DNA of 64,000 nt, taken from positions 186,001-250,000 of the forward strand of contig JAAFIS010000003.1 of the NCBI GenBank assembly GCA_013298695.1, read 5' to 3'. This stretch comes from Betaproteobacteria bacterium. GTDB lineage: Bacteria > Pseudomonadota > Gammaproteobacteria > Burkholderiales > Casimicrobiaceae. The position numbers and the translations under genes were made by a program. The notes under the pieces were generated by a model that worked only from the letters and a program-made list of their open reading frames with translations, did no database searches and was not told where the DNA came from. Shown here one piece after another: positions 1 to 64,000 of this stretch. Numbering within the stretch: the first letter of the stretch is position 1; the number at the start of each line of letters is the position of its first letter.

Positions 1-1957
<1,957 letters not shown>

Positions 1958-2067
1958 TTAGTAAAACAACTTAATATGCACTCTGTAATCGGTTTTAACG
2001 AATGCAACTTGTAGGAGCGTGTCCGCCGCGATGTGCTGGCGAGACTTCTACAAATACAGGACGAATC

Positions 2068-3021
2068 ATGGCCGCTTTGCCTTCATTACAACAATTGCGT
2101 TATCTGATCGCTCTTCATGAAGAGCGACATTTCGGTCGCGCCGCAGAAAAAAGTTTCATCACGCAGAGTACGCTCTCGGCAAGTTTGCGCGATCTGGAAT
2201 CGGTGTTAGACGTCACTCTTGTTGAGCGCGATCGCCGTCACGTGGCGTTCACTGCGATCGGCGAGGCGGTCGTCCAGCGAGCGCATGAACTTATCGCACA
2301 AGCCACTGACCTCACCGAACTTTGTGCATCGTCACGCAATCCGCTCACAGGTACGTTTCGCTTGGGGGTCATTCCAACCATCGCACCTTTTGCGCTTCCG
2401 AACTCACTCGCGGTCTTGCGGGCGCAATATCCCAAGTTGAAGCTCTTGCTCCGTGAGGATTTAACGTCGGTGTGTGTTGAGCGTCTCATCGCGAGTGCGC
2501 TCGATGCCGCGTTGATCGCGCTGCCTTACGAGTTGCCGCCAGCGATCGAAACGCTGCCGCTGTTTGATGACGAATTTCTATTCGTCACGGCCGACAGCAA
2601 ACTCGGTGCGGCCGCATCGCCATTACCCATTGAAAAAATTGAATCCGATTCGCTGCTCCTGCTCGAAGATGGGCACTGTCTGCGCGAGCACGCGATCGCC
2701 GCCTGCGCGCTCAAAGAATTGCCCCGGAACAGCAATCTTTCCGCTACCAGCCTCATCACGCTGACCCACATGGTGCAAAGCGGCCTTGGCAACACGCTGC
2801 TTCCCGAGCTCGCTATCGCGGGTGGCGTGCTCTCTGGCACCAGTCTCCTCGCCCGCCGCTTCACACCCCGTGGTCCCGCCCGCACCGTAGCGCTCGCGTA
2901 CAGAAAAACGTCTGCAAGAAAGCACGAAATCGCTGAGCTTGGAAAAGTGTTTGCCCAGAGCAAAGGATTCACCGGTGCGGCACGGGCGAAAACCATTCGA
3001 AAAGCGCGTACTGGAAAGTAG
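2068..3021 (+). CDS. oxyR: OxyR, peroxide-sensing LysR-type regulator
   Basis: LysR-family transcription factor of 317 aa. A winged helix-turn-helix covers about residues 5-65 (LQQLRYLIALHEERHFGRAA), followed by a periplasmic-binding-like effector domain. Two cysteines, C204 and C213 in GHCLREHAIAAC, have the same 9-residue spacing as E. coli OxyR C199/C208, whose disulfide switches the protein on; this separates it from ordinary LysR members. An in-frame upstream start at 2002 would add 22 residues absent from the family, so I start at 2068. It is divergent from katG, the classical target. The next gene, ppc, is only 42 bp away on the same strand but functionally unrelated. Confidence 0.92.
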   Translation: MAALPSLQQLRYLIALHEERHFGRAAEKSFITQSTLSASLRDLESVLDVTLVERDRRHVAFTAIGEAVVQRAHELIAQATDLTELCASSRNPLTGTFRLGVIPTIAPFALPNSLAVLRAQYPKLKLLLREDLTSVCVERLIASALDAALIALPYELPPAIETLPLFDDEFLFVTADSKLGAAASPLPIEKIESDSLLLLEDGHCLREHAIAACALKELPRNSNLSATSLITLTHMVQSGLGNTLLPELAIAGGVLSGTSLLARRFTPRGPARTVALAYRKTSARKHEIAELGKVFAQSKGFTGAARAKTIRKARTGK

Positions 3022-3063
3022 CTCGCGGAACGCGAAAACGCCGTAGTTTCAGGTAGTGCTGCT

Positions 3064-5835
3064 ATGCAGCATAATCGAACGATGAACGCTACCGCCGCTC
3101 CCTTTTCGCCCGAATCGTCGACGCCTGAAGACAAAGAGGCGCTACTGAAAGCTGACACGCGATTAGTCGGCCGCTTGCTCGGCGACATCATTCGCGAACA
3201 GCGTGGTGAGGCGACGTTTGAAACCATTGAGGCGATTCGTAAAGAGTCGGTTCGCTTGCACAAAGAAGGCGTGTCCCATCGTTCGATGGATTCGTTGCTC
3301 TCTGATCTGAGTATTGAGCAAACGCTGGATGTGGTGCGCGGTTTCACTTACTTTTCGCATCTCGCAAACATCGCCGAGGATGTGCAACAAAACCGTCGTC
3401 GCCGCTTTCACAAACGTAGTGGTTCCGCACCACAAATCGGCTCGCTCGCTGCCGCGTTTTCGCGAATGAAAGAAGCGCAGGTCTCTGGCAGTGAAATCTG
3501 GCATTGCCTTTCGCGCGCAAATGTGAGCCCGACGCTCACCGCCCATCCGACCGAGATCAAACGGCAAAGCATTCTCGATACCGAACGTGCGATTGCAAAT
3601 TCGCTTTCCACTGATGAAGATGATCGTGACGAGGCGCTGAAACGCCTAATTTTGCAAATGTGGCAAACCGCGATGCTGCGGCTGACGAAATTGCGCGTGC
3701 GCGATGAGATTGACAACGCGCTTTCCTATTTCCGCGCGAGCTTTCTCTCAGAAGTACCGCGCTTGATGCGATCCACGGTGGATGCGCTTGCGAAGCACGA
3801 CAACACGCAAGCCGAGCTGCCCGCGTTTCTGAAAGTTGGCATGTGGATCGGGGGCGACCGCGATGGCAATCCATTTGTCACGGCAGAAACGCTTGATTAC
3901 GTGATCGATACGCAAAGCGAACTCGCGCTTTCGCATTTCTTAAACGAAATTCACGCGCTCGGCGCAGAGCTTGCGATGTCGTCGCGCGTGGTGGACGTAA
4001 CACCAGCGCTGACTGACTTGGCCGAGCGTGGCATGGATGATTCGCCGTTTCGCTCGGACGAGCCGTATCGTCGTGCGCTCACAGGCATGTACGCGCGCCT
4101 TGCGCAGACGTACGAAGCGATCACCAAGCGTAAATTCTCAAGACCGGCTCGCGTGACCACAGCCCAATCTTATTCGGCAGCGAGCGAATTAGAGGATGAT
4201 CTCGAAATCATTGCAGAATCGCTTCGAAGCCATGGTTCGTTGGGCATTGCTGAACAACGATTATTGCCGTTGAAGCGTGCGGTGCAAGTATTTGGCTTCC
4301 ATCTTGCGCCGATTGATTTGCGACAAAACTCAGCGGTGCATGAGAGCGTGCTCACCGAGCTTTTCGCCGGTTGCGGCATTTGCGAAAACTACTCGGCGCT
4401 TCCCGAAACGGAAAAAGTAGCACTGCTCAGCAAAGAGTTGAACACCGCGCGGCTGTTGTCATCGCCGTATTTGAAGCTTTCCGAACTTGCGCTCTCTGAG
4501 CTCGCAATTTTCCGTCGCGCAGCGGAAGTGCATGCGCGCTTCGGTGCCGCTGCGATTCCGCGCATGATCATTTCGAAAGGCGAATCGCTCTCCGACTTGC
4601 TCGAAGTCGCGACGTTGTGCAAAGAAGTCGGCCTCGCGCGCGGCGGCGAGGTGCCGCATCTTGCGGTTGCGATTGTGCCGCTCTTTGAAACAATTGAAGA
4701 CTTGCAGAATGCGCCGCGCGTGATGACCGAAGCCTTCGCGCATCCGCTCTATCGCAAATGGATTCGCGCACAGTGCGATGCGCAAGAGATCATGTTGGGC
4801 TACAGCGATAGCAACAAAGACGGCGGCTATTTCACAGCAAACTGGTCGCTCTATCGCGCGCAACAAGCACTCGTTGATTGCTTTTCGAAACACGGCGTGC
4901 GGCTCTGTTTATTTCACGGTCGCGGCGGCAGCATCGGTCGCGGCGGCGGTCCGAGCTACGACGCAATTCGCGCACAACCTGCGGGCGCGGTCAACGGATT
5001 TTTGCGGCTCACCGAGCAGGGCGAAATTATTTCGAGCAAATATGGCGACCCTGAACTTGCGCAGCGCAATCTCGAAACGCTACTCGCTGCGGTGCTCGAA
5101 AGTACGCTACTGCCACAGCTCAACGCTGATTCGAATGAAGCAAAACGTTTTGAATCAATCGCCGAACGATTGAGTGAAAACGCGTTTACTGCGTACCGCG
5201 CACTCGTCTACGGCGACGATGGCTTTGTGACGTATTTCCGCGAAAGCACGCCGATCAAAGAGATTGCCGAGTTAAACATTGGCTCACGCCCCGCCTCGCG
5301 AAAAGCAAGTCCTGCAATCACTGATTTACGTGCGATTCCCTGGGTATTTTCTTGGGCACAGGCGCGGATCGCGCTGCCGGGTTGGTATGGCTTCGGCAGC
5401 GCGGTGGAAGCGCTGCTCAAAGCCGATCCCGCCGCGATGAACGATTTGCGTGCGATGGCGAAAACCTGGCCGTTCTTCAAAACGATCTTGTCGAACCTCG
5501 GCATGGTGCTTGCGAAAACGGATCTGAGTATTGGCGAAGCCTACGCGTCTCTGGTGTCCGACAAAATAATTCGAGAACGCATTTGGTCGCAAATCAAAAC
5601 GGAGTGGCATCGCACCAAAGACGCGTACGTTCAGATCGTAGGCGCCGAACCACTTGCCGACAACCCCACACTCGCACGCTCGATTCGCAATCGCTTCCCG
5701 TATCTCGATCCGCTCAATCACGTGCAAATTGAATTGATCCGTCGCGTGCGCGCGGGCGACGTTGAAGAACGCACCAAACGCGCGTTGCATTTGACGATTA
5801 ACGGGCTTGCGGCGGGTTTGCGAAACACGGGATAG
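3064..5835 (+). CDS. ppc: Phosphoenolpyruvate carboxylase
   Basis: Anaplerotic enzyme converting PEP and bicarbonate to oxaloacetate and phosphate. At 923 aa it has normal bacterial length. The catalytic histidine is H161 in LTAHPTE. The second signature LGYSDSNKDGGYFTANW, the glycine-rich catalytic loop FHGRGGSIGRGGGP and the conserved C-terminal end NTG are all present, so the enzyme looks complete. The start at 3064 has a weak AGG about 10 nt upstream; an alternative ATG at 3082 would shorten the protein by six residues. The gene is followed by a REP doublet and one of the GGGC/GCCC elements, then the convergent purK. Confidence 0.97.
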   Translation: MQHNRTMNATAAPFSPESSTPEDKEALLKADTRLVGRLLGDIIREQRGEATFETIEAIRKESVRLHKEGVSHRSMDSLLSDLSIEQTLDVVRGFTYFSHLANIAEDVQQNRRRRFHKRSGSAPQIGSLAAAFSRMKEAQVSGSEIWHCLSRANVSPTLTAHPTEIKRQSILDTERAIANSLSTDEDDRDEALKRLILQMWQTAMLRLTKLRVRDEIDNALSYFRASFLSEVPRLMRSTVDALAKHDNTQAELPAFLKVGMWIGGDRDGNPFVTAETLDYVIDTQSELALSHFLNEIHALGAELAMSSRVVDVTPALTDLAERGMDDSPFRSDEPYRRALTGMYARLAQTYEAITKRKFSRPARVTTAQSYSAASELEDDLEIIAESLRSHGSLGIAEQRLLPLKRAVQVFGFHLAPIDLRQNSAVHESVLTELFAGCGICENYSALPETEKVALLSKELNTARLLSSPYLKLSELALSELAIFRRAAEVHARFGAAAIPRMIISKGESLSDLLEVATLCKEVGLARGGEVPHLAVAIVPLFETIEDLQNAPRVMTEAFAHPLYRKWIRAQCDAQEIMLGYSDSNKDGGYFTANWSLYRAQQALVDCFSKHGVRLCLFHGRGGSIGRGGGPSYDAIRAQPAGAVNGFLRLTEQGEIISSKYGDPELAQRNLETLLAAVLESTLLPQLNADSNEAKRFESIAERLSENAFTAYRALVYGDDGFVTYFRESTPIKEIAELNIGSRPASRKASPAITDLRAIPWVFSWAQARIALPGWYGFGSAVEALLKADPAAMNDLRAMAKTWPFFKTILSNLGMVLAKTDLSIGEAYASLVSDKIIRERIWSQIKTEWHRTKDAYVQIVGAEPLADNPTLARSIRNRFPYLDPLNHVQIELIRRVRAGDVEERTKRALHLTINGLAAGLRNTG

Positions 5836-5837
5836 AC

Positions 5838-5951
5838 GTAGCCCGGATGCTCGCATCCGGGTTCCCGTAAAGTGACCGCGAAGCGGTCAAGTAAAGGTTT
5901 GGTTTTTAACTTCGTCAGGTTGAGGAGCCCGGATGCGAGCATCCGGGCTAC
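5838..5951. repeat. REP doublet (REPIN), family 1
   Basis: Two inverted copies of a roughly 25-bp palindromic unit lie at 5838-5862 and 5927-5951. The left copy begins with GTAG and the right ends with CTAC; each contains the hairpin CCCGGATGC/GCATCCGGG. A GTAG head followed by a hairpin, arranged as an inverted pair, is the known layout of REPINs mobilised by RAYT (TnpA-REP) transposases. A small hairpin, TGACCGC GA AGCGGTCA, lies between the copies near 5873-5889. It sits between convergent ppc and purK, a typical REPIN location. No RAYT gene is in the window. Confidence 0.85.
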
Positions 5952-5968
5952 CTAAGCTATCGCACGCA

Positions 5969-6055
5969 ATGCCCTATTATATTGGGCGAAAGTGGTCAAA
6001 AACTTGCTTCTCGCAAAATATGTAAACATTCTGTTTCGCCCAAGCAAATTGATCG
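5969..6055. repeat. 58-bp GGGC/GCCC intergenic element, copy A
   Basis: Left palindrome GCCCTATTATATTGGGC starts at 5971; the right end TTCGCCCAAGCAAATTGATC has its GCCC at 6038, 67 bp later. The inner arms TTGGGCGAAA and TTTCGCCCAA are perfect 10-base inverted repeats, and GGGC-to-GCCC spans 58 bp (5984-6041). The interior is AT-rich. It lies between convergent ppc and purK, next to the REPIN. Confidence 0.7.
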
Positions 6056-6088
6056 ATACGAGCGATTGCTGTTTCTGATTTTGAAGAT

Positions 6089-7243
6089 TTAGGTGATGCG
6101 CAACACGCGCTTCACTTCGCGCGCACTTCCGAGCGCGTCATCGAGCGTCGCTGCCACACAAGTCACATGCCCCATCTTCCGCGCGCGTCGCGGTTCGGCT
6201 TTTCCGTAGAGATGCAGATGTACGCCAGACATTGCGAGGATCTCGTTCCACGCGGGTTGCATTGAAGTCGCGGGGTCGAACCACACATCACCGAGCACAT
6301 TCACCATTACCGCAGGCTGCACGAGCGACGTGTCGCCGAGCGGCGCGCCCGCGAGGACGCGCGCTTGTTGCTCGAATTGCGAAGTGACGCAGGCTTCAAT
6401 CGTGTAGTGACCGCTGTTGTGCGGGCGCGGCGCGATTTCGTTGAGCAACAGTGCGCCTGATTTCGTCACAAAAATTTCAACGCAGAGCACGCCAACGTAA
6501 TCAAGCGCGGTGACCAGCTGTTTCGCGAGCGTTTGCGCTCGCGCACTCATGTCGGTGGCGATGCGCGCAGGCACGATGGTGAGATCAAGAATGCCATTCA
6601 CGTGCTCGTTTTCTTGCACCGGCCAGACGCAAGTCTCGCCGGTCGCGTCGCGCGCGACGAGCACCGACACTTCCATCGCGAATGGCACTAGCGCTTCGAG
6701 CACGCACGGCGTGTGCGAAAAACTGTTGAACGCGGAAAGCGCTTCCGCTCGCGAAGCGACGCGCTTTTGCCCTTTGCCATCGTAGCCGAGCGTTGCGGTT
6801 TTCAGAATACCGGGGAATAGTGAATCAGCCGCAGCGTCTAGGTCGTTCGCCGATTCGATCACTGCAAACTCGCCGACGGGTAAGCCGTTAGCCGAGAAAA
6901 AACGCTTTTCTTTACGCCGATCCTGCGCCACGCGCACCGCACTCGCGCCCGGGCGCGTGGGAATCTTTGCGGCGAGTCGCTCCAGCGACGCGGCGGGCAC
7001 GTTTTCAAATTCGGTGGTAACTGCCGCGACGCGTGCGGCGAGCGCATCAATTGCGTTCATGTCGTCGTACTGCGCAACGATCACGTCGTTCGCGGCTTGC
7101 GCCGCCGGTCCATTTGCATCAGGATCGAGTACCAGAACTTGATAGCCCATCGCTTGCGCAGCATGCACGAACATACGCCCCAACTGCCCACCGCCCAAAC
7201 AACCGAGCCACGACCCCGGTGGCAACATTCCGCTGTGCGGCAT
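6089..7243 (-). CDS. purK: N5-carboxyaminoimidazole ribonucleotide synthase
   Basis: ATP-grasp enzyme of de novo purine synthesis that carboxylates AIR with bicarbonate to N5-CAIR, the substrate of PurE. The 384 aa match the family. The N-terminal nucleotide-binding turn GCLGGGQLGRM starts near residue 14. Other family segments are LKTATLGYDGKGQ, the ATP-grasp stretch LEALVPFAMEVSVLVAR and the C-terminal NEIAPRPHNSGHYTIEAC. The start codon overlaps the purE stop as TAATG, so the two are translationally coupled. Confidence 0.96.
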   Translation of the reverse strand: MPHSGMLPPGSWLGCLGGGQLGRMFVHAAQAMGYQVLVLDPDANGPAAQAANDVIVAQYDDMNAIDALAARVAAVTTEFENVPAASLERLAAKIPTRPGASAVRVAQDRRKEKRFFSANGLPVGEFAVIESANDLDAAADSLFPGILKTATLGYDGKGQKRVASRAEALSAFNSFSHTPCVLEALVPFAMEVSVLVARDATGETCVWPVQENEHVNGILDLTIVPARIATDMSARAQTLAKQLVTALDYVGVLCVEIFVTKSGALLLNEIAPRPHNSGHYTIEACVTSQFEQQARVLAGAPLGDTSLVQPAVMVNVLGDVWFDPATSMQPAWNEILAMSGVHLHLYGKAEPRRARKMGHVTCVAATLDDALGSAREVKRVLRIT

Positions 7244-7758
7244 TACGCCTTCTCAGTCATCAGCGGCGGCACGATCATCGATCGTGCGGATGCCGTTTGT
7301 TCGTCGCGGAACGAGGCGAGCTGTTGGACTAATGATTTGTTCGAAATCCCCAGCATTGCGATTGCGAACAATCCAGCATTCGCCGCGCCCGCTTCGCCAA
7401 TCGCGAAGGTTGCCACAGGCACGCCTTTGGGCATCTGCACAATGGAGAGCAGCGAATCCTCACCACGCAGATATTTTGACGGCACCGGAACGCCGAGCAC
7501 TGGCACGATCGTTTTTGCCGCGAGCATGCCGGGCAGATGCGCGGCGCCGCCCGCGCCCGCGATGATGACTTTGATGCCGCGATCAGCCGCAGAATCCGCG
7601 TACGCGAACATGTCGTCTGGCGTTCGGTGCGCCGAAACGACCTTGGCCTCGAAGCTCACGCCAAAGCGCTCCAGAATATCGGTTGCATGTTTCATCACCT
7701 CCCAATCGGAAGATGAGCCCATTACAACGCCCACAATTGCGTGATCCCCGTTTTGCAT
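7243..7758 (-). CDS. purE: N5-CAIR mutase, class I PurE
   Basis: Catalyses the mutase step from N5-CAIR to CAIR in purine synthesis and works with PurK. The 171-aa protein shows the class I signature [13 protein letters not shown] at the N-terminus, [10 protein letters not shown], the loop [14 protein letters not shown] and PVLGVPVPS. It is first in the two-gene purEK operon and overlaps purK by one base in TAATG. The C-terminal tail ([13 protein letters not shown]) is a little extended but unremarkable. Upstream lies a 145-bp gap to the divergent transglycosylase gene. Confidence 0.96.
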
Positions 7759-7903
7759 TCCGGGATTTTAACGAGTTGTTATCGGCCGCCGATCTGAGCT
7801 GTTTTCGCAAGTCGTTGCGCTTTTGAGTCATCGCGTGCGACTTTTATCGCGTTGGAGCGAGAACCCCGAACGCAGATCGCAGCGCATCACGGAAAATAGG
7901 CAC

Positions 7904-9962
7904 ATGAAGAAATTGTCACTCGCTTCTTTTTTTCTGTCTCAATGCGTTGTGTTTGTGTCGGCTGCGTACGCCAACGATGCAGCGGTGAAAGAAGCCTCGG
8001 AAGGCTTTCGACTCGGCGAAATGAGCCGCATCAGCGCCGCTCTGCCACAAGTGCGCGGGCACGTGCTTGAGGGCTACGTTGAATATTGGGCGCTGCGATT
8101 GAATATCGATGGCGCTTCGGCGGAGATCGTTGAACGTTTTCTCGACAAGCACAAAGGCACTGCGGTCGCTGATCGCATGCGAGTCGATTGGCTGAAACAG
8201 CTCGGCAAAACCGATCGTTGGGATGAATTCGCGCGCGCTGGCGCAGGATTTGAAACGGATGATTCGGAAGTGCTCTGCTACCGCGCGACGCTTGCGGCTC
8301 GAAGTGGTGGTGCAGATCTTAGCGTTCCGAGCGGCGTGTGGGCTGAGCGGCTCACAGAGGCGTGCGCCCAAGCGTTTATGGCGCTTGCAGAAAAGAATAA
8401 ATTGTCGGCAGAGGATTCCATTTGGCGGTTGCGAACGGCGGGCGAAAACTCAACACTGCTTGCGTTAACGCGTATCGCAAATTCACTGCCCGAAAGCGCG
8501 CGGCCCAACGACGAGCAACTTCGTCGCGCATTTAGCAACCCAGATATCGCGCTCAAGCTGTCGAATGCACCGTTGACTCGAGCGCAACGCGAGGCGAGCC
8601 TTGTTGCGCTGGTGCGTCTCGCTCGAACTGACGTAGCAAAAGCGCGCACGATTTGGCAGACCGTAAAGTCGAAATTCGGCGACGACGAGCAACGGCACGC
8701 CGCCGCGATGCTTGCGTATTTCAGTGCGCGACGGCTTGAGGGCGATGAAGCGATGACGTGGTTTAAACGCGCCGGCCCCGAACAAAATCTTGCGCGCTTA
8801 TCCGACTGGCAGGCCGCTTGGATCGCTCGTGCAGCCATGCGCGAAGGGCAGTGGGGCGAATTGCTGCGCGCGATCAACGCAATGGGTGTATCGGTCAACG
8901 GCGGACAAATGGATCCCACTTGGCGCTACTGGAAAGCGCGTTCGCTCGCAGCGCTGGGCGACGGCGCAGGTGCAAACGCAATCTATGCCGAGCTCGCAAA
9001 AGAATTTCATTATCACGGGCTTCTGGCCGCAGAAGAAATCGGCGCGCCGCTACCCGCTCCTGAAGCGCTGCGCAATGGCGTAGTGAAGCCGACGCCGGAA
9101 CAGCTGGCTCGTTTCGATCAATTGCCTGCGGCAAAACGCGTGTTGAAACTCTCCGAGCTCGGGCTTCGCGCAGACGCGGCGCGGGAGTGGTATAGCGTTG
9201 TGCGAGATTTCGGCGATGCCGACTCATTGCTCGCCTCTGAGTGGATGCGACTCAAAGGCGTCTGGGACCGCTCAATCAACACCGCTGAGCGAACAAAATC
9301 GGCACACGACTTCGCGCTGCGTTTCCAAACACCGTACGCGAAGGAAATTCGCAAAGCCGCAGAGGCGGTGAACGTTGATCCTTCGCTTACGTTCGGACTC
9401 ATCCGCCAAGAATCGCGCTTCTGGGCCGAGGCGGTATCGTCGGCGGGCGCGCTCGGACTCATGCAGGTGATGCCGTCCACCGGCAAATGGATTGCCCAGC
9501 AACTCAACATTCGCGACTATCGCCCAAGTCAACTCACTGACATCAACGTGAGCACCGGTTTTGGCGCGTTCTATTTGAAAAACGCGCTGAACAATCAAGG
9601 CGGAAGCGAAGTGCTTGCCGCCGCCGCGTACAACGCAGGCGCGGGCCGCGCCCGCGCAACTCACTGACATCAACGTGAGCACCGGTTTTGGCGCGTTCTA
9701 TTTGAAAAACGCGCTGAACAATCAAGGCGGAAGCGAAGTGCTTGCCGCCGCCGCGTACAACGCAGGCGCGGGCCGCGCCCGCGCTTGGCGAGACGACACC
9801 CGCGCGCTCGAGGGTGCGATTTATACCGAATCGATCCCGTTTAATGAGACCCGCGATTACGTGAAGAAAGTGCTAGCGAACGCGGTTTGGTATGCGCATT
9901 TGGGCATGGGCGGCGAAACAAGTTTGAAGAAGCGGTTGGGCGTGATTCAGCCGAAAGGCTGA
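7904..9962 (+). pseudogene. slt: Soluble lytic murein transglycosylase, frameshifted by a 127-bp tandem duplication
   Basis: Periplasmic Slt70-like enzyme that cleaves peptidoglycan to 1,6-anhydro-muropeptides. A signal peptide (MKKLSLASFFLSQCVVFVSA) precedes a helical superhelix and a C-terminal SLT domain. Catalytic E503 lies in GLIRQESRFW, followed by GALGLMQVMPSTG and AAAYNAGAGRARAW. The stretch 9530-9656 is repeated exactly at 9657-9783. As 127 is not a multiple of three, the frame shifts and stops at 9667, giving a 587-aa product that has the catalytic Glu and the first NAGAG motif but lacks the last ~60 residues. The lost tail resumes in another frame to 9962; removing one copy restores about 643 aa. 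Loss of function, a revertible switch or an assembly error are all possible. An upstream start at 7823 lacks the signal-peptide context. Confidence 0.85.
9530..9783 (+). repeat. 127-bp perfect tandem duplication inside slt
   Basis: Copy 1 is 9530-9656 and copy 2 is 9657-9783; each starts CAACTCACTGACATCAACG and ends GGGCCGCGCCCGCG. No difference between copies is visible. There is almost no microhomology at the ends (one shared C). The unit encodes the last conserved SLT-domain motif. Confidence 0.95.
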
Positions 9963-9969
9963 ATCACTT

Positions 9970-10048
9970 CAGGACGTCGCTCGCTTCACTCGCTAGGACG
10001 TCGCGCCTAAGGTGCTAAGACGACGCGCTTCGCGCTATGACGCGAGCA
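9970..10048. repeat. AGGACG-hairpin repeat array (left half)
   Basis: About three tandem units of 22-24 bp, each AGGACGTCG or AGACGACG followed by a short hairpin and CTA. Hairpin cores are CTCGCTTCACTCG, CGCCTAAGGTG and GCGCTTCGCGC. The stem bases differ between units but pairing is kept. An inverted array follows at 10184-10242. The whole gap 9963-10249 has no gene. Confidence 0.65.
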
Positions 10049-10183
10049 GATGGCGGATGGCGCGCGCTTTTCGCCGATTGACGTGAAGCCATCGCGCGAG
10101 GCAAAAGCTTGTTTAAGACGCTAACATTCACTCAGTCTAAAGAAACTCCATTCGTTTTTTCGCTTTGCGTCCTAGCGACCAAC

Positions 10184-10242
10184 GGGAGCGTCGTCTTAGG
10201 TGCGAAGCACCGTCGTCTTAGCGCGTAAGCGCGTCGTCCTGA
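10184..10242. repeat. AGGACG-hairpin repeat array (right half, inverted)
   Basis: Read on the minus strand, units run AGGACGACG-GCGC-TTAC-GCGC-TA, then AGACGACG-GTGC-TTC-GCAC-CTA, then AGACGACG again. This is the same family as 9970-10048 in opposite orientation. It ends about 8 bp before the start codon of the next gene, so it lies in that gene's 5' untranslated region. Confidence 0.65.
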
Positions 10243-10249
10243 ACTAACA

Positions 10250-11197
10250 ATGAACATCCTCATCCTTGGCGGCAGCGGTTTTGTGGGCCGCGCTATTTGC
10301 AACAAACTAGTGTCACTCGGCCATGCCGTGACGGTGCCGACTCGAAAACGCGACAACGCTCGGTCATTGTTTATGTTGCCCACGGTCACCGTGATCGAAG
10401 CTGACATTCAAGACGACGCGGCGCTTGCGAAGCTCACCCAAGGCAAGCAAGCCGTCATCAATCTGGTCGGCATTCTCAATGAAAAAAAACGGGGCGATTT
10501 CCATCGCGCACACGTCGAACTCACACAGCGCGTGCTCGCGGCGTGCAAAGCTCAGGGCGTGAAACGTTATTTGCATATGAGCGCGTTAGGCGCCGCCGCC
10601 GATGCGCCAAGCGTTTATCTAACAACAAAATTTGCGGCGGAACAGGCGGTCGCAGCCAGTGGTCTTGCAGCGACAGTCTTCGCACCCAGCGTGATCTTCG
10701 GACGAGATGATTCGTTTTTGAATCGGTTTTCGAAATTGATTGACCTAACCCCGCCGCTTGCGCCTTTCGTGTTGCCAGGCGCGTCGGCCAAATTTCAACC
10801 CATTTTTGTTGACGACGTGGCGCACGTTTTTGTAACAGCGCTGACTGATGCAACGACCGTCGGGCAACGCTATGAATTAGTCGGTCCGCAGGTGTACTCG
10901 CTGCGTGAGCTGGTGCGCTATTTGATGACGATCAAATCGGACTCCCATCTCATTATTGGTTTGCCTGGATTTGCCACACACGCACTCGCGGCGGTAATGC
11001 AATTCATTCCGGCTAAGCCGCTAACACCCGACAACGTTCGATCAATGTCTGTCGACAACGTTAGCAACCAATCGCTACCTAAATTCGCGGGCATCCGCGC
11101 CACGTCGCTTGAGCTCATCGCGCCGACTTACATCGGGCGCGCTGCCGTCACCGACACGTTCGCAACGGCTCGAAAGCGCGCCGGAGATCGACAATAA
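10250..11197 (+). CDS. NAD(P)-binding epimerase-like protein (complex I NDUFA9 type)
   Basis: Atypical short-chain dehydrogenase/reductase of 315 aa. The dinucleotide-binding turn ILGGSGFVGRAI is at residues 4-15, followed by INLVGILNEKK and a YLTTKFAAEQAV segment with the Tyr-x-x-x-Lys pattern. It most resembles the family related to the NDUFA9 accessory subunit of complex I and to NmrA-type proteins, which bind NAD(P)H but often have no known reaction. No substrate can be assigned. The start is unambiguous, beginning directly with the Rossmann strand. The 5' leader holds the AGGACG hairpins. Confidence 0.8.
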   Translation: MNILILGGSGFVGRAICNKLVSLGHAVTVPTRKRDNARSLFMLPTVTVIEADIQDDAALAKLTQGKQAVINLVGILNEKKRGDFHRAHVELTQRVLAACKAQGVKRYLHMSALGAAADAPSVYLTTKFAAEQAVAASGLAATVFAPSVIFGRDDSFLNRFSKLIDLTPPLAPFVLPGASAKFQPIFVDDVAHVFVTALTDATTVGQRYELVGPQVYSLRELVRYLMTIKSDSHLIIGLPGFATHALAAVMQFIPAKPLTPDNVRSMSVDNVSNQSLPKFAGIRATSLELIAPTYIGRAAVTDTFATARKRAGDRQ

Positions 11198-11209
11198 GTT
11201 TGCCGACAC

Positions 11210-11296
11210 ATCTTCCATTTAGTTGGGCGTTGCGGCCTCTACGCGATCTGGTCAATAAATTATAAAAAACTTCTTATCGCCCAATGAAAACGGCGA
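11210..11296. repeat. 58-bp GGGC/GCCC intergenic element, copy B
   Basis: The right arm of the first palindrome (AGTTGGGCG) has GGGC at 11225 and the second palindrome TATCGCCCAATGAAAACGGCG ends its GCCC at 11282, a 58-bp core. The left outer arm is degenerate (TTCC in place of GCCC). The interior is AT-rich. It fills the gap between two co-directional genes and ends about 14 bp before the esterase start. Confidence 0.65.
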
Positions 11297-11309
11297 TGCA
11301 TACAGAAAG

Positions 11310-12272
11310 ATGAATATCATGAGCGAGCGACTAGACGATGAGCTGCGCGAGTTTTTTAAGAGTTCATCAGCGCTGTTCCCGCCGCTTGCCCCCGATGCTT
11401 CCCCGCTCGCGCGTCGCAGTCGATACTGGACCGTGTGCGCCCTTGGCCGCACTGACTTACCGTCGGGCGTCACAATGAACGACGTGACGCTGGATCTAGC
11501 CAGCGGAAAAGTCCGTACGCGGTTGTTCTACGGTCATGACGGCGGCGATGAGCCCGTGCCAACAATCATTTATTTTCACGGCGGTGGCTGGGTTGTCGGC
11601 GACATTGACACTCACACCGGAACCTGTGCCCGCCTTGCGCACGAGGCCAACGCGTTGGTGTGTTCGGTCGACTACCCGCTCGCGCCTGAGGCCCCTTGGA
11701 GAGCAATCACCGACGCTTGTTTCCAGGCGGCCAATGCGATCGCCATGGATCGCATGGCGGCGTCACCTGGCGCGCCCATTGCGATCGCCGGAGACAGTGC
11801 GGGCGCTCACTTAGCTGCGGTCACTGCGCTGCGTGTGCGCGACGAATCTGAGGTCCACCTCGCGTTGCAAGCGCTCATCTATCCGTGTGTTGAGCCACAG
11901 TTCGACACGCCTAGCTACCGCGAATTCGCGGCTGGGCCAGGGCTCACTCGCGTCGACATGCAATGGTATTGGCAACAGTTTGCTGGAGGAGACGTGAATC
12001 TTCCACACGCCGCGATCTCGCCACTGCGCGCAGCGTCGCTCTCTGGGCTGCCTCCTGCATACGTGGTCACTGCGGGATGTGATCCGCTTCGCGACGACGG
12101 GCGCGCGTTTGTTAATGCGTTGCAGTCTGCCCGCGTGATCGCGCATCACGACGAGTTCGAGAGTCTGCCGCACGGTTTTCTGCGGATGTCGAAATATAGT
12201 GATGCAACGCACGCCGCTATCGGCCACATTAATCGTCGCATCGGCGAGATGCTGCGTAGCGCGAACACCTAA
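11310..12272 (+). CDS. HSL-family alpha/beta hydrolase (esterase/lipase)
   Basis: Carboxylesterase-like serine hydrolase of 320 aa without a signal peptide, so probably cytoplasmic. The oxyanion motif HGGGW is near residues 90-94, the nucleophile elbow GDSAGAH holds the catalytic Ser, and D (CDPLRDDG) and H (LPHGFLRM) complete a triad. These are the diagnostics of the hormone-sensitive lipase (type IV) family. The start at 11310 has AGAAAG directly upstream; an ATG three codons later is possible. The next gene begins 6 bp after the stop, so this heads a three-gene run with the TSUP transporter and the glycosyltransferase-like fusion. The substrate is unknown. Confidence 0.88.
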   Translation: MNIMSERLDDELREFFKSSSALFPPLAPDASPLARRSRYWTVCALGRTDLPSGVTMNDVTLDLASGKVRTRLFYGHDGGDEPVPTIIYFHGGGWVVGDIDTHTGTCARLAHEANALVCSVDYPLAPEAPWRAITDACFQAANAIAMDRMAASPGAPIAIAGDSAGAHLAAVTALRVRDESEVHLALQALIYPCVEPQFDTPSYREFAAGPGLTRVDMQWYWQQFAGGDVNLPHAAISPLRAASLSGLPPAYVVTAGCDPLRDDGRAFVNALQSARVIAHHDEFESLPHGFLRMSKYSDATHAAIGHINRRIGEMLRSANT

Positions 12273-12278
12273 CTTCTT

Positions 12279-13037
12279 GTGAGCATCGCTTTTATTTCTG
12301 ATCCTTGGTTCTACGCACTCGCGATTCCTGCGGTGTTGCTCACGGGCATTTCAAAAGCGGGATTTGGTGCCGGCTCAGGCGGTATCGCTGTTCCTATGAT
12401 GAGCCAAGTGGTTGCTCCGAGTGTGGCAGCAGGCGTCACGCTCCCGATTTTGATCGTGATGGATTTGCTTGGGCTGCGCGCCTATCGCGGCAAATGGCGA
12501 ATGGATTTGCTGAAACCGATGATCTTGCCCGCCGTATTCGGCATTGCGCTTGGCGCGCTCATGTTCGGCGTCCTATCGGTGAAAGCCACCAAGGCGTTAC
12601 TCGGCGCAATCGCTGTGTCGTTCGCGATCTATCAATTTGTCCCGACGCTGCGCGATTTGAAAACTTGGCTGCCCAATGCGCTTAGGCCTTGGATTTGGTG
12701 CGGACTCTCGGGCTTTACATCGACGCTTGCGCACGCGGGCGGGCCACCGTGCACGATCTATCTGTGGCCCAAGCGATTGGACCGCATGCAATTCGTTGCC
12801 ACAACGGTTGTGTTTTTTACGATCATCAACCTGGTGAAGCTTCTGCCCTATGCGATGCTCGGCCAACTCAATATTGGGAATCTCGCAACGTCGCTGTTGT
12901 TGATGCCGCTCGCACCTATCGGCGTGTGGCTCGGCGTGCGCTTGAATCGCTGGTTGAGCGAGGTCGCATTCAAGAATGCGATGCTCACGCTCACCTTCAT
13001 TTTTGGTTGCCGACTGCTCTACGAAGGACTCACGTAA
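12279..13037 (+). CDS. TSUP-family membrane transporter (TauE/SafE type)
   Basis: Integral membrane protein of 252 aa with about 7-8 hydrophobic segments and the glycine-rich N-terminal motif TGISKAGFGAGSGGIAVPMM typical of the sulfite/organosulfonate exporter (TSUP) family. Members move small anions such as sulfite, sulfoacetate or 2-oxo acids; the substrate here cannot be read from sequence. The start is GTG at 12279, 6 bp after the esterase stop. Its stop overlaps the next start codon as TAATG, indicating coupled translation. Confidence 0.85.
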   Translation: MSIAFISDPWFYALAIPAVLLTGISKAGFGAGSGGIAVPMMSQVVAPSVAAGVTLPILIVMDLLGLRAYRGKWRMDLLKPMILPAVFGIALGALMFGVLSVKATKALLGAIAVSFAIYQFVPTLRDLKTWLPNALRPWIWCGLSGFTSTLAHAGGPPCTIYLWPKRLDRMQFVATTVVFFTIINLVKLLPYAMLGQLNIGNLATSLLLMPLAPIGVWLGVRLNRWLSEVAFKNAMLTLTFIFGCRLLYEGLT

Positions 13038-15379
13038 TGGCGACAACCCCGACGCTCACAATGGTCGCCGTTGATTGCGCCTATCCGGCGTTGGCAGCTA
13101 AAGCGCTGGCTCGCTCAGCTGCGCTGTTGCCCGTGCAGCATGTGCTGCTTCTCACCGACGCAGCCCTCCAATTCGAAGGCGTAGAAACGGTTCAAATCGC
13201 TCCAATTAAATCGAGAGCTGCTTACTCGCGTTTTCTGTTGAAGGACTTGGCCGCCCACATTGCAACCGACTACGCGCTCATCGTTCAATGGGACGGATTT
13301 GTCATTCACGACAACGCTTTTGCCAAAGAATTTTGGAATTACGATTACGTCGGCGCGAAGTGGCCGCATAAACCCGGAGACTTTCGCGTAGGCAACGGCG
13401 GTTTTTCACTGCGCTCGAAAAAATTGCTCGACGCACTCTGTGACGAAAAATTTAGTTACGTCGATGATGAAAACGAAGACGAAACCATTTGTATTCGCTT
13501 CCGCGAGGATCTAGAAACTCGGTATGGGATTTCATTCGCCAATGAACGTGTAGCGGATCGCTTTGCTTTTGACGTTTCACGTCCGATTGGTCGCACGCTC
13601 GGATTCCACGGTGTGTTCAACTTCTGGCAAGTGCTATCTGACGACGAGCTTGTGGCTTTCGCGCGCTCCGCGCCAGAGGCGATCGCAGAGGGCATGGGCT
13701 TTTTTGCATTGGCAAAAAATCTGACCGACCTCAAGCGCAACGATGTGGCTCGCGAGTTTGTCACTCGCATTCTTGCGTCGAAACCGCACGACGTTCAAGC
13801 GCTTGATTTGAAATCGCGGCTGCAAGTTTCGGCTCATTCTGCTGCTGTGAGCTCGTTGTCTGTCGCAGTAGCGGCAGCGCCCGCAATTACAGCGCCGAAA
13901 TCTAGGAACGATCCCTGTCCGTGCGGCAGCGGCAAACGCTACAAAGAGTGTCACGGAAACACAGTGGCAGCAGCAGGTGGAAGCGCGCTATTCAACGCCG
14001 ACGCAGTCGTTGCCGAAGCGCTGCAACTACATCAGCAGGGAAACGTCGCCGGTGCAGTTGAGCGCTACACGCGCGTGTTGCAACACGCGCCAGAAAATCC
14101 AACCGCGCTTCATTTCATCGGACTCGCGCAGTACCAAAGCGGCCAGCCGAGCGCGGGTATGGAGGCGATGTGGCGCTCGCTCGCAATCGTGAACCAAGAG
14201 CCTGAATTTTTCTCGAACTACAGCGCTGCAGCGTGGACGGCCGGGCGATACGACGAAGGATTGAGCGCCGCGAAGCGTGCGCTTGAACTCAATTCGAATC
14301 ACGTGAATGCCCTCAACAATCTGGGATTTAATCTGCGCTCACTCAATCGCATCGATGAATCGATTGCTGCCTTTGATCGCGCGCTCGCTCTAGCGCCCGA
14401 ATTCGCCTACGCGCGATGGAACAGAACCTTTTCCCTGCTCGCTAAGGGAGATTACGCGAAAGGCTTCGCGGATTACGAATTGCGTTTGCAGTTTCCGCAA
14501 ACCCAACCCAGTGGAAAAATTCCAGCCGCAACGCCGATTTGGAAAGGCGAGGCCGCGAACGGTAAATCGATCTTGATTCTGTGCGAACAGGGGCTAGGCG
14601 ACACATTCATGTTCGCGCGCTTTCTACCGATGGTGGCCGCACGTGGCCTACGCGCTACCTTCGCGGTACAGCGCTCGCAGGTGGCACTGATGCAGCAATC
14701 ATTCCCTGAAGTAACCGTCGTTGCTTTGGGTGATCACGAGTCGATGCGGTTTGATTATTGGGCAGCGCTGTGGTCGCTGGTGCCTGCGCTCGGTGTGACG
14801 TTTGAGCGCCTACCCGCACCAGCTCGTTTTTTGCAAACAAGCAACGCAGCGGTAGAGCAATGGCGCGAACGTCTTCGCACGCTGCCCGCGATAGCCGACA
14901 GTTCTCAAACGACTGCAGGAGCGCTAAAGCGCACGTTGCGCATTGGGATCGTGTGGCAAGGGCAATTCGCAAGCCAAGACAATCAAATGGCGGATCGCTC
15001 GATCGCGCCGCGTCTGATCGAGCGATTCATCAGCGAACACCCCGAGCACCGCTGGGTATCGTTGCAACACGGTGCTGCTCCGTTGCGCGCTGAGCAGGTG
15101 GTGGACTGGACGAGTGAAACGGTTGATTTCACACAGATGGCGGCGTTGATCGACGCTCTTGATTTGGTCATCACCATTGACACCGGCGCTGCCCATCTTG
15201 CTGCGGCACTCGGCGCACGCACCTGGGTACTGTTGCGCGAAGCGGGCGACTGGCGTTACGGCATTGCCGGCGCGCACTGCGCTTGGTCACCCACTATGCG
15301 CCTATTTCGGCAGGATCAGTCTCGCCGCTGGGAGCCGGTGTTCGCTCAAGTTGCAGCTGCGTTGCACGACGAGCGCTGA
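13037..15379 (+). CDS. DUF5672 / SEC-C / TPR / glycosyltransferase-like fusion protein
   Basis: Large soluble protein of 780 aa with four parts. Residues ~1-260 match a DUF5672-type domain (WDGFVI, WPHKPGDFRVGNGGFSLRS), a fold related to sugar transfer. Residues ~290-310 form a SEC-C zinc motif, RNDPCPCGSGKRYKECHG. Residues ~330-490 are tetratricopeptide repeats (ALNNLGFNLRSLNRIDESIA). Residues ~510-780 resemble a GT-B glycosyltransferase such as heptosyltransferase family 9 (SILILCEQGLGDTFMFARF; VITIDTGAAHLAAALGARTW). I start at 13037 because ATG overlaps the TSUP stop and the more upstream frame lies inside that gene. It may modify surface glycans or proteins; the target is unknown. Confidence 0.85.
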   Translation: MATTPTLTMVAVDCAYPALAAKALARSAALLPVQHVLLLTDAALQFEGVETVQIAPIKSRAAYSRFLLKDLAAHIATDYALIVQWDGFVIHDNAFAKEFWNYDYVGAKWPHKPGDFRVGNGGFSLRSKKLLDALCDEKFSYVDDENEDETICIRFREDLETRYGISFANERVADRFAFDVSRPIGRTLGFHGVFNFWQVLSDDELVAFARSAPEAIAEGMGFFALAKNLTDLKRNDVAREFVTRILASKPHDVQALDLKSRLQVSAHSAAVSSLSVAVAAAPAITAPKSRNDPCPCGSGKRYKECHGNTVAAAGGSALFNADAVVAEALQLHQQGNVAGAVERYTRVLQHAPENPTALHFIGLAQYQSGQPSAGMEAMWRSLAIVNQEPEFFSNYSAAAWTAGRYDEGLSAAKRALELNSNHVNALNNLGFNLRSLNRIDESIAAFDRALALAPEFAYARWNRTFSLLAKGDYAKGFADYELRLQFPQTQPSGKIPAATPIWKGEAANGKSILILCEQGLGDTFMFARFLPMVAARGLRATFAVQRSQVALMQQSFPEVTVVALGDHESMRFDYWAALWSLVPALGVTFERLPAPARFLQTSNAAVEQWRERLRTLPAIADSSQTTAGALKRTLRIGIVWQGQFASQDNQMADRSIAPRLIERFISEHPEHRWVSLQHGAAPLRAEQVVDWTSETVDFTQMAALIDALDLVITIDTGAAHLAAALGARTWVLLREAGDWRYGIAGAHCAWSPTMRLFRQDQSRRWEPVFAQVAAALHDER

Positions 15380-15393
15380 GCGGCCCTGTTAAC

Positions 15394-15429
15394 CTCAATC
15401 AGCTCAATCAGCTCAATCAGCTCAATCAG
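15394..15429. repeat. Four tandem copies of a 9-bp unit
   Basis: CTCAATCAG is repeated four times without mismatch between the fusion gene and convergent ugpQ. The last copy overlaps the ugpQ stop codon at 15422-15424, so slippage by whole 9-bp units would not alter the protein except by exchanging which copy holds the stop. Confidence 0.95.
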
Positions 15430-16435
15430 CTTTCGGCAGCCGCAGCCCCGCTTCTTTCATTGCTAAGCGTAGTCGGTCTGGATAGTCGGTGATGATGCCG
15501 TCGACACGCCATTCAATCAGACGCTTCATGTCGGCAGCGTCGTTAACTGTCCACGGAATTACTTTCAGCCCAAGCGCCTGGGTTTCGCGCACCAGCGACT
15601 CGTTCAAATCGCGGAAATTTGGCGACCACACCGCGCCGCCCGCTGCTTTTACAAGTCGTGGGATCGAGGCGTTGTAATCATCGATATCAAATCCAGCTAA
15701 CCACGGCGAAGCTCCGGGTTTTCCGATTTGAACGGTCTCGTTTGTGCCTTGCTGGTTGGTGAGATAGACCGTCGCAATTTCAGGTGCACTCGACTGCGCG
15801 ATGCGCAGCGTTCGCCAATCAAACGACTGAATCGTGGTCCGCGCCGAGAGCTTCGCGCGACGAATTTCAGCGATCAGCGCCGTGACCATGGCCTCGGGAG
15901 AGGCGGTTTCATCCGGCGCAAGCGGTGATAGCTTGGTTTCGATGTTGAAGCGAACATTGCCCGCGTTTCGTTTCTGAACAAGTTCAAACAGCGATCGCAA
16001 CGCGGCGATTCGCTCGCCGTCACGTGCAGATTGCGTTGCGAACGGTTTCCCATATGCGCTTTCAACGTTTATGCGGCCGACGTCGAACTGCTGCAGCTGG
16101 GCGAACGTAAGCGACGCGATTGCGTTGCCGCGTTGAGGCAAAAATTTTCCAGTCGCGTCGCGCGTGATGTCGGGATTGAGCGTGCGATCGTGATAGATCA
16201 CCACCACATTGTCTTTCGTCAAACCGATATCCAGCTCCAGCGTGGTCACACCAAGCTCTAGCGCGCGTTCAAACGCTGCTAGCGTGTTTTCAGGGGCTAG
16301 GCCGCGCGCACCACGGTGACCTTGCAAATCGAAACTTGAAGTTGCGCACCCCGTAAGCATTAGCAGAAGCGCGCACGTGGCCCCTAGTTTGATTCGCGTC
16401 ATCAGCGAGTTAGCGGGCAGCTGCAGCGTTTGCAT
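15422..16435 (-). CDS. ugpQ: Glycerophosphodiester phosphodiesterase, predicted lipoprotein
   Basis: Hydrolyses glycerophosphodiesters to glycerol-3-phosphate and an alcohol. GDPD domain hallmarks are QGHRGARGLAPENTLAAF near the N-terminus, the metal-binding LELDIGLTKD and VIYHDRTL. A hydrophobic segment ends in the lipobox LTGC, predicting an anchored lipoprotein. The start at 16435 has a strong GGAGG 9 nt upstream and gives a 337-aa precursor whose 5' end overlaps the kef gene by 26 bp. An internal ATG at 16402 gives a tidier signal peptide but has no evident ribosome site. It is last gene of the pth-kef-ugpQ operon. Confidence 0.9.
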   Translation of the reverse strand: MQTLQLPANSLMTRIKLGATCALLLMLTGCATSSFDLQGHRGARGLAPENTLAAFERALELGVTTLELDIGLTKDNVVVIYHDRTLNPDITRDATGKFLPQRGNAIASLTFAQLQQFDVGRINVESAYGKPFATQSARDGERIAALRSLFELVQKRNAGNVRFNIETKLSPLAPDETASPEAMVTALIAEIRRAKLSARTTIQSFDWRTLRIAQSSAPEIATVYLTNQQGTNETVQIGKPGASPWLAGFDIDDYNASIPRLVKAAGGAVWSPNFRDLNESLVRETQALGLKVIPWTVNDAADMKRLIEWRVDGIITDYPDRLRLAMKEAGLRLPKAD

Positions 16436-18233
16436 TTTCTAGATCCTCCGGCGCTTGTTCGGCGCTTCGCCCCTCGGCCTCCGCGTCCGCGCGCAAAATG
16501 TCATCGAGTTGAGCGCGCGCTTCTTTCGAGAGCGCGACCAGTTTTTCGTCATCGCGGAAAATAGCCTGTTGGCGAGCAAGTAAATCAGCATCGTGTTTCA
16601 CAAATGTGGCAACCGTGCGCTCGATTTGTTCGGGTGACTCATCGAGTTGCGCGAGCAAATCTTTGGTTAATTCAATGCTTGACCAGAATGTCTCGCGCAT
16701 CGGATTGTCAACGCCCAACTCGCGCAGTTGCATCGCGTGAGTCCGATTGCGAGCACGAGCGAGCACGGTAACCGTGGGAAAAGTTTTTCGCACGAGTTCG
16801 GTAATGGTCAGCGCAGCTTCTGCATCGTCGACGCAGACCACGAAAAACTTCGCATCCTGAGTTTTCGCTGCGCGTAGAAGGTCTAGTTTGGTTGCGTCGC
16901 CGTAATAAATTTTGTTACCAAACCTGCGCACCGAATCAACATGGTCAGATGCCGCATCGAGCGCGGTAAATTTGATGCCGCGCATGTTCAAAATGCGTCC
17001 GACGATTTGGCCAACTCGTCCGAAGCCCGCGATGATGACTGGCGTTGCCGGGTCATCGATTCGATCAAACGGCGCGGGCGTGTCTTGGCCAGCAAGCCAA
17101 GGCGCTAAAAGCTTGTCGTGAACCATCCAGATTAATGGCGCAAGTACGATCGTCAGCGCAACTGCAATCGTTAATATTTCAGCGTGTTCGGCACTAATGA
17201 GTTTGCCGCTTTGCGCCGCAGTGAAAATAACAAATGCAAACTCACCGCCCACGGCAAGCGCGATCGCCTGCGGACGCGCAATGCGGTCCTCCGCGCGCAG
17301 CACGAACCTGCGAAACACATAAAAAACGATGGCCTTCAGCGCAAAAATACCGGCCGCGATGCCCACGATCAACGCGGGCTGTGACGCGAGCAATTGCAAA
17401 TTTACGCTCATGCCGACTGCCATAAAAAACAGGCCTAGCAACAGTGCTTCAAAGGGTTCAATACTGGCTTCAAGTTCGTGGCGAAATTGACTCTCCGCGA
17501 GCAAGACGCCCGCTAGAAAAGCGCCGAGTGTCGACGGCAGACCGACAAGCCCCATCAACCATGCGAGCCCAACGGTTGTGAGTAACGCAGCGGCGGTGAA
17601 TATTTCGCGTGAACCGAATCTCGACACGTATTTGAACAACAACGACAAAACAGGTTTGCCGAGCGCAATTACGGCGATGATCGTGAGCAAGGCAGGCCAT
17701 CCCGGCGGCTTGGCGCCGCTCGCGCTGCCACCGAGAAACGCGAGCAACGCGAGAATCGGAATGACGCTCAAGTCTTGAAACAAAAGTACCGCGAACGATT
17801 GCCGACCGTATTCCGATTCCAGTTCTCCGCGCTCGGCAAGAAAAGGAAGCAGGAACGCGGTGGACGTCATTGCGAGCGCGATTCCAATGACCACGCTGGC
17901 TACTGGCGTCGCACCAAAAAACCACGCCGCGATCGCAAGGGCTGTGCTGCAGGCAGCCACTTGTAGCGTCCCCAAGCCAAAAACTGATGCGCGTAGCGCC
18001 CAAAGCCGTTCACGCTGCAACTCTAAGCCGATTAAAAACAGTAGCAACGTAACGCCGAGTTCTGCGGTGTGCAGAATAGTTTCAGGTTCGCTCACCACCG
18101 CAAAAACGGAAGGACCGATCAACACGCCCGCGACTAAATAGCCGAGCACCGAACCCAGGCCCAGTTTTTTAAAGATTGGCACCAAGATGACCGCAGCGGC
18201 GAGCAAGGATGCGGCGGTGGCGAGCGCGTTCAT
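16410..18233 (-). CDS. Kef-type monovalent cation:proton antiporter (CPA2) with TrkA-N domain
   Basis: Membrane antiporter of 607 aa. Residues ~1-385 form the CPA2 exchanger with about 12-13 hydrophobic segments and the conserved GAFLAGVLLAESQFRHELE. A TrkA-N (RCK) nucleotide-binding domain follows, with VIIAGFGRVGQIVGR near residue 410. The C-terminal ~80 residues are charged and helical. This matches KefB/KefC-like potassium efflux proteins gated by glutathione adducts or NAD(H); gating here is not demonstrated and no KefF/KefG partner is adjacent. The start at 18233 overlaps the pth stop as ATGA. A longer frame to 18302 would lie inside pth and is not used. Confidence 0.9.
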   Translation of the reverse strand: MNALATAASLLAAAVILVPIFKKLGLGSVLGYLVAGVLIGPSVFAVVSEPETILHTAELGVTLLLFLIGLELQRERLWALRASVFGLGTLQVAACSTALAIAAWFFGATPVASVVIGIALAMTSTAFLLPFLAERGELESEYGRQSFAVLLFQDLSVIPILALLAFLGGSASGAKPPGWPALLTIIAVIALGKPVLSLLFKYVSRFGSREIFTAAALLTTVGLAWLMGLVGLPSTLGAFLAGVLLAESQFRHELEASIEPFEALLLGLFFMAVGMSVNLQLLASQPALIVGIAAGIFALKAIVFYVFRRFVLRAEDRIARPQAIALAVGGEFAFVIFTAAQSGKLISAEHAEILTIAVALTIVLAPLIWMVHDKLLAPWLAGQDTPAPFDRIDDPATPVIIAGFGRVGQIVGRILNMRGIKFTALDAASDHVDSVRRFGNKIYYGDATKLDLLRAAKTQDAKFFVVCVDDAEAALTITELVRKTFPTVTVLARARNRTHAMQLRELGVDNPMRETFWSSIELTKDLLAQLDESPEQIERTVATFVKHDADLLARQQAIFRDDEKLVALSKEARAQLDDILRADAEAEGRSAEQAPEDLENANAAAAR

Positions 18234-18841
18234 GCGGCGGCTTTCTTGGTGTGCAGGCGGTGACCCGCGAGATCGTTCTCGCCTTTTGTTAGTAGCGGCC
18301 AAACCGAGAGCGCGCGCTCAATCGCAGCTTCAATCTCGGTTTGTTCTTCGCGTCGAGGTCGCTCTAGCACCCAATCCACAACCTGCCTTTGCGGTGTCGC
18401 CGAATCTCGTGGGTGACCAATACCAATACGCAGTCGCCAGTAGTTTGGGGTGCCGAGCTTTGCGTGGATGTCGCGCAATCCGTTGTGACCGGCGTGACCG
18501 CCGCCGAACTTCAGTTTGACTTCACCGGCGGCTAGATCAAGTTCGTCATGCGCAACGAGCACCGATTCCGGCGCGATGTCGTAGAACTTTGCAACCGCGG
18601 CCACTGCCGTGCCCGACAAATTCATGAACGTTTGCGGAAGCAGCACGCGAACGTTGGCGAAATCGCCCGTTCCTCGCGCGACCCATCCGCTAAATTTTTT
18701 CTCTGGCGCAAGCGATCCACCGATTTCATGCGCGACATCTTCAGCGAACCAAAAACCGGCGTTGTGGCGAGTTTTCTCATAGTCTGCGCCCGGATTGCCA
18801 AGGCCGACAAGGAGAAGGATGGGGGACGAAGGAGCGGTCAT
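18230..18841 (-). CDS. pth: Peptidyl-tRNA hydrolase
   Basis: Releases peptides from prematurely dropped peptidyl-tRNAs, an essential recycling step. The 203-aa protein shows LLVGLGNPGADYEKTRHNAGFWF with the catalytic His in RHNAG, the substrate-binding FMNLSG, and HDELDLAAGEVKLKFGGGHAGHNGLR near residues 95-120. I start at 18841 (MTAPSSP), since the upstream in-frame start at 18886 adds residues not seen in the family. It is first of the operon with kef and ugpQ. A GGGC/GCCC element lies between it and the upstream dioxygenase gene. Confidence 0.95.
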   Translation of the reverse strand: MTAPSSPILLLVGLGNPGADYEKTRHNAGFWFAEDVAHEIGGSLAPEKKFSGWVARGTGDFANVRVLLPQTFMNLSGTAVAAVAKFYDIAPESVLVAHDELDLAAGEVKLKFGGGHAGHNGLRDIHAKLGTPNYWRLRIGIGHPRDSATPQRQVVDWVLERPRREEQTEIEAAIERALSVWPLLTKGENDLAGHRLHTKKAAA

Positions 18842-18929
18842 AGCACGAAGTGTATTGAGCCGTGCGAATGCGAGGGGCGTCCACACAATTTGAACGTGTG
18901 AACTATCGAATCCTAGAGAAACAGCTAGG

Positions 18930-19015
18930 ACAGCTTTGAAAATTGGCGTTACGACGTAAAACTACAATAATCAAAATATTACTTAATATCTTGTATCGCC
19001 CAATTGAATCGGGGA
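18930..19015. repeat. 58-bp GGGC/GCCC intergenic element, copy C
   Basis: The degenerate first palindrome (GCTTTGAAAATTGGCG) is followed 65-66 bp later by TATCGCCCAATTGAATCGGGG. The core from GGC at 18945 to GCCC ending 19001 is about 58 bp. The interior is very AT-rich. It lies between two minus-strand genes. Confidence 0.6.
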
Positions 19016-19028
19016 GAAATGTAAAAAG

Positions 19029-19844
19029 CTATTGTGTTTCGATGCTGCGTTCAAGATCTAGTGTCGCGCCAAACACGAACGAATCCATTGAAATAGCACC
19101 GTGCTCGATGCCGCCGTCGATCACGGTGTACGGCGAAATTGTTTGTGCAGCACCCAGAGCAAACGCGAGCGGCAAAAAATGTTCTGACGTGGGGTGCGAA
19201 GCTCGTGCGTTCGGCGCGAGTTCGAGTGCGTGCGCCGCCGCGTCGGTGTCGCCTCGATGCAGTGCATCGTGAATCCAGGCAACAAATGAGCTCGCCGACG
19301 AATCAACTGTGGACGAGTGAAACCGCATGTTCCTCAGGTTGTGAGTCAAGCTTCCTGATCCAATGATGAGCACGTTTTCGATCGCCAGTGGCGCGAGCGC
19401 TCGACCGATCGCAAGCGCTGTATCGGCGTCAGCGCTAAACGGCAATGACACCTGTACCACCGGTATGTCAGCGGCAGGAAACACATGCATTAACGGCACC
19501 CACGCACCGTGATCACGCCCAACCTGAGCATCGAGCGCTGCTGCAATGCCTGCGGAAGTTAACTGCGTACAGATTTTGCTCGCGAGCTCGGGTGCACCCG
19601 GAGCGCGATATTGCAACGAATAAAGCGGATCAGGAAATCCGGAAAAATCATGGATTGTTTCGGGCTGCATCGCCGCGCCAATACGTACTTCAGGTGTCAT
19701 CCAATGCGGCGACATCACAATGATCGCGCTCGGCTTTATAAGCGTGCGCCCAAGCGCGCCTAACAGCGCACCCGCACGACCGGGCGAGAGCGCAAAGGTC
19801 GGTGCACCGTGTGAAACAAACAAAACAGGCTGCTGAATATTCAT
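19029..19844 (-). CDS. ygiD: Class III extradiol ring-cleavage dioxygenase (4,5-DOPA dioxygenase type)
   Basis: Non-heme metal enzyme of the LigB/DODA superfamily, 271 aa. Visible hallmarks are FVSHGAPTFALSPG at the N-terminus, IIVMSPHWMTPEVR, DHGAWVPLMHVFPAADIP and GSGSLTHNLRNM, which hold the conserved metal-binding and active-site histidines. Members cleave catechol-type rings such as L-DOPA; the physiological substrate in bacteria is uncertain. The gene stands alone on the minus strand, 58 bp downstream of the NRDE gene, with an element copy after it. Confidence 0.9.
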   Translation of the reverse strand: MNIQQPVLFVSHGAPTFALSPGRAGALLGALGRTLIKPSAIIVMSPHWMTPEVRIGAAMQPETIHDFSGFPDPLYSLQYRAPGAPELASKICTQLTSAGIAAALDAQVGRDHGAWVPLMHVFPAADIPVVQVSLPFSADADTALAIGRALAPLAIENVLIIGSGSLTHNLRNMRFHSSTVDSSASSFVAWIHDALHRGDTDAAAHALELAPNARASHPTSEHFLPLAFALGAAQTISPYTVIDGGIEHGAISMDSFVFGATLDLERSIETQ

Positions 19845-19902
19845 AGCGGCGAGGATATCGCGCTCCGTGGAAACTGGCGATTGGACTCCGCCTTAACGAG
19901 AC

Positions 19903-20703
19903 TTAGCCAATCGAAAACGAAAATTCAACTCGCGACGCATCGATGCAATCTGCGGTGTGCGTCGCTTCTTCAACGAACACGTGTTGATTGCGAACGACGA
20001 CCAATGTGCTGCAGCGCGTGCCGTAATCGGCGAGCGTCGGCGGCGACTCAGCGCGCGCGGTGTTGCGAATGAAAATGGGTGAGAGCGCGCGCTCCCAGGG
20101 AAGTGGCACTCCCGTCGCAGGAAGCTCATCGTCGGGCGCTGGCGTTTCATCGCGCAACACGTTTCGTAGCGCCTCAAGTCGCGATGGCGAATCGGTTGCG
20201 GCCGCAATTGCAAAGCGCTGTTTGAGGCGAGAGACTTTCGGCCACGGCGTATCGAGCGATGCGTTCGACACGGCGTAGTGTCCGGCGTCGAGCGCACGCG
20301 GCACTCGCTCAACGCTGTTCAAAAACCAAAGTGACCGTTCCTGCGCGGCAAGTGTGCCGAGCATCAGGTTAAATCCGGCGAAGGTATCGGCCACTGCGGC
20401 GACCCGCGCAAGGTAGGTTTCTGGGGGTTGATCGCTTTCGAGAAAACCAAGCGGCAATTCGCCCCGTGAACGTGCGGCCGTTTTCGGTTTCGAGCCGTCA
20501 CGCACGTTGGTGACCATCGCGAAGCGACCTTCACGCGTGATGCCAAGCCAGGTGCCACCGGCCATCTCATCTTGACCCATCAGTACTCTAGAGTTACGCC
20601 AGGTCATGACTGAGCTTGAGCGGGAAAAAAACTCATCTCGATTAGCGGCGATTACGATATCGTCGCCCAATCTATGCGGCCATTGAATAACACAGATGCA
20701 CAT
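19903..20703 (-). CDS. NRDE family protein (TANGO2-like)
   Basis: Protein of 266 aa belonging to the NRDE/TANGO2 family, recognised by the namesake motif AANRDEFFSR near residue 19 and by GGTWLGITREGRFAMVTNVR. The N-terminal cysteines (MCIC) are typical of the family, whose fold resembles Ntn-hydrolases. Eukaryotic TANGO2 has been linked to heme or lipid handling; the bacterial role is unknown. The start at 20703 begins directly with the conserved MCICVI. The gene is divergent from an IclR regulator across a 170-bp gap. Confidence 0.88.
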   Translation of the reverse strand: MCICVIQWPHRLGDDIVIAANRDEFFSRSSSVMTWRNSRVLMGQDEMAGGTWLGITREGRFAMVTNVRDGSKPKTAARSRGELPLGFLESDQPPETYLARVAAVADTFAGFNLMLGTLAAQERSLWFLNSVERVPRALDAGHYAVSNASLDTPWPKVSRLKQRFAIAAATDSPSRLEALRNVLRDETPAPDDELPATGVPLPWERALSPIFIRNTARAESPPTLADYGTRCSTLVVVRNQHVFVEEATHTADCIDASRVEFSFSIG

Positions 20704-20873
20704 ACTATTTCGGTGCGGGCATTCCTAAGAAGCGGGATATTTCTCGTTTTTTTGACGCTGACAGTTTCGTTTTTGATGAAGCGAGCATAATTAACGAATT
20801 AGTTCAAAGTTCAACCGCTGCCAGAGAGTGCGCGACGCGGGGCGCGAATTACAGGTAGCAAAGCAGTAAATTT

Positions 20874-21707
20874 ATGGAAACCTACTCAACTGATGATACG
20901 GCGCTCACCGACGCGCATCCCGACGAACTCGATCGCGGCGAAAGCAAGCAAGCACGTGAGGCCGGTTCGGCAGCGCTGCGATCATTGTCGGTTCTCGAAT
21001 ACGTTGCTAATAGTGATCGCTCGGTGAGTCTGACCGAAATCATGCAAGCGGTCGATCTGCCAAAACCGACGGTGTTTCGTATTTTGGCGACCCTTGAAGA
21101 AGCGGGCATGTTGCAACGCGAGCCGGATGCGAAACGCTATGCGCCCGGCGAGCGTCTCTCCAACCTCGCCGCAAATGTGTTGCTGCATTCCCCGTATCGC
21201 TCGGCGCGCCGCGCGATTTTGGAAGAGCTCGTCGAAAAGCTCGGTGAAACCTGTAATCTGACCATTCCTAACGGCAACTACGTGATGTATCTTGAGCGAG
21301 TGGAGGCGTCATGGCCGTTGCGGATTAATCTGCATGCGGGTTCAAAAGTGCCGTTGTACGCCAGCGCGAGCGGCAAAATCTTTCTTGCACACACACAAAA
21401 GCGGCTACGAGATCGACTGCTCGCGAATGCGCCGCTGATTAATCACACCAAAAATACGCTGGTGACGATGCGCGAACTCGAGGCTGAATTCTCGAAAATT
21501 CGCCGCGTTGGATACGCAACCGACAATGAAGAATATTTGGCGGGCATTTGCTGCCTCGCGGTGCCGATTACCAACGATCAAGATCGAGTGATCGCTGCGG
21601 TGTCGGTCCATGGCCCGACGAGTCGCATGAACGTCGAGGATACTGACGATTACGTAAAAACACTGCGCGAAGCGGCCGAACAAATCTCGCAAACACTCGA
21701 CTGGTAA
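20874..21707 (+). CDS. IclR-family transcriptional regulator
   Basis: Regulator of 277 aa. The N-terminal winged helix-turn-helix covers residues ~38-95 (LSVLEYVANSDRSVSLTEIM; LPKPTVFRILATLEEAG), and the C-terminal effector domain carries YASASGKIFLAH and AVPITNDQDRVIAAVSVHG. IclR members control acetate, glyoxylate or aromatic catabolism; the ligand is not predictable. The PTA/PTB-like gene 66 bp downstream on the same strand could be co-transcribed, but there is no proof that it is the target. Confidence 0.92.
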   Translation: METYSTDDTALTDAHPDELDRGESKQAREAGSAALRSLSVLEYVANSDRSVSLTEIMQAVDLPKPTVFRILATLEEAGMLQREPDAKRYAPGERLSNLAANVLLHSPYRSARRAILEELVEKLGETCNLTIPNGNYVMYLERVEASWPLRINLHAGSKVPLYASASGKIFLAHTQKRLRDRLLANAPLINHTKNTLVTMRELEAEFSKIRRVGYATDNEEYLAGICCLAVPITNDQDRVIAAVSVHGPTSRMNVEDTDDYVKTLREAAEQISQTLDW

Positions 21708-21772
21708 TACCGAGGGGACTCTGTGAAGTTAAGTGTGATGGGCAGTTTGGGCACTTTCCTTCGCGGTGTCCC

Positions 21773-22699
21773 GTGAGCTTTTCAGGCGCGGACCGCCCAA
21801 CGCGGCTAGATTCGTTGATCGAGCGCGCAGCTCGATTGAAGCCGCTCAACCTTGCTGTCGTTTTCCCAAACGATGAAGGCACGCTTCAGGCGCTTTTGTC
21901 ATGTCAAGAAATCGGCCTAGCCCAGTTAACTCTCTACGGGGATCGGCAGAGAATCGCGAGCTTTGCCCAGTTTAATGGGGCGTTCAGCGATAGCGTTGTT
22001 GACACTGGGGTCGATCCGCTCGTCGCAGCCGCGGCCGCAATCGCTGCCACGCGCGATGGAGCGCATGACGCCCTCATGAAAGGCTCACTGAAAACTCACG
22101 AACTGCTCAGCGCGGTGCTCAAACGCGATTCAGGATTGCGCTCCGGGCGAAGACTGACCCACACTTTTTTGTTTGATGTGCTTCGGATGCGCAAACTGCT
22201 CGCGCTCACCGATGCTGCGGTCAACGTAGCCCCGACAGCGGCCACCAAAATGGAATGCTTGGCGAACGCGCTCTCGGTCATGCGCGCGCTCGGTGTGGAT
22301 CGTCCAAAAGTCGCGCTATTGGCGGCGGTTGAGGTCGTTCGTGAACAACTGCGCTCCACGCTTGATGCGCAGGAAATTGCCGCGAAAGCGAATGTCGACG
22401 AGCGGTTTGCGGGTGCTGTTATCGAAGGACCGATGGCCCTTGATGTCGCACTCTCCGACGCTTCGGCTTCGCGCAAGGGTATCGCCAGCGAAGTTGCCGG
22501 CGACCCAGATGTGTTGCTCGCGCCCAACCTAGACGCGGGCAGTTTGTTGTACAAAAGCCTCGTTCATTTGGGCCAAGCACAATGTGCGGGGGTTGTCCTC
22601 GGTTCTTCGGTACCGATCGCGTTAACCGGGCGAGTCGACTCTGTATTTTCTCGCGTAGCGTCCGTTGCCCTAGCCAGTGTAGTTCGAAACGCTGCATGA
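21773..22699 (+). CDS. Phosphate acetyl/butyryltransferase-family protein
   Basis: Member of the PTA_PTB family (308 aa), which exchanges CoA and phosphate on short acyl groups. Typical stretches are AVVFPNDEGTLQALLSC, GAHDALMKGSLKTHELLSAVL, VALLAAVEVV and IALTGRVDSVFSRVASVALAS. Length and pattern fit phosphate butyryltransferase or the single-domain form found near enoyl-CoA hydratases more than full-length Pta. The start is GTG at 21773. No acetate/butyrate kinase follows; the next genes belong to cytochrome oxidase, so acyl substrate and pathway remain open. Confidence 0.8.
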   Translation: MSFSGADRPTRLDSLIERAARLKPLNLAVVFPNDEGTLQALLSCQEIGLAQLTLYGDRQRIASFAQFNGAFSDSVVDTGVDPLVAAAAAIAATRDGAHDALMKGSLKTHELLSAVLKRDSGLRSGRRLTHTFLFDVLRMRKLLALTDAAVNVAPTAATKMECLANALSVMRALGVDRPKVALLAAVEVVREQLRSTLDAQEIAAKANVDERFAGAVIEGPMALDVALSDASASRKGIASEVAGDPDVLLAPNLDAGSLLYKSLVHLGQAQCAGVVLGSSVPIALTGRVDSVFSRVASVALASVVRNAA

Positions 22700-22807
22700 G
22701 ACGTGCTGGATCGCGTAACTCACGCCCTCCTAGACCTCAGCGCTCGATTTTGCTAACATTTCAGGCTTTCCCGACGTCGTTTCCTTCAACGGAGCGTGCA
22801 AGGCAGT

Positions 22808-23305
22808 ATGAGCACGAATCGGCCCGAATTAGCAGTCAAACGCGAGCAAGTGTTTGAATACAAACGCGAACTAGCAACCTCGCGATCCCAGCGCCTCGGC
22901 GTTCTAGCGGTGATCGCGGCGATCAGTTTTGCATTTGCGCTGTTCCTAGGCTGGTTCGTAGGCGCGTGGCTGATTTTGCCTTTCGCTGGAATCGAAGTGG
23001 GATGCGTTACTGCGGCTTTCTTGTGGATTGAGCGCCGTGCTGACGACTGCGATCGCATCGCGCTGGGAGACGCTTCGATTTCTGTCACGCGCGTGCGCGG
23101 CAAACGCTCTGAAACGCACACGTTCACGCGTGCTTGGGTGCAGATCGACGTTGAGGCAGCCCCGGACGGACGCCAATGTGGATTGCGGCTTCGTCAGTCG
23201 GGACACGTCGTAAGGATGGGTGAGTTTTTGCGAGAAACACAAATCCGAACCGCTGCCAGAGAATTAAAACAAGCACTCGCCCAGCCGGTATGGGCGCAAG
23301 CATGA
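22808..23305 (+). CDS. DUF2244 membrane protein
   Basis: Small integral membrane protein of 165 aa. Two adjacent hydrophobic segments (VLAVIAAISFAFALFL; GAWLILPFAGIEVGCVTAAF) are followed by a soluble domain with IALGDASISVTRVRG and VRMGEFLRETQ, matching DUF2244. I recall this family being found next to cytochrome oxidase genes, as here, where coxB begins 53 bp downstream. Its function is unknown; a role in oxidase biogenesis is inference. ATG at 22808 has AAGG just upstream and is preferred to GTG at 22796. Confidence 0.82.
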   Translation: MSTNRPELAVKREQVFEYKRELATSRSQRLGVLAVIAAISFAFALFLGWFVGAWLILPFAGIEVGCVTAAFLWIERRADDCDRIALGDASISVTRVRGKRSETHTFTRAWVQIDVEAAPDGRQCGLRLRQSGHVVRMGEFLRETQIRTAARELKQALAQPVWAQA

Positions 23306-23358
23306 TGAACCAGACCCAACACCTTCGCGTATCGACTTTTAAGATGTACGGATCAGCC

Positions 23359-24888
23359 ATGAAACAACGACTATTCGGTTTGCTCGCGCTCCTGGGCTCA
23401 CTATTTATGACCATGCCAGCGTTCGCGGGTTGGGCGATCGATCTGCAGAAACCTAACTCGGCAGTGGCCGAGCAGATGTACAGCCTCCATGTGATCATTA
23501 CTGTGGTGTGTGCTGTGATTTTCGTGTTGGTCTTTGGCGTTATGTTTTATTCGCTCTACGCGCATCGCAAGAGCAAGGGCCACAAGGCTGCGAATTTCCA
23601 CGAAAACGCAACCATCGAAGTGGTGTGGACGGTTATTCCTTTCCTGATTTTGTTGGTGATGGCGTGGCCCGCAACTAAAGCGGTGCTCGATATGCGCGAT
23701 TCGTCGGCGCCAGAAATGACGATCAAAGTGACCGGCTACCAGTGGAAGTGGGGCTACGACTACATTCACGACGGTTTCGGTTACGTCTCCACGCTCGCAA
23801 CGCCACTTGCGCAGATTAAAAACGAAGAGACCAAGGGCGAAAACTATTTGCTCGAAGTCGACAACCCGCTCGTGGTGCCGGTCGGCAAGAAAATCCGCTT
23901 GCTGATTACTGCAAACGACGTGCTTCATGCATGGTGGGTGCCTGCATTAGGCGTGAAGCAAGACGCAATCCCCGGCTTCATTCGCGACGCATGGTTCCGC
24001 GCGGATCGCCCAGGCCTCTATCGCGGTAACTGTGCAGAGCTTTGCGGCAAGGAACACGGCTATATGCCGATCGTGGTCGAAGTGAAAACCCAAGCCGATT
24101 ACGACAAATGGCTCGCCGGCCAGAAAGACAAATACGGCGTTGGCAAAGTCGCCGCGCCGGTTATCGACACTAAGGTGTATCCGCGTGACGAGCTCGCAAC
24201 GCTTGGCAAAACTGTTTACGAAAGCGCCGGATGCATCGGCTGCCACGGCCCTGCCGGAAAAGGCGTTCCTGGGCAGTTCCCAGCGCTCGACGGCAGCAAG
24301 ATGGTAAATGGCCCGATCGCCGACCAAGTCGCACTTCTTTTGAACGGAAAACCCGGCACGGCGATGGCCTCGTTCAAGCATCTGAGTGATAAAGACATTG
24401 CTGCGGTGATTGATTTCACCCGCACGTCGTGGTCGAACAAGTCCGCTGAATTTGTGCAGCCGATTGATATCGCCAAAGCACGGTTCGGCGGCAAACTTCC
24501 AGACGGCGCGGCAGTTGCTGGCGATACGAAATCTGGCGACGCTCCGAAAGCGGTCACGGCGCCCGCATCAAGTTCTGCGCTACCCGCGAAGCTCTACTTC
24601 GCGATCGGTAAAAAAGACATGCCGAGTGATGCGAAAGAATCGCTTGATGCGGCGCTCGCGTTCTTGAAATCCAAGGGCGACGCAAAGGTCGCGATCACCG
24701 GTTTCACCGACAAAACGGGAAATCGTGACGCTAATCTCGAGCTCGCCAAAGAGCGCGCGAAAGCCGTTCGCTCAGCGCTGGAAGCGGCAGGCGTCGCAAA
24801 AGATCGTATTGAAATGAAGCCACCGGCGGAAATCACCGGTGGCGCAGACAACAAAGAAGCACGTCGCGTGGAAATCAATCCAGCGTGA
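23359..24888 (+). CDS. coxB: Cytochrome c oxidase subunit II fused to cytochrome c and an OmpA-like domain
   Basis: CuA-bearing subunit II of an aa3-type heme-copper oxidase, 509 aa. A signal peptide (MKQRLFGLLALLGSLF) precedes two membrane helices. The periplasmic cupredoxin domain carries the CuA site CAELCGKEHGYM (C225, C229, H233, M236). A cytochrome c domain follows with CIGCH at 292-296, so the protein is of the caa3 kind. Residues ~410-509 form an OmpA-like peptidoglycan-binding domain (VAITGFTDKTGNRDANLELA). Earlier in-frame ATGs at 23290-23344 would add a leader before the signal peptide, so I prefer 23359, though the ribosome site is weak. Confidence 0.93.
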   Translation: MKQRLFGLLALLGSLFMTMPAFAGWAIDLQKPNSAVAEQMYSLHVIITVVCAVIFVLVFGVMFYSLYAHRKSKGHKAANFHENATIEVVWTVIPFLILLVMAWPATKAVLDMRDSSAPEMTIKVTGYQWKWGYDYIHDGFGYVSTLATPLAQIKNEETKGENYLLEVDNPLVVPVGKKIRLLITANDVLHAWWVPALGVKQDAIPGFIRDAWFRADRPGLYRGNCAELCGKEHGYMPIVVEVKTQADYDKWLAGQKDKYGVGKVAAPVIDTKVYPRDELATLGKTVYESAGCIGCHGPAGKGVPGQFPALDGSKMVNGPIADQVALLLNGKPGTAMASFKHLSDKDIAAVIDFTRTSWSNKSAEFVQPIDIAKARFGGKLPDGAAVAGDTKSGDAPKAVTAPASSSALPAKLYFAIGKKDMPSDAKESLDAALAFLKSKGDAKVAITGFTDKTGNRDANLELAKERAKAVRSALEAAGVAKDRIEMKPPAEITGGADNKEARRVEINPA

Positions 24889-24931
24889 ATGACTGAAATA
24901 TCAGGACGAAAAGACTAGGAGCAGTATCAAC

Positions 24932-26527
24932 ATGGCAAGCGTTCCCCACGATCACAGTCACGATCACGCCCACGATCATGACCATCACCCACTGAAATGG
25001 ACTCGTTTTTTCACAACGACCAATCACAAAGACATCGGCACGATGTACATGTGGTTTTCGTTTGCGATGTTCCTTTCGGGCGGCGTCATGGCACTCGGCA
25101 TTCGCGCCGAGCTGTTCCAACCCGGGCTGCAAGTCGTTCGTCCTGAGCTGTTTAACCAGCTCACAACGTTGCACGGAATCGTCATGATTTTCGGCGCGAT
25201 CATGCCGGCGTTTGTCGGTTTCGCGAACTGGATGCTTCCGCTGCAATTGGGCGCACCTGACATGGCGTTCGCACGGATGAACAACTGGTCATTCTGGTTG
25301 CTGCCACCCGCTGCTATTTTGTTGATCGGTTCGTTTTTTGTGCCCGGCGGCGCAGCCGCTGGCGGTTGGACTTTGTATCCGCCGCTTTCCGTGCAAGCGG
25401 GCATGGGCATGGACATGATGATCTTTGCGGTGCACATCATGGGTGCCTCGTCGATCATGGGCTCGATCAACATCATCACCACGATTTTGAATCTGCGCGC
25501 GCCTGGCATGACGATGATGAAATTGCCGATGTTTGCGTGGACATGGCTGATCACGGCTTTCTTGCTGATCGCGACGATGCCGGTGCTCGCGGGTGCCGTC
25601 ACAATGCTGCTCACTGATCGCCACTTTGGCACCACGTTCTTTAACGCCGCAGGCGGCGGTGATCCCGTGATGTTCCAGCACATCTTCTGGTTCTTCGGCC
25701 ATCCCGAGGTCTACATCATTGCGCTGCCTGCATTCGGTGTGGTGTCGCAAATCATCCCAACTTTCTCGCGCAAACCACTTTTTGGCTATGCGTCAATGGT
25801 CTACGCAACCGCGTCAATCGCGATCCTCTCGTTTATTGTGTGGGCGCACCACATGTACACGACGGGCTTGCCAGCTGCAGGTCAGCTGTATTTCATGTAC
25901 GCGACGATGCTGATTGCGGTGCCTACGGCGGCGAAGATTTTCAATTGGCTTGCGACGATGTGGCGCGGCTCAATCACGCTCGAGACGCCAATGCTTTTTT
26001 GCTTAGGCTTTTTGTTCTTGTTCACGATGGGTGGATTCACCGGCCTGGTGCTCTCCCTCACACCGGTCGACATCCAGCTGCATGACACGTATTACGTCGT
26101 CGCGCATTTCCACTACGTGATGGTGGCGGGCGCATTGTTCTCCGCGTTTGCGGCCGTCTATTACTGGGGTCCAAAATGGACCGGTTGGATGTACGAAGAA
26201 AAACTCGGCAAGATTCACTTTTGGTGGTCGTTGATTGCGTTCAACATCACATTCTTCCCACAGCACTTCTTGGGCCTCGCCGGAATGCCGCGCCGTATCC
26301 CCGACTACAACATGCAGTTTGAAAACTGGAATGCTGTGTCGTCGGTTGGCGCATTCTTGTTCGGTTTCGCGCAAATCTTCTTCATTGTGATCGTCATTCG
26401 GATGATCAAGGGCAAGAGTGGAATTCGCGCGGCCGCGAAGCCTTGGGATGGTGCTGAAGGACTTGAGTGGACCGTGCCATCGCCTGCGCCGTATCACACG
26501 TTTGAGACGCCACCGGTCGTCAAATAA
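24932..26527 (+). CDS. ctaD: Cytochrome c oxidase subunit I
   Basis: Catalytic heme a/a3-CuB subunit, 531 aa, 12 transmembrane helices. Visible ligands and channel motifs include HGIVMIFG (heme a His), WFFGHPEVYIIALPAFG with the CuB His-Glu-x-x-Tyr, HHMYTTG for the next CuB histidines, and HDTYYVVAHFHYVM with the heme a3 and a His ligands. The PEVY form marks a type A oxidase with a K-channel Tyr. A His-rich N-terminus (HDHSHDHAHDHDHH) may bind metal. It is second of the oxidase operon; the small assembly gene follows 11 bp later. Confidence 0.97.
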   Translation: MASVPHDHSHDHAHDHDHHPLKWTRFFTTTNHKDIGTMYMWFSFAMFLSGGVMALGIRAELFQPGLQVVRPELFNQLTTLHGIVMIFGAIMPAFVGFANWMLPLQLGAPDMAFARMNNWSFWLLPPAAILLIGSFFVPGGAAAGGWTLYPPLSVQAGMGMDMMIFAVHIMGASSIMGSINIITTILNLRAPGMTMMKLPMFAWTWLITAFLLIATMPVLAGAVTMLLTDRHFGTTFFNAAGGGDPVMFQHIFWFFGHPEVYIIALPAFGVVSQIIPTFSRKPLFGYASMVYATASIAILSFIVWAHHMYTTGLPAAGQLYFMYATMLIAVPTAAKIFNWLATMWRGSITLETPMLFCLGFLFLFTMGGFTGLVLSLTPVDIQLHDTYYVVAHFHYVMVAGALFSAFAAVYYWGPKWTGWMYEEKLGKIHFWWSLIAFNITFFPQHFLGLAGMPRRIPDYNMQFENWNAVSSVGAFLFGFAQIFFIVIVIRMIKGKSGIRAAAKPWDGAEGLEWTVPSPAPYHTFETPPVVK

Positions 26528-26538
26528 CAAGTTTGCCC

Positions 26539-26682
26539 ATGACCACTCACGCCACACTCACCGATAGCACTCGTGCCGCTCAACTGCGCAAGCGCACACG
26601 AGCGACCGGTATCGTGTTGGCGTGCGTCGCCGTTGGAATCGCCCTCACCGTCTGGTGGGCGCGCATGGGCTATCCGCTGTAA
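26539..26682 (+). CDS. Small cytochrome oxidase assembly protein (single TM)
   Basis: A 47-residue reading frame in the short space between ctaD and ctaG. It has a polar N-terminus (MTTHATLTDSTRAAQLRKRT) and one transmembrane helix (GIVLACVAVGIALTVWW). I recall small single-helix proteins at exactly this position in betaproteobacterial oxidase operons, annotated as small assembly proteins. The length, start context and position support a real gene; the function is inferred from context only. Confidence 0.7.
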   Translation: MTTHATLTDSTRAAQLRKRTRATGIVLACVAVGIALTVWWARMGYPL

Positions 26683-26702
26683 CAAGACAAACGCAAACGA
26701 CC

Positions 26703-27305
26703 ATGTCGATCTTCGAAAACAAAATCATGCTCAAAAAGCTGATCGTGTTTACCGCGATCATGTTTGCGTTTGGTTTCGCGCTAGTCCCGATTTACCGAAA
26801 AATTTGCGAGGTAACGGGCGTCAATGATTTGTTGCGTCCGGATCAAGTGAAAAACACGCAAGTGGACAAGTCGCGAACGATCAAAGTTGAGTTTGACGCG
26901 AACACCAATCATCTGCCTTGGAGCTTCAAGCCGGAAGTCACTGCGGTCAATGTGCATCCGGGCGAGCTCACCACCGTGGTTTATGAAGTAAGCAACACCA
27001 CCAGTCGCGACATGACCGGGCAAGCCATCCCAAGTTATGGCCCGACACAGGCTGCGCAGCATTTCAAAAAGCTCGAATGTTTTTGTTTTGCGAAACAAGA
27101 CTTCCAAGCGGGCGAAAAGCGCTTGATGCCCGTGGTGTTTTTGATCGACCCTGATCTGCCCAAAGATGTAAACACCATCACACTTTCGTACACTTTCTTT
27201 GAGATGCCCGGCGGCAAACCTGCACCCAATACGGCCCCCGCTGGCAAACTAGAAGCCAAACAAACCGCTGCGCTCAATGCTGCACCCGATGCGCGCCACA
27301 ATTGA
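26703..27305 (+). CDS. ctaG: Cytochrome c oxidase assembly protein CtaG/Cox11
   Basis: Membrane-anchored copper chaperone that inserts CuB into subunit I. The 200-aa protein has one N-terminal helix (LIVFTAIMFAFGFALVPIY) and a periplasmic domain with the copper-binding CFC at residues 126-128 (KLECFCFAKQDFQAGEKRLM), followed by VVFLIDPDLPKDVNTITLSYTF in shorter conserved pieces. The start is MSIFENK at 26703; an earlier frame from 26622 overlaps the small assembly gene. The C-terminal tail after FFEMPG is Pro/Ala-rich and probably disordered. Confidence 0.93.
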   Translation: MSIFENKIMLKKLIVFTAIMFAFGFALVPIYRKICEVTGVNDLLRPDQVKNTQVDKSRTIKVEFDANTNHLPWSFKPEVTAVNVHPGELTTVVYEVSNTTSRDMTGQAIPSYGPTQAAQHFKKLECFCFAKQDFQAGEKRLMPVVFLIDPDLPKDVNTITLSYTFFEMPGGKPAPNTAPAGKLEAKQTAALNAAPDARHN

Positions 27306-27332
27306 CCCTTAAGCTAACGATCGACGCCTACC

Positions 27333-28190
27333 ATGAGTGCAACCTCCCACGCCCCCGGTAAATACTTTGTTCCCGAGCCCTCGAAATGGCCGCTGGTAGG
27401 CAGTTTTGCCTTGCTGCTGCTGGCATTCGGCGCAGTCGGAACGATGAACAAGCTCGCTTGGGGTTGGTGGACACTCGCGGCCGGATCTGCGGTGTTGCTC
27501 TACATGCTCTTCGGTTGGTTTGGTCAGGTCATTAAGGAAAGCGAAAGCAAGCTCTACGGCAAAAACGTTGATATTTCATTCCGCTGGAGCATGAGCTGGT
27601 TCATCTTCTCGGAAGTCATGTTTTTCGCAGCGTTTTTCGGCGCACTCGGTTTTGCCCGGCTCCATTCCGTGCCCGACTTGGCAAGCATTGATTCGAAAAC
27701 GCTGTGGCCGAATTTCGCAGGCTCGTGGCCGACGACAGGCCCCTACATCGATTCGCCGTTCACACCGATGGGTGCGTGGGGTATTCCTGCGCTTAACACT
27801 GCGCTGCTGCTGCTGTCTGGTGTTTGGCTCACGCTGTCGCATCACGCGGTTATTGCAGGGCATCGCTCGAAGGCGATCGGCTGGCTCGCGCTCACGATTG
27901 TGTTCGGTGTCGTGTTCCTCGGCTTCCAGGTGTACGAATACATCCATGCGTACAGCGCTTTGAACCTGAAACTGACATCAGGCATTTTCGGATCAACATT
28001 TTTCATGCTGACCGGCTTTCACGGCTTCCACGTCACGGTGGGCGCGATCATGCTGTTTGTTGTGTTGATTCGCTTGATGCGCGGACACTTTACGCCGCAG
28101 AATCATTTCGCGTTCGAGGCCGCAGCTTGGTATTGGCACTTCGTCGACGTTGTTTGGCTCGGTTTATTTGTCATCGTCTACATGCTCTGA
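27333..28190 (+). CDS. ctaE: Cytochrome c oxidase subunit III
   Basis: Seven-helix structural subunit of the aa3 oxidase, 285 aa. Family stretches include WSMSWFIFSEVMFFAAFFGA, FTPMGAWGIPALNTALLLLS, FQVYEYIHAYSA, FFMLTGFHGFHVTVGAIML and the end AAAWYWHFVDVVWLGLF. It starts 27 bp after ctaG, and no DUF2970 gene lies between. A weak stem followed by a T-rich stretch (28246-28272) lies downstream, then a GGGC/GCCC element. Confidence 0.96.
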   Translation: MSATSHAPGKYFVPEPSKWPLVGSFALLLLAFGAVGTMNKLAWGWWTLAAGSAVLLYMLFGWFGQVIKESESKLYGKNVDISFRWSMSWFIFSEVMFFAAFFGALGFARLHSVPDLASIDSKTLWPNFAGSWPTTGPYIDSPFTPMGAWGIPALNTALLLLSGVWLTLSHHAVIAGHRSKAIGWLALTIVFGVVFLGFQVYEYIHAYSALNLKLTSGIFGSTFFMLTGFHGFHVTVGAIMLFVVLIRLMRGHFTPQNHFAFEAAAWYWHFVDVVWLGLFVIVYML

Positions 28191-28245
28191 TCCACTCGCT
28201 AGAGATCGCCGCGCGGATTGCCGGGCGGTGTCGCGCAAAAAGCAT

Positions 28246-28272
28246 AAAACGGCCGGGTGCCGCTTTTGTTTT
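28246..28272 (+). terminator. Possible weak terminator after ctaE
   Basis: The stretch AAAACGGC-CGGGT-GCCG-C-TTTTGTTTT can fold as an imperfect stem with a short loop followed by a T-rich run. The stem is only four clean GC pairs plus A-T extension with a bulge, so it is a moderate candidate for ending the coxB-ctaE transcript. Confidence 0.4.
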
Positions 28273-28320
28273 GAAGGCGACTAGCGTTAGGGCGTTGAGA
28301 ATACAGCTTACATCGTTTAC

Positions 28321-28405
28321 CGCCCATTTATGAGGGGCGAAGAAGCAGAAAAAACGGCTATTGACCTCGACGCAATTGCCGTTCGTCGCCCAATCAAATT
28401 GGGCC
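28321..28405. repeat. 58-bp GGGC/GCCC intergenic element, copy E
   Basis: First palindrome CGCCCATTTATGAGGGGCG (GCCC at 28322), second CGCCCAATCAAATTGGGC (GCCC at 28388), period 66 bp. The core from GGGC at 28335 to GCCC ending 28391 is 57 bp. An extra GGGCG at 28290 suggests a decayed neighbour. It sits between convergent ctaE and the DUF2909 gene. Confidence 0.7.
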
Positions 28406-28425
28406 GCAGCGTCGAAAGCCGAAGG

Positions 28426-28632
28426 TTATTTTCCGATGCCGCGCGGGCCGATGTAGCCCAGCTTGTAAGCCACCATCAGACAGATAAATAGTCCTACCGA
28501 AAGGCCAACGCGCAGCGCGAGCGCCTTGAACATTCGATTCGACCCTTTACCCGCGTCGCGGTACATAAAAAACAGCGCCGAGGCCATGGAAACCACAATC
28601 GCCACCAAAACTAAAATGACAATGAACTGCAT
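28426..28632 (-). CDS. DUF2909 twin-transmembrane protein
   Basis: Predicted 68-aa membrane protein with two hydrophobic helices (FIVILVLVAIVVSMASALFF; VGLSVGLFICLMVAYKLGYI in parts) joined by a short polar loop with a conserved-looking RDAGKGSNRM. It matches the DUF2909 twin-TM family that sits antisense between coxC and SURF1 genes in related bacteria, as I recall. The function is unknown. The start is the ATG at 28632 (MQFIVIL); a longer frame to 28725 would run into the divergent SURF1 gene. Confidence 0.78.
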   Translation of the reverse strand: MQFIVILVLVAIVVSMASALFFMYRDAGKGSNRMFKALALRVGLSVGLFICLMVAYKLGYIGPRGIGK

Positions 28633-28709
28633 GGATCGATTGTATGCCGAGGCTTCATTGACATTGCCGCAACCCACTCGCGCCAGCCCATAAATTCCCG
28701 CCAAAACGA

Positions 28710-29468
28710 ATGCCTTCCTCCTCACTCTCGCCGCGTGTGTTTCGTCCGAAGCTCTGGGCGTTGGCGCTCACCGCGCTTTTCGCTGGAGTCACCATTCACC
28801 TCGGCAACTGGCAGGCAAGCCGCGCGGAATACAAGATTGAACAACAGCGGTTGCTCGATGAGGCGATGGCCGCACCCACGAAAGATTTTGCTGCGCTGGT
28901 GAGCGACCGCGCCCCCGACAAGGGCGTCGCATTTCGTTATCGCGCGGTGACGATTTCCGGCGAATTCGACCCACAACAAATACTTCTGCTTGACAACAAA
29001 ATTCAAGACGGGAAAGCGGGCTACGGCGTGTTGCAGCTGTTTCGCACGACCGCTAACAACAGCCTGACACACGTACTAATTGATCGCGGCTGGATCGCAG
29101 CAGACAACGACCGGACCAAGTTGCCACAGATCGACACGCCGAGCGGCAAGGTTGAACTTGGCGGGCGCGTGAACTTACCGATATCGCGCAACCCAGGCAC
29201 CGCTGACAACACGCAAACCGGCGCACGCATCAACTACGTGAACATCGAAGAAATCGGCACACGCTTAGGCGTGCCGCTTGAGCCGTATCTCATTGAACAA
29301 ACGTCTGGCGCTGGCTATCTCAATACGCCGCGCGCAGCCCCTTCGGCAAACTATCAAAAAAATCGCGCGTATCAAATGCAGTGGTACGCGTTCGCTGCGC
29401 TGGCGGTGGTTATTTTTTGTGTGCTGAGCTTTCGCAAAATCGATTCAACAAGCGACCAGCATGCTTGA
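28710..29468 (+). CDS. SURF1-family cytochrome oxidase biogenesis protein
   Basis: Membrane protein of 252 aa needed for heme a insertion or stabilisation of subunit I in homologous systems. It has one helix near each end (LWALALTALFAGVTIHLGNW; WYAFAALAVVIFCVLSF) and a periplasmic middle with the family stretches LGNWQASRAEYK, LLLDNKIQDGKAGYGVLQ, LIDRGWIAA and YQMQWYAFAA. It is divergent from the DUF2909 gene with 77 bp between the starts. It is followed by the CxxxC membrane protein and cyoE on the same strand. Confidence 0.92.
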   Translation: MPSSSLSPRVFRPKLWALALTALFAGVTIHLGNWQASRAEYKIEQQRLLDEAMAAPTKDFAALVSDRAPDKGVAFRYRAVTISGEFDPQQILLLDNKIQDGKAGYGVLQLFRTTANNSLTHVLIDRGWIAADNDRTKLPQIDTPSGKVELGGRVNLPISRNPGTADNTQTGARINYVNIEEIGTRLGVPLEPYLIEQTSGAGYLNTPRAAPSANYQKNRAYQMQWYAFAALAVVIFCVLSFRKIDSTSDQHA

Positions 29469-29572
29469 GTAGACAGTCTATGATGCTGCTCGCTGCGGCC
29501 CGCAGCGGCTCGTAGTCGCTCGCAGGGGCAGAATTTTTAGCGCGCATTGCGCATTTAGGTGTAGGTCTCGTC

Positions 29573-30121
29573 GTGAATTCCACGAAAAAAATGATTTTTC
29601 TCATCGCAGTAGTTTGCGCTGCACCCTTCGCCTCCGCGTGGGTAGCGTACTATTTTTTCAAACCTGATGGCGGCGCTAGTTTCGGGCTCTTGCTTAAAAC
29701 GCAGCCGGTGCCTCCATTGCCGATGCAGTCGCTTGACACGGAGCGTGCGAAAGGTAAATTTTTGCTCCTTCACGGCGCGGACGGCGCGTGCACCAAACGC
29801 TGTGAGGACATGCTTTACTCGACGCGCCAAGCGCGCACGATGCTCGGTAAAGAAACGGATCGGCTCGCGCGCGTGTTGCTTGGAAACAATCCGCAACTCA
29901 GCGACGATCAGCGCCGCGCCCATCCCGATCTGATTGTGCTTAACGCACCCGCACCGACGCCTGAAATCGCTGCATTGTTGGCAAGTAAAACCGTATTGCT
30001 CGACCCGCTTAATAATCAAGTAATCGCCTGGGATCGTGAACAAGACGTTCGCGGCATCAAGCGCTTGAATGGCGACCTTTCACGCCTAATGCGCGCTACC
30101 AAATGGTCAACACAGCCTTAG
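29573..30121 (+). CDS. Membrane-anchored protein with CxxxC motif, possible Sco/thioredoxin-like
   Basis: Protein of 182 aa with one N-terminal helix (MIFLIAVVCAAPFASAWVAY) and a periplasmic domain. KFLLLHGADGACTKRCEDML contains C73 and C77 in a CxxxC arrangement following a beta strand, as in Sco-type copper chaperones (FGYTxCPxxC). No distal Sco histidine could be placed with confidence. It lies between SURF1 and cyoE, where related bacteria also carry a small hypothetical gene and usually ctaA. The start is GTG at 29573, with AGGT upstream; ATG at 29591 is an alternative. Confidence 0.7.
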   Translation: MNSTKKMIFLIAVVCAAPFASAWVAYYFFKPDGGASFGLLLKTQPVPPLPMQSLDTERAKGKFLLLHGADGACTKRCEDMLYSTRQARTMLGKETDRLARVLLGNNPQLSDDQRRAHPDLIVLNAPAPTPEIAALLASKTVLLDPLNNQVIAWDREQDVRGIKRLNGDLSRLMRATKWSTQP

Positions 30122-30164
30122 CGCGCGCGTTGACCGCGTTAGTCACTGCATTAGCATCCTCGCC

Positions 30165-31049
30165 ATGACCGCAGCGCCCCCCGCATCGCCAACATGGCGT
30201 GATTATTGGATCGTCAGCAAACCGCGAGTAACGCTACTTGCGGTGTTCACCTCGTTTATTGGGATGTTGCTGGTTGATCAACGCTTTCCACCGCTCACCG
30301 TCGTCATTGGCGGATGCGCCGGAATTTGGCTGCTCGCAGGCGCGAGTTTCGCGATGAATTGCCTGCTCGAAGCGGCGGTTGACGCAAAGATGAAGCGCAC
30401 CGATTGGCGTCCGTCAGCGCAGGGCAGGTTATCCACCGCGCAGATCGTGGTCTTCGCGCTCATCCTCGGTGCGATCGGCAGTGCGATTTTGATCGTCACC
30501 ACCAACGTGCTGACCTGGGCATTAACTCTCGCGACGTTCTTTGGTTATTCGTTTATCTACACGCTGTATTTGAAGCCAAATACTCCGCAAAACATCGTGA
30601 TTGGCGGCGCTGCTGGGGCGATGCCGCCAGTGCTCGGATGGACAGCCGTGGCCAACGACATCAGCGCGCCGCCGCTCTTGTTGTTTCTGATCATTTTTGC
30701 GTGGACACCACCGCATTTTTGGGCGCTCGCGCTATACCGTCAGGACGATTACGAGAAATCGGGCTTGCCGATGCTTCCGGTCACACACGGGCGTGACTTC
30801 ACCTTGCTGCACATGCTGCTCTACACATTTTTGTTACTCGCAGTGTCGCTACTGCCGTTTGCCATCCGCATGAACAGCTGGCTCTACGCGCTGGCAGCTG
30901 TGGTGCTCGGCGCGCGATTCATCCAGCTGGTATGGCAGCTTAAAGGCGATTACAGCGATCTGAAATCAAAAGCGGTGTTTCGCTACTCGCTGACTTATTT
31001 GGCGCTGTTATTCGCCGCGTTACTGGCCGACCACTATTTGATTGTCTAG
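30165..31049 (+). CDS. cyoE: Protoheme IX farnesyltransferase (heme O synthase)
   Basis: UbiA-family prenyltransferase of 294 aa with about eight helices that converts heme B to heme O, a precursor of heme A (also named ctaB). Hallmarks are VSKPRVTLLAVFTSFIGMLL, the first Asp-rich site MNCLLEAAVDAKMKRTDWRP, GWTAVANDIS and FAWTPPHFWALALYR, with DDYEKSGLPMLPVTHG as the second conserved region. It is the last gene of the oxidase cluster. No heme A synthase (ctaA) lies beside it, although an aa3-type enzyme needs one. Confidence 0.95.
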   Translation: MTAAPPASPTWRDYWIVSKPRVTLLAVFTSFIGMLLVDQRFPPLTVVIGGCAGIWLLAGASFAMNCLLEAAVDAKMKRTDWRPSAQGRLSTAQIVVFALILGAIGSAILIVTTNVLTWALTLATFFGYSFIYTLYLKPNTPQNIVIGGAAGAMPPVLGWTAVANDISAPPLLLFLIIFAWTPPHFWALALYRQDDYEKSGLPMLPVTHGRDFTLLHMLLYTFLLLAVSLLPFAIRMNSWLYALAAVVLGARFIQLVWQLKGDYSDLKSKAVFRYSLTYLALLFAALLADHYLIV

Positions 31050-31070
31050 CGCAGCAACTTACGCACGAGA

Positions 31071-31155
31071 CGCTCGCTTAAACTCGGCAAGCAACGATTT
31101 ACAAGCGGTTCCGAGATTTAGTTTTCTTAGCGACATCGCCCAGCTAAATTGGGCG
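31071..31155. repeat. 58-bp GGGC/GCCC intergenic element, copy F
   Basis: Degenerate first palindrome GCTCGCTTAAACTCGGC at 31072, perfect second CGCCCAGCTAAATTGGGCG with GCCC at 31138, 66 bp later. Core about 57 bp (31085-31141). It sits between convergent cyoE and the rubredoxin gene. Confidence 0.65.
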
Positions 31156-31172
31156 GAACGAAGCGGAGCTGC

Positions 31173-31337
31173 CTAAATTTCCACCATTTCGAAATCGTCT
31201 TTACGAGCGCCGCACTCCGGGCAAGTCCAATTCATTGGCACATCGTCCCATTTTGTTCCTGCGGCGATGCCGTCTTCAGGGGCTCCGGTCGCCTCATCAT
31301 AGATCCAGCCGCAGATGAGGCACATGTATTTTTTCAT
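31173..31337 (-). CDS. Rubredoxin
   Basis: Small iron-sulfur (Fe-Cys4) electron carrier, 54 aa. Iron ligands are C6 and C9 in [12 protein letters not shown] and C39 and C42 in [14 protein letters not shown], with the conserved [15 protein letters not shown] between. The length and both CxxCG knuckles are exactly those of classical rubredoxins. It is a stand-alone gene, divergent from gspE, with no reductase partner in view. It could serve alkane hydroxylase-type or peroxide-detoxifying systems elsewhere in the genome; that is inference. Confidence 0.95.
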
Positions 31338-31466
31338 TGCTAAAAACGTTTTATTTTCGGTTTGACGCGTGATTCTAGTGTGCCGGTTCTTGTGCAGTTT
31401 GCAGACAAACCCGGCGCTTCTCGGCTGACGCAGTGAACTTACGCCGCGTTATTACAATCTCAGGGT

Positions 31467-31511
31467 TCCCCCGAAATTAATAAGGGCATCGCGAACCGCC
31501 CATTTTTTGGG
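31467..31511. repeat. Partial GGGC/GCCC-type element, copy G
   Basis: The palindrome CGCCCATTTTTTGGGAG (GCCC at 31498) resembles the right end of the 58-bp elements, and CCCCCGAAATTAATAAGGG lies 30 bp upstream. No partner is found at the usual 66-bp distance, so this is a decayed or half copy. It lies 40-80 bp upstream of the gspE start. The rest of 31338-31550 has no gene. Confidence 0.35.
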
Positions 31512-31550
31512 AGTTTCGCGCCAGATGCCGATAACCCAGAGCTAGACCGT

Positions 31551-33332
31551 GTGGAAGCAATCGCTGAATCCGACGTTAAACACGCCGCCATCGAGCCGGA
31601 GCGGCGATTGAGCGCAAGCGCAACGTCAGCCGCTTCGCGCACGCCGCTTGGTCAATTGCTGGTGGATCGCCAGAAAATCGACCCCGCGGAACTCGATCGC
31701 GTATTGCGGCTACAGGCCAGCAGTTCAACGCGCGAACGCATCGGCTCGCTGCTCACGACGCTTGGTGTGGTGTCTGCGCGTGATGTCACGCAAGCGCTCG
31801 CCCTGCAGTCGGGCTTACCGTTTATCGAAGCCTCGGCATTTCCCGAAATGCCGATTCTTGAAGAGCGGATTTCGGCTCGCTTCCTTCGCGATGCGCGCGC
31901 GTTGCCGATTGAGGAAAACGACGAAGCGCTCACGCTCGCGGTCGCCGATCCGTACGATCAATTCCTGGTGCAATCGTTTGAGCTTGTGACCAATCGACGA
32001 GTGCATCGAGTCGTTGCGATTGGCTCGGAAGTCGACGCCGCCATTGAGCGGCTCTACGGCGCGGGGCGCACCCAAGTTGCGCAGCTCTCCGACGGCAATC
32101 TAGAAGCGCAATTTGAAGGCGAAGCGGTTGGCGCGGATGTGCAGCAGCTCAAAGACTTAGCGTCAGAAGCGCCGGTCATTCGGCTGGTGAGTTTGATTAT
32201 CACCAACGCCTTAGAAGCGCGTGCCTCTGACATTCATATCGAACCGTTCGAAAATCGATTGATTGTTCGCTACCGCATTGACGGCGTGTTGCATGAAATC
32301 GAGTCTCCCCCGAAACGCCTAGCTGCGGCGGTGATTTCGCGGGTGAAGATCATGGCGAACTTGGATATTGCGGAGCGCCGATTGCCGCAAGACGGCCGCA
32401 TTCGGCTGCGCATTCAAGGCAAAGAGATTGATCTTCGCGTGTCGACCGTGCCGACGATGCACGGCGAGAGCGTGGTGATGCGTATTCTCGATAAAGGCGG
32501 CGTCACGCTTAATTTTGATCGGCTCGGTTTCGAGGGCGACGTGCTCGCGCGATTCCAGCACGCGCTCGCGCAGCCCAACGGAATTTTGCTCGTCACTGGC
32601 CCAACGGGTTCGGGAAAAACGACGACGCTCTACACCGCGCTTGATCAACTCAACAAGCCCGATGTGAAAATTCTCACGGTTGAAGATCCGGTTGAATATC
32701 AAATGCCGGGCATCAACCAAATTCAGGTCAAACCGCAAATCGATCTCACCTTCGCCAACGCGCTGCGATCGATTGTTCGGCAAGATCCCGATGTCATCAT
32801 GATCGGTGAGATCCGCGATTTGGAAACGGCAGAAATCGCCGTGCAAGCAGCGCTCACCGGTCACTTGGTGTTGTCAACGCTGCACACTAACGACGCGCCA
32901 GCCTCGGTAAGCCGACTGCTCGATATGGGTGTTGAAGATTATTTGTTGACCAGTACCTTGGTCGGCGTGCTTGCGCAGCGTCTAGTGCGAACTTTGTGCA
33001 ATTCGTGCAAAGAGCCGTACGAGACGACTGCCGAATATGCGCATGAAATCGGTCTCGACCGAATGAGCGGAACGGCGCGCCCGATTGTTTATCGCCCGGT
33101 AGGCTGTCAGGCGTGCGGGCAAACCGGTTTTACGGGACGGCTTTGTATTGTCGAGATGATGCCGATGTCGGAGCCGCTGCGACGCCTGATCATGAAAAAG
33201 GCCAACGCTAGCGAAATTCGCAGAGCCGCGCTAGAGGAAGGCATGCAGCCGATGTACGACAACGGGCTGCGCAAAGTGCTCGCCGGCGCAACGACGGTGG
33301 AAGAGGTCTTGCGCGCCACGCGTGAGGGCTAA
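31551..33332 (+). CDS. gspE: Type II secretion ATPase GspE
   Basis: Cytoplasmic hexameric ATPase that powers pseudopilus assembly, 593 aa. An N-terminal MshEN-like region (LGQLLVDRQKIDPAELDRVL; ALQSGLPFIE) precedes the ATPase core. Walker A is GPTGSGKTTT at about 350-359, the Asp box ILTVEDPVEYQ and Walker B-like DPDVIMIGEIRD follow, with the His box LSTLHTNDAPAS. Four cysteines (CNSC and CQAC) form the zinc-binding finger typical of GspE/PilB. The start is GTG at 31551. It is first gene of the secretion operon; gspF starts 7 bp after its stop. Confidence 0.96.
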   Translation: MEAIAESDVKHAAIEPERRLSASATSAASRTPLGQLLVDRQKIDPAELDRVLRLQASSSTRERIGSLLTTLGVVSARDVTQALALQSGLPFIEASAFPEMPILEERISARFLRDARALPIEENDEALTLAVADPYDQFLVQSFELVTNRRVHRVVAIGSEVDAAIERLYGAGRTQVAQLSDGNLEAQFEGEAVGADVQQLKDLASEAPVIRLVSLIITNALEARASDIHIEPFENRLIVRYRIDGVLHEIESPPKRLAAAVISRVKIMANLDIAERRLPQDGRIRLRIQGKEIDLRVSTVPTMHGESVVMRILDKGGVTLNFDRLGFEGDVLARFQHALAQPNGILLVTGPTGSGKTTTLYTALDQLNKPDVKILTVEDPVEYQMPGINQIQVKPQIDLTFANALRSIVRQDPDVIMIGEIRDLETAEIAVQAALTGHLVLSTLHTNDAPASVSRLLDMGVEDYLLTSTLVGVLAQRLVRTLCNSCKEPYETTAEYAHEIGLDRMSGTARPIVYRPVGCQACGQTGFTGRLCIVEMMPMSEPLRRLIMKKANASEIRRAALEEGMQPMYDNGLRKVLAGATTVEEVLRATREG

Positions 33333-33339
33333 TTAAGCG

Positions 33340-34575
33340 ATGGCACTGTTTGCATTCCAAGCGGTTCGCGCGAGCGGCGACGCGGTCGCTGCCACGATCG
33401 ACGCCGTGACACAGGCCGAAGCCATTGAGCGCGTTCGCGAACAAGGCTTAATTCTGGTTTCCATCGTGCCTGCAACTGCCGCCAACCTGTCGGCGCAGCA
33501 GCAGCAAAAAAGTTTTTTTGGTTCGCTGGTTAGGCCGAGGAAGGTCAGCCGCGATCAGGTGATTGCCTTCACTCGCGATCTTGCGAACCTGATCTCCGCA
33601 GGCTTGCCGCTTGATCGCGCGTTTGAACTGCTCACTTCCCTCGCAGACTCACCGCCGCTTGCCGCGTTAATGCAGGATTTACGCGACCGCGTACGCGGCG
33701 GCAAAGCGCTTTCGGTGGCTCTGTCTGAACACCCCAAACACTTTGATCGATTGTTTGTGAACATGGTGCGCGCCGGCGAAGCCAGTGGCACCTTGGGGCC
33801 CGTGCTGCAACGCATCTCCGAGTTTCAGGAAAGGAGCGCCGAGCTGCGCTCAAACGTGACCAACGCGATGATTTATCCGTTTGTATTGATTGCTGTGGCG
33901 GTCATTGCGGTGTTGGTGATGATGTTTTTCGTGGTGCCTAAATTTGAGGCCACCTTTCGCCAGTTTGGCAAAGCGCTGCCCGCATCAACCGAAAACCTCA
34001 TCGCGTTTTCACATTTTTTACGCACTGACGGCTGGATGATCGTGGTCGGGCTCGCGGCGATCTTCATTCTCGTGCGCGGCCGCATGCGCACGCCCGAGGG
34101 CCAAATGAAATGGCACTTGCGCAAGCTCACGATGCCAGTGGTCGGCGAGCTCTTTCAGAAAATCGAGGTAGCACGGCTCACGCGCACGCTCGGCACGCTG
34201 GTCGGCAACGGGGTGAGTTTGCTGCCCGCGTTGACAATTGTGAAAGATACCGTTGATAACCGAGCGCTCGCGCAATCGCTCGACGGCGTGCTCGCTCGCT
34301 TGAAAGAGGGCCACGGCTTTTCGCGACCGCTGATGGAAACCGGTTTGTATCCGAAGCTTGCTGTACATATGGTGGCGGTGGGCGAAGAGACCGGGCAGCT
34401 CGACAAAATGCTGATCAAAGTGGCGGATGTTTACGACGTTGAAGTGAACACATCGCTCAAGCGCGCGCTGGGTCTAATGGAGCCGGTGTTGATCGTGACC
34501 CTTGCGCTGGTCGTTGGCGTAATCATCTACTCGCTGTTAAATGCGCTGCTCGGTTTGACCGACATGGGCGCATAG
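33340..34575 (+). CDS. gspF: Type II secretion inner-membrane platform protein GspF
   Basis: Polytopic core of the inner-membrane platform, 411 aa, with two tandem GspF domains. The first contains FTRDLANLISAGLPLDRAFE and FVNMVRAGEASGTLGPVLQR; the second contains RLTRTLGTLVGNGVSLLPAL and HMVAVGEETGQLDKML. Three hydrophobic stretches follow the usual pattern (around residues 175-195, 225-240 and 380-400). It contacts GspE and GspL in known systems. Confidence 0.95.
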   Translation: MALFAFQAVRASGDAVAATIDAVTQAEAIERVREQGLILVSIVPATAANLSAQQQQKSFFGSLVRPRKVSRDQVIAFTRDLANLISAGLPLDRAFELLTSLADSPPLAALMQDLRDRVRGGKALSVALSEHPKHFDRLFVNMVRAGEASGTLGPVLQRISEFQERSAELRSNVTNAMIYPFVLIAVAVIAVLVMMFFVVPKFEATFRQFGKALPASTENLIAFSHFLRTDGWMIVVGLAAIFILVRGRMRTPEGQMKWHLRKLTMPVVGELFQKIEVARLTRTLGTLVGNGVSLLPALTIVKDTVDNRALAQSLDGVLARLKEGHGFSRPLMETGLYPKLAVHMVAVGEETGQLDKMLIKVADVYDVEVNTSLKRALGLMEPVLIVTLALVVGVIIYSLLNALLGLTDMGA

Positions 34576-34653
34576 GCTGCGATTGAACGTTATGGCGCGA
34601 GTCGCTTCCAATTAGCGTCATTGAAACATTTACTTAGGTTCGGGAGAAAAGAC

Positions 34654-35082
34654 ATGAACAAACAAATTCGTCGTGCCGCACAGCGCGGCTTCACGTTGAT
34701 GGAATTGCTCGCGGTGATCATCATCATCGGGGTGTTGGCGGCAACGATTGGCGGGCGCTTTTTAGGCCAAGCAGAGGGCGCGAAAGCGGGCGCAGCAAAA
34801 ACTGAGATTGGCCAAATTGTGCAAGCGCTTGATTTGTTCAAACTCGAGATCGGACGACACCCCACGCAGCAAGAGGGGCTCGAGGCGCTCATTAAAAACC
34901 CCGGCAATGTGCCGAATTGGAATGGCCCGTATTTCCGCAAAGACAACATCAAAGATCCGTGGACCAACGATTACAAATACGTCACGCCGGGTCCAAACAA
35001 CACGCCCTTCGAAGTGAAGTCGCTCGGCGCTGACGGCAAAGAGGGTGGCGATGGCCCGAACGCAGACATCATTAAGAGCTAG
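34654..35082 (+). CDS. gspG: Major pseudopilin GspG
   Basis: Main subunit of the pseudopilus, 142 aa. The class III leader is cut by the prepilin peptidase before Phe in RG-FTLMELLAVIIIIGVLAA, with the conserved Glu at position +5. The globular part carries the GspG-specific GRHPTQQEGLEALI, DPWTNDYKYVTPG and a C-terminal acidic stretch GADGKEGGDGPNADI that corresponds to the calcium site. GGGAG upstream of the ATG at 34654 sets the start; an in-frame ATG at 34621 is rejected. No prepilin peptidase gene is in the window. Confidence 0.96.
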   Translation: MNKQIRRAAQRGFTLMELLAVIIIIGVLAATIGGRFLGQAEGAKAGAAKTEIGQIVQALDLFKLEIGRHPTQQEGLEALIKNPGNVPNWNGPYFRKDNIKDPWTNDYKYVTPGPNNTPFEVKSLGADGKEGGDGPNADIIKS

Positions 35083-35106
35083 CGGTTAATAGCTAGATTG
35101 CAGTTG

Positions 35107-35190
35107 CGCCTACTTGATTGGGCCAGCAACGATTTTCATGAAACTCTCGATAACATCGCTTTTCAAGCTTTCCGCCCAATTATTACGCGG
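35107..35190. repeat. 58-bp GGGC/GCCC element, copy H, overlapping the gspH 5' end
   Basis: First palindrome GCCTACTTGATTGGGC at 35108, second CGCCCAATTATTACGCGG with GCCC at 35174, period 66 bp; the core GGGC 35120 to GCCC 35177 is 58 bp. Unlike the other copies it overlaps a likely reading frame: the best ATG for gspH (35138) is inside it. Confidence 0.6.
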
Positions 35191-35689
35191 TTTGCGGGGC
35201 AAGACTATCTCGAGATCGCCGCTTTCAGGACAACGCGCTGCGCTTTTGGCGCGCGGCTTTACGATGATCGAAATGCTGGCGGTGATATTGGTGATCGCAG
35301 CGGTTGCGGCGATCTCGACGCCGATGTTTTCTTCTGGCGTAAGCGCATCGAAACATCGCGGCGCTGCGCGTGAAGTGGCGCAAATGCTTCGGTTGGCGCG
35401 CACCGAGGCGGTGGCCAAGCGGATCGACGTCGGCGTGGATTTTGACCTTGAAGCGCGCACGATGCAGATGCCAACCGCGTCGAACAAACGCGTCGCGAAA
35501 ATTCCCGAGGGCATTGAGCTCAACTTAACCACCACCGTCGCCGAAACCAAAAACGAAAAGCAGGCATCGATCCGCTTTTATCCGGACGGCGGCGCAACCG
35601 GCGGGCGCGTCACGCTTAAAGTCAAAGATCGCTCGTATCTGGTCGACGTCGACTGGCTCACGGGTCGCGTGTCGATCGACGAAGCGTAA
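35138..35689 (+). CDS. gspH: Minor pseudopilin GspH
   Basis: Minor pseudopilin of 183 aa as drawn. The cleavage site is RG-FTMIEMLAVILVIAAVAA with Glu +5, and the body has the GspH pattern (AREVAQMLRLARTEAVAKRIDV and a C-terminal beta-rich part with SIRFYPDGGATGGRVTLK). The leader from ATG 35138 would be about 40 residues, much longer than the usual 6-15, and most of it is encoded by repeat copy H. The true start may therefore be an alternative codon closer to the cleavage site, for example TTG just before ARGFT. It lies between gspG and gspI. Confidence 0.88.
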   Translation: MKLSITSLFKLSAQLLRGLRGKTISRSPLSGQRAALLARGFTMIEMLAVILVIAAVAAISTPMFSSGVSASKHRGAAREVAQMLRLARTEAVAKRIDVGVDFDLEARTMQMPTASNKRVAKIPEGIELNLTTTVAETKNEKQASIRFYPDGGATGGRVTLKVKDRSYLVDVDWLTGRVSIDEA

Positions 35690-35696
35690 GTTGCTC

Positions 35697-36140
35697 ATGT
35701 TCCGGCGCACGTTGCAGCACACACCCTTTTCATCGCGCGAACGCGGTTTCACGTTGGTCGAGGTCGTGGTCGCCGTGATCATCGCTGCACTCGCGCTTTC
35801 TGCGCTGTCGGGCGTGTTTGCGAGCGGCACGCGCGGCGCGGCGTCGGCCGCCGAGCTGTCACGAGCAAGCGCGCTTGCGCAGAGCTTGCTCGCGGCCGCA
35901 GGCGTCGAGCGGCCGTTAACTGATTCAGTCGAGAGCGGCACCACTGCCGACGGTTTGAGCTGGACGCTGAGCGCAGTGGATGAAATGAGCGAAGTAGACG
36001 GCGAAGCGCCGATCAAACCACTGCTGATACTCAAACGGGTTACGGTTCGCGTGAACGTGCCGAATGCAGCGCAACCTGAGCGCGCGAAAAGCGTTGAGTT
36101 GTCATCACTGCGCGCGGTGCCGCGCCCACTGCTGCAATGA
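35697..36140 (+). CDS. gspI: Minor pseudopilin GspI
   Basis: Minor pseudopilin of 147 aa that initiates the pseudopilus tip with GspJ and GspK in studied systems. Prepilin signature RERG-FTLVEVVVAVIIAALAL with Glu +5; the leader of 18 residues contains basic residues. The C-terminal domain is short and has the expected LSWTLSAVDE and LKRVTVRVNV strands. The ATG at 35697 is preferred to TTG at 35691. Its stop overlaps the gspJ start by four bases. Confidence 0.88.
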   Translation: MFRRTLQHTPFSSRERGFTLVEVVVAVIIAALALSALSGVFASGTRGAASAAELSRASALAQSLLAAAGVERPLTDSVESGTTADGLSWTLSAVDEMSEVDGEAPIKPLLILKRVTVRVNVPNAAQPERAKSVELSSLRAVPRPLLQ

Positions 36141-36868
36141 CCATCGCGACCCAGACTTCCGTGCAGAAGCTCCGCCGCAATGCTGCAGCGACCGCGCGGG
36201 GCTTCACCCTAATCGAACTGCTCGCGGCGCTTGCCTTGTTCGCATTGCTGGCATCGATTCTGATGGGGATGGTGGGCAACGCCGATCGCAGCACCAACGC
36301 CGCCAATCGTTCCAACGAACGCACCGAGCAGTACATGCGCACCCACGCATTTTTGAGCGAACATCTGGCCAATGCGTTGCCGCTTCGCTGGCGTCGCGAG
36401 CTTAATCAGCCGCTTAAGTTTGAAGGCAAATCCGCGAGCGTGATGTACCTGGCACCAGTGATTTCGCAAATCGCGGAGGGTGGCGTGTTGTGGTGGCAAT
36501 TGTTGGTGCGCGAAAACAACGGCAAGAAGCAACTTGTGTTGAAGCGCCTGCCGCAAGATCCAGAGCTCAAGGAATTACCCAACTTGGGTCAAGCCGAAGC
36601 CTCCGTACTCGCCGACGGCATTGACGCCCTTTCACTTTCGTACTTTGATCCAGGCGATGACCCTGTGCAACAACCCGACGCGGGCAAATGGGTCGACGCG
36701 TGGGAGGAAAACTCTCGAATGCCATCGATGATTCGCGTGCGCATCAAAGAAACCGGCGGCATTGAATGGCCTGATTTAGTGATCCCGCTGATGATCACAC
36801 AATCCATTGGTTGCAATTTCGACGCAACACGCCAGCGCTGCATTATTGCCAATCAGGTGCAGCGATGA
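36137..36868 (+). CDS. gspJ: Minor pseudopilin GspJ
   Basis: Minor pseudopilin of 243 aa. The prepilin signature is ARG-FTLIELLAALALFALLASI. The body contains ALPLRWRRELNQP, QLLVRENNGKKQLVLKRLPQ and LADGIDALSLSYFDPGD, in line with GspJ proteins, which carry a larger beta domain than GspH/I. It overlaps gspI (4 bp) and gspK (ATGA), indicating coupled translation across the tip-complex genes. Confidence 0.9.
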   Translation: MTIATQTSVQKLRRNAAATARGFTLIELLAALALFALLASILMGMVGNADRSTNAANRSNERTEQYMRTHAFLSEHLANALPLRWRRELNQPLKFEGKSASVMYLAPVISQIAEGGVLWWQLLVRENNGKKQLVLKRLPQDPELKELPNLGQAEASVLADGIDALSLSYFDPGDDPVQQPDAGKWVDAWEENSRMPSMIRVRIKETGGIEWPDLVIPLMITQSIGCNFDATRQRCIIANQVQR

Positions 36869-37866
36869 AGCGCAGGCCATACAACTCATCGCGCCGCGTT
36901 AACCGCAGTTCCGCGCCCGGCGCGCAGCGCGGCATTGCGTTGATGGCGGTGCTCGGATTGGTTGTGTTTTTATCGATCATCGCGCTCTCATTTTCCGAAA
37001 CACAACGACTATCGAGCCAGATCACCGCGAATTCGCTCGCCTCCGCGCGCGCGCAGGCTGCCGCCGACGGCGCGGTGCACAAGATGATTTTTGAGGTCAA
37101 CAAGCCGCGCCAAGCCGACGCGTCGGGCATTGAAGACACCCGCTGGAAAGCCAATGGGATTGCCTACGTTTGGTCGGAAAACGGCGTCCAGGTGAGCGTT
37201 TCGGCGCGCAGCGAGGCTGCTAAAATCGATTTGAACTTTGCCGCAGAAGCGCTACTCAAAAACTTATTCGTTTCTGCTGGGGTAGAGGATGGGGAGGCTG
37301 ACAACATCGTCAGCGCCATCCGCGATTGGACTGACGCGGATAATTTGAAGCGTCCCAATGGCGCGGAGGCAGACGAGTACCGAGCCGCAGGCAAAAAGGT
37401 GCTGCCGTCTAACGATTTTTTTGTCGCTGTTGAAGAATTGCAGAACGTGATGGGTGTAACGCCTCAACTCTATCTTGCTGTATCGCCGTACCTCACGGTG
37501 CATTCGCGCGCAGCGGGAATCGATCCGCTCACGGCGTCGCTCGATGTGCTGTTGAAAATTCCCGGGCTCGATCCCGGCGCTGTGAGCGCGTGGGTTGAGA
37601 CGCGCGACGCCGCTGCGCGCGACGGGCAGCCGGTGCCGCCGCTCACCCTTTCGAGCCCTTATTTTTCGGGCGGCATAGGCACGCTGCGCATCAGCGCAGA
37701 AACCGCCACTACTGACGGTATCACTGCGTCACGCGATGCCGTGGTGCGCATCGGCGCGCAACAAGGCGTGCGCCCGCAGTTTTTGTTATGGAAAAAAGCG
37801 TCCCGCGCAAAAAGCGCGCCACCCGCCGTGCCCCAACTCGATAGCGCTGAGGTGCGTCGTGGCTGA
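36865..37866 (+). CDS. gspK: Pseudopilus tip protein GspK
   Basis: Largest minor pseudopilin, 333 aa, expected to cap the pseudopilus. The signature is QRG-IALMAVLGLVVFLSIIAL; as in other GspK proteins the +5 Glu is absent. The extra alpha domain shows the calcium-related and helix-hairpin-helix-like stretches SAIRDWTDADNLKRPNGAEADEY (in parts) and PLTASLDVLLKIPGLDPGAVSAW. The start at 36865 overlaps the gspJ stop. Its stop lies within the start region of gspL. Confidence 0.9.
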   Translation: MKRRPYNSSRRVNRSSAPGAQRGIALMAVLGLVVFLSIIALSFSETQRLSSQITANSLASARAQAAADGAVHKMIFEVNKPRQADASGIEDTRWKANGIAYVWSENGVQVSVSARSEAAKIDLNFAAEALLKNLFVSAGVEDGEADNIVSAIRDWTDADNLKRPNGAEADEYRAAGKKVLPSNDFFVAVEELQNVMGVTPQLYLAVSPYLTVHSRAAGIDPLTASLDVLLKIPGLDPGAVSAWVETRDAAARDGQPVPPLTLSSPYFSGGIGTLRISAETATTDGITASRDAVVRIGAQQGVRPQFLLWKKASRAKSAPPAVPQLDSAEVRRG

Positions 37867-39373
37867 TACTCAAACAATCGCGCAGAAAGCCGTGGCCAAG
37901 TCCTCAGCCAACGACGGTTTCAACGTCACCACTTTGCAGCAGTTTTTTCAGTGGTGGAAAACGCATCTGTGGGACAGCTTGCCGCACGGAGTCAGAAAAT
38001 CCTGGCTCCGCAACTCGCGCCCACTGATGATTTCGCTGGCTGACGACGCTATTTGGCCCGAGCGCAGTGAACTTGCGAAACCGTACAAAATCTCCCAAAC
38101 GACCTTGCTTTCGGGAAATCCCGAAAAACTGCGCGATGTGACACTGGTGATGGGCGACAACAATGGGTTGCGCCGGAAAGTTGAGTTGCCGCTGGCGGTT
38201 GAAGGCCGCCTCGCGCAAGTGTTGAGCTATGAACTTGATCGGCTAACGCCGCTTCGTGCTGACGAGCTTTATTTTGATTTCCGCTTGTTGTCGCGCAACG
38301 CGACGCGCGGCGTGTGTTTGGTCGAACTATTAGCCGCACCGAAGTCCCGCGCAAACGAAATCATCGCGAATGCAAAAGCCATCGGTGCAAACGTCACTCG
38401 AATTGTGCTCGCAGCAAGCGACGTAGACGACGGCATTGATCTGCTGCACAAACCGATGGCGGAAGGTGCTGATCGCGACGTGAAACGCTGGATCACGCCG
38501 GGGTTGGTTGCGCTGTGTGCGCTGCTAGCGATCGCCCTCGTGACTTATCCGATTTACAAGAAGCGCCAGCAAGTCATCGCGATGTTGCCGCTTGAGGCGA
38601 GCGCTCGCGCCGACGCTGAAGCGGCCTCGATAGTGGGTCGCCAACTCGAAAAGCAACTGACTGAATACAACCACGTGTTGAAGCGCAAACATGCCTCGCC
38701 CATTGTTGTGCAAGTGCTCGAAGACATGACCAAGCGGATGCCAGAAGACACTTGGGCGCAGACGTTCGAAATTAAGGCGACGGCCAACGCGCCCGCGGGT
38801 CAGCATCCGCGCGAAATCATCGTGCAAGGCGAAACCGGCAGCGGCGGCAAACTGTTGCAGCTGGTGCAGGAATCCACCTTGATTAAAGATCCGGTGTTGA
38901 AGGCTGCAATGACGCGGGTGTCGCCAACCGCTGAGCGCTTTCATTTCGCAGGCGAGCTTGTCGCGGTCGCGGCCCCGCCCGCGCTCTCGCTCGCCGATGC
39001 GGGAGCGGCTTTAAGCGCACCGATCCAGGTGACGCCGAACGCGCCTGCGGGTGCACCCGCTCAATCTGCCTCCAAGCAAACCTCTGATCTGCCAAGCGCA
39101 CCAGCTGCGGAAAAAGCGCCTGTGAAACCGGCGGATTCTGCTGTTCAGCCACCGGCCGTACCGCCCAAAAACGCTGGGCCTACATCCGATTCAGCAAAGA
39201 AATCAACCTCTGCGATAAATCCTGTTGTGCCCCAATATTCTGGCGCTAATGCGTCTGGAGGGGTAACGCCTAGCGTCTCCGGGGGCGTCATGCCAACCCC
39301 GACGCCGAGCGCGAATCCAACGCCCGGTGCTCAAATGCCAACACCGCCGCCGGCGACGGAGAGGCGCCCATGA
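37859..39373 (+). CDS. gspL: Inner-membrane platform protein GspL with long Pro-rich tail
   Basis: Bitopic platform protein of 504 aa linking the ATPase to the pseudopilus. About 208 cytoplasmic residues (ALVEL-type fold; LPLAVEGRLAQVLSYELDRL) precede one helix, ITPGLVALCALLAIALVTYP, and a periplasmic PilN-like domain (LEDMTKRMPEDTWAQTFEIK). The last ~115 residues are Pro/Ala/Ser-rich low-complexity sequence not expected for GspL and of unknown role. The start is GTG at 37859 with GAGG 6 nt upstream, overlapping gspK by 8 bp; the upstream frame is shadow sequence in gspK. Confidence 0.85.
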   Translation: MADTQTIAQKAVAKSSANDGFNVTTLQQFFQWWKTHLWDSLPHGVRKSWLRNSRPLMISLADDAIWPERSELAKPYKISQTTLLSGNPEKLRDVTLVMGDNNGLRRKVELPLAVEGRLAQVLSYELDRLTPLRADELYFDFRLLSRNATRGVCLVELLAAPKSRANEIIANAKAIGANVTRIVLAASDVDDGIDLLHKPMAEGADRDVKRWITPGLVALCALLAIALVTYPIYKKRQQVIAMLPLEASARADAEAASIVGRQLEKQLTEYNHVLKRKHASPIVVQVLEDMTKRMPEDTWAQTFEIKATANAPAGQHPREIIVQGETGSGGKLLQLVQESTLIKDPVLKAAMTRVSPTAERFHFAGELVAVAAPPALSLADAGAALSAPIQVTPNAPAGAPAQSASKQTSDLPSAPAAEKAPVKPADSAVQPPAVPPKNAGPTSDSAKKSTSAINPVVPQYSGANASGGVTPSVSGGVMPTPTPSANPTPGAQMPTPPPATERRP

Positions 39374-40008
39374 TTTTCCCTACTGGAAACAAAGGACGAG
39401 GTGCTGCGGTGGGTTTGCTCGTCGCGGCTGTCGTCGTTGTTTTAGCTGCCTTTGCAGTGCCCGCGTATTTGCTCCACCAACGCTACGACGCGATCATTTC
39501 AGACAAACAAAGCCTGATTGATCGCTATCAGCGAGCGTCGGCAAATCGAGTTGAGCAACAAAAGGCGATCGACGTCATAAAAGCTCGAGAGAGCAGTCGC
39601 TTTTATCTGCGCAATACCGCGCCGAATTTGGCGGGTGCAGAGCTGACCGATCTGGTGCGCCCACTCATAGAAACCAACGGCGCGCGTCTGACTTCGATCC
39701 AGCCCGCAACGGTTAAAGATGAGGCTGGTTTTCGTCTGTATTCGATCAACATCGGGTTCAATGCCACCCCCGCGAACCTGCAAAAAACACTCTACGCGCT
39801 TGAAACGGCGTTGCCGTACCTCTTTTTCGAAAATGTTCGCCTCTCGGCCACGGTGCCGCGCGGTTTCAAGCCCGCGCCCAATCAAGAGCCTGAAGTCGCT
39901 GCACAAATCGAAGTCCAGGCCTATGGGTTTAAAGACGTCGCCCGCGCGCCGCGTCCGGCAGGCACTGCGCCGTCGACCACTGCTCAGCCCGGAGGGTTGA
40001 AGTCATGA
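39370..40008 (+). CDS. gspM: Platform protein GspM
   Basis: Bitopic inner-membrane protein of 212 aa. It has one N-terminal helix (AAVGLLVAAVVVVLAAFAVP), a coiled-coil-like segment (RYDAIISDKQSLIDRYQRAS) and a ferredoxin-like periplasmic domain with ETNGARLTSIQPATVKDEAG and LQKTLYALETALPYLFFENV. Pattern and position between gspL and the gspC/N-like gene match GspM of the PilO-like group. It starts in an ATGA overlap with gspL. Confidence 0.85.
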   Translation: MIFPTGNKGRGAAVGLLVAAVVVVLAAFAVPAYLLHQRYDAIISDKQSLIDRYQRASANRVEQQKAIDVIKARESSRFYLRNTAPNLAGAELTDLVRPLIETNGARLTSIQPATVKDEAGFRLYSINIGFNATPANLQKTLYALETALPYLFFENVRLSATVPRGFKPAPNQEPEVAAQIEVQAYGFKDVARAPRPAGTAPSTTAQPGGLKS

Positions 40009-40817
40009 ATGCTGTGCAAATCGGACTCGCCGCGCTCGCGGCCGTATTTTTAGGCGCACTCGGCTGGATGTCCGACTGGGGACAAGGCTTTTTCTCAGAG
40101 GCCGAGGTGAATCCGGCAAAGGTCTCGGCGAAACTAGATGCCGCTGCTGTGTTGCCCGATTTCAAATTGCCGTCAGAGTCCAACGCGTATGCGCAAATCG
40201 CAGAGCGTCCGCTGTTAAATCCAACGCGCCGGCCCGCGCCGACCCAAGCCGTCGCTGCCGTCGCGCCTGAACCTCCCAAGCCGCAAATTCGTCGTGGCCT
40301 TTACCAATTGGTGGGCGTATCTGATTTTGGTGGCGTTAAGTTTGCCCAAGTTCGCGAAGTTGCGGGCGGCAAGGTGCGCTCGGTCAAAGTGGGTGAGCAG
40401 CTGCAAGAGATGTCGGTGAAGCAGATCGACAACGAGAAAGTGTTGCTTGCATTCCAAGGCGAAATCGACACCCTTGAATTGCCGAAATACACCGCTTCCG
40501 GTCGCATTCCTCAGCCCGCTCCGCCGCCTCCTGTTGTGCAACAACCGCAGTTGCCGACGCCAGTGGCGCAAGTCGCGCCGCCGCCGATTTCGCCGATTTC
40601 TTCGCAACCGGTGCCGCCACCGAATAACGCCTCTGCAGGGCGTCTCGTCGGTATCACGACCGACGGCGCGTCGCCCGTGCCCCCGCCGCCGCCCGTAGCT
40701 GATGCACCGCCGCAGCGTCCCGGCCGAAGCATGCGGGAAGTGCTCGGGATCACGAGAAATCCTTCGGGAACGCCCCGACCCGGCAGCGGCCAACCAGACC
40801 AATTCCCGTCGCAATGA
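40005..40817 (+). CDS. GspC/XpsN-like secretion protein (HR domain, no PDZ)
   Basis: Protein of 270 aa with an N-terminal helix (IGLAALAAVFLGALGW) and a homology-region domain that in GspC binds the secretin: GLYQLVGVSDFGGVKFAQVR, GKVRSVKVGEQLQEM, VLLAFQGEIDTLELP. No PDZ domain follows; instead the C-terminal ~110 residues are Pro-rich with a terminal MREVLGI stretch. The architecture and place (before gspD, after gspM) match XpsN of Xanthomonas, the functional equivalent of GspC. It overlaps both neighbours by four bases. Confidence 0.8.
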   Translation: MNAVQIGLAALAAVFLGALGWMSDWGQGFFSEAEVNPAKVSAKLDAAAVLPDFKLPSESNAYAQIAERPLLNPTRRPAPTQAVAAVAPEPPKPQIRRGLYQLVGVSDFGGVKFAQVREVAGGKVRSVKVGEQLQEMSVKQIDNEKVLLAFQGEIDTLELPKYTASGRIPQPAPPPPVVQQPQLPTPVAQVAPPPISPISSQPVPPPNNASAGRLVGITTDGASPVPPPPPVADAPPQRPGRSMREVLGITRNPSGTPRPGSGQPDQFPSQ

Positions 40818-43219
40818 CCAGCGCGCCAACCAACTTTTCTCGATCGTCTGCTTCTATGGCAAAACTTCATTCTCTTACGCAGCAGCGAAACTGCCTGCAG
40901 CCGACGCGAAGCGGCCTTGCGATCGCCATCGCATCTAGTCTGTTAGTGCTTGGTGGTTGTGCTACCCAGCGCGCCGAGAACGCGTCAGCTTCCTCTTCAA
41001 TGCAAGACGAAAGATTGCGACCCCGCGCAGCCGCGAGCCAACCGCGCTTTTCTCAGCAAAGTGGGCCGGTTGAATCCGCACCGAGCCAAACGCAAACGCG
41101 CGACATTGTTCAGCTGGGCACCGGTCAAGTGTTTCGCGGCGCGCCTACGGTTAACCCGAGCGGTCCGAAAGATGAGCGTCCGGTATCGCTTAACTTCGAG
41201 AACGGCGACATTCGCGAGATCGCAAAAAACATTCTGGGCGACCTCCTCGGCGAAAACTTCATGATCGACCCGAGAGTCACCGGAACGGTGTCGATCCGAA
41301 CGCCCAAAGGGATCGCTCGCGGTGAATTGTTGCCCGTGTTCGAAACGCTGCTCAAACAAGTCGGTGCTGCGTTGGTTCGCGATGGCGCGATTTGGCGCGT
41401 TGTACCCGCCGCTGAGGCGGTGCAAGGTCTACAACGTCCGCGCGTTGGCTTTTCAGCGAACGACGGCAGTGCTGTTCAGATTTACACCGCAAAATCCATC
41501 GGCGCGAGAGAGTTGCAACGCGTCATGTTGCCGTTCGCCCGCGGCGGTGAGGCGGCGGTCCGCGTCGATGAGTTGCGCAACCTGCTTTATTTGAGTGGTA
41601 GCGAAAACGAGATTAAGCGTTTGCTTGAAATCGCTTCGATGTTCGATATCGACTTGCTCGCGGGAATGTCTTTCTTGATGTATCCCCTGCAATCCGCGGA
41701 TGTCAAGGCAGTAATGGCTGATTGGGATAAAGTATTTCCCGCTGCGACCAGCCCGTTCACTGGGCTTTTGCGCGTGGTACCGATTGAACGGATGAATGGG
41801 ATTTTGCTGGTTTCGCCGCAGCGCGACATCATCGTTCAGGCGCGCGAGTGGATCGAAAAGCTCGACAAAGGCTCTGACGCGGGGGGCGGTGCACGGCTCT
41901 ACGTGTATCAGCTTCAGTATTCGTACGCGGAGAAACTACAACCGCTGTTGCAGCAAGCGCTCGGCGGCCGCAATAACAGCAGCAACCAGCCCTCCGTCGC
42001 TCCCGGGCAGCAACAATCCACGATTGGCGCGCCGCCAACGCCAATTCCTGGTCAACCCAATATCCTGCCCGGAAATACCGTTGGCCAACCTGCCACAACG
42101 CCGACGTCGACACCGCAAAACGTTCAACAGCGGGCGGCGCAAGGGGCAGCTGGTGTCGCGGGCGCATCGTCGCCGGTCGGCCTTGCCCGAAATGCGTCTG
42201 TAATCGCAGATAAAGATCGTAACGCCTTGTTAATCGTGGCGACGCCTGCCGAATATTCAGCTATCGAATCGGTTTTAAAACGTCTCGATACGCCGCCGAA
42301 ACAGGTCGCTATTGAAGTTCAGTTGGCGGAAGTTTCGCTCACTGGTGCCTTCCAGTTTGGTCTGCAGTCGTTCTTTCAGGGCAAGTTTGATAACCCGCAA
42401 AATCGATTGAGCGTTAACAATGGCAACGGCTCTATCGCCCTTCCGAGCGGGGGTTCCGCGAGTGTGTTTACTTACACCTGGCGAAGAACCGATGCGATTC
42501 AGGCCATTCTTTCGATGTCAGAAAGCAAGAAGCAGGTTCGCACGCTCGCGCAACCAACGCTGATTACGCTCGACAACCAGAAGGCGTCGTTCAATTCAGG
42601 AAAGCAAATTTCTGTACGCACACAAACCCAGTCGAACACCACGACAACAGGTGGCGTAGTTGATAGTTTCCAGTACATCAATACCGGTATTTCCATCAAC
42701 GTGACGCCACGTATTAGCGGTGAAAGCGTCATTCTTGAAATTCAACAAGAGCTGAGCGACGCGACTGCCTCGGCCGGCCCCAATCCCGATATTACGAAGA
42801 GTTCGACCAGCACAACAGTGATGGTGCAATCCGGCGACACGATGTTGATCGGCGGATTGTTCAACAACAAATCTTCGAACGATAGCGGCGGTTTGCCGTT
42901 GTTGTCATCAATCCCGGTCCTTGGCGGACTGTTTGGCAATCAAAGCTGGAACACAGATCGCAGCGAGATTGCGCTCTTGATCACGCCGAGGATTCTTGGT
43001 GAGCTAGAGGAAACACGCGAGATTGTTGATGAGCTGCGCGCGAAATTGAGTGGCATTGAGTCGATGTTGCCCGCGGCAAGCACGGCAACCAATCCCGCGT
43101 CTCGTGACCTAAAGCGTGCGCTCAAAGAGCGCGAACTTCAAGCCAATCCAGAAACGAACACGTCAAGCTCGCTGCGCGATTTTGCAAAATCACTGCGCAT
43201 CGATGCGGAACGTAAGTAG
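40814..43219 (+). CDS. gspD: Type II secretion outer-membrane secretin GspD
   Basis: Outer-membrane channel of 801 aa. A signal peptide ends in LVLGGC, predicting a lipoprotein anchor. Periplasmic N0-N3 domains follow (VSLNFENGDIREIAKNILGD; LRVVPIERMNGILLVSPQRD). An unusual Gln/Pro/Gly-rich insertion covers residues ~385-455 within or after N2/N3. The secretin core contains VAIEVQLAEVSLTGAFQFG, LAQPTLITLDNQKASF and the family signature PLLSSIPVLGGLFGN with ALLITPRIL. The C-terminal ~70 residues are helical and may be a pilotin-type S-domain. The gene ends the operon. Confidence 0.95.
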   Translation: MTSAPTNFSRSSASMAKLHSLTQQRNCLQPTRSGLAIAIASSLLVLGGCATQRAENASASSSMQDERLRPRAAASQPRFSQQSGPVESAPSQTQTRDIVQLGTGQVFRGAPTVNPSGPKDERPVSLNFENGDIREIAKNILGDLLGENFMIDPRVTGTVSIRTPKGIARGELLPVFETLLKQVGAALVRDGAIWRVVPAAEAVQGLQRPRVGFSANDGSAVQIYTAKSIGARELQRVMLPFARGGEAAVRVDELRNLLYLSGSENEIKRLLEIASMFDIDLLAGMSFLMYPLQSADVKAVMADWDKVFPAATSPFTGLLRVVPIERMNGILLVSPQRDIIVQAREWIEKLDKGSDAGGGARLYVYQLQYSYAEKLQPLLQQALGGRNNSSNQPSVAPGQQQSTIGAPPTPIPGQPNILPGNTVGQPATTPTSTPQNVQQRAAQGAAGVAGASSPVGLARNASVIADKDRNALLIVATPAEYSAIESVLKRLDTPPKQVAIEVQLAEVSLTGAFQFGLQSFFQGKFDNPQNRLSVNNGNGSIALPSGGSASVFTYTWRRTDAIQAILSMSESKKQVRTLAQPTLITLDNQKASFNSGKQISVRTQTQSNTTTTGGVVDSFQYINTGISINVTPRISGESVILEIQQELSDATASAGPNPDITKSSTSTTVMVQSGDTMLIGGLFNNKSSNDSGGLPLLSSIPVLGGLFGNQSWNTDRSEIALLITPRILGELEETREIVDELRAKLSGIESMLPAASTATNPASRDLKRALKERELQANPETNTSSSLRDFAKSLRIDAERK

Positions 43220-43266
43220 ATTCTGGGTTCCCCAGCCGAACTTCCAAACCGCACTCTGACAAACAC

Positions 43267-43779
43267 ATGACACTCGAAATTAGTTCTATCGCAAAACCAC
43301 TTGCAGACCATCGAATCCTGGCCTGCCTTGCTGTTTCCTGGATATCGCTCGTCGTCGCTGGCTGCGCCACAACCTCCGGTGGCGGCGCCGAAGTCGGGAA
43401 ACCCGTCGTTGCGCCGGTCCCAATTACCGCAGTCTCTAAGCCGTTTGATAAGGCCGAGTGGGAAAAGCTCGCCACCGAACGCGCGAATGCGAGGTGGGCA
43501 TTGATCGCCGAGAAGAAATTCGAAGAAGCGTTTGCGTTCTATACGGATGCATCGGCTCGCGACGCCTCGCCCGCCGTGCTCGGCGTAAATATGCGCAACA
43601 TGCGCGCGCTGGGCGGCAAAGTTGAATCGGCAGACTGTTCGCCAACCCAATGTGAGGTTTCGGTGGGGGTGACGGTGCTGTTTCCCATTCCTCGCGTTGG
43701 AAATAAACAACAAATCATCCCATTCAAGGAAATTTGGACCCCCGAAAAGGGCACTCTACGCTTGATACGTCAGCCTTGA
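43267..43779 (+). CDS. Hypothetical lipoprotein
   Basis: Protein of 170 aa, family not recognised. It has a hydrophobic leader ending in the lipobox VAGC (AVSWISLVVAGCATT), so it should be a lipoprotein. The mature part has a helical stretch FDKAEWEKLATERANARWAL followed by an EKKFEEAFAFY helix and a beta-rich end with two cysteines (DCSPTQCEV). The helix pair resembles a single TPR-like unit. It follows gspD by 47 bp and could be co-transcribed, but the promoter for the next gene lies at its 3' end. Confidence 0.7.
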   Translation: MTLEISSIAKPLADHRILACLAVSWISLVVAGCATTSGGGAEVGKPVVAPVPITAVSKPFDKAEWEKLATERANARWALIAEKKFEEAFAFYTDASARDASPAVLGVNMRNMRALGGKVESADCSPTQCEVSVGVTVLFPIPRVGNKQQIIPFKEIWTPEKGTLRLIRQP

Positions 43780-43791
43780 GTCCGCTATACT
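43762..43791 (+). promoter_or_regulatory. Predicted sigma-70 promoter for the surface-protein gene
   Basis: TTGATA at 43762-43767 and TATACT at 43786-43791 are separated by 18 bp, a good sigma-70 match. It would give a 5' leader of about 70 nt. A second perfect -10 hexamer, TATAAT, lies at 43828-43833 without a convincing -35 box. Confidence 0.55.
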
Positions 43792-43865
43792 CCGTCCGTA
43801 CACACAAATAACTATTGCTGTTGGTTCTATAATCCTTGAGTACTCAAACAGGAGTCATTTACACA

Positions 43866-45299
43866 ATGAAAACATTTACGAAAAAAGCGCTAGGAGCGGC
43901 CATCGCCAGCTCGTCGATGATGATTGCGGCTACCGCAGGTGCTGTAAACATCAACCACGACGGCCTCGGTGAGGTTTTGATTTACCCGTACTACACGGTT
44001 CGTGCTGGTCAAGCTACGCTGATCTCTGTCGTTAACACGACGAATATTGCTAAAGCTGTCAAAGTCCGTATCGTTGAAGGCAAAAACACGGCTGAGGTAC
44101 TTGACTTCAACCTGTTCTTGTCGGCAAAAGACGTTTGGACTGCAGCAATCATTGCGGATGGTGACGGCGCTAAGATCGTTACCAACGACAAGAGCTGTAC
44201 CAACCCTAAGATCCCTTCAGCAGGTCAACCATTCCGTAATACGGCATACGTTGGCGATGCAGCAGCTCTCCGTACGCTCGACCGTACGAAAGAAGGCTAT
44301 ATCGAGCTGATCGAAATGGCAACGATTTTTGACGACAGCGCAGATGACGTAACTCACGTCGACGGCGTGCCTGCTTGTAAGCTCGTAAGCAATGCAGCAG
44401 TTATTGCAAACTCAACCGACTACGGCCCAACTTCAGGTGGTCTGTTTGGCGCGGGCTCGCTCATCGGTAACAACATGAGCACCGGTTACAACGCAACTGC
44501 AATCGAAGGTTTCGGTTGGGCAGGCGGCGTAACGGCATCGGGCACCTTGACGCCTAACCTGTCAGGCGGCACGAACACGACAGCAGTTGTTGTTGATTCG
44601 CCAGCTGCAGGCACGACACGTGTTGTCTCTGCTGCATTCCCAACTTCGCTCGACGCAGTATCGGCAACGATCATGCACAGCGTAGCAATGGGTGAGTACG
44701 CGTTCGGCGACGGAACGTTCTCGACCGATTGGGTTATCACGATGCCGACGAAGCGTCCCTATGTAAACGGTTCGGGCGCACCACGTGCACCGTTCCAACG
44801 CGCATGGAGCACTTCAGCTGGTACGGCTTGCGTAGACGTAACTTTGTCGTCGCATGACCGTGAAGAGCGCACAGCAACTTCGACCGATGACTTCTCGCCT
44901 TTGCCGCCTGATGGTGTAAACCAACTGTGCTACGAAGCGAACGTTATTAGCTTCGGCGGTCTGAACAGCGGCGCATCACGCGTGTTGTCGTCTGTAAACG
45001 CAGTCGGTTACAACGCTTACCAAACGCTGCCAGCAGCGGGCGGCTGGGCTGAAGTAACGTTCGGCAATGCGTCAACGTTCGTTCCAGCTCTCCCAGCGTT
45101 GGCAACGTCGCAAACCGCGCTCGTAACGAGCACCGGTATCGGCGCACCAACAACAGGTCCAGTAACGTTCTTCGGCTTGCCAGCAATCGGTTTCTCGATC
45201 GTTGCAGCAACGTTCTCGAACGCAACTCAGAACTACAATTCGTCGTACAACTTGAACTTCAAGCGCTCGTACTCGAATCCGTTCTTGCTACGTAATTAA
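43866..45299 (+). CDS. Probable abundant surface protein, unrecognised family
   Basis: Exported protein of 477 aa. A signal peptide (MKTFTKKALGAAIASSSMMI) ends before AVNINHDGLGEVLIYPYYTV. The mature part is rich in Ala, Thr, Ser, Gly and Val, probably all-beta, with few charges, as in surface-layer or secreted structural proteins. Codons are noticeably different from the neighbours (many GTA, GCA, GTT and CGT), as expected of a highly expressed gene. It has its own promoter, AGGAG 11 nt before the start, and a strong terminator. Adjacent to a complete type II secretion operon, it is a candidate substrate of it. I do not recognise a named family. Confidence 0.82.
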   Translation: MKTFTKKALGAAIASSSMMIAATAGAVNINHDGLGEVLIYPYYTVRAGQATLISVVNTTNIAKAVKVRIVEGKNTAEVLDFNLFLSAKDVWTAAIIADGDGAKIVTNDKSCTNPKIPSAGQPFRNTAYVGDAAALRTLDRTKEGYIELIEMATIFDDSADDVTHVDGVPACKLVSNAAVIANSTDYGPTSGGLFGAGSLIGNNMSTGYNATAIEGFGWAGGVTASGTLTPNLSGGTNTTAVVVDSPAAGTTRVVSAAFPTSLDAVSATIMHSVAMGEYAFGDGTFSTDWVITMPTKRPYVNGSGAPRAPFQRAWSTSAGTACVDVTLSSHDREERTATSTDDFSPLPPDGVNQLCYEANVISFGGLNSGASRVLSSVNAVGYNAYQTLPAAGGWAEVTFGNASTFVPALPALATSQTALVTSTGIGAPTTGPVTFFGLPAIGFSIVAATFSNATQNYNSSYNLNFKRSYSNPFLLRN

Positions 45300-45333
45300 T
45301 ACGGCTCACTTGCCTCGGCAACGAGAGCAAAAG

Positions 45334-45364
45334 CAAAAAAAGGCGGGGCAACCCGCCTTTTTTT
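45334..45364 (+). terminator. Strong intrinsic terminator
   Basis: Perfect 7-bp stem AGGCGGG/CCCGCCT with loop GCAA at 45341-45358, preceded by seven A and followed by a T run. It lies 35 bp after the stop of the surface-protein gene. The A run upstream would also make it work in the opposite direction. Confidence 0.93.
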
Positions 45365-45481
45365 ATCCGCTCAATTCCCACGCTCATCGGATTACCCTTA
45401 GACAACGCGAATATGGAGAGGAACGGTTAAGACGTAAGCTAACATTCAGCCTGCCGGGGGATATTTCAACAGAGGAGTTGT

Positions 45482-46726
45482 ATGAGGACATTACGCGCGC
45501 TTACATCGAGTGCATTTGCAGCGATGAGTGTTTTGGTGATCACGCCAAACATCGCTTACAGTCAAAGCTCGGGCAATGTTCCGGCAAACTGCACAATCAA
45601 CGCGAGTAGTTCGACGCTGACCTGCACAACCACGGTTGCACTTACGGGTGTCACCGGTACTTTTTCTAACGGAACTCTTACACTCGCAGGGGGCGCTGCC
45701 GGTCCGCAGTGTAACGGCGGTCTAGCTGCCACGCCACAATCGGGTCTTTCGCCGAATACGGCAACAGCGATCAGTCTGCAGGCATGCCCTAGCAACACCA
45801 ATCGCAGTGCACTAAATTTCCGCTGGGTAAGCCCAGCTGTGGCGGCGAACGGACAGGATCCCTGGTTCGGTACGGCTACAGCCACTGTACCCGCAGGTCA
45901 ATCTGTTACCTATTCGGTAGACGTTTGCGATAGTAGCGCAGCTAACGCCGCCTGTACGCGCGTTACCACCGCTCCGATCACGACCGCTGGTACTGCGCCG
46001 ACATGCAGCGCAATCAGCCCTGCTACGCAGACTGTCTTCCAAAACGCTGCAGCCACGGCCTTAAACGCTAACTGCTCAGGCGCGACCTCTTATCAGTGGT
46101 ACACAGGTAGCTCACCCGCCAACGGTGGCGTGCTAATCAGTGGAGCTACAGGTGCAACCTACACACCGCCGACCAGTATTGTGGGTCAAGTGACGTATTC
46201 AGTGCGCGCATTCAACGGAACACAGTTCACCGACAACGCGAATACAGCATCGGTCACGGTGCAACAAGTCGTGAGCGGTGGATGCCCAGCGGGTGAACCA
46301 AGGTTTCGCATCAATTACAGCACTTCGGTCCAAAACTACACCTATCAAGCGTTGGTCGGAAGCGATAGCGTCCGACGTGAGTCAGGCTCAGTGTTTGTGG
46401 TGCAAGTTACGGTTGCAGCAACCGACAGCTCACTGTCTAAACAATATCCGCCAACATTTAACTTTACGCAAGATGACACAAGCCCGTACTCACCGCGTAC
46501 GATTTCGGTCTCTCAAAACTGCGCCGACTTCTCGCCGTCTGCAGTAGTTGCGTCAGGCTTTGACACTTCGACAATTACGTTGTTAACCAGCGGCGACTCG
46601 CGTTCCGGTCTGCCTCGCTTCGCCACGCTCAGTCCTGGCGTGTGGTACATCAACGTAAAGAACGATGGATGTCCATCCGGCGTGAACTGCTCGATTTCCG
46701 GAATCTGGCGCAACTTTAATCGATAA
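45482..46726 (+). CDS. Cys-rich exported protein with Ig-like repeats, unrecognised
   Basis: Secreted protein of 414 aa with a signal peptide (LTSSAFAAMSVLVITPNIAYS). It is Thr/Ser/Ala-rich and contains about a dozen cysteines, suggesting disulfides. The middle part (YQWYTGSSPANGGVLISGAT; VTYSVRAFNGTQFTDNANTA) reads like bacterial Ig-like/PKD-type beta domains of secreted adhesins or enzymes. The C-terminal ~130 residues end in a domain with PGVWYINVKNDGCPSG. No catalytic motif is evident. GAGGAG 4 nt before the ATG and a terminator right after it support the limits. It could be a type II secretion substrate. Confidence 0.75.
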   Translation: MRTLRALTSSAFAAMSVLVITPNIAYSQSSGNVPANCTINASSSTLTCTTTVALTGVTGTFSNGTLTLAGGAAGPQCNGGLAATPQSGLSPNTATAISLQACPSNTNRSALNFRWVSPAVAANGQDPWFGTATATVPAGQSVTYSVDVCDSSAANAACTRVTTAPITTAGTAPTCSAISPATQTVFQNAAATALNANCSGATSYQWYTGSSPANGGVLISGATGATYTPPTSIVGQVTYSVRAFNGTQFTDNANTASVTVQQVVSGGCPAGEPRFRINYSTSVQNYTYQALVGSDSVRRESGSVFVVQVTVAATDSSLSKQYPPTFNFTQDDTSPYSPRTISVSQNCADFSPSAVVASGFDTSTITLLTSGDSRSGLPRFATLSPGVWYINVKNDGCPSGVNCSISGIWRNFNR

Positions 46727-46742
46727 GTCGAATCAATATCGA

Positions 46743-46770
46743 AGGAGGGCATCTGCCCTCCTTTTTTTTT
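46743..46770 (+). terminator. Strong intrinsic terminator
   Basis: Stem GGAGGGC/GCCCTCC with loop ATCT at 46744-46761, followed by nine T. It ends the exported-protein transcript only a few bases before the start of the peptidyl-prolyl isomerase gene, so read-through probably supplies some of that gene's message. Confidence 0.92.
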
Positions 46771-46776
46771 AACGCT

Positions 46777-47763
46777 ATGAAAAAACACTTGAACATCTCA
46801 CCTTGGGTATCGCTCTTGCTGCTGTCGAGCACGCTGTCGTTTGCGCAACCGACAAATATGCCCAGCGCAACAACTCAGCTGGCGAAACGCGGCTCGCTCG
46901 AAGTCGTTGCAGAAGATCATCGCGCACTAAACTTCATGCTCAGCGACGAGAATTACCGGCGCAAAAATGTAGACGCAGGCAAAATAAAAATTGAGCTTGA
47001 GGAGCTCTTGGCAATCCGCGAGTTTTCTCAACAACCCAAGTCGTTGGCTAACGAAACTTCGTTAGAAAGGCGCTTCAAGAATTTTTACCTGGACAAAGCC
47101 AAACTAGAAGCAACGCTTCTAGTCGCGGAGCGTCGCGCACGCGAAGCGCTAGCGGCAAACCCAGAACTATTGGAACAGCGCGTCCGCGAAATTTACGCGA
47201 AAACCGACGCACCATCCACTCGACAAGCGTTATCTGCAGACTTCCAACAAATGACGTTCGATCTCGCCGCGCGAAGCTTTGCTGAAAACGCAACGCGCAT
47301 CACTACGGCCATTAAGCGTCTTGACGCGGGCGAAGATTTTGGAAAAGTCGCACGAGAACTAAGCGACGACACGCTCGTTCAAGAAAACGAAGGCAAACTT
47401 TTCAATGTGTCCGGCGCGAACATGGAGTTGAATCTCTCGCGCATCCTTTTTGACACTCTGAAGCCCGGCCAACACTCGGCGGAGCCCGTCGTCACGCGAC
47501 GCGGTTTGCATGTCATCAAACTGCTCGAAGTCCACCAGCCGCGCAAACGCGCATTCGAAGAAGTGAGAGACCAGTTACAAGCGCGCGTGCTTGACGAAAC
47601 TGGCAAGCGTGGTCGAGATGAAATCCTACAAACACTCGGCATCCAACCCGCAACTTTCAACGACGTCGCCATCGACGCACTGCTTACGAAAATTGATCAG
47701 GCGGCCGTTGAGCGCGCGAAGCAGCTGCTCCGCAACAACCCACAAGGCGTGGCGCCAAAGTAG
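46777..47763 (+). CDS. Periplasmic parvulin-type peptidyl-prolyl isomerase
   Basis: Predicted chaperone/isomerase of 328 aa with a signal peptide (WVSLLLLSSTLSFAQ). An N-terminal SurA-like helical region (DHRALNFMLSDENYRRKN) is followed by a PpiC-type rotamase domain, where ITTAIKRLDAGEDFGKVARE, LSDDTLVQENEGKL, FDTLKPGQHSAEPVVTRRG and LHVIKLLEV fit the family. It begins 7 bp after the preceding terminator. A secreted-protein folding helper beside candidate type II substrates is a sensible pairing, but this is inference. Confidence 0.82.
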   Translation: MKKHLNISPWVSLLLLSSTLSFAQPTNMPSATTQLAKRGSLEVVAEDHRALNFMLSDENYRRKNVDAGKIKIELEELLAIREFSQQPKSLANETSLERRFKNFYLDKAKLEATLLVAERRAREALAANPELLEQRVREIYAKTDAPSTRQALSADFQQMTFDLAARSFAENATRITTAIKRLDAGEDFGKVARELSDDTLVQENEGKLFNVSGANMELNLSRILFDTLKPGQHSAEPVVTRRGLHVIKLLEVHQPRKRAFEEVRDQLQARVLDETGKRGRDEILQTLGIQPATFNDVAIDALLTKIDQAAVERAKQLLRNNPQGVAPK

Positions 47764-47773
47764 ACGCAACGCG

Positions 47774-48358
47774 TCATCGCTTCCGCTCAAGAAGGACGTT
47801 GTCAATCCAGGCGGTTCCACCGCCGCGCAGCGACGCTCCGATCATTACTGAGGTTACGGTCGGCGACACGGTAAAGAGCACAGAAACCCGCTGCCAAGGC
47901 TGCGTACCCACCAGCGCGGTCGAATCGGCGACCTCAAAAGCGCCGTTCGCATCGAATGACGTCACCTTTACCGACCAACCCTTTGCTGTTACGTCAAGCG
48001 ACTTTAGATCAGCTGACAAACGATAGTCGCCAGGTTCGAGTTTTTCTATTGACTGCACGACAGAACCAAACACCTGCTCGGCAGTGCGCTCGACACGAAG
48101 ACTTTGTTGCCCCTCAGTTTTCTCGTCCCGAGAGCGAGTGAATCTATAGGCCTTAACGCCTGCGTGCTGACTGAATCGCCAGGGTGATGCGCCCGGCTCG
48201 GATTCAAAACCACCGTCTTTGAACTCTACGTTGCGCCAAACCTCTGCGGGTGCTGACAGCTGTGTCGATGTCGTAAGTTTCAATGGCTCAGCGGCGAACG
48301 ACGCGGTTGACGTCAGCGACACGAAAACTAAAGCTGCGCTGAGAAAAGGCGGATTCAT
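47774..48358 (-). CDS. Exported protein with carbohydrate-binding-module-like fold, unrecognised
   Basis: Protein of 194 aa with a signal peptide (FLSAALVFVSLTSTASFAA). The mature part has the jelly-roll-like features of CBM4/9 or DUF642-type modules: a start such as FKDGGFESEPGASPWRF, later SLRVERTAEQVFGSVVQSIE, GDYRLSADLKS, WQRVSVLFTV and the end GGGTAWIDNVLLE, which is a frequent closing pattern of such modules. No catalytic domain is attached. It lies 28 bp downstream of the M14 peptidase gene on the same strand and is convergent with the isomerase gene. Confidence 0.7.
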   Translation of the reverse strand: MNPPFLSAALVFVSLTSTASFAAEPLKLTTSTQLSAPAEVWRNVEFKDGGFESEPGASPWRFSQHAGVKAYRFTRSRDEKTEGQQSLRVERTAEQVFGSVVQSIEKLEPGDYRLSADLKSLDVTAKGWSVKVTSFDANGAFEVADSTALVGTQPWQRVSVLFTVSPTVTSVMIGASLRGGGTAWIDNVLLERKR

Positions 48359-48386
48359 CTGTAACTCCCTACAAGAATCATCGGAA

Positions 48387-50075
48387 TCAGGTTTTGCTTG
48401 ATAGCTCGGCGCTTACGCTCACCGCGCCGGCACGATCATGCCGCGCGCTAACGGTAAATCTCGCCCCATCGCCTGCGCGAACGATCCACGTGAACCTAAC
48501 GCGATCCTGCGTGGCGTTACCTGCGGGAAAGAACGAGGCGAGCGTTCCTACATTATTGCGGCCTTCCAGCTGCGGCCCTTCTTGCCGTTGTTTGCCGTCA
48601 ACCAACGTTGCGCCTTCGGGCAATTCAATTTCCGCGATCACTCCGCGCACATACTTTTTATTGCGCGTCGTTTTGCTCACGTCGGTCGCAAGGTAGCCTG
48701 TGTTGTGTACGCCGAAATCGATGCGCCACAAATCATCTCCGAGCTTCGTGACATCGGTGGAATGATGCTCGAGCTTCGGCGACATCAGCGCCTGGAAAAC
48801 AATCCAGTCATGGAATTTGTTGATTTCTTTTTCCATGAGATGCGGCGGCGGATTGCTGAATACGCCAATCTTGTCCCAACCGCCGAGTTCGACTTTGCCG
48901 AGCTCCGGATGATCGTACTCATACCAATCGACATAGCCGCGACCTTTATGAACCTCATCCGTCCATTTCAGCAGCTTCAAATCGTCTTCGACCGGATGAT
49001 CGCGGAACCAGTCAATGTATTTGTATCCCGTGATCCCAGCCTCGCGCATCGGACACCAAATCTCGACCACCCACGCATACGAACCCAACTCAGTGAAGAG
49101 CCAATCCTGCGTGCCGGTGATCACTTCTTTCGGGTGATATTTGAATTCGTGGAACACGCTGATCGCGGGATAGCCGGTGAGCTCTTCGCCTTTCTTGCCT
49201 TGCGTGTTGAACACCCACAAATCTTCCGGCGGCATTTCGTCATCGGCTTTGGTGCCGTACGGACGAAGCAATACGCCGCTCCACGTGTGAAAGAAGAGGC
49301 CGCCGCAAATGTTGCGACGCTTGTTGATGAACTCAACGCAATTGCGAACCTCAGGCTCGCTCGTCGGGAAATCGCCAGCACCAAGTTGCTGTGATTCAGG
49401 TCGCCATTCCTCGGGAAAATTACGATTGAGATCGAGCCCTTGTTTCGGCTTCTGCACCGGCAGATTAAAGCCGTCGTACGCCTTCACGCGACCTTCGCTC
49501 ACGATGCGGTAATACTCGCCGCCAGTTTCAACCGGATCGCGGCGCACCATCAAACGCGGCTCGCTCGCGTGCTTTTTCCACGGCCCGTTTGCGTCCTTGA
49601 TCCGCATCATCAAAATGCGGCCATCGCCGTCGATGTCTTCTGCTTCGAGCCCCTCAATCGCGTCTTCGTTGTAGGGATACGGCCGCGTCGATGAGCGAAT
49701 GTATTTCGGCTTATCGGCCATCGCCCATTCAGCGCCGTCCGGGTTCACGCGCGGAATGACGTACACAGTGCGCGAATCGAGCAAGCGCGTGATGTCATCG
49801 CGCTTGCCGTATTGTGTGAGGAGCACATCAATCAATCGCAGCGCCGCCACCGAGCCGGAGAGCTCCGTCGCATGAATGTTGGCATCCACGTAAAACGCAG
49901 GCTTGTCGGCGTCTTCGCCCGTCGCGAAATTGGTGATCGTCGCGCACCACACCGGGCGGCCTTCGTAGCTCGATCCAATCGGCGCGAGCTTCATGAACTT
50001 CGGAAACTTGTCAGCTGCTTCGCGCAGCAGAGACGTTAATTCTTCAAACTTAACGAAACGGTCGTAAGGAAACAT
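48387..50075 (-). CDS. M14-family zinc carboxypeptidase
   Basis: Metallopeptidase of 562 aa. Zinc ligands H68 and E71 lie in ANIHATELSG and the third His in GLFFHTWSG; the catalytic Glu is in AWVVEIWCP. RNFPEEW and the substrate-binding region VIPRVNPDGAEW are also M14-like. A C-terminal ~150-residue beta domain (DDLWRIDFGVHNTGYLATDV) follows. No signal peptide is seen, so the protein is probably cytoplasmic. The start is MFPYDRF at 50075, with AAGGA upstream; extension to the TTG at 50174 adds a basic, Cys-rich stretch unlike the family. Confidence 0.88.
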   Translation of the reverse strand: MFPYDRFVKFEELTSLLREAADKFPKFMKLAPIGSSYEGRPVWCATITNFATGEDADKPAFYVDANIHATELSGSVAALRLIDVLLTQYGKRDDITRLLDSRTVYVIPRVNPDGAEWAMADKPKYIRSSTRPYPYNEDAIEGLEAEDIDGDGRILMMRIKDANGPWKKHASEPRLMVRRDPVETGGEYYRIVSEGRVKAYDGFNLPVQKPKQGLDLNRNFPEEWRPESQQLGAGDFPTSEPEVRNCVEFINKRRNICGGLFFHTWSGVLLRPYGTKADDEMPPEDLWVFNTQGKKGEELTGYPAISVFHEFKYHPKEVITGTQDWLFTELGSYAWVVEIWCPMREAGITGYKYIDWFRDHPVEDDLKLLKWTDEVHKGRGYVDWYEYDHPELGKVELGGWDKIGVFSNPPPHLMEKEINKFHDWIVFQALMSPKLEHHSTDVTKLGDDLWRIDFGVHNTGYLATDVSKTTRNKKYVRGVIAEIELPEGATLVDGKQRQEGPQLEGRNNVGTLASFFPAGNATQDRVRFTWIVRAGDGARFTVSARHDRAGAVSVSAELSSKT

Positions 50076-50175
50076 GAATTCTTGCAGTCGCGAACAATTA
50101 CATATTGTGCCAAACACGCGCTGAATTTCGACCTGGGAAACTACACGCGAAATACATTTAACTCTACACACCAAT

Positions 50176-50259
50176 GACTAGTGATATGGGCGTATAGCGA
50201 CTTTGGAGTTGAATATCGAAAAATAAAGAAAATCGACCTATCGCCCAATTAAGCGGGGC
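50176..50259. repeat. 58-bp GGGC/GCCC intergenic element, copy I
   Basis: First palindrome degenerate on the left (GACTAGTGATATGGGCG), second TCGCCCAATTAAGCGGGGC with GCCC at 50243, period about 66 bp. Core GGGC 50188 to GCCC 50246 is 59 bp. It lies between two minus-strand genes, downstream of the TPR protein and upstream of the M14 peptidase. Confidence 0.65.
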
Positions 50260-50283
50260 TATAAAGGATAGCGCCGTTATCAA

Positions 50284-51303
50284 TTAACTTTCGCGCAGTC
50301 CTCGCATGCGGGCAATGAGCTTCGCTTCGTTTTCGATCATCCACGAATCTTTCTCTGCGATCGCAAGCGCTTTAACCGCGTAGTCTCTAACTTTAGTCGC
50401 ATCTCGTTTCGCATCGAAGAGCTCAGCCAGCTCGCTGTAGATGTAAACGTCGGGCTCTTTCGCTTCGTCGGCTTCGCGTTCAAGCCGTAGTTGAATCGCG
50501 AGCGCTTCGTCGATGCGACCTTGCAGGCGGAGCGTATTCGCGATCTGCCAGCGCACGACGCGCATGCGCGCAGGTCGGTTAAGGGATTCCTCCGCTTTTT
50601 CGGTCGCTTGAAACAACGAGAGTGCACGCGTGTAATTTTTTTTCGCACGCTCAGACACACCCATGTTGTGCGTGAGCGTGGAGCGCCAACGGATCGCGGC
50701 GGGCAGTCCACTCGCATTAGCTAGATCGAGAGCCTTCTGGTTCCACCTCTGCGCTTCATCGAGGTCCGGAGAAAAACCAAACATATGCGCTGCGTCGATT
50801 GCAAGAATTGTGAGGTTTGCCGCGACCGCACGATCAAACGCTTCCTGAAAATACGGGCGTGCAATCTCAAAGTCCTTCGGCGTACGTAGCGTCCTGCCTC
50901 GCTCCAACGCTTCACGCACGCGCACGACTGCGGGCGTCTGCGCAGTGATTTTTTCCTTAACGCCATCGAGTATCGACAGTGCCTGGGCTTCGTCACGCCG
51001 CAAACCATACGTACGCGCGATTTGCGTTTCAAGCTCGAGCACCTGGACGTCATTTGCGCGCGTCATTGCATCGCGAAAACGTGCTTCGCTCTCTGCCGGT
51101 TTCGAGAAGTCCCAGAGTGTGTCGATATCGATCAAAGCCGCCATTGTGGATCCCGTCTTCGGAAAAATGTTGGAGGTACAGCCATTGGACGCCAAGACAA
51201 CTACAAGCGCGGTCAAGCCCGCGCCTACAAGCCGGGCGCCAGAAAAGGCGTGGCGCAAGCGCGCGCTAGATCGAGAGAGGATGCTTAAGGGGCGACGCAT
51301 CAA
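50284..51303 (-). CDS. TPR-containing exported or membrane-anchored protein
   Basis: Protein of 339 aa with an N-terminal hydrophobic segment (LVGAGLTALVVVLASNGCTS). The Cys could be lipidated, but ASNGC is not an ideal lipobox. The rest is helical with tetratricopeptide-like pairs (YTRALSLFQATEKAEESLNR; RWQIANTLRLQGRIDEALAI; YSELAELFDAKRDATKVRDY). It serves presumably as a scaffold; no partner is evident. It is the last gene of a four-gene minus-strand operon, and its start codon directly abuts the stop of the flavin-reductase-like gene. Confidence 0.78.
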   Translation of the reverse strand: MMRRPLSILSRSSARLRHAFSGARLVGAGLTALVVVLASNGCTSNIFPKTGSTMAALIDIDTLWDFSKPAESEARFRDAMTRANDVQVLELETQIARTYGLRRDEAQALSILDGVKEKITAQTPAVVRVREALERGRTLRTPKDFEIARPYFQEAFDRAVAANLTILAIDAAHMFGFSPDLDEAQRWNQKALDLANASGLPAAIRWRSTLTHNMGVSERAKKNYTRALSLFQATEKAEESLNRPARMRVVRWQIANTLRLQGRIDEALAIQLRLEREADEAKEPDVYIYSELAELFDAKRDATKVRDYAVKALAIAEKDSWMIENEAKLIARMRGLRES

Positions 51304-51957
51304 TTAACCACCATCTTTTCTCGCCATCGTTTCAATCTCGCGCAGCCGGGAATAGAACGCGCCACCGAGTCTTGCGTAAGGCCGCAGCTCAGTGTGTTTC
51401 AACGTATCCACACGATGATTAAGCCCGCGCTTTTCACCGATGTAAATCCGCTCATCGATGTGGACATGGATCACGCGACCCATCACCCACGCGTTCGCAC
51501 CGAGTGGCGTTACGCTGAACAGTTCGCACTCATAGGCGACGGGCGAGCCGACCACGCGCGGTGGCGCGACTCGCGTCGACGCGGCCGGCGTGAGCCCCGC
51601 ATGCTCAAATTCGCTCTCAGACGCAGGCAGCGGATCGCTCGTGCGCACCATCGGTTCGGCGAGATTCTCAGGCACGATGTTGACGACGAATTGCTTCGTT
51701 GCTTTGACGTTTGCGAGCGTGTCTTTAATCGAAAACGCGCCGGTGTGCGCGTCTTCATCTTTCGCGCCGCAGCAGAAGCCAAGGATCGGCGGATTCGCGG
51801 AACACACGTTGAAAAACGAATACGGCGCGAGATTTGTGATGCCGTTCACATCAACGGACGACACCCACGCAATCGGTCGTGGAATGACCGAGTCGCGCAG
51901 CAAAAAATACAGTTCATCTCTCGTGAACTGATCGGGAGAGAGTGAAATCGTCTTCAT
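51304..51957 (-). CDS. Flavin-reductase-like FMN-binding protein
   Basis: Protein of 217 aa of the flavin reductase domain family (split beta-barrel FMN binding). Diagnostic stretches are VIPRPIAWVSSVDVNGITNL, APYSFFNVCSANPPILGFC and KDTLANVKATKQFVVNIV, followed by HAGLTPAASTRVAPPRV. Members include NADH:FMN reductases of two-component monooxygenases and flavoredoxins; the partner here is not apparent. The start MKTISLS at 51957 is chosen because the nine residues before it are atypical and overlap the upstream hydrolase gene. Confidence 0.85.
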   Translation of the reverse strand: MKTISLSPDQFTRDELYFLLRDSVIPRPIAWVSSVDVNGITNLAPYSFFNVCSANPPILGFCCGAKDEDAHTGAFSIKDTLANVKATKQFVVNIVPENLAEPMVRTSDPLPASESEFEHAGLTPAASTRVAPPRVVGSPVAYECELFSVTPLGANAWVMGRVIHVHIDERIYIGEKRGLNHRVDTLKHTELRPYARLGGAFYSRLREIETMARKDGG

Positions 51958-51971
51958 CCTTCGATGTCTCG

Positions 51972-52874
51972 TCAAGCTCGACACGCGCTTAGCTCAGGAC
52001 GCGCGGACGTTTGAAGGAGAAATTCGCGAACGGCCTGAATCGTTTTATCATCCATTAACATCGGTGCATGACCCGTGGCTTCAATTGTTATCGACCTTGA
52101 TTGCGGGGCAATATTCAACATTTTACTGAGTGTTGATTCAGATAATAAATCAGAGCTTTGCCCACGCAAAATAAGCGTTTCTTGCTTAACGCTAGACCAC
52201 AATGGCCACAAATCAACGGGCGGCAATTTGAGCCCCGCAACAAACGCCTCGCCAATTTTTGCATCCGTTTTGAATTCCCACTGCCCATCTTCGCGTTTGC
52301 GACACGACGTGCCGATGACGTGATGCTTCTGCTCATCGGTGAGCGGGCCAAACGGCGCAATCGCAACTTGCGCGGCGTTGAAAAGACTGAGGTAATCCGG
52401 AAATGAGGGCGGTCGTGCGCTCAAAAACGCAGCGATGCGAATGAGTGAGTCGCGCTCGATCTCGGGGCCGATATCGTTAATCACGAATTTGCGCATGCCT
52501 GAATTCGGCGCTGCCGCCAAGGCCATACCGATCAAGCCGCCCATCGACGTGCCGATCCAATCGTATTTCGTGATCGCAAGATCCGCAAACATTTTCAACA
52601 TCGCACCGACGTAATTCGGAATTGCATATTCGGCGGCGCTCGCATACCAATCGCTCTCGCCACGACCAATCACATCCGGGCAGAGCACACGATATCGATC
52701 CGACAATGCATCCGCAATCACATCAAAATCGCGCCCATTGCGCGAGAGCCCGTGAACGCAGATAAGCACGTTCGGATTCGTGATCTCGCCCCAGTCGTGC
52801 ACGGCCATGCGGCGTGTTGCACCGTTCGCTACTGGAACGTCAACAAAAAACCGGCGAGGTGGTTTTGGAATCAC
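51972..52874 (-). CDS. Alpha/beta hydrolase
   Basis: Serine hydrolase of 300 aa. The family features are [20 protein letters not shown] with the oxyanion [14 protein letters not shown], the nucleophile elbow [14 protein letters not shown], and the C-terminal [10 protein letters not shown] with the catalytic His. Many such proteins act on esters or on ring-cleavage products; the substrate is not predictable. It overlaps the upstream RraA-like gene by four bases (ATGA) and lies 14 bp before the flavin-reductase-like gene. Confidence 0.87.
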
Positions 52875-53365
52875 GAGAGTGCCTCGTCAGACACCAAAAT
52901 ACCATCACGGTCCGCATACAGAAAATCGCCGCTCTTAATCGTCGCACCTGCGAAATTCACCATCACATCGAATTCACCAATCCCACGTTTTTGCGAGCGC
53001 ATCGGCACAGTCGCAAGCGCGCGAACCCCAATGTCGAATTCATCAATCTCATTCGCATCGCGCACTGGTGCATTGAGCACCACGCCTGCCCAACCGTTCT
53101 GCGCCGCCGCTTTCGCAAGATTGCCGCCGAGCAGCGCGCATCGCAGCGAGCCCCCGCCATCGACCACCAGCACGCGCCCCTCGCCGGGCGATTCCACCGC
53201 CTGCTTCACGAGCGAATTGTCTTCAAAAGTTTTCAACGTTCGAACGCGCCCGGAGAACATCGCGCGTTTGCCGAACGACTGAAACACGGGCGCGAGCACG
53301 CGCAGCGTTCCCGCAGCAAGTTTGTCTTCATGGGCGTCGCAAAGATCGGTGGTGGGTTTCATCAT
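52871..53365 (-). CDS. rraA: RraA-like protein / HMG aldolase family
   Basis: Protein of 164 aa of the RraA family, whose members either inhibit RNase E or act as class II 4-hydroxy-4-methyl-2-oxoglutarate aldolases. Typical stretches are [44 protein letters not shown] and [20 protein letters not shown], ending [11 protein letters not shown]. The NAPVRD and GGNLA motifs correspond to the active-site loop. The two roles cannot be separated by sequence alone. It is first gene of the four-gene operon, and a REPIN lies directly upstream. The second Met is an equally possible start. Confidence 0.9.
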
Positions 53366-53374
53366 TCGATTGTA

Positions 53375-53479
53375 TGTAGGCGACTCCCCGCGAAGGCGGG
53401 GATCAACGTCGCTTCGATTGAATTGCTGTGAGTTCCCCGAAGCGCGGTCGATCCCCGCCTACGCGGGGACGCGCCTACA
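53375..53479. repeat. REP doublet (REPIN), family 2
   Basis: Inverted copies at 53375-53404 and 53450-53479. Each reads TGTAGGCG(A/C)... then the hairpin TCCCCGC-GAAG-GCGGGGA, respectively TCCCCGC-GTAG-GCGGGGA on the opposite strand. The GTAG head next to a hairpin and the inverted pairing fit REPINs. The sequence family differs from the copies at 5838 and 59587. It separates divergent rraA and the DUF1415 gene. Confidence 0.85.
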
Positions 53480-53525
53480 TCCACCGGTGGGCGGCTTAAC
53501 GTCGCTTCACCGCTACCATTCATCT

Positions 53526-54080
53526 ATGTCTACAAATAGTTCCCACGAAGAAATCGTCGCCACGACCCGGCGCTGGCTCGAAGTCGCCGTCATCGGACTC
53601 AATCTGTGCCCATTTGCCAAAGCGGTGCATGTAAAAGATCAGATTCGCTACGTCGTGAGCGACGCGGACGATGTCGAAGCGCTCGCCACGCAACTCGTGG
53701 CAGAGTTGGAATTTCTAGCCGAAACCAGCGCGGAAAAAATCGATACGACACTGTTGATTGCACCGAACGCACTCGCGGATTTCCTAGATTTCAACGATTT
53801 TCTCGACGTGGCGGACGGGCTCGTCGAAGAGCTCGAACTCGATGGTATTTTGCAAGTTGCGCCGTTTCATCCACAGTTTCAGTTCGAAGGCACCGACGTC
53901 GACGACATTACGAATTTCACTAATCGTTCGCCGTTTCCGATCTTGCATTTGTTGCGCGAAGACTCCGTGGAACGCGCGGTTGAAGCCTTTCCTGACGAGC
54001 TTCACATCGCCGAGAACAATATGGAAACACTGCGCAAATTGGGACACGCAGGCTGGAAATCGTTGTTCAATACAAAATAG
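53526..54080 (+). CDS. DUF1415 family protein
   Basis: Protein of 184 aa matching DUF1415. It begins IVATTRRWLEVAVIGLNLCPFAKA, a conserved start with a Cys-Pro pair, and continues with DTTLLIAPNALADFLDFNDF, ILQVAPFHPQFQFEG, NRSPFPILHLLREDSVERAV. No biochemical function is known to me. The start at 53526 (MSTNSSHEE) is used because the upstream open frame runs through the REPIN. The gene stands alone and is followed by a 223-bp gap holding an AGGACG hairpin. Confidence 0.85.
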   Translation: MSTNSSHEEIVATTRRWLEVAVIGLNLCPFAKAVHVKDQIRYVVSDADDVEALATQLVAELEFLAETSAEKIDTTLLIAPNALADFLDFNDFLDVADGLVEELELDGILQVAPFHPQFQFEGTDVDDITNFTNRSPFPILHLLREDSVERAVEAFPDELHIAENNMETLRKLGHAGWKSLFNTK

Positions 54081-54215
54081 CGAACACGTCACACTCACTC
54101 TCAAGAGTCTCGCCACCGAAAACAATTCCGACCGAACAAAGCTTTGCGTTATAGCCCCGACCGAAGGTCGCCCCAAATTGGCTGCGCGTCATCCCTGGAT
54201 CGAGTCTGGGGCAGG

Positions 54216-54245
54216 CGTCGTCCTAGCGCAGAGCGCGACGTCCTG
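54216..54245. repeat. AGGACG-hairpin repeat, solitary copy
   Basis: On the minus strand the site reads CAGGACGTCG-CGC-TCT-GCG-CT-AGGACGACG, the same unit as at 9970-10048 and 10184-10242, about 44 kb away. It lies in the 223-bp gap (54081-54303) before rdgC, in which I see no gene. Confidence 0.6.
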
Positions 54246-54303
54246 TTAATCCGGTCATTCGCGGGTCTAGTCGCAACCCCATTCACGCCTCATCGACACA
54301 ACC

Positions 54304-55206
54304 ATGTTCAAAAACATCATCCTTTACCGCATCGCCAACGAATGGAAAGGCGAACTCAGCGATATTGAGACTGGCCTGCAATCCATGCTGTATCAACCCT
54401 GCGGCGCCACGCAGGATCAGGCAATGGGATGGGTGCCGCCGCGCGGTCAGTCTCATGGCGCACTGGTCGAATCTGTTGCTGGGCAGTGGATACTGCGCTT
54501 GCAAGTCGAAACAAAAATTCTTCCGTCGAGCGTCGTCAAGCAACGGGCGCAGGAGCGCGCAGACCAGATCGAAGCGGGCTCCGGAAAAAAATTGAGTCGC
54601 ATGGCGATTCGCGACCTTCGCGAGCAAACGATGATGGATCTTCTGCCGCGCGCGTTTTCGAAGCTCGCATCAGTGCCGATGTGGATTGATCCGGCCGCAC
54701 GGTTGGTAGCCATTGAGGCTACAAGCCAAGCCAAAGCGGATGAACTTGCATTGCTGCTGCTTTCGTCCGTTGACGGCTTTGCGATGTCGCCGCTGCAATC
54801 ACAAAAATCGGTCGCGACCTGTATGGCCGCGTGGCTCATGAGTTTTGATCCGCCGAGTCGGTTTAGTTTGGATCGCGAATGCGAGTTGAAGGCGATCGAC
54901 GAAACGCAATCGCTAGTTCGATACACGCGACACAACATCGAAATTGAAGAGGTAAAGCGCCACGTACAAAACGGAAAGATGCCGACCAAGCTCGCGCTTA
55001 CGTGGGCCGATCGCTTGTCGTTTGTGCTCACAGACACCTTGCAAATCAAGAAAATCAAATTGCTTGAAGCAGTGATCGAGGGCAGCGAATCTCAAGACGA
55101 CGGCGAAGATCATTTCGACGCAGACGTGGCCATCATGACCGGTGAGTTGTCAAAAATGATTCCCGATTTGATTGACGCGCTAGGCGGCGAATTGCCTGCG
55201 AACTAG
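54304..55206 (+). CDS. rdgC: Recombination-associated protein RdgC
   Basis: Nucleoid-associated protein of 300 aa that binds double-stranded DNA as a ring-shaped dimer and limits RecA loading in studied bacteria. The start MFKNIILYRI is canonical. Family stretches are GWVPPRGQSHGALVE, RLQVETKILPSSVVKQRAQE, SRMAIRDLREQTMMDLLPRA and KMPTKLALTWADRLSFVLTD near the C-terminus. Length is normal. It is monocistronic by appearance, followed by a repeat element. Confidence 0.95.
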   Translation: MFKNIILYRIANEWKGELSDIETGLQSMLYQPCGATQDQAMGWVPPRGQSHGALVESVAGQWILRLQVETKILPSSVVKQRAQERADQIEAGSGKKLSRMAIRDLREQTMMDLLPRAFSKLASVPMWIDPAARLVAIEATSQAKADELALLLLSSVDGFAMSPLQSQKSVATCMAAWLMSFDPPSRFSLDRECELKAIDETQSLVRYTRHNIEIEEVKRHVQNGKMPTKLALTWADRLSFVLTDTLQIKKIKLLEAVIEGSESQDDGEDHFDADVAIMTGELSKMIPDLIDALGGELPAN

Positions 55207-55240
55207 CTTAAGTCTGCCAGTAACTATTGCAATACGAAAA

Positions 55241-55321
55241 CTATTCTATTGGGGTGTGACGGGAAATTATCTATTTTTTGATACAACAATAGAATTACTG
55301 CAAAGCCGAATAAAAACGGGC
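55241..55321. repeat. 58-bp GGGC/GCCC-type element, copy K (degenerate)
   Basis: TTCTATTGGGG (GGGG at 55251) is followed 66-67 bp later by the palindrome GCCGAATAAAAACGGGC (GGGC at 55318). The core GGGG to GCCG is 58 bp, and the AT-rich interior and the trailing CATACATGG resemble copies J and B. It occupies the left part of the 341-bp gap 55207-55547. The rest of that gap contains no gene I can support. Confidence 0.5.
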
Positions 55322-55547
55322 ATACATGGCGATAGTTTTCTTTTTAGAAACGCCTGTGTCGCTGACGTCGATACGCTGTAACGTCATCGAAGTTATCAGC
55401 GTCGACCCATTGCTCTTTCTCACGCAGTCGCGCTCAAGGCCATCGTAGATTTGCGACCCCTCGCTCGCGCTTGATTCTTTTCCAGCATGCCACTTCTCTC
55501 GAAGCGGTGTGTTGGCCGTAACGGCCCCGCAGCCTCGAAAGTTTTTC

Positions 55548-56225
55548 ATGTCGGATTACGAAGTGAAAACTATGCGCGTCGACATTGAGCGCGGCGCTGC
55601 GCTCACCCTTCGATCATTGCTTGATCGCCAGCAATATTTTGATCCGAACGGGCTGGCTGAAGCGGCGGGAATTTCTACCGCGAACTGGCCCTTATTTGGT
55701 TTGCTGTGGCCATCGTCACAAAAGCTTGCGAACATGATGCAAGTCATCGAACTGCGTGATCGTCGCGTGCTGGAAATCGGGTGTGGACTTGCGCTTGCGA
55801 GTTTGGTTTTGCACCGGCGCGGGGGCGACGTTACTGCAAGCGATTGTCATCCACTCACCGAATCGTTCCTATGCGCAAACGCCAAACTCAATGCGCTACC
55901 CACTCTCACGTATCGCGTTGGTAACTGGGGGCGCAGCAATCCATCTCTGGGCGTATTCGATCTCGTCATTGGCGGCGATGTTTTGTACGAACGCGACCAT
56001 CCGCATCAGCTCGCCGAATTCATTTCGTTGCATGCCGCAGCCAAGGCAGAGGTGATCATCATCGATCCGAATCGCGGCAATACCGCCGCATTCACGCGCG
56101 GCATGTTGCGCTATGGCTTCTCAGTCACCGAGACGCTGATCGACGCGCCGCTCGCGGACGGCGCGCCTTTTCGCGGGAAGCTCTTGCGCTACCTCCGCGC
56201 GTCGCATGCCGCTATCAACGCCTAA
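55548..56225 (+). CDS. Class I SAM-dependent methyltransferase (METTL21-like)
   Basis: Methyltransferase of 225 aa. The SAM-binding motif I is [20 protein letters not shown] near residues 70-90, the acidic end of strand 2 is VTASDCHP, and the post-core motif is [16 protein letters not shown], close to the D/E-x-x-Y pattern of the METTL21 lysine methyltransferase group. Small-molecule or protein substrates are both possible. The start at 55548 is preferred to the TTG at 55509; MRVDIERG at 55572 is a further option. Its stop overlaps that of the convergent gcvP by four bases. Confidence 0.87.
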
Positions 56226-59056
56226 GCGTTCGCGAAACTCTCGATCGGTGGACACGAACACATAATATTGCGATCACCGTACACATCATCCACGCGACCG
56301 ACGGGCGGCCAGTATTTATTCGCGCGCACGCTCGCATTCGGATACGCGGCTTGCTCGCGTGAGTAGGCGCGATTCCACGTTTCTGAGAGCAGCACTTCTG
56401 CGGTGTGCGGGGAATTCACGAGCGGATTGTCATCCTTCGGATAAACGCCCATTTCAACCGCGCGAATTTCCTCGCGAATCGCGATCAGCGCATCGATGAA
56501 GCGATCCAATTCGTATTTTGCTTCCGATTCTGTGGGCTCGATCATGAGCGTTCCCGCAACCGGGAAGCTCACCGTTGGCGCGTGGAAGCCGTAATCCATC
56601 AAACGCTTTGCGACATCCATATTCGAGATGCCACAAATTTCTTTGATCGGACGAATGTCGATGATGCATTCATGCGCGACGAAACCGCCGTGTCCCGTGT
56701 ACAGAATCGGATAGTGCGGCGCGAGCTTCTTCGCGACGTAGTTCGCATTCAAAATCGCCACTGCGGTCGCATCGCGTAAACCGTCCGCACCCATCATGCG
56801 GATGTAGGCATAAGGAATCGGCAGGATGCTCGCGCTGCCATGCGGCGCAGCGCTTACCGCACCGACGATGCCGCGACCAGGAAGAAACGGCGCGAGCTGC
56901 GATTTCACACCAATGGGCCCCACACCAGGTCCGCCGCCGCCGTGTGGAATGCAAAATGTTTTGTGCAAATTCATGTGCGACACATCCGCACCGATTTCCG
57001 CGGGATACGTCACACCGACTTGCGCATTCAAATTCGCGCCGTCCATGTACACCTGCCCGCCGTGCTGGTGCACGATCGCGCAAATGTCTTTTACCGCCTC
57101 TTCGAACACACCGTGTGTTGAAGGGTAAGTAATCATTAGCGCAGCGAGGCGTGAAGAATATTTTTCAGCCGCGGCTTTGAGATCAGCGACGTCTACGTTG
57201 CCCTGATCGTCACATTTCGTGACGACGACTTCCATGCCGCACATTTGCGCGGAGGCTGGGTTCGTGCCGTGTGCGGACGAAGGAATCAAACACACATCGC
57301 GTTGCTTATCACCGCGTGACAAGTGATAGCCGCGAATGGCGAGCAAGCCCGCGTATTCGCCTTGAGCGCCGCTGTTCGGTTGCAGCGTTACTGCATCGAA
57401 GCCTGTGACTTTGCAAAGCATATCCTCGAGGTTCGCAATCATTTCGGCATAGCCCTTGGCTTGCTCGGCCGGTGCGAAGGGATGCATGTTGCCAAATTCT
57501 GGCCACGTGACGGGAATCATCTCGGTCGTTGCGTTCAACTTCATCGTGCACGAGCCGAGCGGAATCATGGTGCGATCCAGCGCCAAATCTTTGTCGGAAA
57601 GGCGACGGATATAGCGCAACATTTCGGTTTCGGAATGATGCGTATTGAACACGGGGTGGGTGAGGATTGCGCTGGTGCGGCGTAGATTGGTTGGGATGCC
57701 CATTCCCTCACCCGCCCTGTCGGGCACCCTCTCCCCGAGGGAGAGGGTTTTATTCAGTGCTTTTGCAACACAAGCAAGCAGCGCATCAACATCACCCACC
57801 GTGTGCGATTCATCAAACGTCGCACCGACGGCGCTCCAATCTGCGTAGTGCCGCACATTCATACGCATTGCGCGCGCGGCATCAACGATCTTCGCTGCTG
57901 CGTCGTGCTTAAACGTCACGGTGTCAAAGAATTGCGAAGCGGCAATCTCAACGCCCATCGACTTCAATCCCGCCGCAAACCGCGTGGCACGCGCATGCAC
58001 GCGCTCCGCAATCGCGCGCAAGCCTTTCGGCCCGTGATACACCGCGTACATCGACGCCATCACGGCGAGGAGTACCTGCGCCGTACAAATGTTCGACGTC
58101 GCTTTCTCACGGCGAATATGTTGCTCGCGCGTTTGTAGCGTGAGGCGATACGCAGGCTTGCCGCTTGAATCAATCGTCACGCCGACCAAGCGGCCTGGCA
58201 GATTGCGTTTGTACGCATCCCGCGTCGCCATGAACGCAGCGTGTGGGCCGCCGTAACCCATCGGCACACCGAAGCGCTGCGATGAGCCCACGACAATATC
58301 CGCGCCCCATTCGCCCGGTGCCTTGAGCATCACGAGTGCGAGTGGGTCAGCGGCACAAATGAAGAGCGCTCCTTTCTCATGCGCAGCCTCCGCATAAGCG
58401 GCCATATCGTGGATCTGCCCCGATGTCGATGGATACTGCGCGAGCACAGCGAAATAATCGCCTTCGTCCATAAGCTTCGGCGCGAAACCGACCTTCACAA
58501 CAATCCCCATGGGTTCGGCGCGCGTTTTGATCACGTCGATGGTTTGCGGATGGCAATCGCTCGCGACGATCAACACATTGCTTTGCGATTTCGCTTGACG
58601 CTGCGCAAGCGTCATTGCTTCTGCGGCAGCGGTGCCTTCATCAAGCAACGAAGAGTTTGCGATGTCCATGCCGGTCAAATCGCAAATCATCGTTTGATAA
58701 TTGATGAGCGCTTCAAGACGACCTTGCGCAATCTCGGGTTGATAGGGCGTGTACGCGGTGTACCAAGCGGGATTCTCAAGAATGTTGCGCAGGATCACAC
58801 CGGGCGTGACCGTGCCGACATAGCCTTGCCCGATGAAGCTCTTGAACACTTCGTTTTTGTTCGCAATGGCTCGCAATTCTGCAAGCGCTTCCACCTCGTT
58901 TTGAGCGGGCGGCAACGATAGCCTCGTCGAGGCAAGAATCGTTTTTGGGACGACTTTCGCGATCAAGTCTTCAGTGGAATTCGCGCCCACCACTGCGAGC
59001 ATTTCCATTTGCTCTTCACGGTTGGGACCAATGTGGCGTTCGATGAAATCAGACAT
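56222..59056 (-). CDS. gcvP: Glycine dehydrogenase (decarboxylating), P-protein
   Basis: PLP enzyme of the glycine cleavage system that decarboxylates glycine and loads the methylamine on lipoyl-GcvH. At 944 aa it is a full single-chain P-protein. The PLP lysine is K699 in [16 protein letters not shown]. Start and end motifs ([19 protein letters not shown]) are intact. The linker between the two halves, residues ~436-450, carries an insertion [15 protein letters not shown] encoded by a REP-like sequence (57705-57747) in frame. The gene is last of the gcvT-gcvH-GNAT-gcvP set, 79 bp after the GNAT gene. Confidence 0.96.
57705..57747. repeat. REP-like hairpin repeat inserted in frame in gcvP
   Basis: CCCTCACCCG, the hairpin GCCCTGTCGGGC, then CCCTCTCC-CCGA-GGGAGAGGG. 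This is the common proteobacterial dispersed repeat that yields peptides like LSLGERV-GEG when translated. It replaces a variable linker of the P-protein, so the enzyme can stay functional. Confidence 0.8.
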
Positions 59057-59135
59057 GTTTGCTACCTAAATGCTTCTTTGAGTGATCCGTTCGTGGTGAG
59101 CCTGTCGAACCATGAACGCGTGTGAGTAAGTCGTA

Positions 59136-59579
59136 CTAAATGGGTTTTCGGTAAACAATGAATCCGCTGCGATCTGCGATTTGGTTGTAGAGCACTTGAG
59201 CAACGGCATTGGTCTCGTGCGTTTGCCAATAGACCCGTTTCGAACCAGCGCTTTTTGCTTCGGCATAAACCGCTTCGATAAGCGCTCGACCGACGCCTTT
59301 GCCGCGCGCAGCCTCGGACGTAAACAAATCCTGCAGATAACAGGTGCGCTCCTTCGCCCAACACGTGCGATGAAACAGGTAGTGCGTGATGCCAAGGAGC
59401 GTGTTCCCTTCAAACGCACCGAGTGCGTGCATCGGCTCGCTTGCGTCATGAAAGCGCTCCCACGTGATCGCGGTGACGTCATCCGGAATATCCGTTTTGT
59501 AGAACACTTGATAGCCTTTCCACAATTGCAGCCACGCGTCGTGATCAGTGGGGGCGAGAAAGCGGGTAGTGATTTGCAT
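59136..59579 (-). CDS. GNAT-family N-acetyltransferase
   Basis: Acetyl-CoA dependent transferase of 147 aa. The CoA-binding motif A is LFTSEAARGKGVGRALIEAV, with the Arg-Gly-Lys-Gly-Val-Gly pyrophosphate loop, after a beta strand CYLQD; the end VYWQTHETNAVAQVLYNQIA fits motif B. The substrate is unknown. The gene lies between gcvH and gcvP on the same strand, so it is probably transcribed with the glycine cleavage genes. The start at 59579 (MQITTRFL) is chosen because the upstream open frame crosses a REPIN. Confidence 0.88.
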   Translation of the reverse strand: MQITTRFLAPTDHDAWLQLWKGYQVFYKTDIPDDVTAITWERFHDASEPMHALGAFEGNTLLGITHYLFHRTCWAKERTCYLQDLFTSEAARGKGVGRALIEAVYAEAKSAGSKRVYWQTHETNAVAQVLYNQIADRSGFIVYRKPI

Positions 59580-59586
59580 GGTTTTC

Positions 59587-59655
59587 TGTAGGAGCGGCTT
59601 GCCGCGACCAATGATTGCGAAATGCCTGCGCTTGTCGCGGCAAGCCGCTGCCACA
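59587..59655. repeat. REP doublet (REPIN), family 3
   Basis: TGTAGGAGCGGCTTGCCGCGA at 59587 is mirrored by TCGCGGCAAGCCGCTGCCACA ending at 59655. The unit closely resembles well-known Pseudomonas REPs with a GTAGGAGC head. It separates gcvH from the GNAT gene inside the operon and could affect relative expression or mRNA stability. Confidence 0.88.
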
Positions 59656-59666
59656 AACCGTCGGGT

Positions 59667-60032
59667 TTAACCGATTAACTTTTTGTAGGCCGCATCATCC
59701 ATCAACGCATCAAACTGCGCTTTGTTCGACAGCTTGATTTTGAAGAACCACCCAGCTTTCTCGGGATCGCTGTTGACGAGCGATGGATCATCAACAATCG
59801 CTTGATTGATTTCAACGACTTCGCCGTCGACGGGTGCTTTGGCCTCCGCCGCTGCCTTTACGGATTCGATGATCGCCGCGTCATCGCCTTGCTTTAACGC
59901 GCGACCGATTTTGGGTTGTTCAACGTAGACGAGATCGCCCAATTTGTCTTGCGCGAAGTGGGTGATGCCGACGGTGCCAATGTCGCCGTCAAGCGTGATG
60001 TATTCGTGGTCTTCGGTGTAGCGAGTGGTCAT
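59667..60032 (-). CDS. gcvH: Glycine cleavage system H protein
   Basis: Lipoyl-carrying shuttle of the glycine cleavage complex, 121 aa. The lipoylated lysine is K59 in IIESVKAAAEAKAPVDGEV. TEDHEYITLDGD, GITHFAQDKLGDLVYVE and GWFFKIKLSN complete the family pattern. AGGAG 7 nt before the ATG at 60032 sets the start; a longer frame to 60077 overlaps gcvT. It begins 16 bp after gcvT. Confidence 0.97.
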   Translation of the reverse strand: MTTRYTEDHEYITLDGDIGTVGITHFAQDKLGDLVYVEQPKIGRALKQGDDAAIIESVKAAAEAKAPVDGEVVEINQAIVDDPSLVNSDPEKAGWFFKIKLSNKAQFDALMDDAAYKKLIG

Positions 60033-60048
60033 AGCAATCTCCTGAAAT

Positions 60049-61182
60049 TCAAGCGCGTTTGTATCCGTGCGGTGCAAAGGGCATATCCACCACCGTGACC
60101 GGCGTGGGGGTGCCGCGAAGCATCGCGTTAATTTTTGTTCCTGCGGCGGCGTACGCAGCTTCCACGTAGCCCATGATGACCGGCGCGTTCACGGTGGGGC
60201 CAAATCCGCCGCTGGTAACGATGCCGATCTTTACGCCATCACTCGATTGCAATTCGACACCTTCACGAATCGGCGCGCGACCTTCGGGCTTGAGGCCGAC
60301 GCGTTTGCGTTTTACTTTCGATGGGTCGTCGAGCTGCGCGAGGATGACGTCTGCGCCCAGGAATCCGCCTGCGCGCGCGCCGCCCGTACGGCGGACTTTT
60401 TGCATCGCCCAGGTGAGCGCGGCTTCGACCGGCGTGGTGCTCGTGTCAAGGTCGTGACCATACAGACAAAGACCGGCTTCAAGGCGCAGCGAATCGCGTG
60501 CGCCCAAACCAATCGGTTGAACATTCGGTGCGGCGAGTAACGCCTTCGCGAGCGCTTCACATTGCGCGTTAGGTACGCTGATTTCAAAACCGTCTTCGCC
60601 GGTGTAGCCAGAGCGCGTGACGAGGCAATCGATGCCCGCGAGTGTCATCCGACCGCCTGCCATGAAGATTTGCGGGATCGCAGAATCGTGAGCGATGGAT
60701 TCAAGCGCCGTTTCTGCGCCTGGGCCTTGCAACGCAAGCAGCGCCAAATCGTCGCGCACTTTGACTTCACAGCGCGACCCGATTTTCGATTTCAGATGCG
60801 CAATGTCGTGCGCTTTGCATGCGGCGTTTACAACGAGATGCAAATACGAACCGGTGTTGAACGCCATCAAATCGTCAAAGATGCCGCCTTGTTCGTTGGT
60901 GAACAGTGCGTAGCGTTGCTTGCCGACGGGCAAACCGACGATGTCAACCGGCACCAGAGACTCTAGTGCGCTCGCGGCTTCAATGCCATGCAGCTCAACT
61001 TGCCCCATATGCGAGACATCGAACAGCCCCGCGTGCGCACGCGTATGAAGATGCTCTTTCATTACGCCGAGCGGATATTGCACCGGCATTTCATAGCCCG
61101 CGAACGGCACCATGCGCGCGCCGAGGCTCACATGCAAATCAAACAAAGGGGTACGAGATAGGTTCTCAGCAGACTCTGACAT
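60049..61182 (-). CDS. gcvT: Aminomethyltransferase, T-protein
   Basis: Transfers the one-carbon unit from aminomethyl-lipoyl GcvH to tetrahydrofolate, releasing ammonia. The 377-aa protein carries FAGYEMPVQYP, AGLFDVSHMGQVEL, VTRSGYTGEDGFEISV and GLGARDSLRLEAGLCLYGHD with the catalytic Asp region of the family. The start is at 61182, with GGAG 7 nt upstream; the more distal start at 61221 lies in the riboswitch leader. First gene of the operon, behind a glycine riboswitch. Confidence 0.97.
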   Translation of the reverse strand: MSESAENLSRTPLFDLHVSLGARMVPFAGYEMPVQYPLGVMKEHLHTRAHAGLFDVSHMGQVELHGIEAASALESLVPVDIVGLPVGKQRYALFTNEQGGIFDDLMAFNTGSYLHLVVNAACKAHDIAHLKSKIGSRCEVKVRDDLALLALQGPGAETALESIAHDSAIPQIFMAGGRMTLAGIDCLVTRSGYTGEDGFEISVPNAQCEALAKALLAAPNVQPIGLGARDSLRLEAGLCLYGHDLDTSTTPVEAALTWAMQKVRRTGGARAGGFLGADVILAQLDDPSKVKRKRVGLKPEGRAPIREGVELQSSDGVKIGIVTSGGFGPTVNAPVIMGYVEAAYAAAGTKINAMLRGTPTPVTVVDMPFAPHGYKRA

Positions 61183-61350
61183 CGGGACGCTCCGGCCGCT
61201 TTCGGCGCAATGGAATAACACGTCCCGGATCTGTCCTTTGTACCTGAGAGATTCACCGACCGCATCGCGCGTTCCGGTTTGCCCCTTCGGCGGAAGCTCT
61301 CACGATTCGTCTTCGAAGAAAACGTTCGCTGCCTCGCTCTCCAGATGGTT
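61183..61350 (-). promoter_or_regulatory. Glycine riboswitch with start-site hairpin, controlling gcvT
   Basis: Minus strand carries, in order, CTGGAGAGCG (GGAGAG at 61342-61337), CGCCGAAGGGGCAAAC (from 61292) and CTCTCAGGTACAAAGGACAG (61250-61231), the three conserved blocks of a glycine aptamer in the right order and spacing. Only one full aptamer is visible. Just after it, CGGGACG (61227-61221) can pair with CGTCCCG (61189-61183), the seven bases between the GGAG ribosome site and the gcvT start. Pairing would hinder initiation, so control at translation is likely. Confidence 0.93.
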
Positions 61351-61360
61351 GTAGCGGGTC

Positions 61361-61366
61361 AGTATA
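61361..61366 (-). promoter_or_regulatory. Candidate -10 box for the gcv operon
   Basis: TATACT on the minus strand, about 10 nt before the first aptamer block GGAGAG helix, where transcription of a riboswitch leader should begin. No good -35 hexamer is seen at 16-18 bp, so activator dependence is possible. The remaining sequence 61370-61602 holds no gene that I can support. Confidence 0.35.
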
Positions 61367-61602
61367 GGGACCTGAGCGATCTTCCGGGGATTACGCCTAC
61401 GGTAGCGCGATAAACAACCCGCGCTTCTCCTGACACGCCTTAAATGTTAACTCAGTAAGTTCGCGAGCGCGATTTCAAAGTTCGCGAGTAAGTTGCGGGT
61501 AAGCGAGTCTGACGGATCCGGCTCGGGGTGGGTCGCGGCGACGTGTACTTTTGTCCACGAGCTGCGACCCAACGCACCAACGCGCTGCCGAGACCGCGTC
61601 GT

Positions 61603-62688
61603 CTAGCCGTCTGCTTTCCAGTTGCCGAGGAAGTTCGACATCGCGACTTCCGCCGTTTTGTGCCACTCGTTGATCTCGGAGCGATACTTTTTCCACGGGC
61701 CGTATAGCTTCTTAAACGCAGGATTGGCCGCCGACTCAGCATCGTAGATTGACAGTGCCGCGCGGTAAGCCGCAATCATCAAACTGTTTGGGAACAACTG
61801 TAGCCGCGTGCCCGAACCAATCATTTGCTTAAACGCGGCGGGATTGCGCGAGTCGTACGCTGCCATCATCCACTGATTTACCGATTCGCTGGCAACCCGC
61901 ACCGCTTCCTTATACGCCGGGGGGAGCGCGTCGTAAGCAGCTTTATTGACGTATAAGCTAAGCGCCGCCGATGGCTCCCACCATGCGGGATAGAAGTAAT
62001 AACGTGCGACTGCTGGGAGCCCAAGCTTTGCGTCGTCGTACGGGCCGACCCATTCCCCGGCGTCGATCCGCTTGTCTTTGATCGCCCCGACGATTTCGCC
62101 GCCTGGCAAACTCACGGGGTCAGCACCGAGTCGTTTCCAGATTTCAGCGCCGAATCCCGGAATGCGAATCTTCAAACCCTTTACGTCTTCGAGCGAACGA
62201 ATTTCTTTGTTGTACCAGCCGCCCATTTGCGCGCCGGTGTTGCCCATCGGAAAATTCACGATGTTGTATTGCGCGAAAAGTTCGCGAAGCAGCTCCATGC
62301 CGCCGCCTTGATACACCCATGCGTTGTGTTGGCGCTGGTTCATTCCGAATGGCAGCGTCGTGTCAAACGCAAGCGCTTTGTTCACATTGGGGAAGTAATA
62401 ACCTGCGCTGTGCGCCGCTTGCACTGTGCCTTTTTGCACCGCGTCAAAATTGCCGAGCGCAGGGACGATTTCGCCGGGCGCGGCGACCGTGATCTTGAAT
62501 TTTCCGTCAGTCACCCGCTCGACAATCTTCGCGAATTCCTCAGCGCCACCAAAAATCGTGTCAAGCGCTTTTGGGAAGCTTGATGCTAAGCGCCAACTCA
62601 CGGCTGGCAAATTTTGTGCACTTGCGCTAATTGCCGCAGTTGCTGCGAGAACGCCAGTACTTCCCGCTAAAAAAGAACGCCTTTCCAT
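61603..62688 (-). CDS. TRAP-type transporter solute-binding protein (DctP family), Tat signal
   Basis: Periplasmic binding protein of 361 aa. The N-terminus MERRSFLAGSTGVLAATAAI is a twin-arginine signal. Family stretches are SWRLASSFPKALDTIFGGAE, GNTGAQMGGWYNKEI, GLKIRIPGFGAEIWKRLGAD and WEPSAALSLYVNK; the AQMGGWY/IRIPG pattern resembles TakP-like proteins that bind 2-oxo acids. The two membrane subunits (DctQ, DctM) are not adjacent, so it is an orphan here. AGGAGG 5 nt before the ATG is a very strong ribosome site. Confidence 0.92.
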   Translation of the reverse strand: MERRSFLAGSTGVLAATAAISASAQNLPAVSWRLASSFPKALDTIFGGAEEFAKIVERVTDGKFKITVAAPGEIVPALGNFDAVQKGTVQAAHSAGYYFPNVNKALAFDTTLPFGMNQRQHNAWVYQGGGMELLRELFAQYNIVNFPMGNTGAQMGGWYNKEIRSLEDVKGLKIRIPGFGAEIWKRLGADPVSLPGGEIVGAIKDKRIDAGEWVGPYDDAKLGLPAVARYYFYPAWWEPSAALSLYVNKAAYDALPPAYKEAVRVASESVNQWMMAAYDSRNPAAFKQMIGSGTRLQLFPNSLMIAAYRAALSIYDAESAANPAFKKLYGPWKKYRSEINEWHKTAEVAMSNFLGNWKADG

Positions 62689-62889
62689 CTGGACCTCCTA
62701 AAAAATTTATGTCGTATTTTTTTCTTCGAATATGCCTGAATTTACAGCAGTTGAAACGCATTGTTTCAATAGTCGAGCGTTCGTACAATCGCTGGCTATG
62801 CGCTGTCGTTGAATCCGCCACACTCAAGGTTCAGCCTGCTCAGCGCTAAATTTCTTGTTCGCACAACTTCGTTTCAGAAAGCTCTTCTC

Positions 62890-63396
62890 ATGTCCACAGT
62901 GATGTACACCGCCTCGGTTTCCGCGTTTGATCGTCATCTCGCAATGATGCAGGGCTATCTTGGCAAGGGCGCGGCATATGCGGTCGAGAAAAAGCTTGAC
63001 GACACGGTGCTCACGCAAATGCGAATATTCCCCGACATGTTCCCGCTGACGCGACAAGTCATGATTGCTTGCGATTTCGCAAAAGGGTCTTGCGCACGAC
63101 TCGCGGGAGTCGACATTCCCAAGTTTGAAGATACCGAAAAAACGTTTGCGGAGCTGCAAGCGCGGGTTCAGAAAACGCGCGATTTTTTAGCAAGCCTGAA
63201 GCCCGAGCAGTTTGCCGAAAGCGCGACGAAAAAAATCTCGATCACCATCGGCGGTAATCCCGTTGAGTTTGTTGGCGAAGCCTACTTGTTCGCGTTCGTC
63301 ACACCGAATTTTTACTTCCACTCGACGACCGCGTACAACTTGCTACGCCAAGCGGGTGTTCCGGTAGGTAAAGGCGATTTCGTCAGCCGCAATTAG
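62890..63396 (+). CDS. DUF1993 family protein
   Basis: Helical protein of 168 aa matching DUF1993, which resembles the DinB-like four-helix group. Typical stretches are ASVSAFDRHLAMMQGYLGKG, LDDTVLTQMRIFPDMFPLTR, QVMIACDFAKGSCARLAGVD and the end FYFHSTTAYNLLRQAGVPVG. The function is unknown. The start MSTVMYTA at 62890 begins the conserved region; an upstream start at 62809 is rejected. The gap 62689-62889 to the divergent TRAP gene has no repeat element. Confidence 0.85.
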   Translation: MSTVMYTASVSAFDRHLAMMQGYLGKGAAYAVEKKLDDTVLTQMRIFPDMFPLTRQVMIACDFAKGSCARLAGVDIPKFEDTEKTFAELQARVQKTRDFLASLKPEQFAESATKKISITIGGNPVEFVGEAYLFAFVTPNFYFHSTTAYNLLRQAGVPVGKGDFVSRN

Positions 63397-63448
63397 TGCG
63401 CGCACGTTACTGAATTCCGCGTTTGATTACAAAAAATTGGAGAACATC

Positions 63449-63886
63449 ATGAAGCCCATGAAACAAATTAGCGCAATCATTGCGACAGCTTTCGCCGCCG
63501 CTGCGTTTGCGCAGTCACCCGTTGGCTTGTGGAAAACAATCGACGACAAAACCGGCAAAGAGCGCGCGCTGGTGCGCATCACTGAGGCGGGTGGCGTGTT
63601 CACCGCAAAAATCGAAAAGTTGCTCGCGGCGGACGCAAAGCCCGATGCCAAGTGTGATCAATGCACAGACTCGCGCAAAGATCAGCCGGTGGTCGGGATG
63701 ACGATCATGCGTAACGTCAAGAAAAACGACGAGGTGTACGACGGTGGCGATATTCTTGACGCCAATAGCGGCAAGGTCTACAGGGTTCGGTTGGCTCTCG
63801 CAGGCGACAACAAAAAACTTGATGTGAAAGGCTACATCGGTACGCCGCTGTTTGGTCGCACGCAAACGTGGCAGCGAGTTGAGTAA
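63449..63886 (+). CDS. DUF2147 exported protein
   Basis: Small secreted protein of 145 aa with a signal peptide (ISAIIATAFAAAAFAQ) and a beta-barrel-like domain. The pattern SPVGLWKTIDDKTGKERALV, then CDQCTDSRKDQPVVGMTIMR and LDANSGKVYRVRL and ending LDVKGYIGTPLFGRTQTWQR is that of DUF2147, a periplasmic family of unknown role. Two cysteines in CDQC are typical for it. GGAG 6 nt before the ATG at 63449 sets the start, 52 bp after the DUF1993 gene, so co-transcription is possible. Confidence 0.88.
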   Translation: MKPMKQISAIIATAFAAAAFAQSPVGLWKTIDDKTGKERALVRITEAGGVFTAKIEKLLAADAKPDAKCDQCTDSRKDQPVVGMTIMRNVKKNDEVYDGGDILDANSGKVYRVRLALAGDNKKLDVKGYIGTPLFGRTQTWQRVE

Positions 63887-63903
63887 CAGCTTCCGAACCG
63901 TTT

Positions 63904-63987
63904 CGCCCTATCTATTGGGCGAACGAGCGACATTACATAGTTGGCAATTATGCAATAAATTTGCCAGATCGCCCGCTATAAACGGGG
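63904..63987. repeat. 58-bp GGGC/GCCC intergenic element, copy J (best preserved)
   Basis: First palindrome TTCGCCCTATCTATTGGGCGAA is a perfect stem; the second is ATCGCCCGCTATAAACGGGGAT. GCCC positions 63905 and 63971 give a 66-bp period, and the core GGGC 63917 to GCCC 63974 is 58 bp. The interior is AT-rich. It follows the DUF2147 gene at the right edge of the window. Confidence 0.7.
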
Positions 63988-64000
63988 ATGTATCGTGTTT

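Follow-up and report, generated by a model that had tools for sequence, protein, structure and literature searches.

The genome of this Casimicrobiaceae bacterium carries several hundred copies of a dyad-symmetric DNA element of ~118 bp, which we are inclined, on balance, to read as docking sites of a putative lineage-specific DNA-bending or DNA-wrapping protein, probably used for chromosome organisation. The analysis started from a window of 64,000 nucleotides (the whole stretch of contig JAAFIS010000003.1 examined here) and extended to its own genome (G000) and to relatives (among them G002, G005, G008, G011, G016 and G020), with G002 as the second species.

The initial annotation of the window had described nine intergenic loci with a fixed core of 57–59 bp. 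All nine cores are there: model R1, whose training set included two of them (5984 and 11225), matched 31085 at E 6.7e-4 and the other eight at E ≤ 5e-6. The partial copy proposed at 31498 could not be confirmed, as nothing matched there even with E raised to 1. The core itself is real, but it is the middle of the element and not its full size, as conserved boxes span ~118 bp. The half-element consensus reads AGC(T), GCCC-ATTTAAT-GGGCGA, TTTA and TTTATC·GATAAA (the dot marks the centre), and the other half is its mirror image, so that the entire element forms a dyad with terminal inverted repeats ending in AGC(T). Measured from the centre and mirrored on both sides, the boxes lie at 0 (TC·GA), 12–15 bp (TTTA), 26–29 bp (GGGC), 39–42 bp (GCCC) and 55–58 bp (AGC(T)); the outermost conserved positions are 58–59 bp out, with a weak signal at 67–69 bp (to ~138 bp overall). 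Left and right halves are in register in 65 of 74 copies while interior columns are near random, no orientation is detectable (EM gain 116 versus 127 for the null, n = 30) and the motif holds 64–74 bits of information. Counting outwards from the centre, A/T content peaks near 4, 14, 24, 30–37, 44 and 54 bp in each of the two species compared, and the best A/T period, fitted to the whole element with its arms together, is 9.5–9.55 bp (10.0 in a coarser scan of G000).

Across the whole genome, the pattern TTGGGCG-N(33-60)-CGCCCAA occurs at 39 places and the same pattern reversed at none. End to end, these exact cores measure exactly 62 bp in 30 cases and 61–63 bp in 36, which is the earlier 57–59 bp measured two bases further out per side; the fixed spacing thus holds genome-wide and spacings are not broadly spread. 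In the window only, 6 of 26 GGGCG..CGCCC pairs at most 150 bp apart are spaced 57–59 bp. Counts reported here derive from a later core matrix, early matrices having admitted sites at a 5% false-discovery setting. With a matrix built from other stretches, a fresh 400 kb of G000 yielded 46 matches of at least 6 bits (8 centred in an ORF), and the matrix approach yielded 31 in a fresh 400 kb of G005. The reversed sequence of these test stretches gave no matches in either genome, and codon-shuffled coding controls gave no coding matches in G000 (three versions) or G005. Forty-six copies per 400 kb of new sequence imply several hundred per genome, as the initial annotation had extrapolated, and the density is one per 5–14 kb. 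In the window, Rfam at gathering thresholds returned only a glycine riboswitch and no family matching the element; the pattern TTGGGCGA-N21-TCGA-N21-TCGCCCAA was found in no stretch of the GTDB r220 collection, from which records of this genome and its near kin may be absent; and a search of open-licence papers returned no description of such an element. A looser exact pattern occurs in 13 viral stretches, probably by chance.

The window contains 13 full copies, four of them inside ORFs, and one cut by its end. They are listed below by window coordinates, with no strand assigned to any copy and with bit scores from the core matrix unless stated.

5954–6071: full element in the convergent gap between the PEP carboxylase (PEPC) and purK genes; 78.4 bits (this copy helped to train the matrix) and E 2e-17 with R1; the 2.7-kb gap of G002 lacks a counterpart.
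11195–11312: full element filling the gap between epimerase and hydrolase genes; 61.0 bits; ortholog kept in G002.
18914–19031: full element in a tandem gap; 64.3 bits; absent from the orthologous G002 gap.
20581–20698: weak copy in a divergent gap; 14.4 bits; weak G002 counterpart (16.0 bits).
28304–28421: full element around the earlier 28335 core; 43.8 bits; ortholog kept in G002.
31054–31171: degenerate copy around the earlier 31085 core; 20.3 bits; strong G002 ortholog (56.8 bits, G002 matrix).
35090–35207: full element in a tandem gap; 52.7 bits; not found in G002.
50159–50276: full element adjoining a stop codon; 61.8 bits; ortholog kept in G002.
55221–55338: full element; 64.2 bits; only a weak G002 counterpart (9.0 bits).
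63887–64000: element truncated by the end of the window; 39.5 bits over the 116 bases that remain; G002 counterpart beside the same gene (57.7 bits).
4145–4262: site in the PEP carboxylase gene; 24.9 bits.
39146–39263: site in ORF 37859–39373; 19.9 bits (codon-shuffled coding control 0).
42207–42324: very weak site in ORF 41000–43219; 9.5 bits, the lowest accepted in the window.
52076–52193: site in an alpha/beta-hydrolase gene (51972–52808, minus strand); 25.2 bits.

The hydrolase site has a G002 match (L119:17137, 19.0 bits) at a similar distance to the stop codon of the ortholog and is spanned by a Pfam match without extra length. The site at 39146 has a possible G002 counterpart (L120:18912), which we did not count as shared because its distance from the gene end differs.

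A contiguous 580 kb of G000 holds 78 copies. Most are intergenic, as first described, but 14 of the 78 lie within ORFs, so the location is not exclusive. Nor is placement indifferent to the orientation of the flanking genes, as had been supposed: among gaps of at least 100 bp, the element occupies 15 of 32 convergent, 36 of 173 tandem and 11 of 46 divergent ones. In tandem gaps it sits just past the stop codon, at a median distance of 27 bp in G000 and 11.5 bp in G002. Close neighbours are rarer than expected in two species, the fraction of intervals below 2 kb being 0.091 against a null of 0.206 in G000 (p 0.001, n = 78) and 0 against 0.124 in G005 (p 0.011, n = 33); within the window itself, the frequency of short intervals does not differ notably from the null (0.25 versus 0.35, p 0.31). 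The coefficient of variation (CV) of spacing is below the null in G005 (0.63 versus 0.96, p 0.007) but not in G000 (1.00 versus 0.93, p 0.77), where empty stretches reach 55 kb. Generally regular spacing, suggested by a CV of 0.60 in the first stretches, some of which had been picked near known copies, was therefore abandoned on the contiguous 580 kb of G000, which supports no more than the shortage of close neighbours.

Profile searches, in which at most 30 matches were scored per genome, found the element in 15 of 16 congeners, and a single weak match in one of 102 other relatives. Such profile models were needed to cover the genus. The exact pattern matched once in each of six of the relatives searched with it (only the G002 match was convincing), while the reversed control matched in six genomes. 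Positions are conserved: among 53 orthologous gaps compared between G000 and G002, both genomes have a site in 17, G000 alone in 4, G002 alone in none and neither genome in 32 (Fisher p 1.9e-10), so that 17 of 21 testable intergenic sites of G000 have a counterpart, some of these being weak in one species (10–16 bits). Sequence in the 17 pairs is 51% identical in box columns and 33% in the others. In eight orthologous pairs, box identity (0.50) is little higher than in mismatched ones (0.42), which indicates that place and consensus are conserved and the individual copy is not. The consensus also drifts between species in a dialect-like manner, the own-species matrix fitting the G000 copy better in 14 of 17 pairs and the G002 copy better in 14 of 17.

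Sites inside genes bear on how copies arise, and two of them, in PEPC and in Der, were compared with relatives for insertion. Around the PEPC site there are no indels relative to seven of eight relatives and one missing residue in the eighth (the partial L056 was left out); the site is also present in L054 (34.9 bits), scores −18.7 in L050 and falls below −50 in the other six. The aligned Der linker region measures 68 aa with the site and 55–66 aa in 11 full-length congeners, all without it, and 71 aa in the truncated Der of G008, also without it. Both sites arose without insertion, PEPC and the Der linker alike lacking a gain of 39 codons. This refutes insertion as the only origin, although some of the copies might yet be insertions. 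Several coding matches (Der, XdhA, RodZ and RluB) fall in linkers or in extensions of the N terminus, where an insertion could go unnoticed, and the XdhA match is ~48 residues longer than its model.

These results weigh on the two other natures that the initial annotation had offered. Old, decayed non-autonomous mobile elements of MITE or REPIN type would account for the size, the end-to-end inverted symmetry and the intergenic preference, as in bacterial MITEs (PMC2229807), but we consider this origin highly improbable given the PEPC and Der sites, the orthologous positions kept in G002 and a box spacing maintained around near-random interior columns. The one Y1_Tnp (RAYT-like) gene found in the genome, L036, was examined as a source of REPINs and rejected: it is flanked by its own, different REP (GTAGGGTGGGCAC.. 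repeats), with no element in 3.4 kb. The GTAG/CGTC tag expected at a hairpin foot under the rule given in PMC3733652 is absent from either consensus. A bidirectional RNA element or terminator would sit well with the preference for convergent gaps and for positions just past stop codons, and copies do fold beyond the column model (mean z −2.11 versus −1.06 in G000, −2.15 versus −0.81 in G005) and beyond shuffled columns (z −9.5 and −11.5). Strong folding is concentrated in tandem (−2.26, n = 37) and convergent (−2.12, n = 15) copies; divergent (−1.22, n = 11) and coding ones (−1.00, n = 20, with 4 of 20 below −2) fold about like the column model, so most of the extra folding is attributed to gene 3' ends, whose element-free flanks are themselves folded (−0.66 in G000, −1.23 in G005). 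Mirrored pairing has z 1.92 in G000 and shows a small excess in G005 (3.07); restricted to unconserved columns, it is at chance level in G000 (0.30) and stands at 2.65 in G005, and covariation is not consistent across 26 registers of the local arms (z −2.1 to 2.8). RNA structure as the primary nature of the element is quite improbable. Given their extra folding, copies at gene 3' ends may have a secondary RNA role, and folding beyond the column model together with the G005 pairing excess makes a hairpin role conceivable.

Two further explanations invoke proteins acting on DNA. In one, the copies would be strong gyrase sites particular to this lineage, comparable to BIME-2 and the Mu SGS, that draw gyrase to gene 3' ends, and the shape is gyrase-like: 118 bp symmetric about a 4-bp centre, TC·GA, as the putative cut. 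The Escherichia coli gyrase motif likewise extends over ~130 bp, with symmetry around a 4-bp cut and phased G+C, but is described as degenerate (PMC6379681), whereas the element is base-specific. Convergent gaps and stop codons are favoured, a second, ParC-like match to the gyrA model occurs in only one of 15 genomes, and aligning the A/T profile with the Mu SGS on its annotated gyrase cut gives a correlation of z 2.1 and 1.8, although other offsets on Mu DNA give better ones. The fitted period is also not 10.75 bp, at which power is below half of that at the best period in G000 and one ninth in G005. GyrA is ordinary and 89–90% identical among G000, G002 and G005, yet the site consensus drifts (in the comparison of 13 sequences, G011 and G020 were void because of a wrong ORF), and G016 has a normal GyrA without sites. 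We regard gyrase sites as distinctly unlikely. Rather unlikely, in our estimate, yet the chief competitor of the docking-site reading, is molecular drive of the DNA-uptake type, in which a receptor or recombination protein prefers motif-bearing DNA and the motif accumulates in permissive places with no benefit to the chromosome. The population behaviour resembles that reported for the uptake sequences DUS and USS, which are dispersed, originate in situ, occupy permissive positions, form species dialects and are relatively evenly spaced (PMC3630211, PMC7811141). An island of the kind described for uptake sequences may account for the large empty stretch. Positional conservation and consensus drift would also be expected from drive without host function. 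Against this, the motif is far longer, at ~118 bp and 64–74 bits, than the DUS (10–12-mers) or a modelled full-length USS (31 bp), its density is one per 5–14 kb compared with ~1 per 1 kb for USS, and a dyad with ~10-bp phasing across 118 bp would be odd for a surface receptor. Since we know of no uptake-type motif of this length, molecular drive would itself be new.

The remaining nature proposed at the outset, a pair of binding sites for a protein that organises the chromosome, fits best. Each copy would be a double-stranded docking site with two-fold symmetry, whose boxes a putative dedicated, fast-evolving wrapping protein or homo-oligomer would read over about eleven helical turns; A/T boxes recurring every ~10 bp are what DNA lying along one protein face would be expected to show. 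Substitution would both create several hundred such sites per genome and keep them where they are, most of them in permissive DNA shortly after stop codons and some within genes; they would probably serve as chromosome anchors, bends or domain borders every 5–14 kb. More tentatively, the genus might possess a chromatin-like system of its own, with some 300–550 particles of ~118 bp at set positions along each chromosome, every one of them formed by the putative wrapping protein at its own dyad site, the sites being kept apart, selected even inside coding genes and written in a fast-evolving code that changes in step across hundreds of them; this is conceivable but short of probable. To our knowledge, bacterial chromosome-shaping sites are either short, or long but degenerate like those of gyrase. 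Hundreds of base-specific ~118-bp sites that form in place, keep their positions from species to species and shift their consensus together would, if the docking-site reading is right, add a level of organisation new to bacterial chromosomes and offer a natural experiment in the co-evolution of one DNA-binding protein with hundreds of sites.

Each known system shares part of this description. ERIC, Correia/NEMIS, RUP and other MITEs are inverted repeats of ~100–160 bp and mostly intergenic, but they are mobile insertions, MITE copies being nearly identical, whereas two sites here came without a length change. REP/REPIN sequences with their RAYT also set two opposed small palindromes around a variable interior in extragenic DNA, but bear the GTAG/CGTC tag and have nearly identical copies, in contrast to the untagged element with its unrelated interiors. 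The chromosome-organisation motifs matS, parS and KOPS are dispersed protein sites evolving in place, as the element putatively is, but are 8–16 bp long and regional or skewed, whereas the element is genome-wide. The gyrase motif, the Mu SGS and BIME-2 (BIMEs lie at gene ends) match it in length (~120–130 bp), two-fold symmetry about a 4-bp centre and phased A/T, the gyrase motif differing in its 10.75-bp phasing and degeneracy. DUS and USS share a dispersed motif evolving in situ with species dialects, but measure 10–31 bp and are far denser, and the element has no known link to uptake. On the protein side, the closest analogy may be with the octamers LrpC (nucleosome-like) and RemA (on poorly conserved repetitive DNA), named proteins that have been proposed to wrap DNA (PMC8481266), as the putative protein would do here.

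The initial annotation had described, at nine loci of the window, GGGCG and CGCCC arms separated by 57-59 bp, and this spacing is borne out across the source assembly, G000 (4.08 Mb in 22 contigs; the window is C16:186001-250000). The pattern TTGGGCG-N(33-60)-CGCCCAA occurs at 39 places in the whole assembly and at none when read backwards, with cores of 62 bp end to end in 30 of the 39 and 61-63 bp in 36. When the 30 copies that have 62-bp cores and complete flanks are counted column by column, conservation is seen to reach well past the core. It covers A-R-C-T 24-27 bp outside each arm, as well as gCCC, TTTA, the arm, a TT lying 13 bp from the centre, and a central TC|GA. An EM test found no preferred orientation (gain 116 versus 127 ± 6 for draws from a symmetric model). 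Because conservation extends outside the core and no orientation emerges, the element is a dyad of about 118 bp, whose consensus over 95 G000 copies is aacAGCTaT.....t.aa.gcCCaATTTaATTGGGCgAta.....atTTA.....tTTaTC|GA... Left and right halves are in register in 65 of 74 copies. G000 and the congener G005 both show A/T maxima at intervals of about 10 bp, at distances from the centre of around 4, 14, 24, 30-37, 44 and 54 bp, and a weak extra signal lies 67-69 bp from the centre.

A position matrix built from 57 intergenic G000 copies (leave-one-out minimum 38.9 bits) gave 46 matches at ≥6 bits in 400 kb of untrained G000 sequence, eight with their centre in ORFs; the same 400 kb gave no matches when reversed and no coding matches in three codon-shuffled versions. 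G005 (4.47 Mb, one contig) has a consensus unlike that of G000. A matrix trained on 27 G005 copies gave 31 matches in 400 kb of G005 sequence outside the training set, all of them outside ORFs, with zero matches in the reversed and codon-shuffled coding controls (400 kb). Extrapolated to whole genomes, these 400-kb counts correspond to some 470-550 copies for G000 and 320 for G005. The host lineage, a betaproteobacterial genus of the Burkholderiales, is uncultured and has been recovered from metagenomes. A search under stricter filters with a sequence profile from seven of its genomes (profile A2; G000, G001, G002, G005, G006, G009 and G011) detected the element in G000 itself and in 15 of the 16 congeners, with no element by this profile in G016 (2.6 Mb, 97% complete). 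Among 102 other relatives in the same search, a single match was found in one genome, G085 from a sister genus (E 2.3e-5), and may be a relic, contamination or chance. GTDB r220 has no exact core-plus-centre match in the set searched, from which the genome's own and near records are possibly absent. Lone half-sites were also seen, 14 at ≥15 bits in G000 C1:300001-880000 (reversed control, one half only, 0), and may be full sites in the making or what is left of them.

Copies fit tightly into gaps between genes. With ORFs called by a hexamer method, in which start codons are uncertain, the first G000 set contains 71 intergenic copies, of which 6 overlap an ORF by >5 bp, compared with 35% of random intergenic placements, and 36 lie ≤30 bp from an ORF end. 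Among gaps of ≥100 bp in 580 kb of G000, the element is present in 15/32 convergent, 36/173 tandem and 11/46 divergent cases. Tandem copies lie close to the upstream stop codon (median 27 bp versus 112 to the next start in G000; 11.5 versus 150.5 in the congener G002), and 20 copies at ≥8 bits lie wholly within ORFs in the G000 sequence examined. Along 580 contiguous kb of G000, 78 copies lie on average 7.5 kb apart; intervals of <2 kb are rare (9% versus 21% in the null, p 0.001), and the spacing CV is 1.00 versus a null of 0.93 (p 0.77), with element-free stretches of up to 55 kb. For 33 copies in G005 the CV is 0.63 versus 0.96 (p 0.007), with no intervals of <2 kb versus 12% (p 0.011). In the window (n = 13), the CV is low (0.53 versus 0.89, p 0.011) and short intervals are not rare (25% versus 35%, p 0.31). 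The 55 kb at G000 C1:574381-629427, without an element at ≥8 bits, has a coding density of 0.80 and, by eye, large ATPase-like genes; it is possibly an acquired island, and its G+C is not unusual.

A symmetric sequence is always able to fold. Element copies fold better than shuffled columns. Against dinucleotide shuffles, the mean z is -2.11 for the 95 G000 copies and -2.15 for the 54 G005 copies; the corresponding values are -1.06 and -0.81 in matrix-drawn sequences, and -0.66 and -1.23 in 3' flanks that lack the element. Folding exceeds the matrix level in copies from tandem gaps (n = 37, mean -2.26, median -1.48) and from convergent gaps (n = 15, mean -2.12), and stays close to it in divergent-gap (-1.22, n = 11) and in-gene copies (-1.00, n = 20, four below -2). 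The in-gene copies tend to be weaker sites, and this limits how far coding and 3'-end folding can be contrasted. Unconserved mirrored columns pair at a chance rate in G000 (z 0.30); in G005 they pair a little more often than that (z 2.65), and there is also a small mirrored covariation (z 3.07). Most simply, the site would be read as duplex, with gene-end copies additionally containing terminator-like hairpins.

Site positions last between G000 and G002. Across 53 orthologous gaps, with G002 scored by the better of two matrices, a site is found in both genomes in 17, in G000 only in four, in G002 only in none and in neither in 32 (Fisher p 1.9e-10). The 17 shared pairs are 51% identical in boxes, the conserved columns, and 33% in non-box columns (better of two orientations); an earlier set of eight pairs gave 50% and 28%, and mismatched pairs 42% and 24%. 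The consensus shifts by species (GGGCgAt in G000; gGGgcta in G002; GGGCTTaa and AAAGTCGACTTT in G005), and the own-species matrix fits better for the G000 copy in 14 of 17 pairs and for the G002 copy in 14 of 17. Since positions are shared, the consensus has moved and copies fit their own-species matrix, many sites have shifted together in sequence while keeping their places.

Sites inside genes suggest how new ones could arise. Over the PEP carboxylase site (window 4145-4262), the protein alignment with eight relatives is gap-free for seven and shows one missing residue in the eighth (a partial gene, L056, was omitted); the same codons score 24.9 bits in the window gene, 34.9 in L054, -18.7 in L050 (the G002 contig) and below -50 in the remaining six. 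The linker of Der reaches 35.7 bits in G000, where the aligned region has 68 residues; this region spans 55-66 residues without a site in 11 full-length congeners, 71 without a site in the truncated G008 and 42 in G016; no ortholog was obtained from G006. A 118-bp insertion would add 39-40 residues. In CysH and a hydrolase (51972-52808), the Pfam match covers the site with no surplus length. As none of these four genes shows an insertion-sized gain, sites can form by substitution.

Other features of the window are as follows.
5836-5951: REP-like inverted repeats (TAGCCCGGATGCTCGCATCCGGG...) adjoining the element at 5954-6071, with several short matches in G002; a REP-type family distinct from the element.
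9530-9783: a 127-bp unit in two perfect tandem copies at a gene end; either a recent duplication or an assembly effect.
51205-51230, 53374-53480, 57702-57747 and 59085-59118: other short repeats with many G002 copies; apparently additional REP-type families.
61221-61354, minus strand: an ordinary glycine riboswitch before gcvT.

Elsewhere in G000, the stretch L036 (C1:100270-100635 plus flanks) carries a Y1 transposase of RAYT type in appearance, which is accompanied by repeats of its own (GTAGGGTGGGCACCCCGTGCCCACC); judged by eye, an IS110-like transposase and a toxin-antitoxin-like pair adjoin it. A gyrA model run on 15 genomes (L159-L176) identified a second, ParC-like protein in one, G020, and extra matches in G006 and G013 resemble pieces of split gyrA; judged with the gyrA model, the family may lack topoisomerase IV.

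From the number, spacing and conservation of the sites we infer a chromosomal function. Known chromosome motifs include matS, parS and KOPS. A two-fold symmetric protein assembly would dock here, with DNA wrapped or bent on its surface over ~118-138 bp. The population pattern is likewise explained by molecular drive acting through a DNA-uptake-like bias, and DNA-uptake sequences share it (PMC3630211, PMC7811141). Other related literature includes PMC12393610, PMC8481266 (DNA-wrapping octamers), PMC2229807 (bacterial MITEs) and PMC3733652 (REP tags).

For a docked protein, gyrase stays a rival as reader of the sites. Agreement between the Mu gyrase site and the element profile is weak at the annotated cut (z 2.1 and 1.8) and better at some other offsets. 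The 89-90% GyrA identity among G000, G002 and G005 counts against gyrase. So does periodicity: the best single period across the whole element is 9.5-9.55 bp (a coarser scan gave 10.0 for G000), below the 10.75 bp seen in the arms of the E. coli gyrase motif (PMC6379681).
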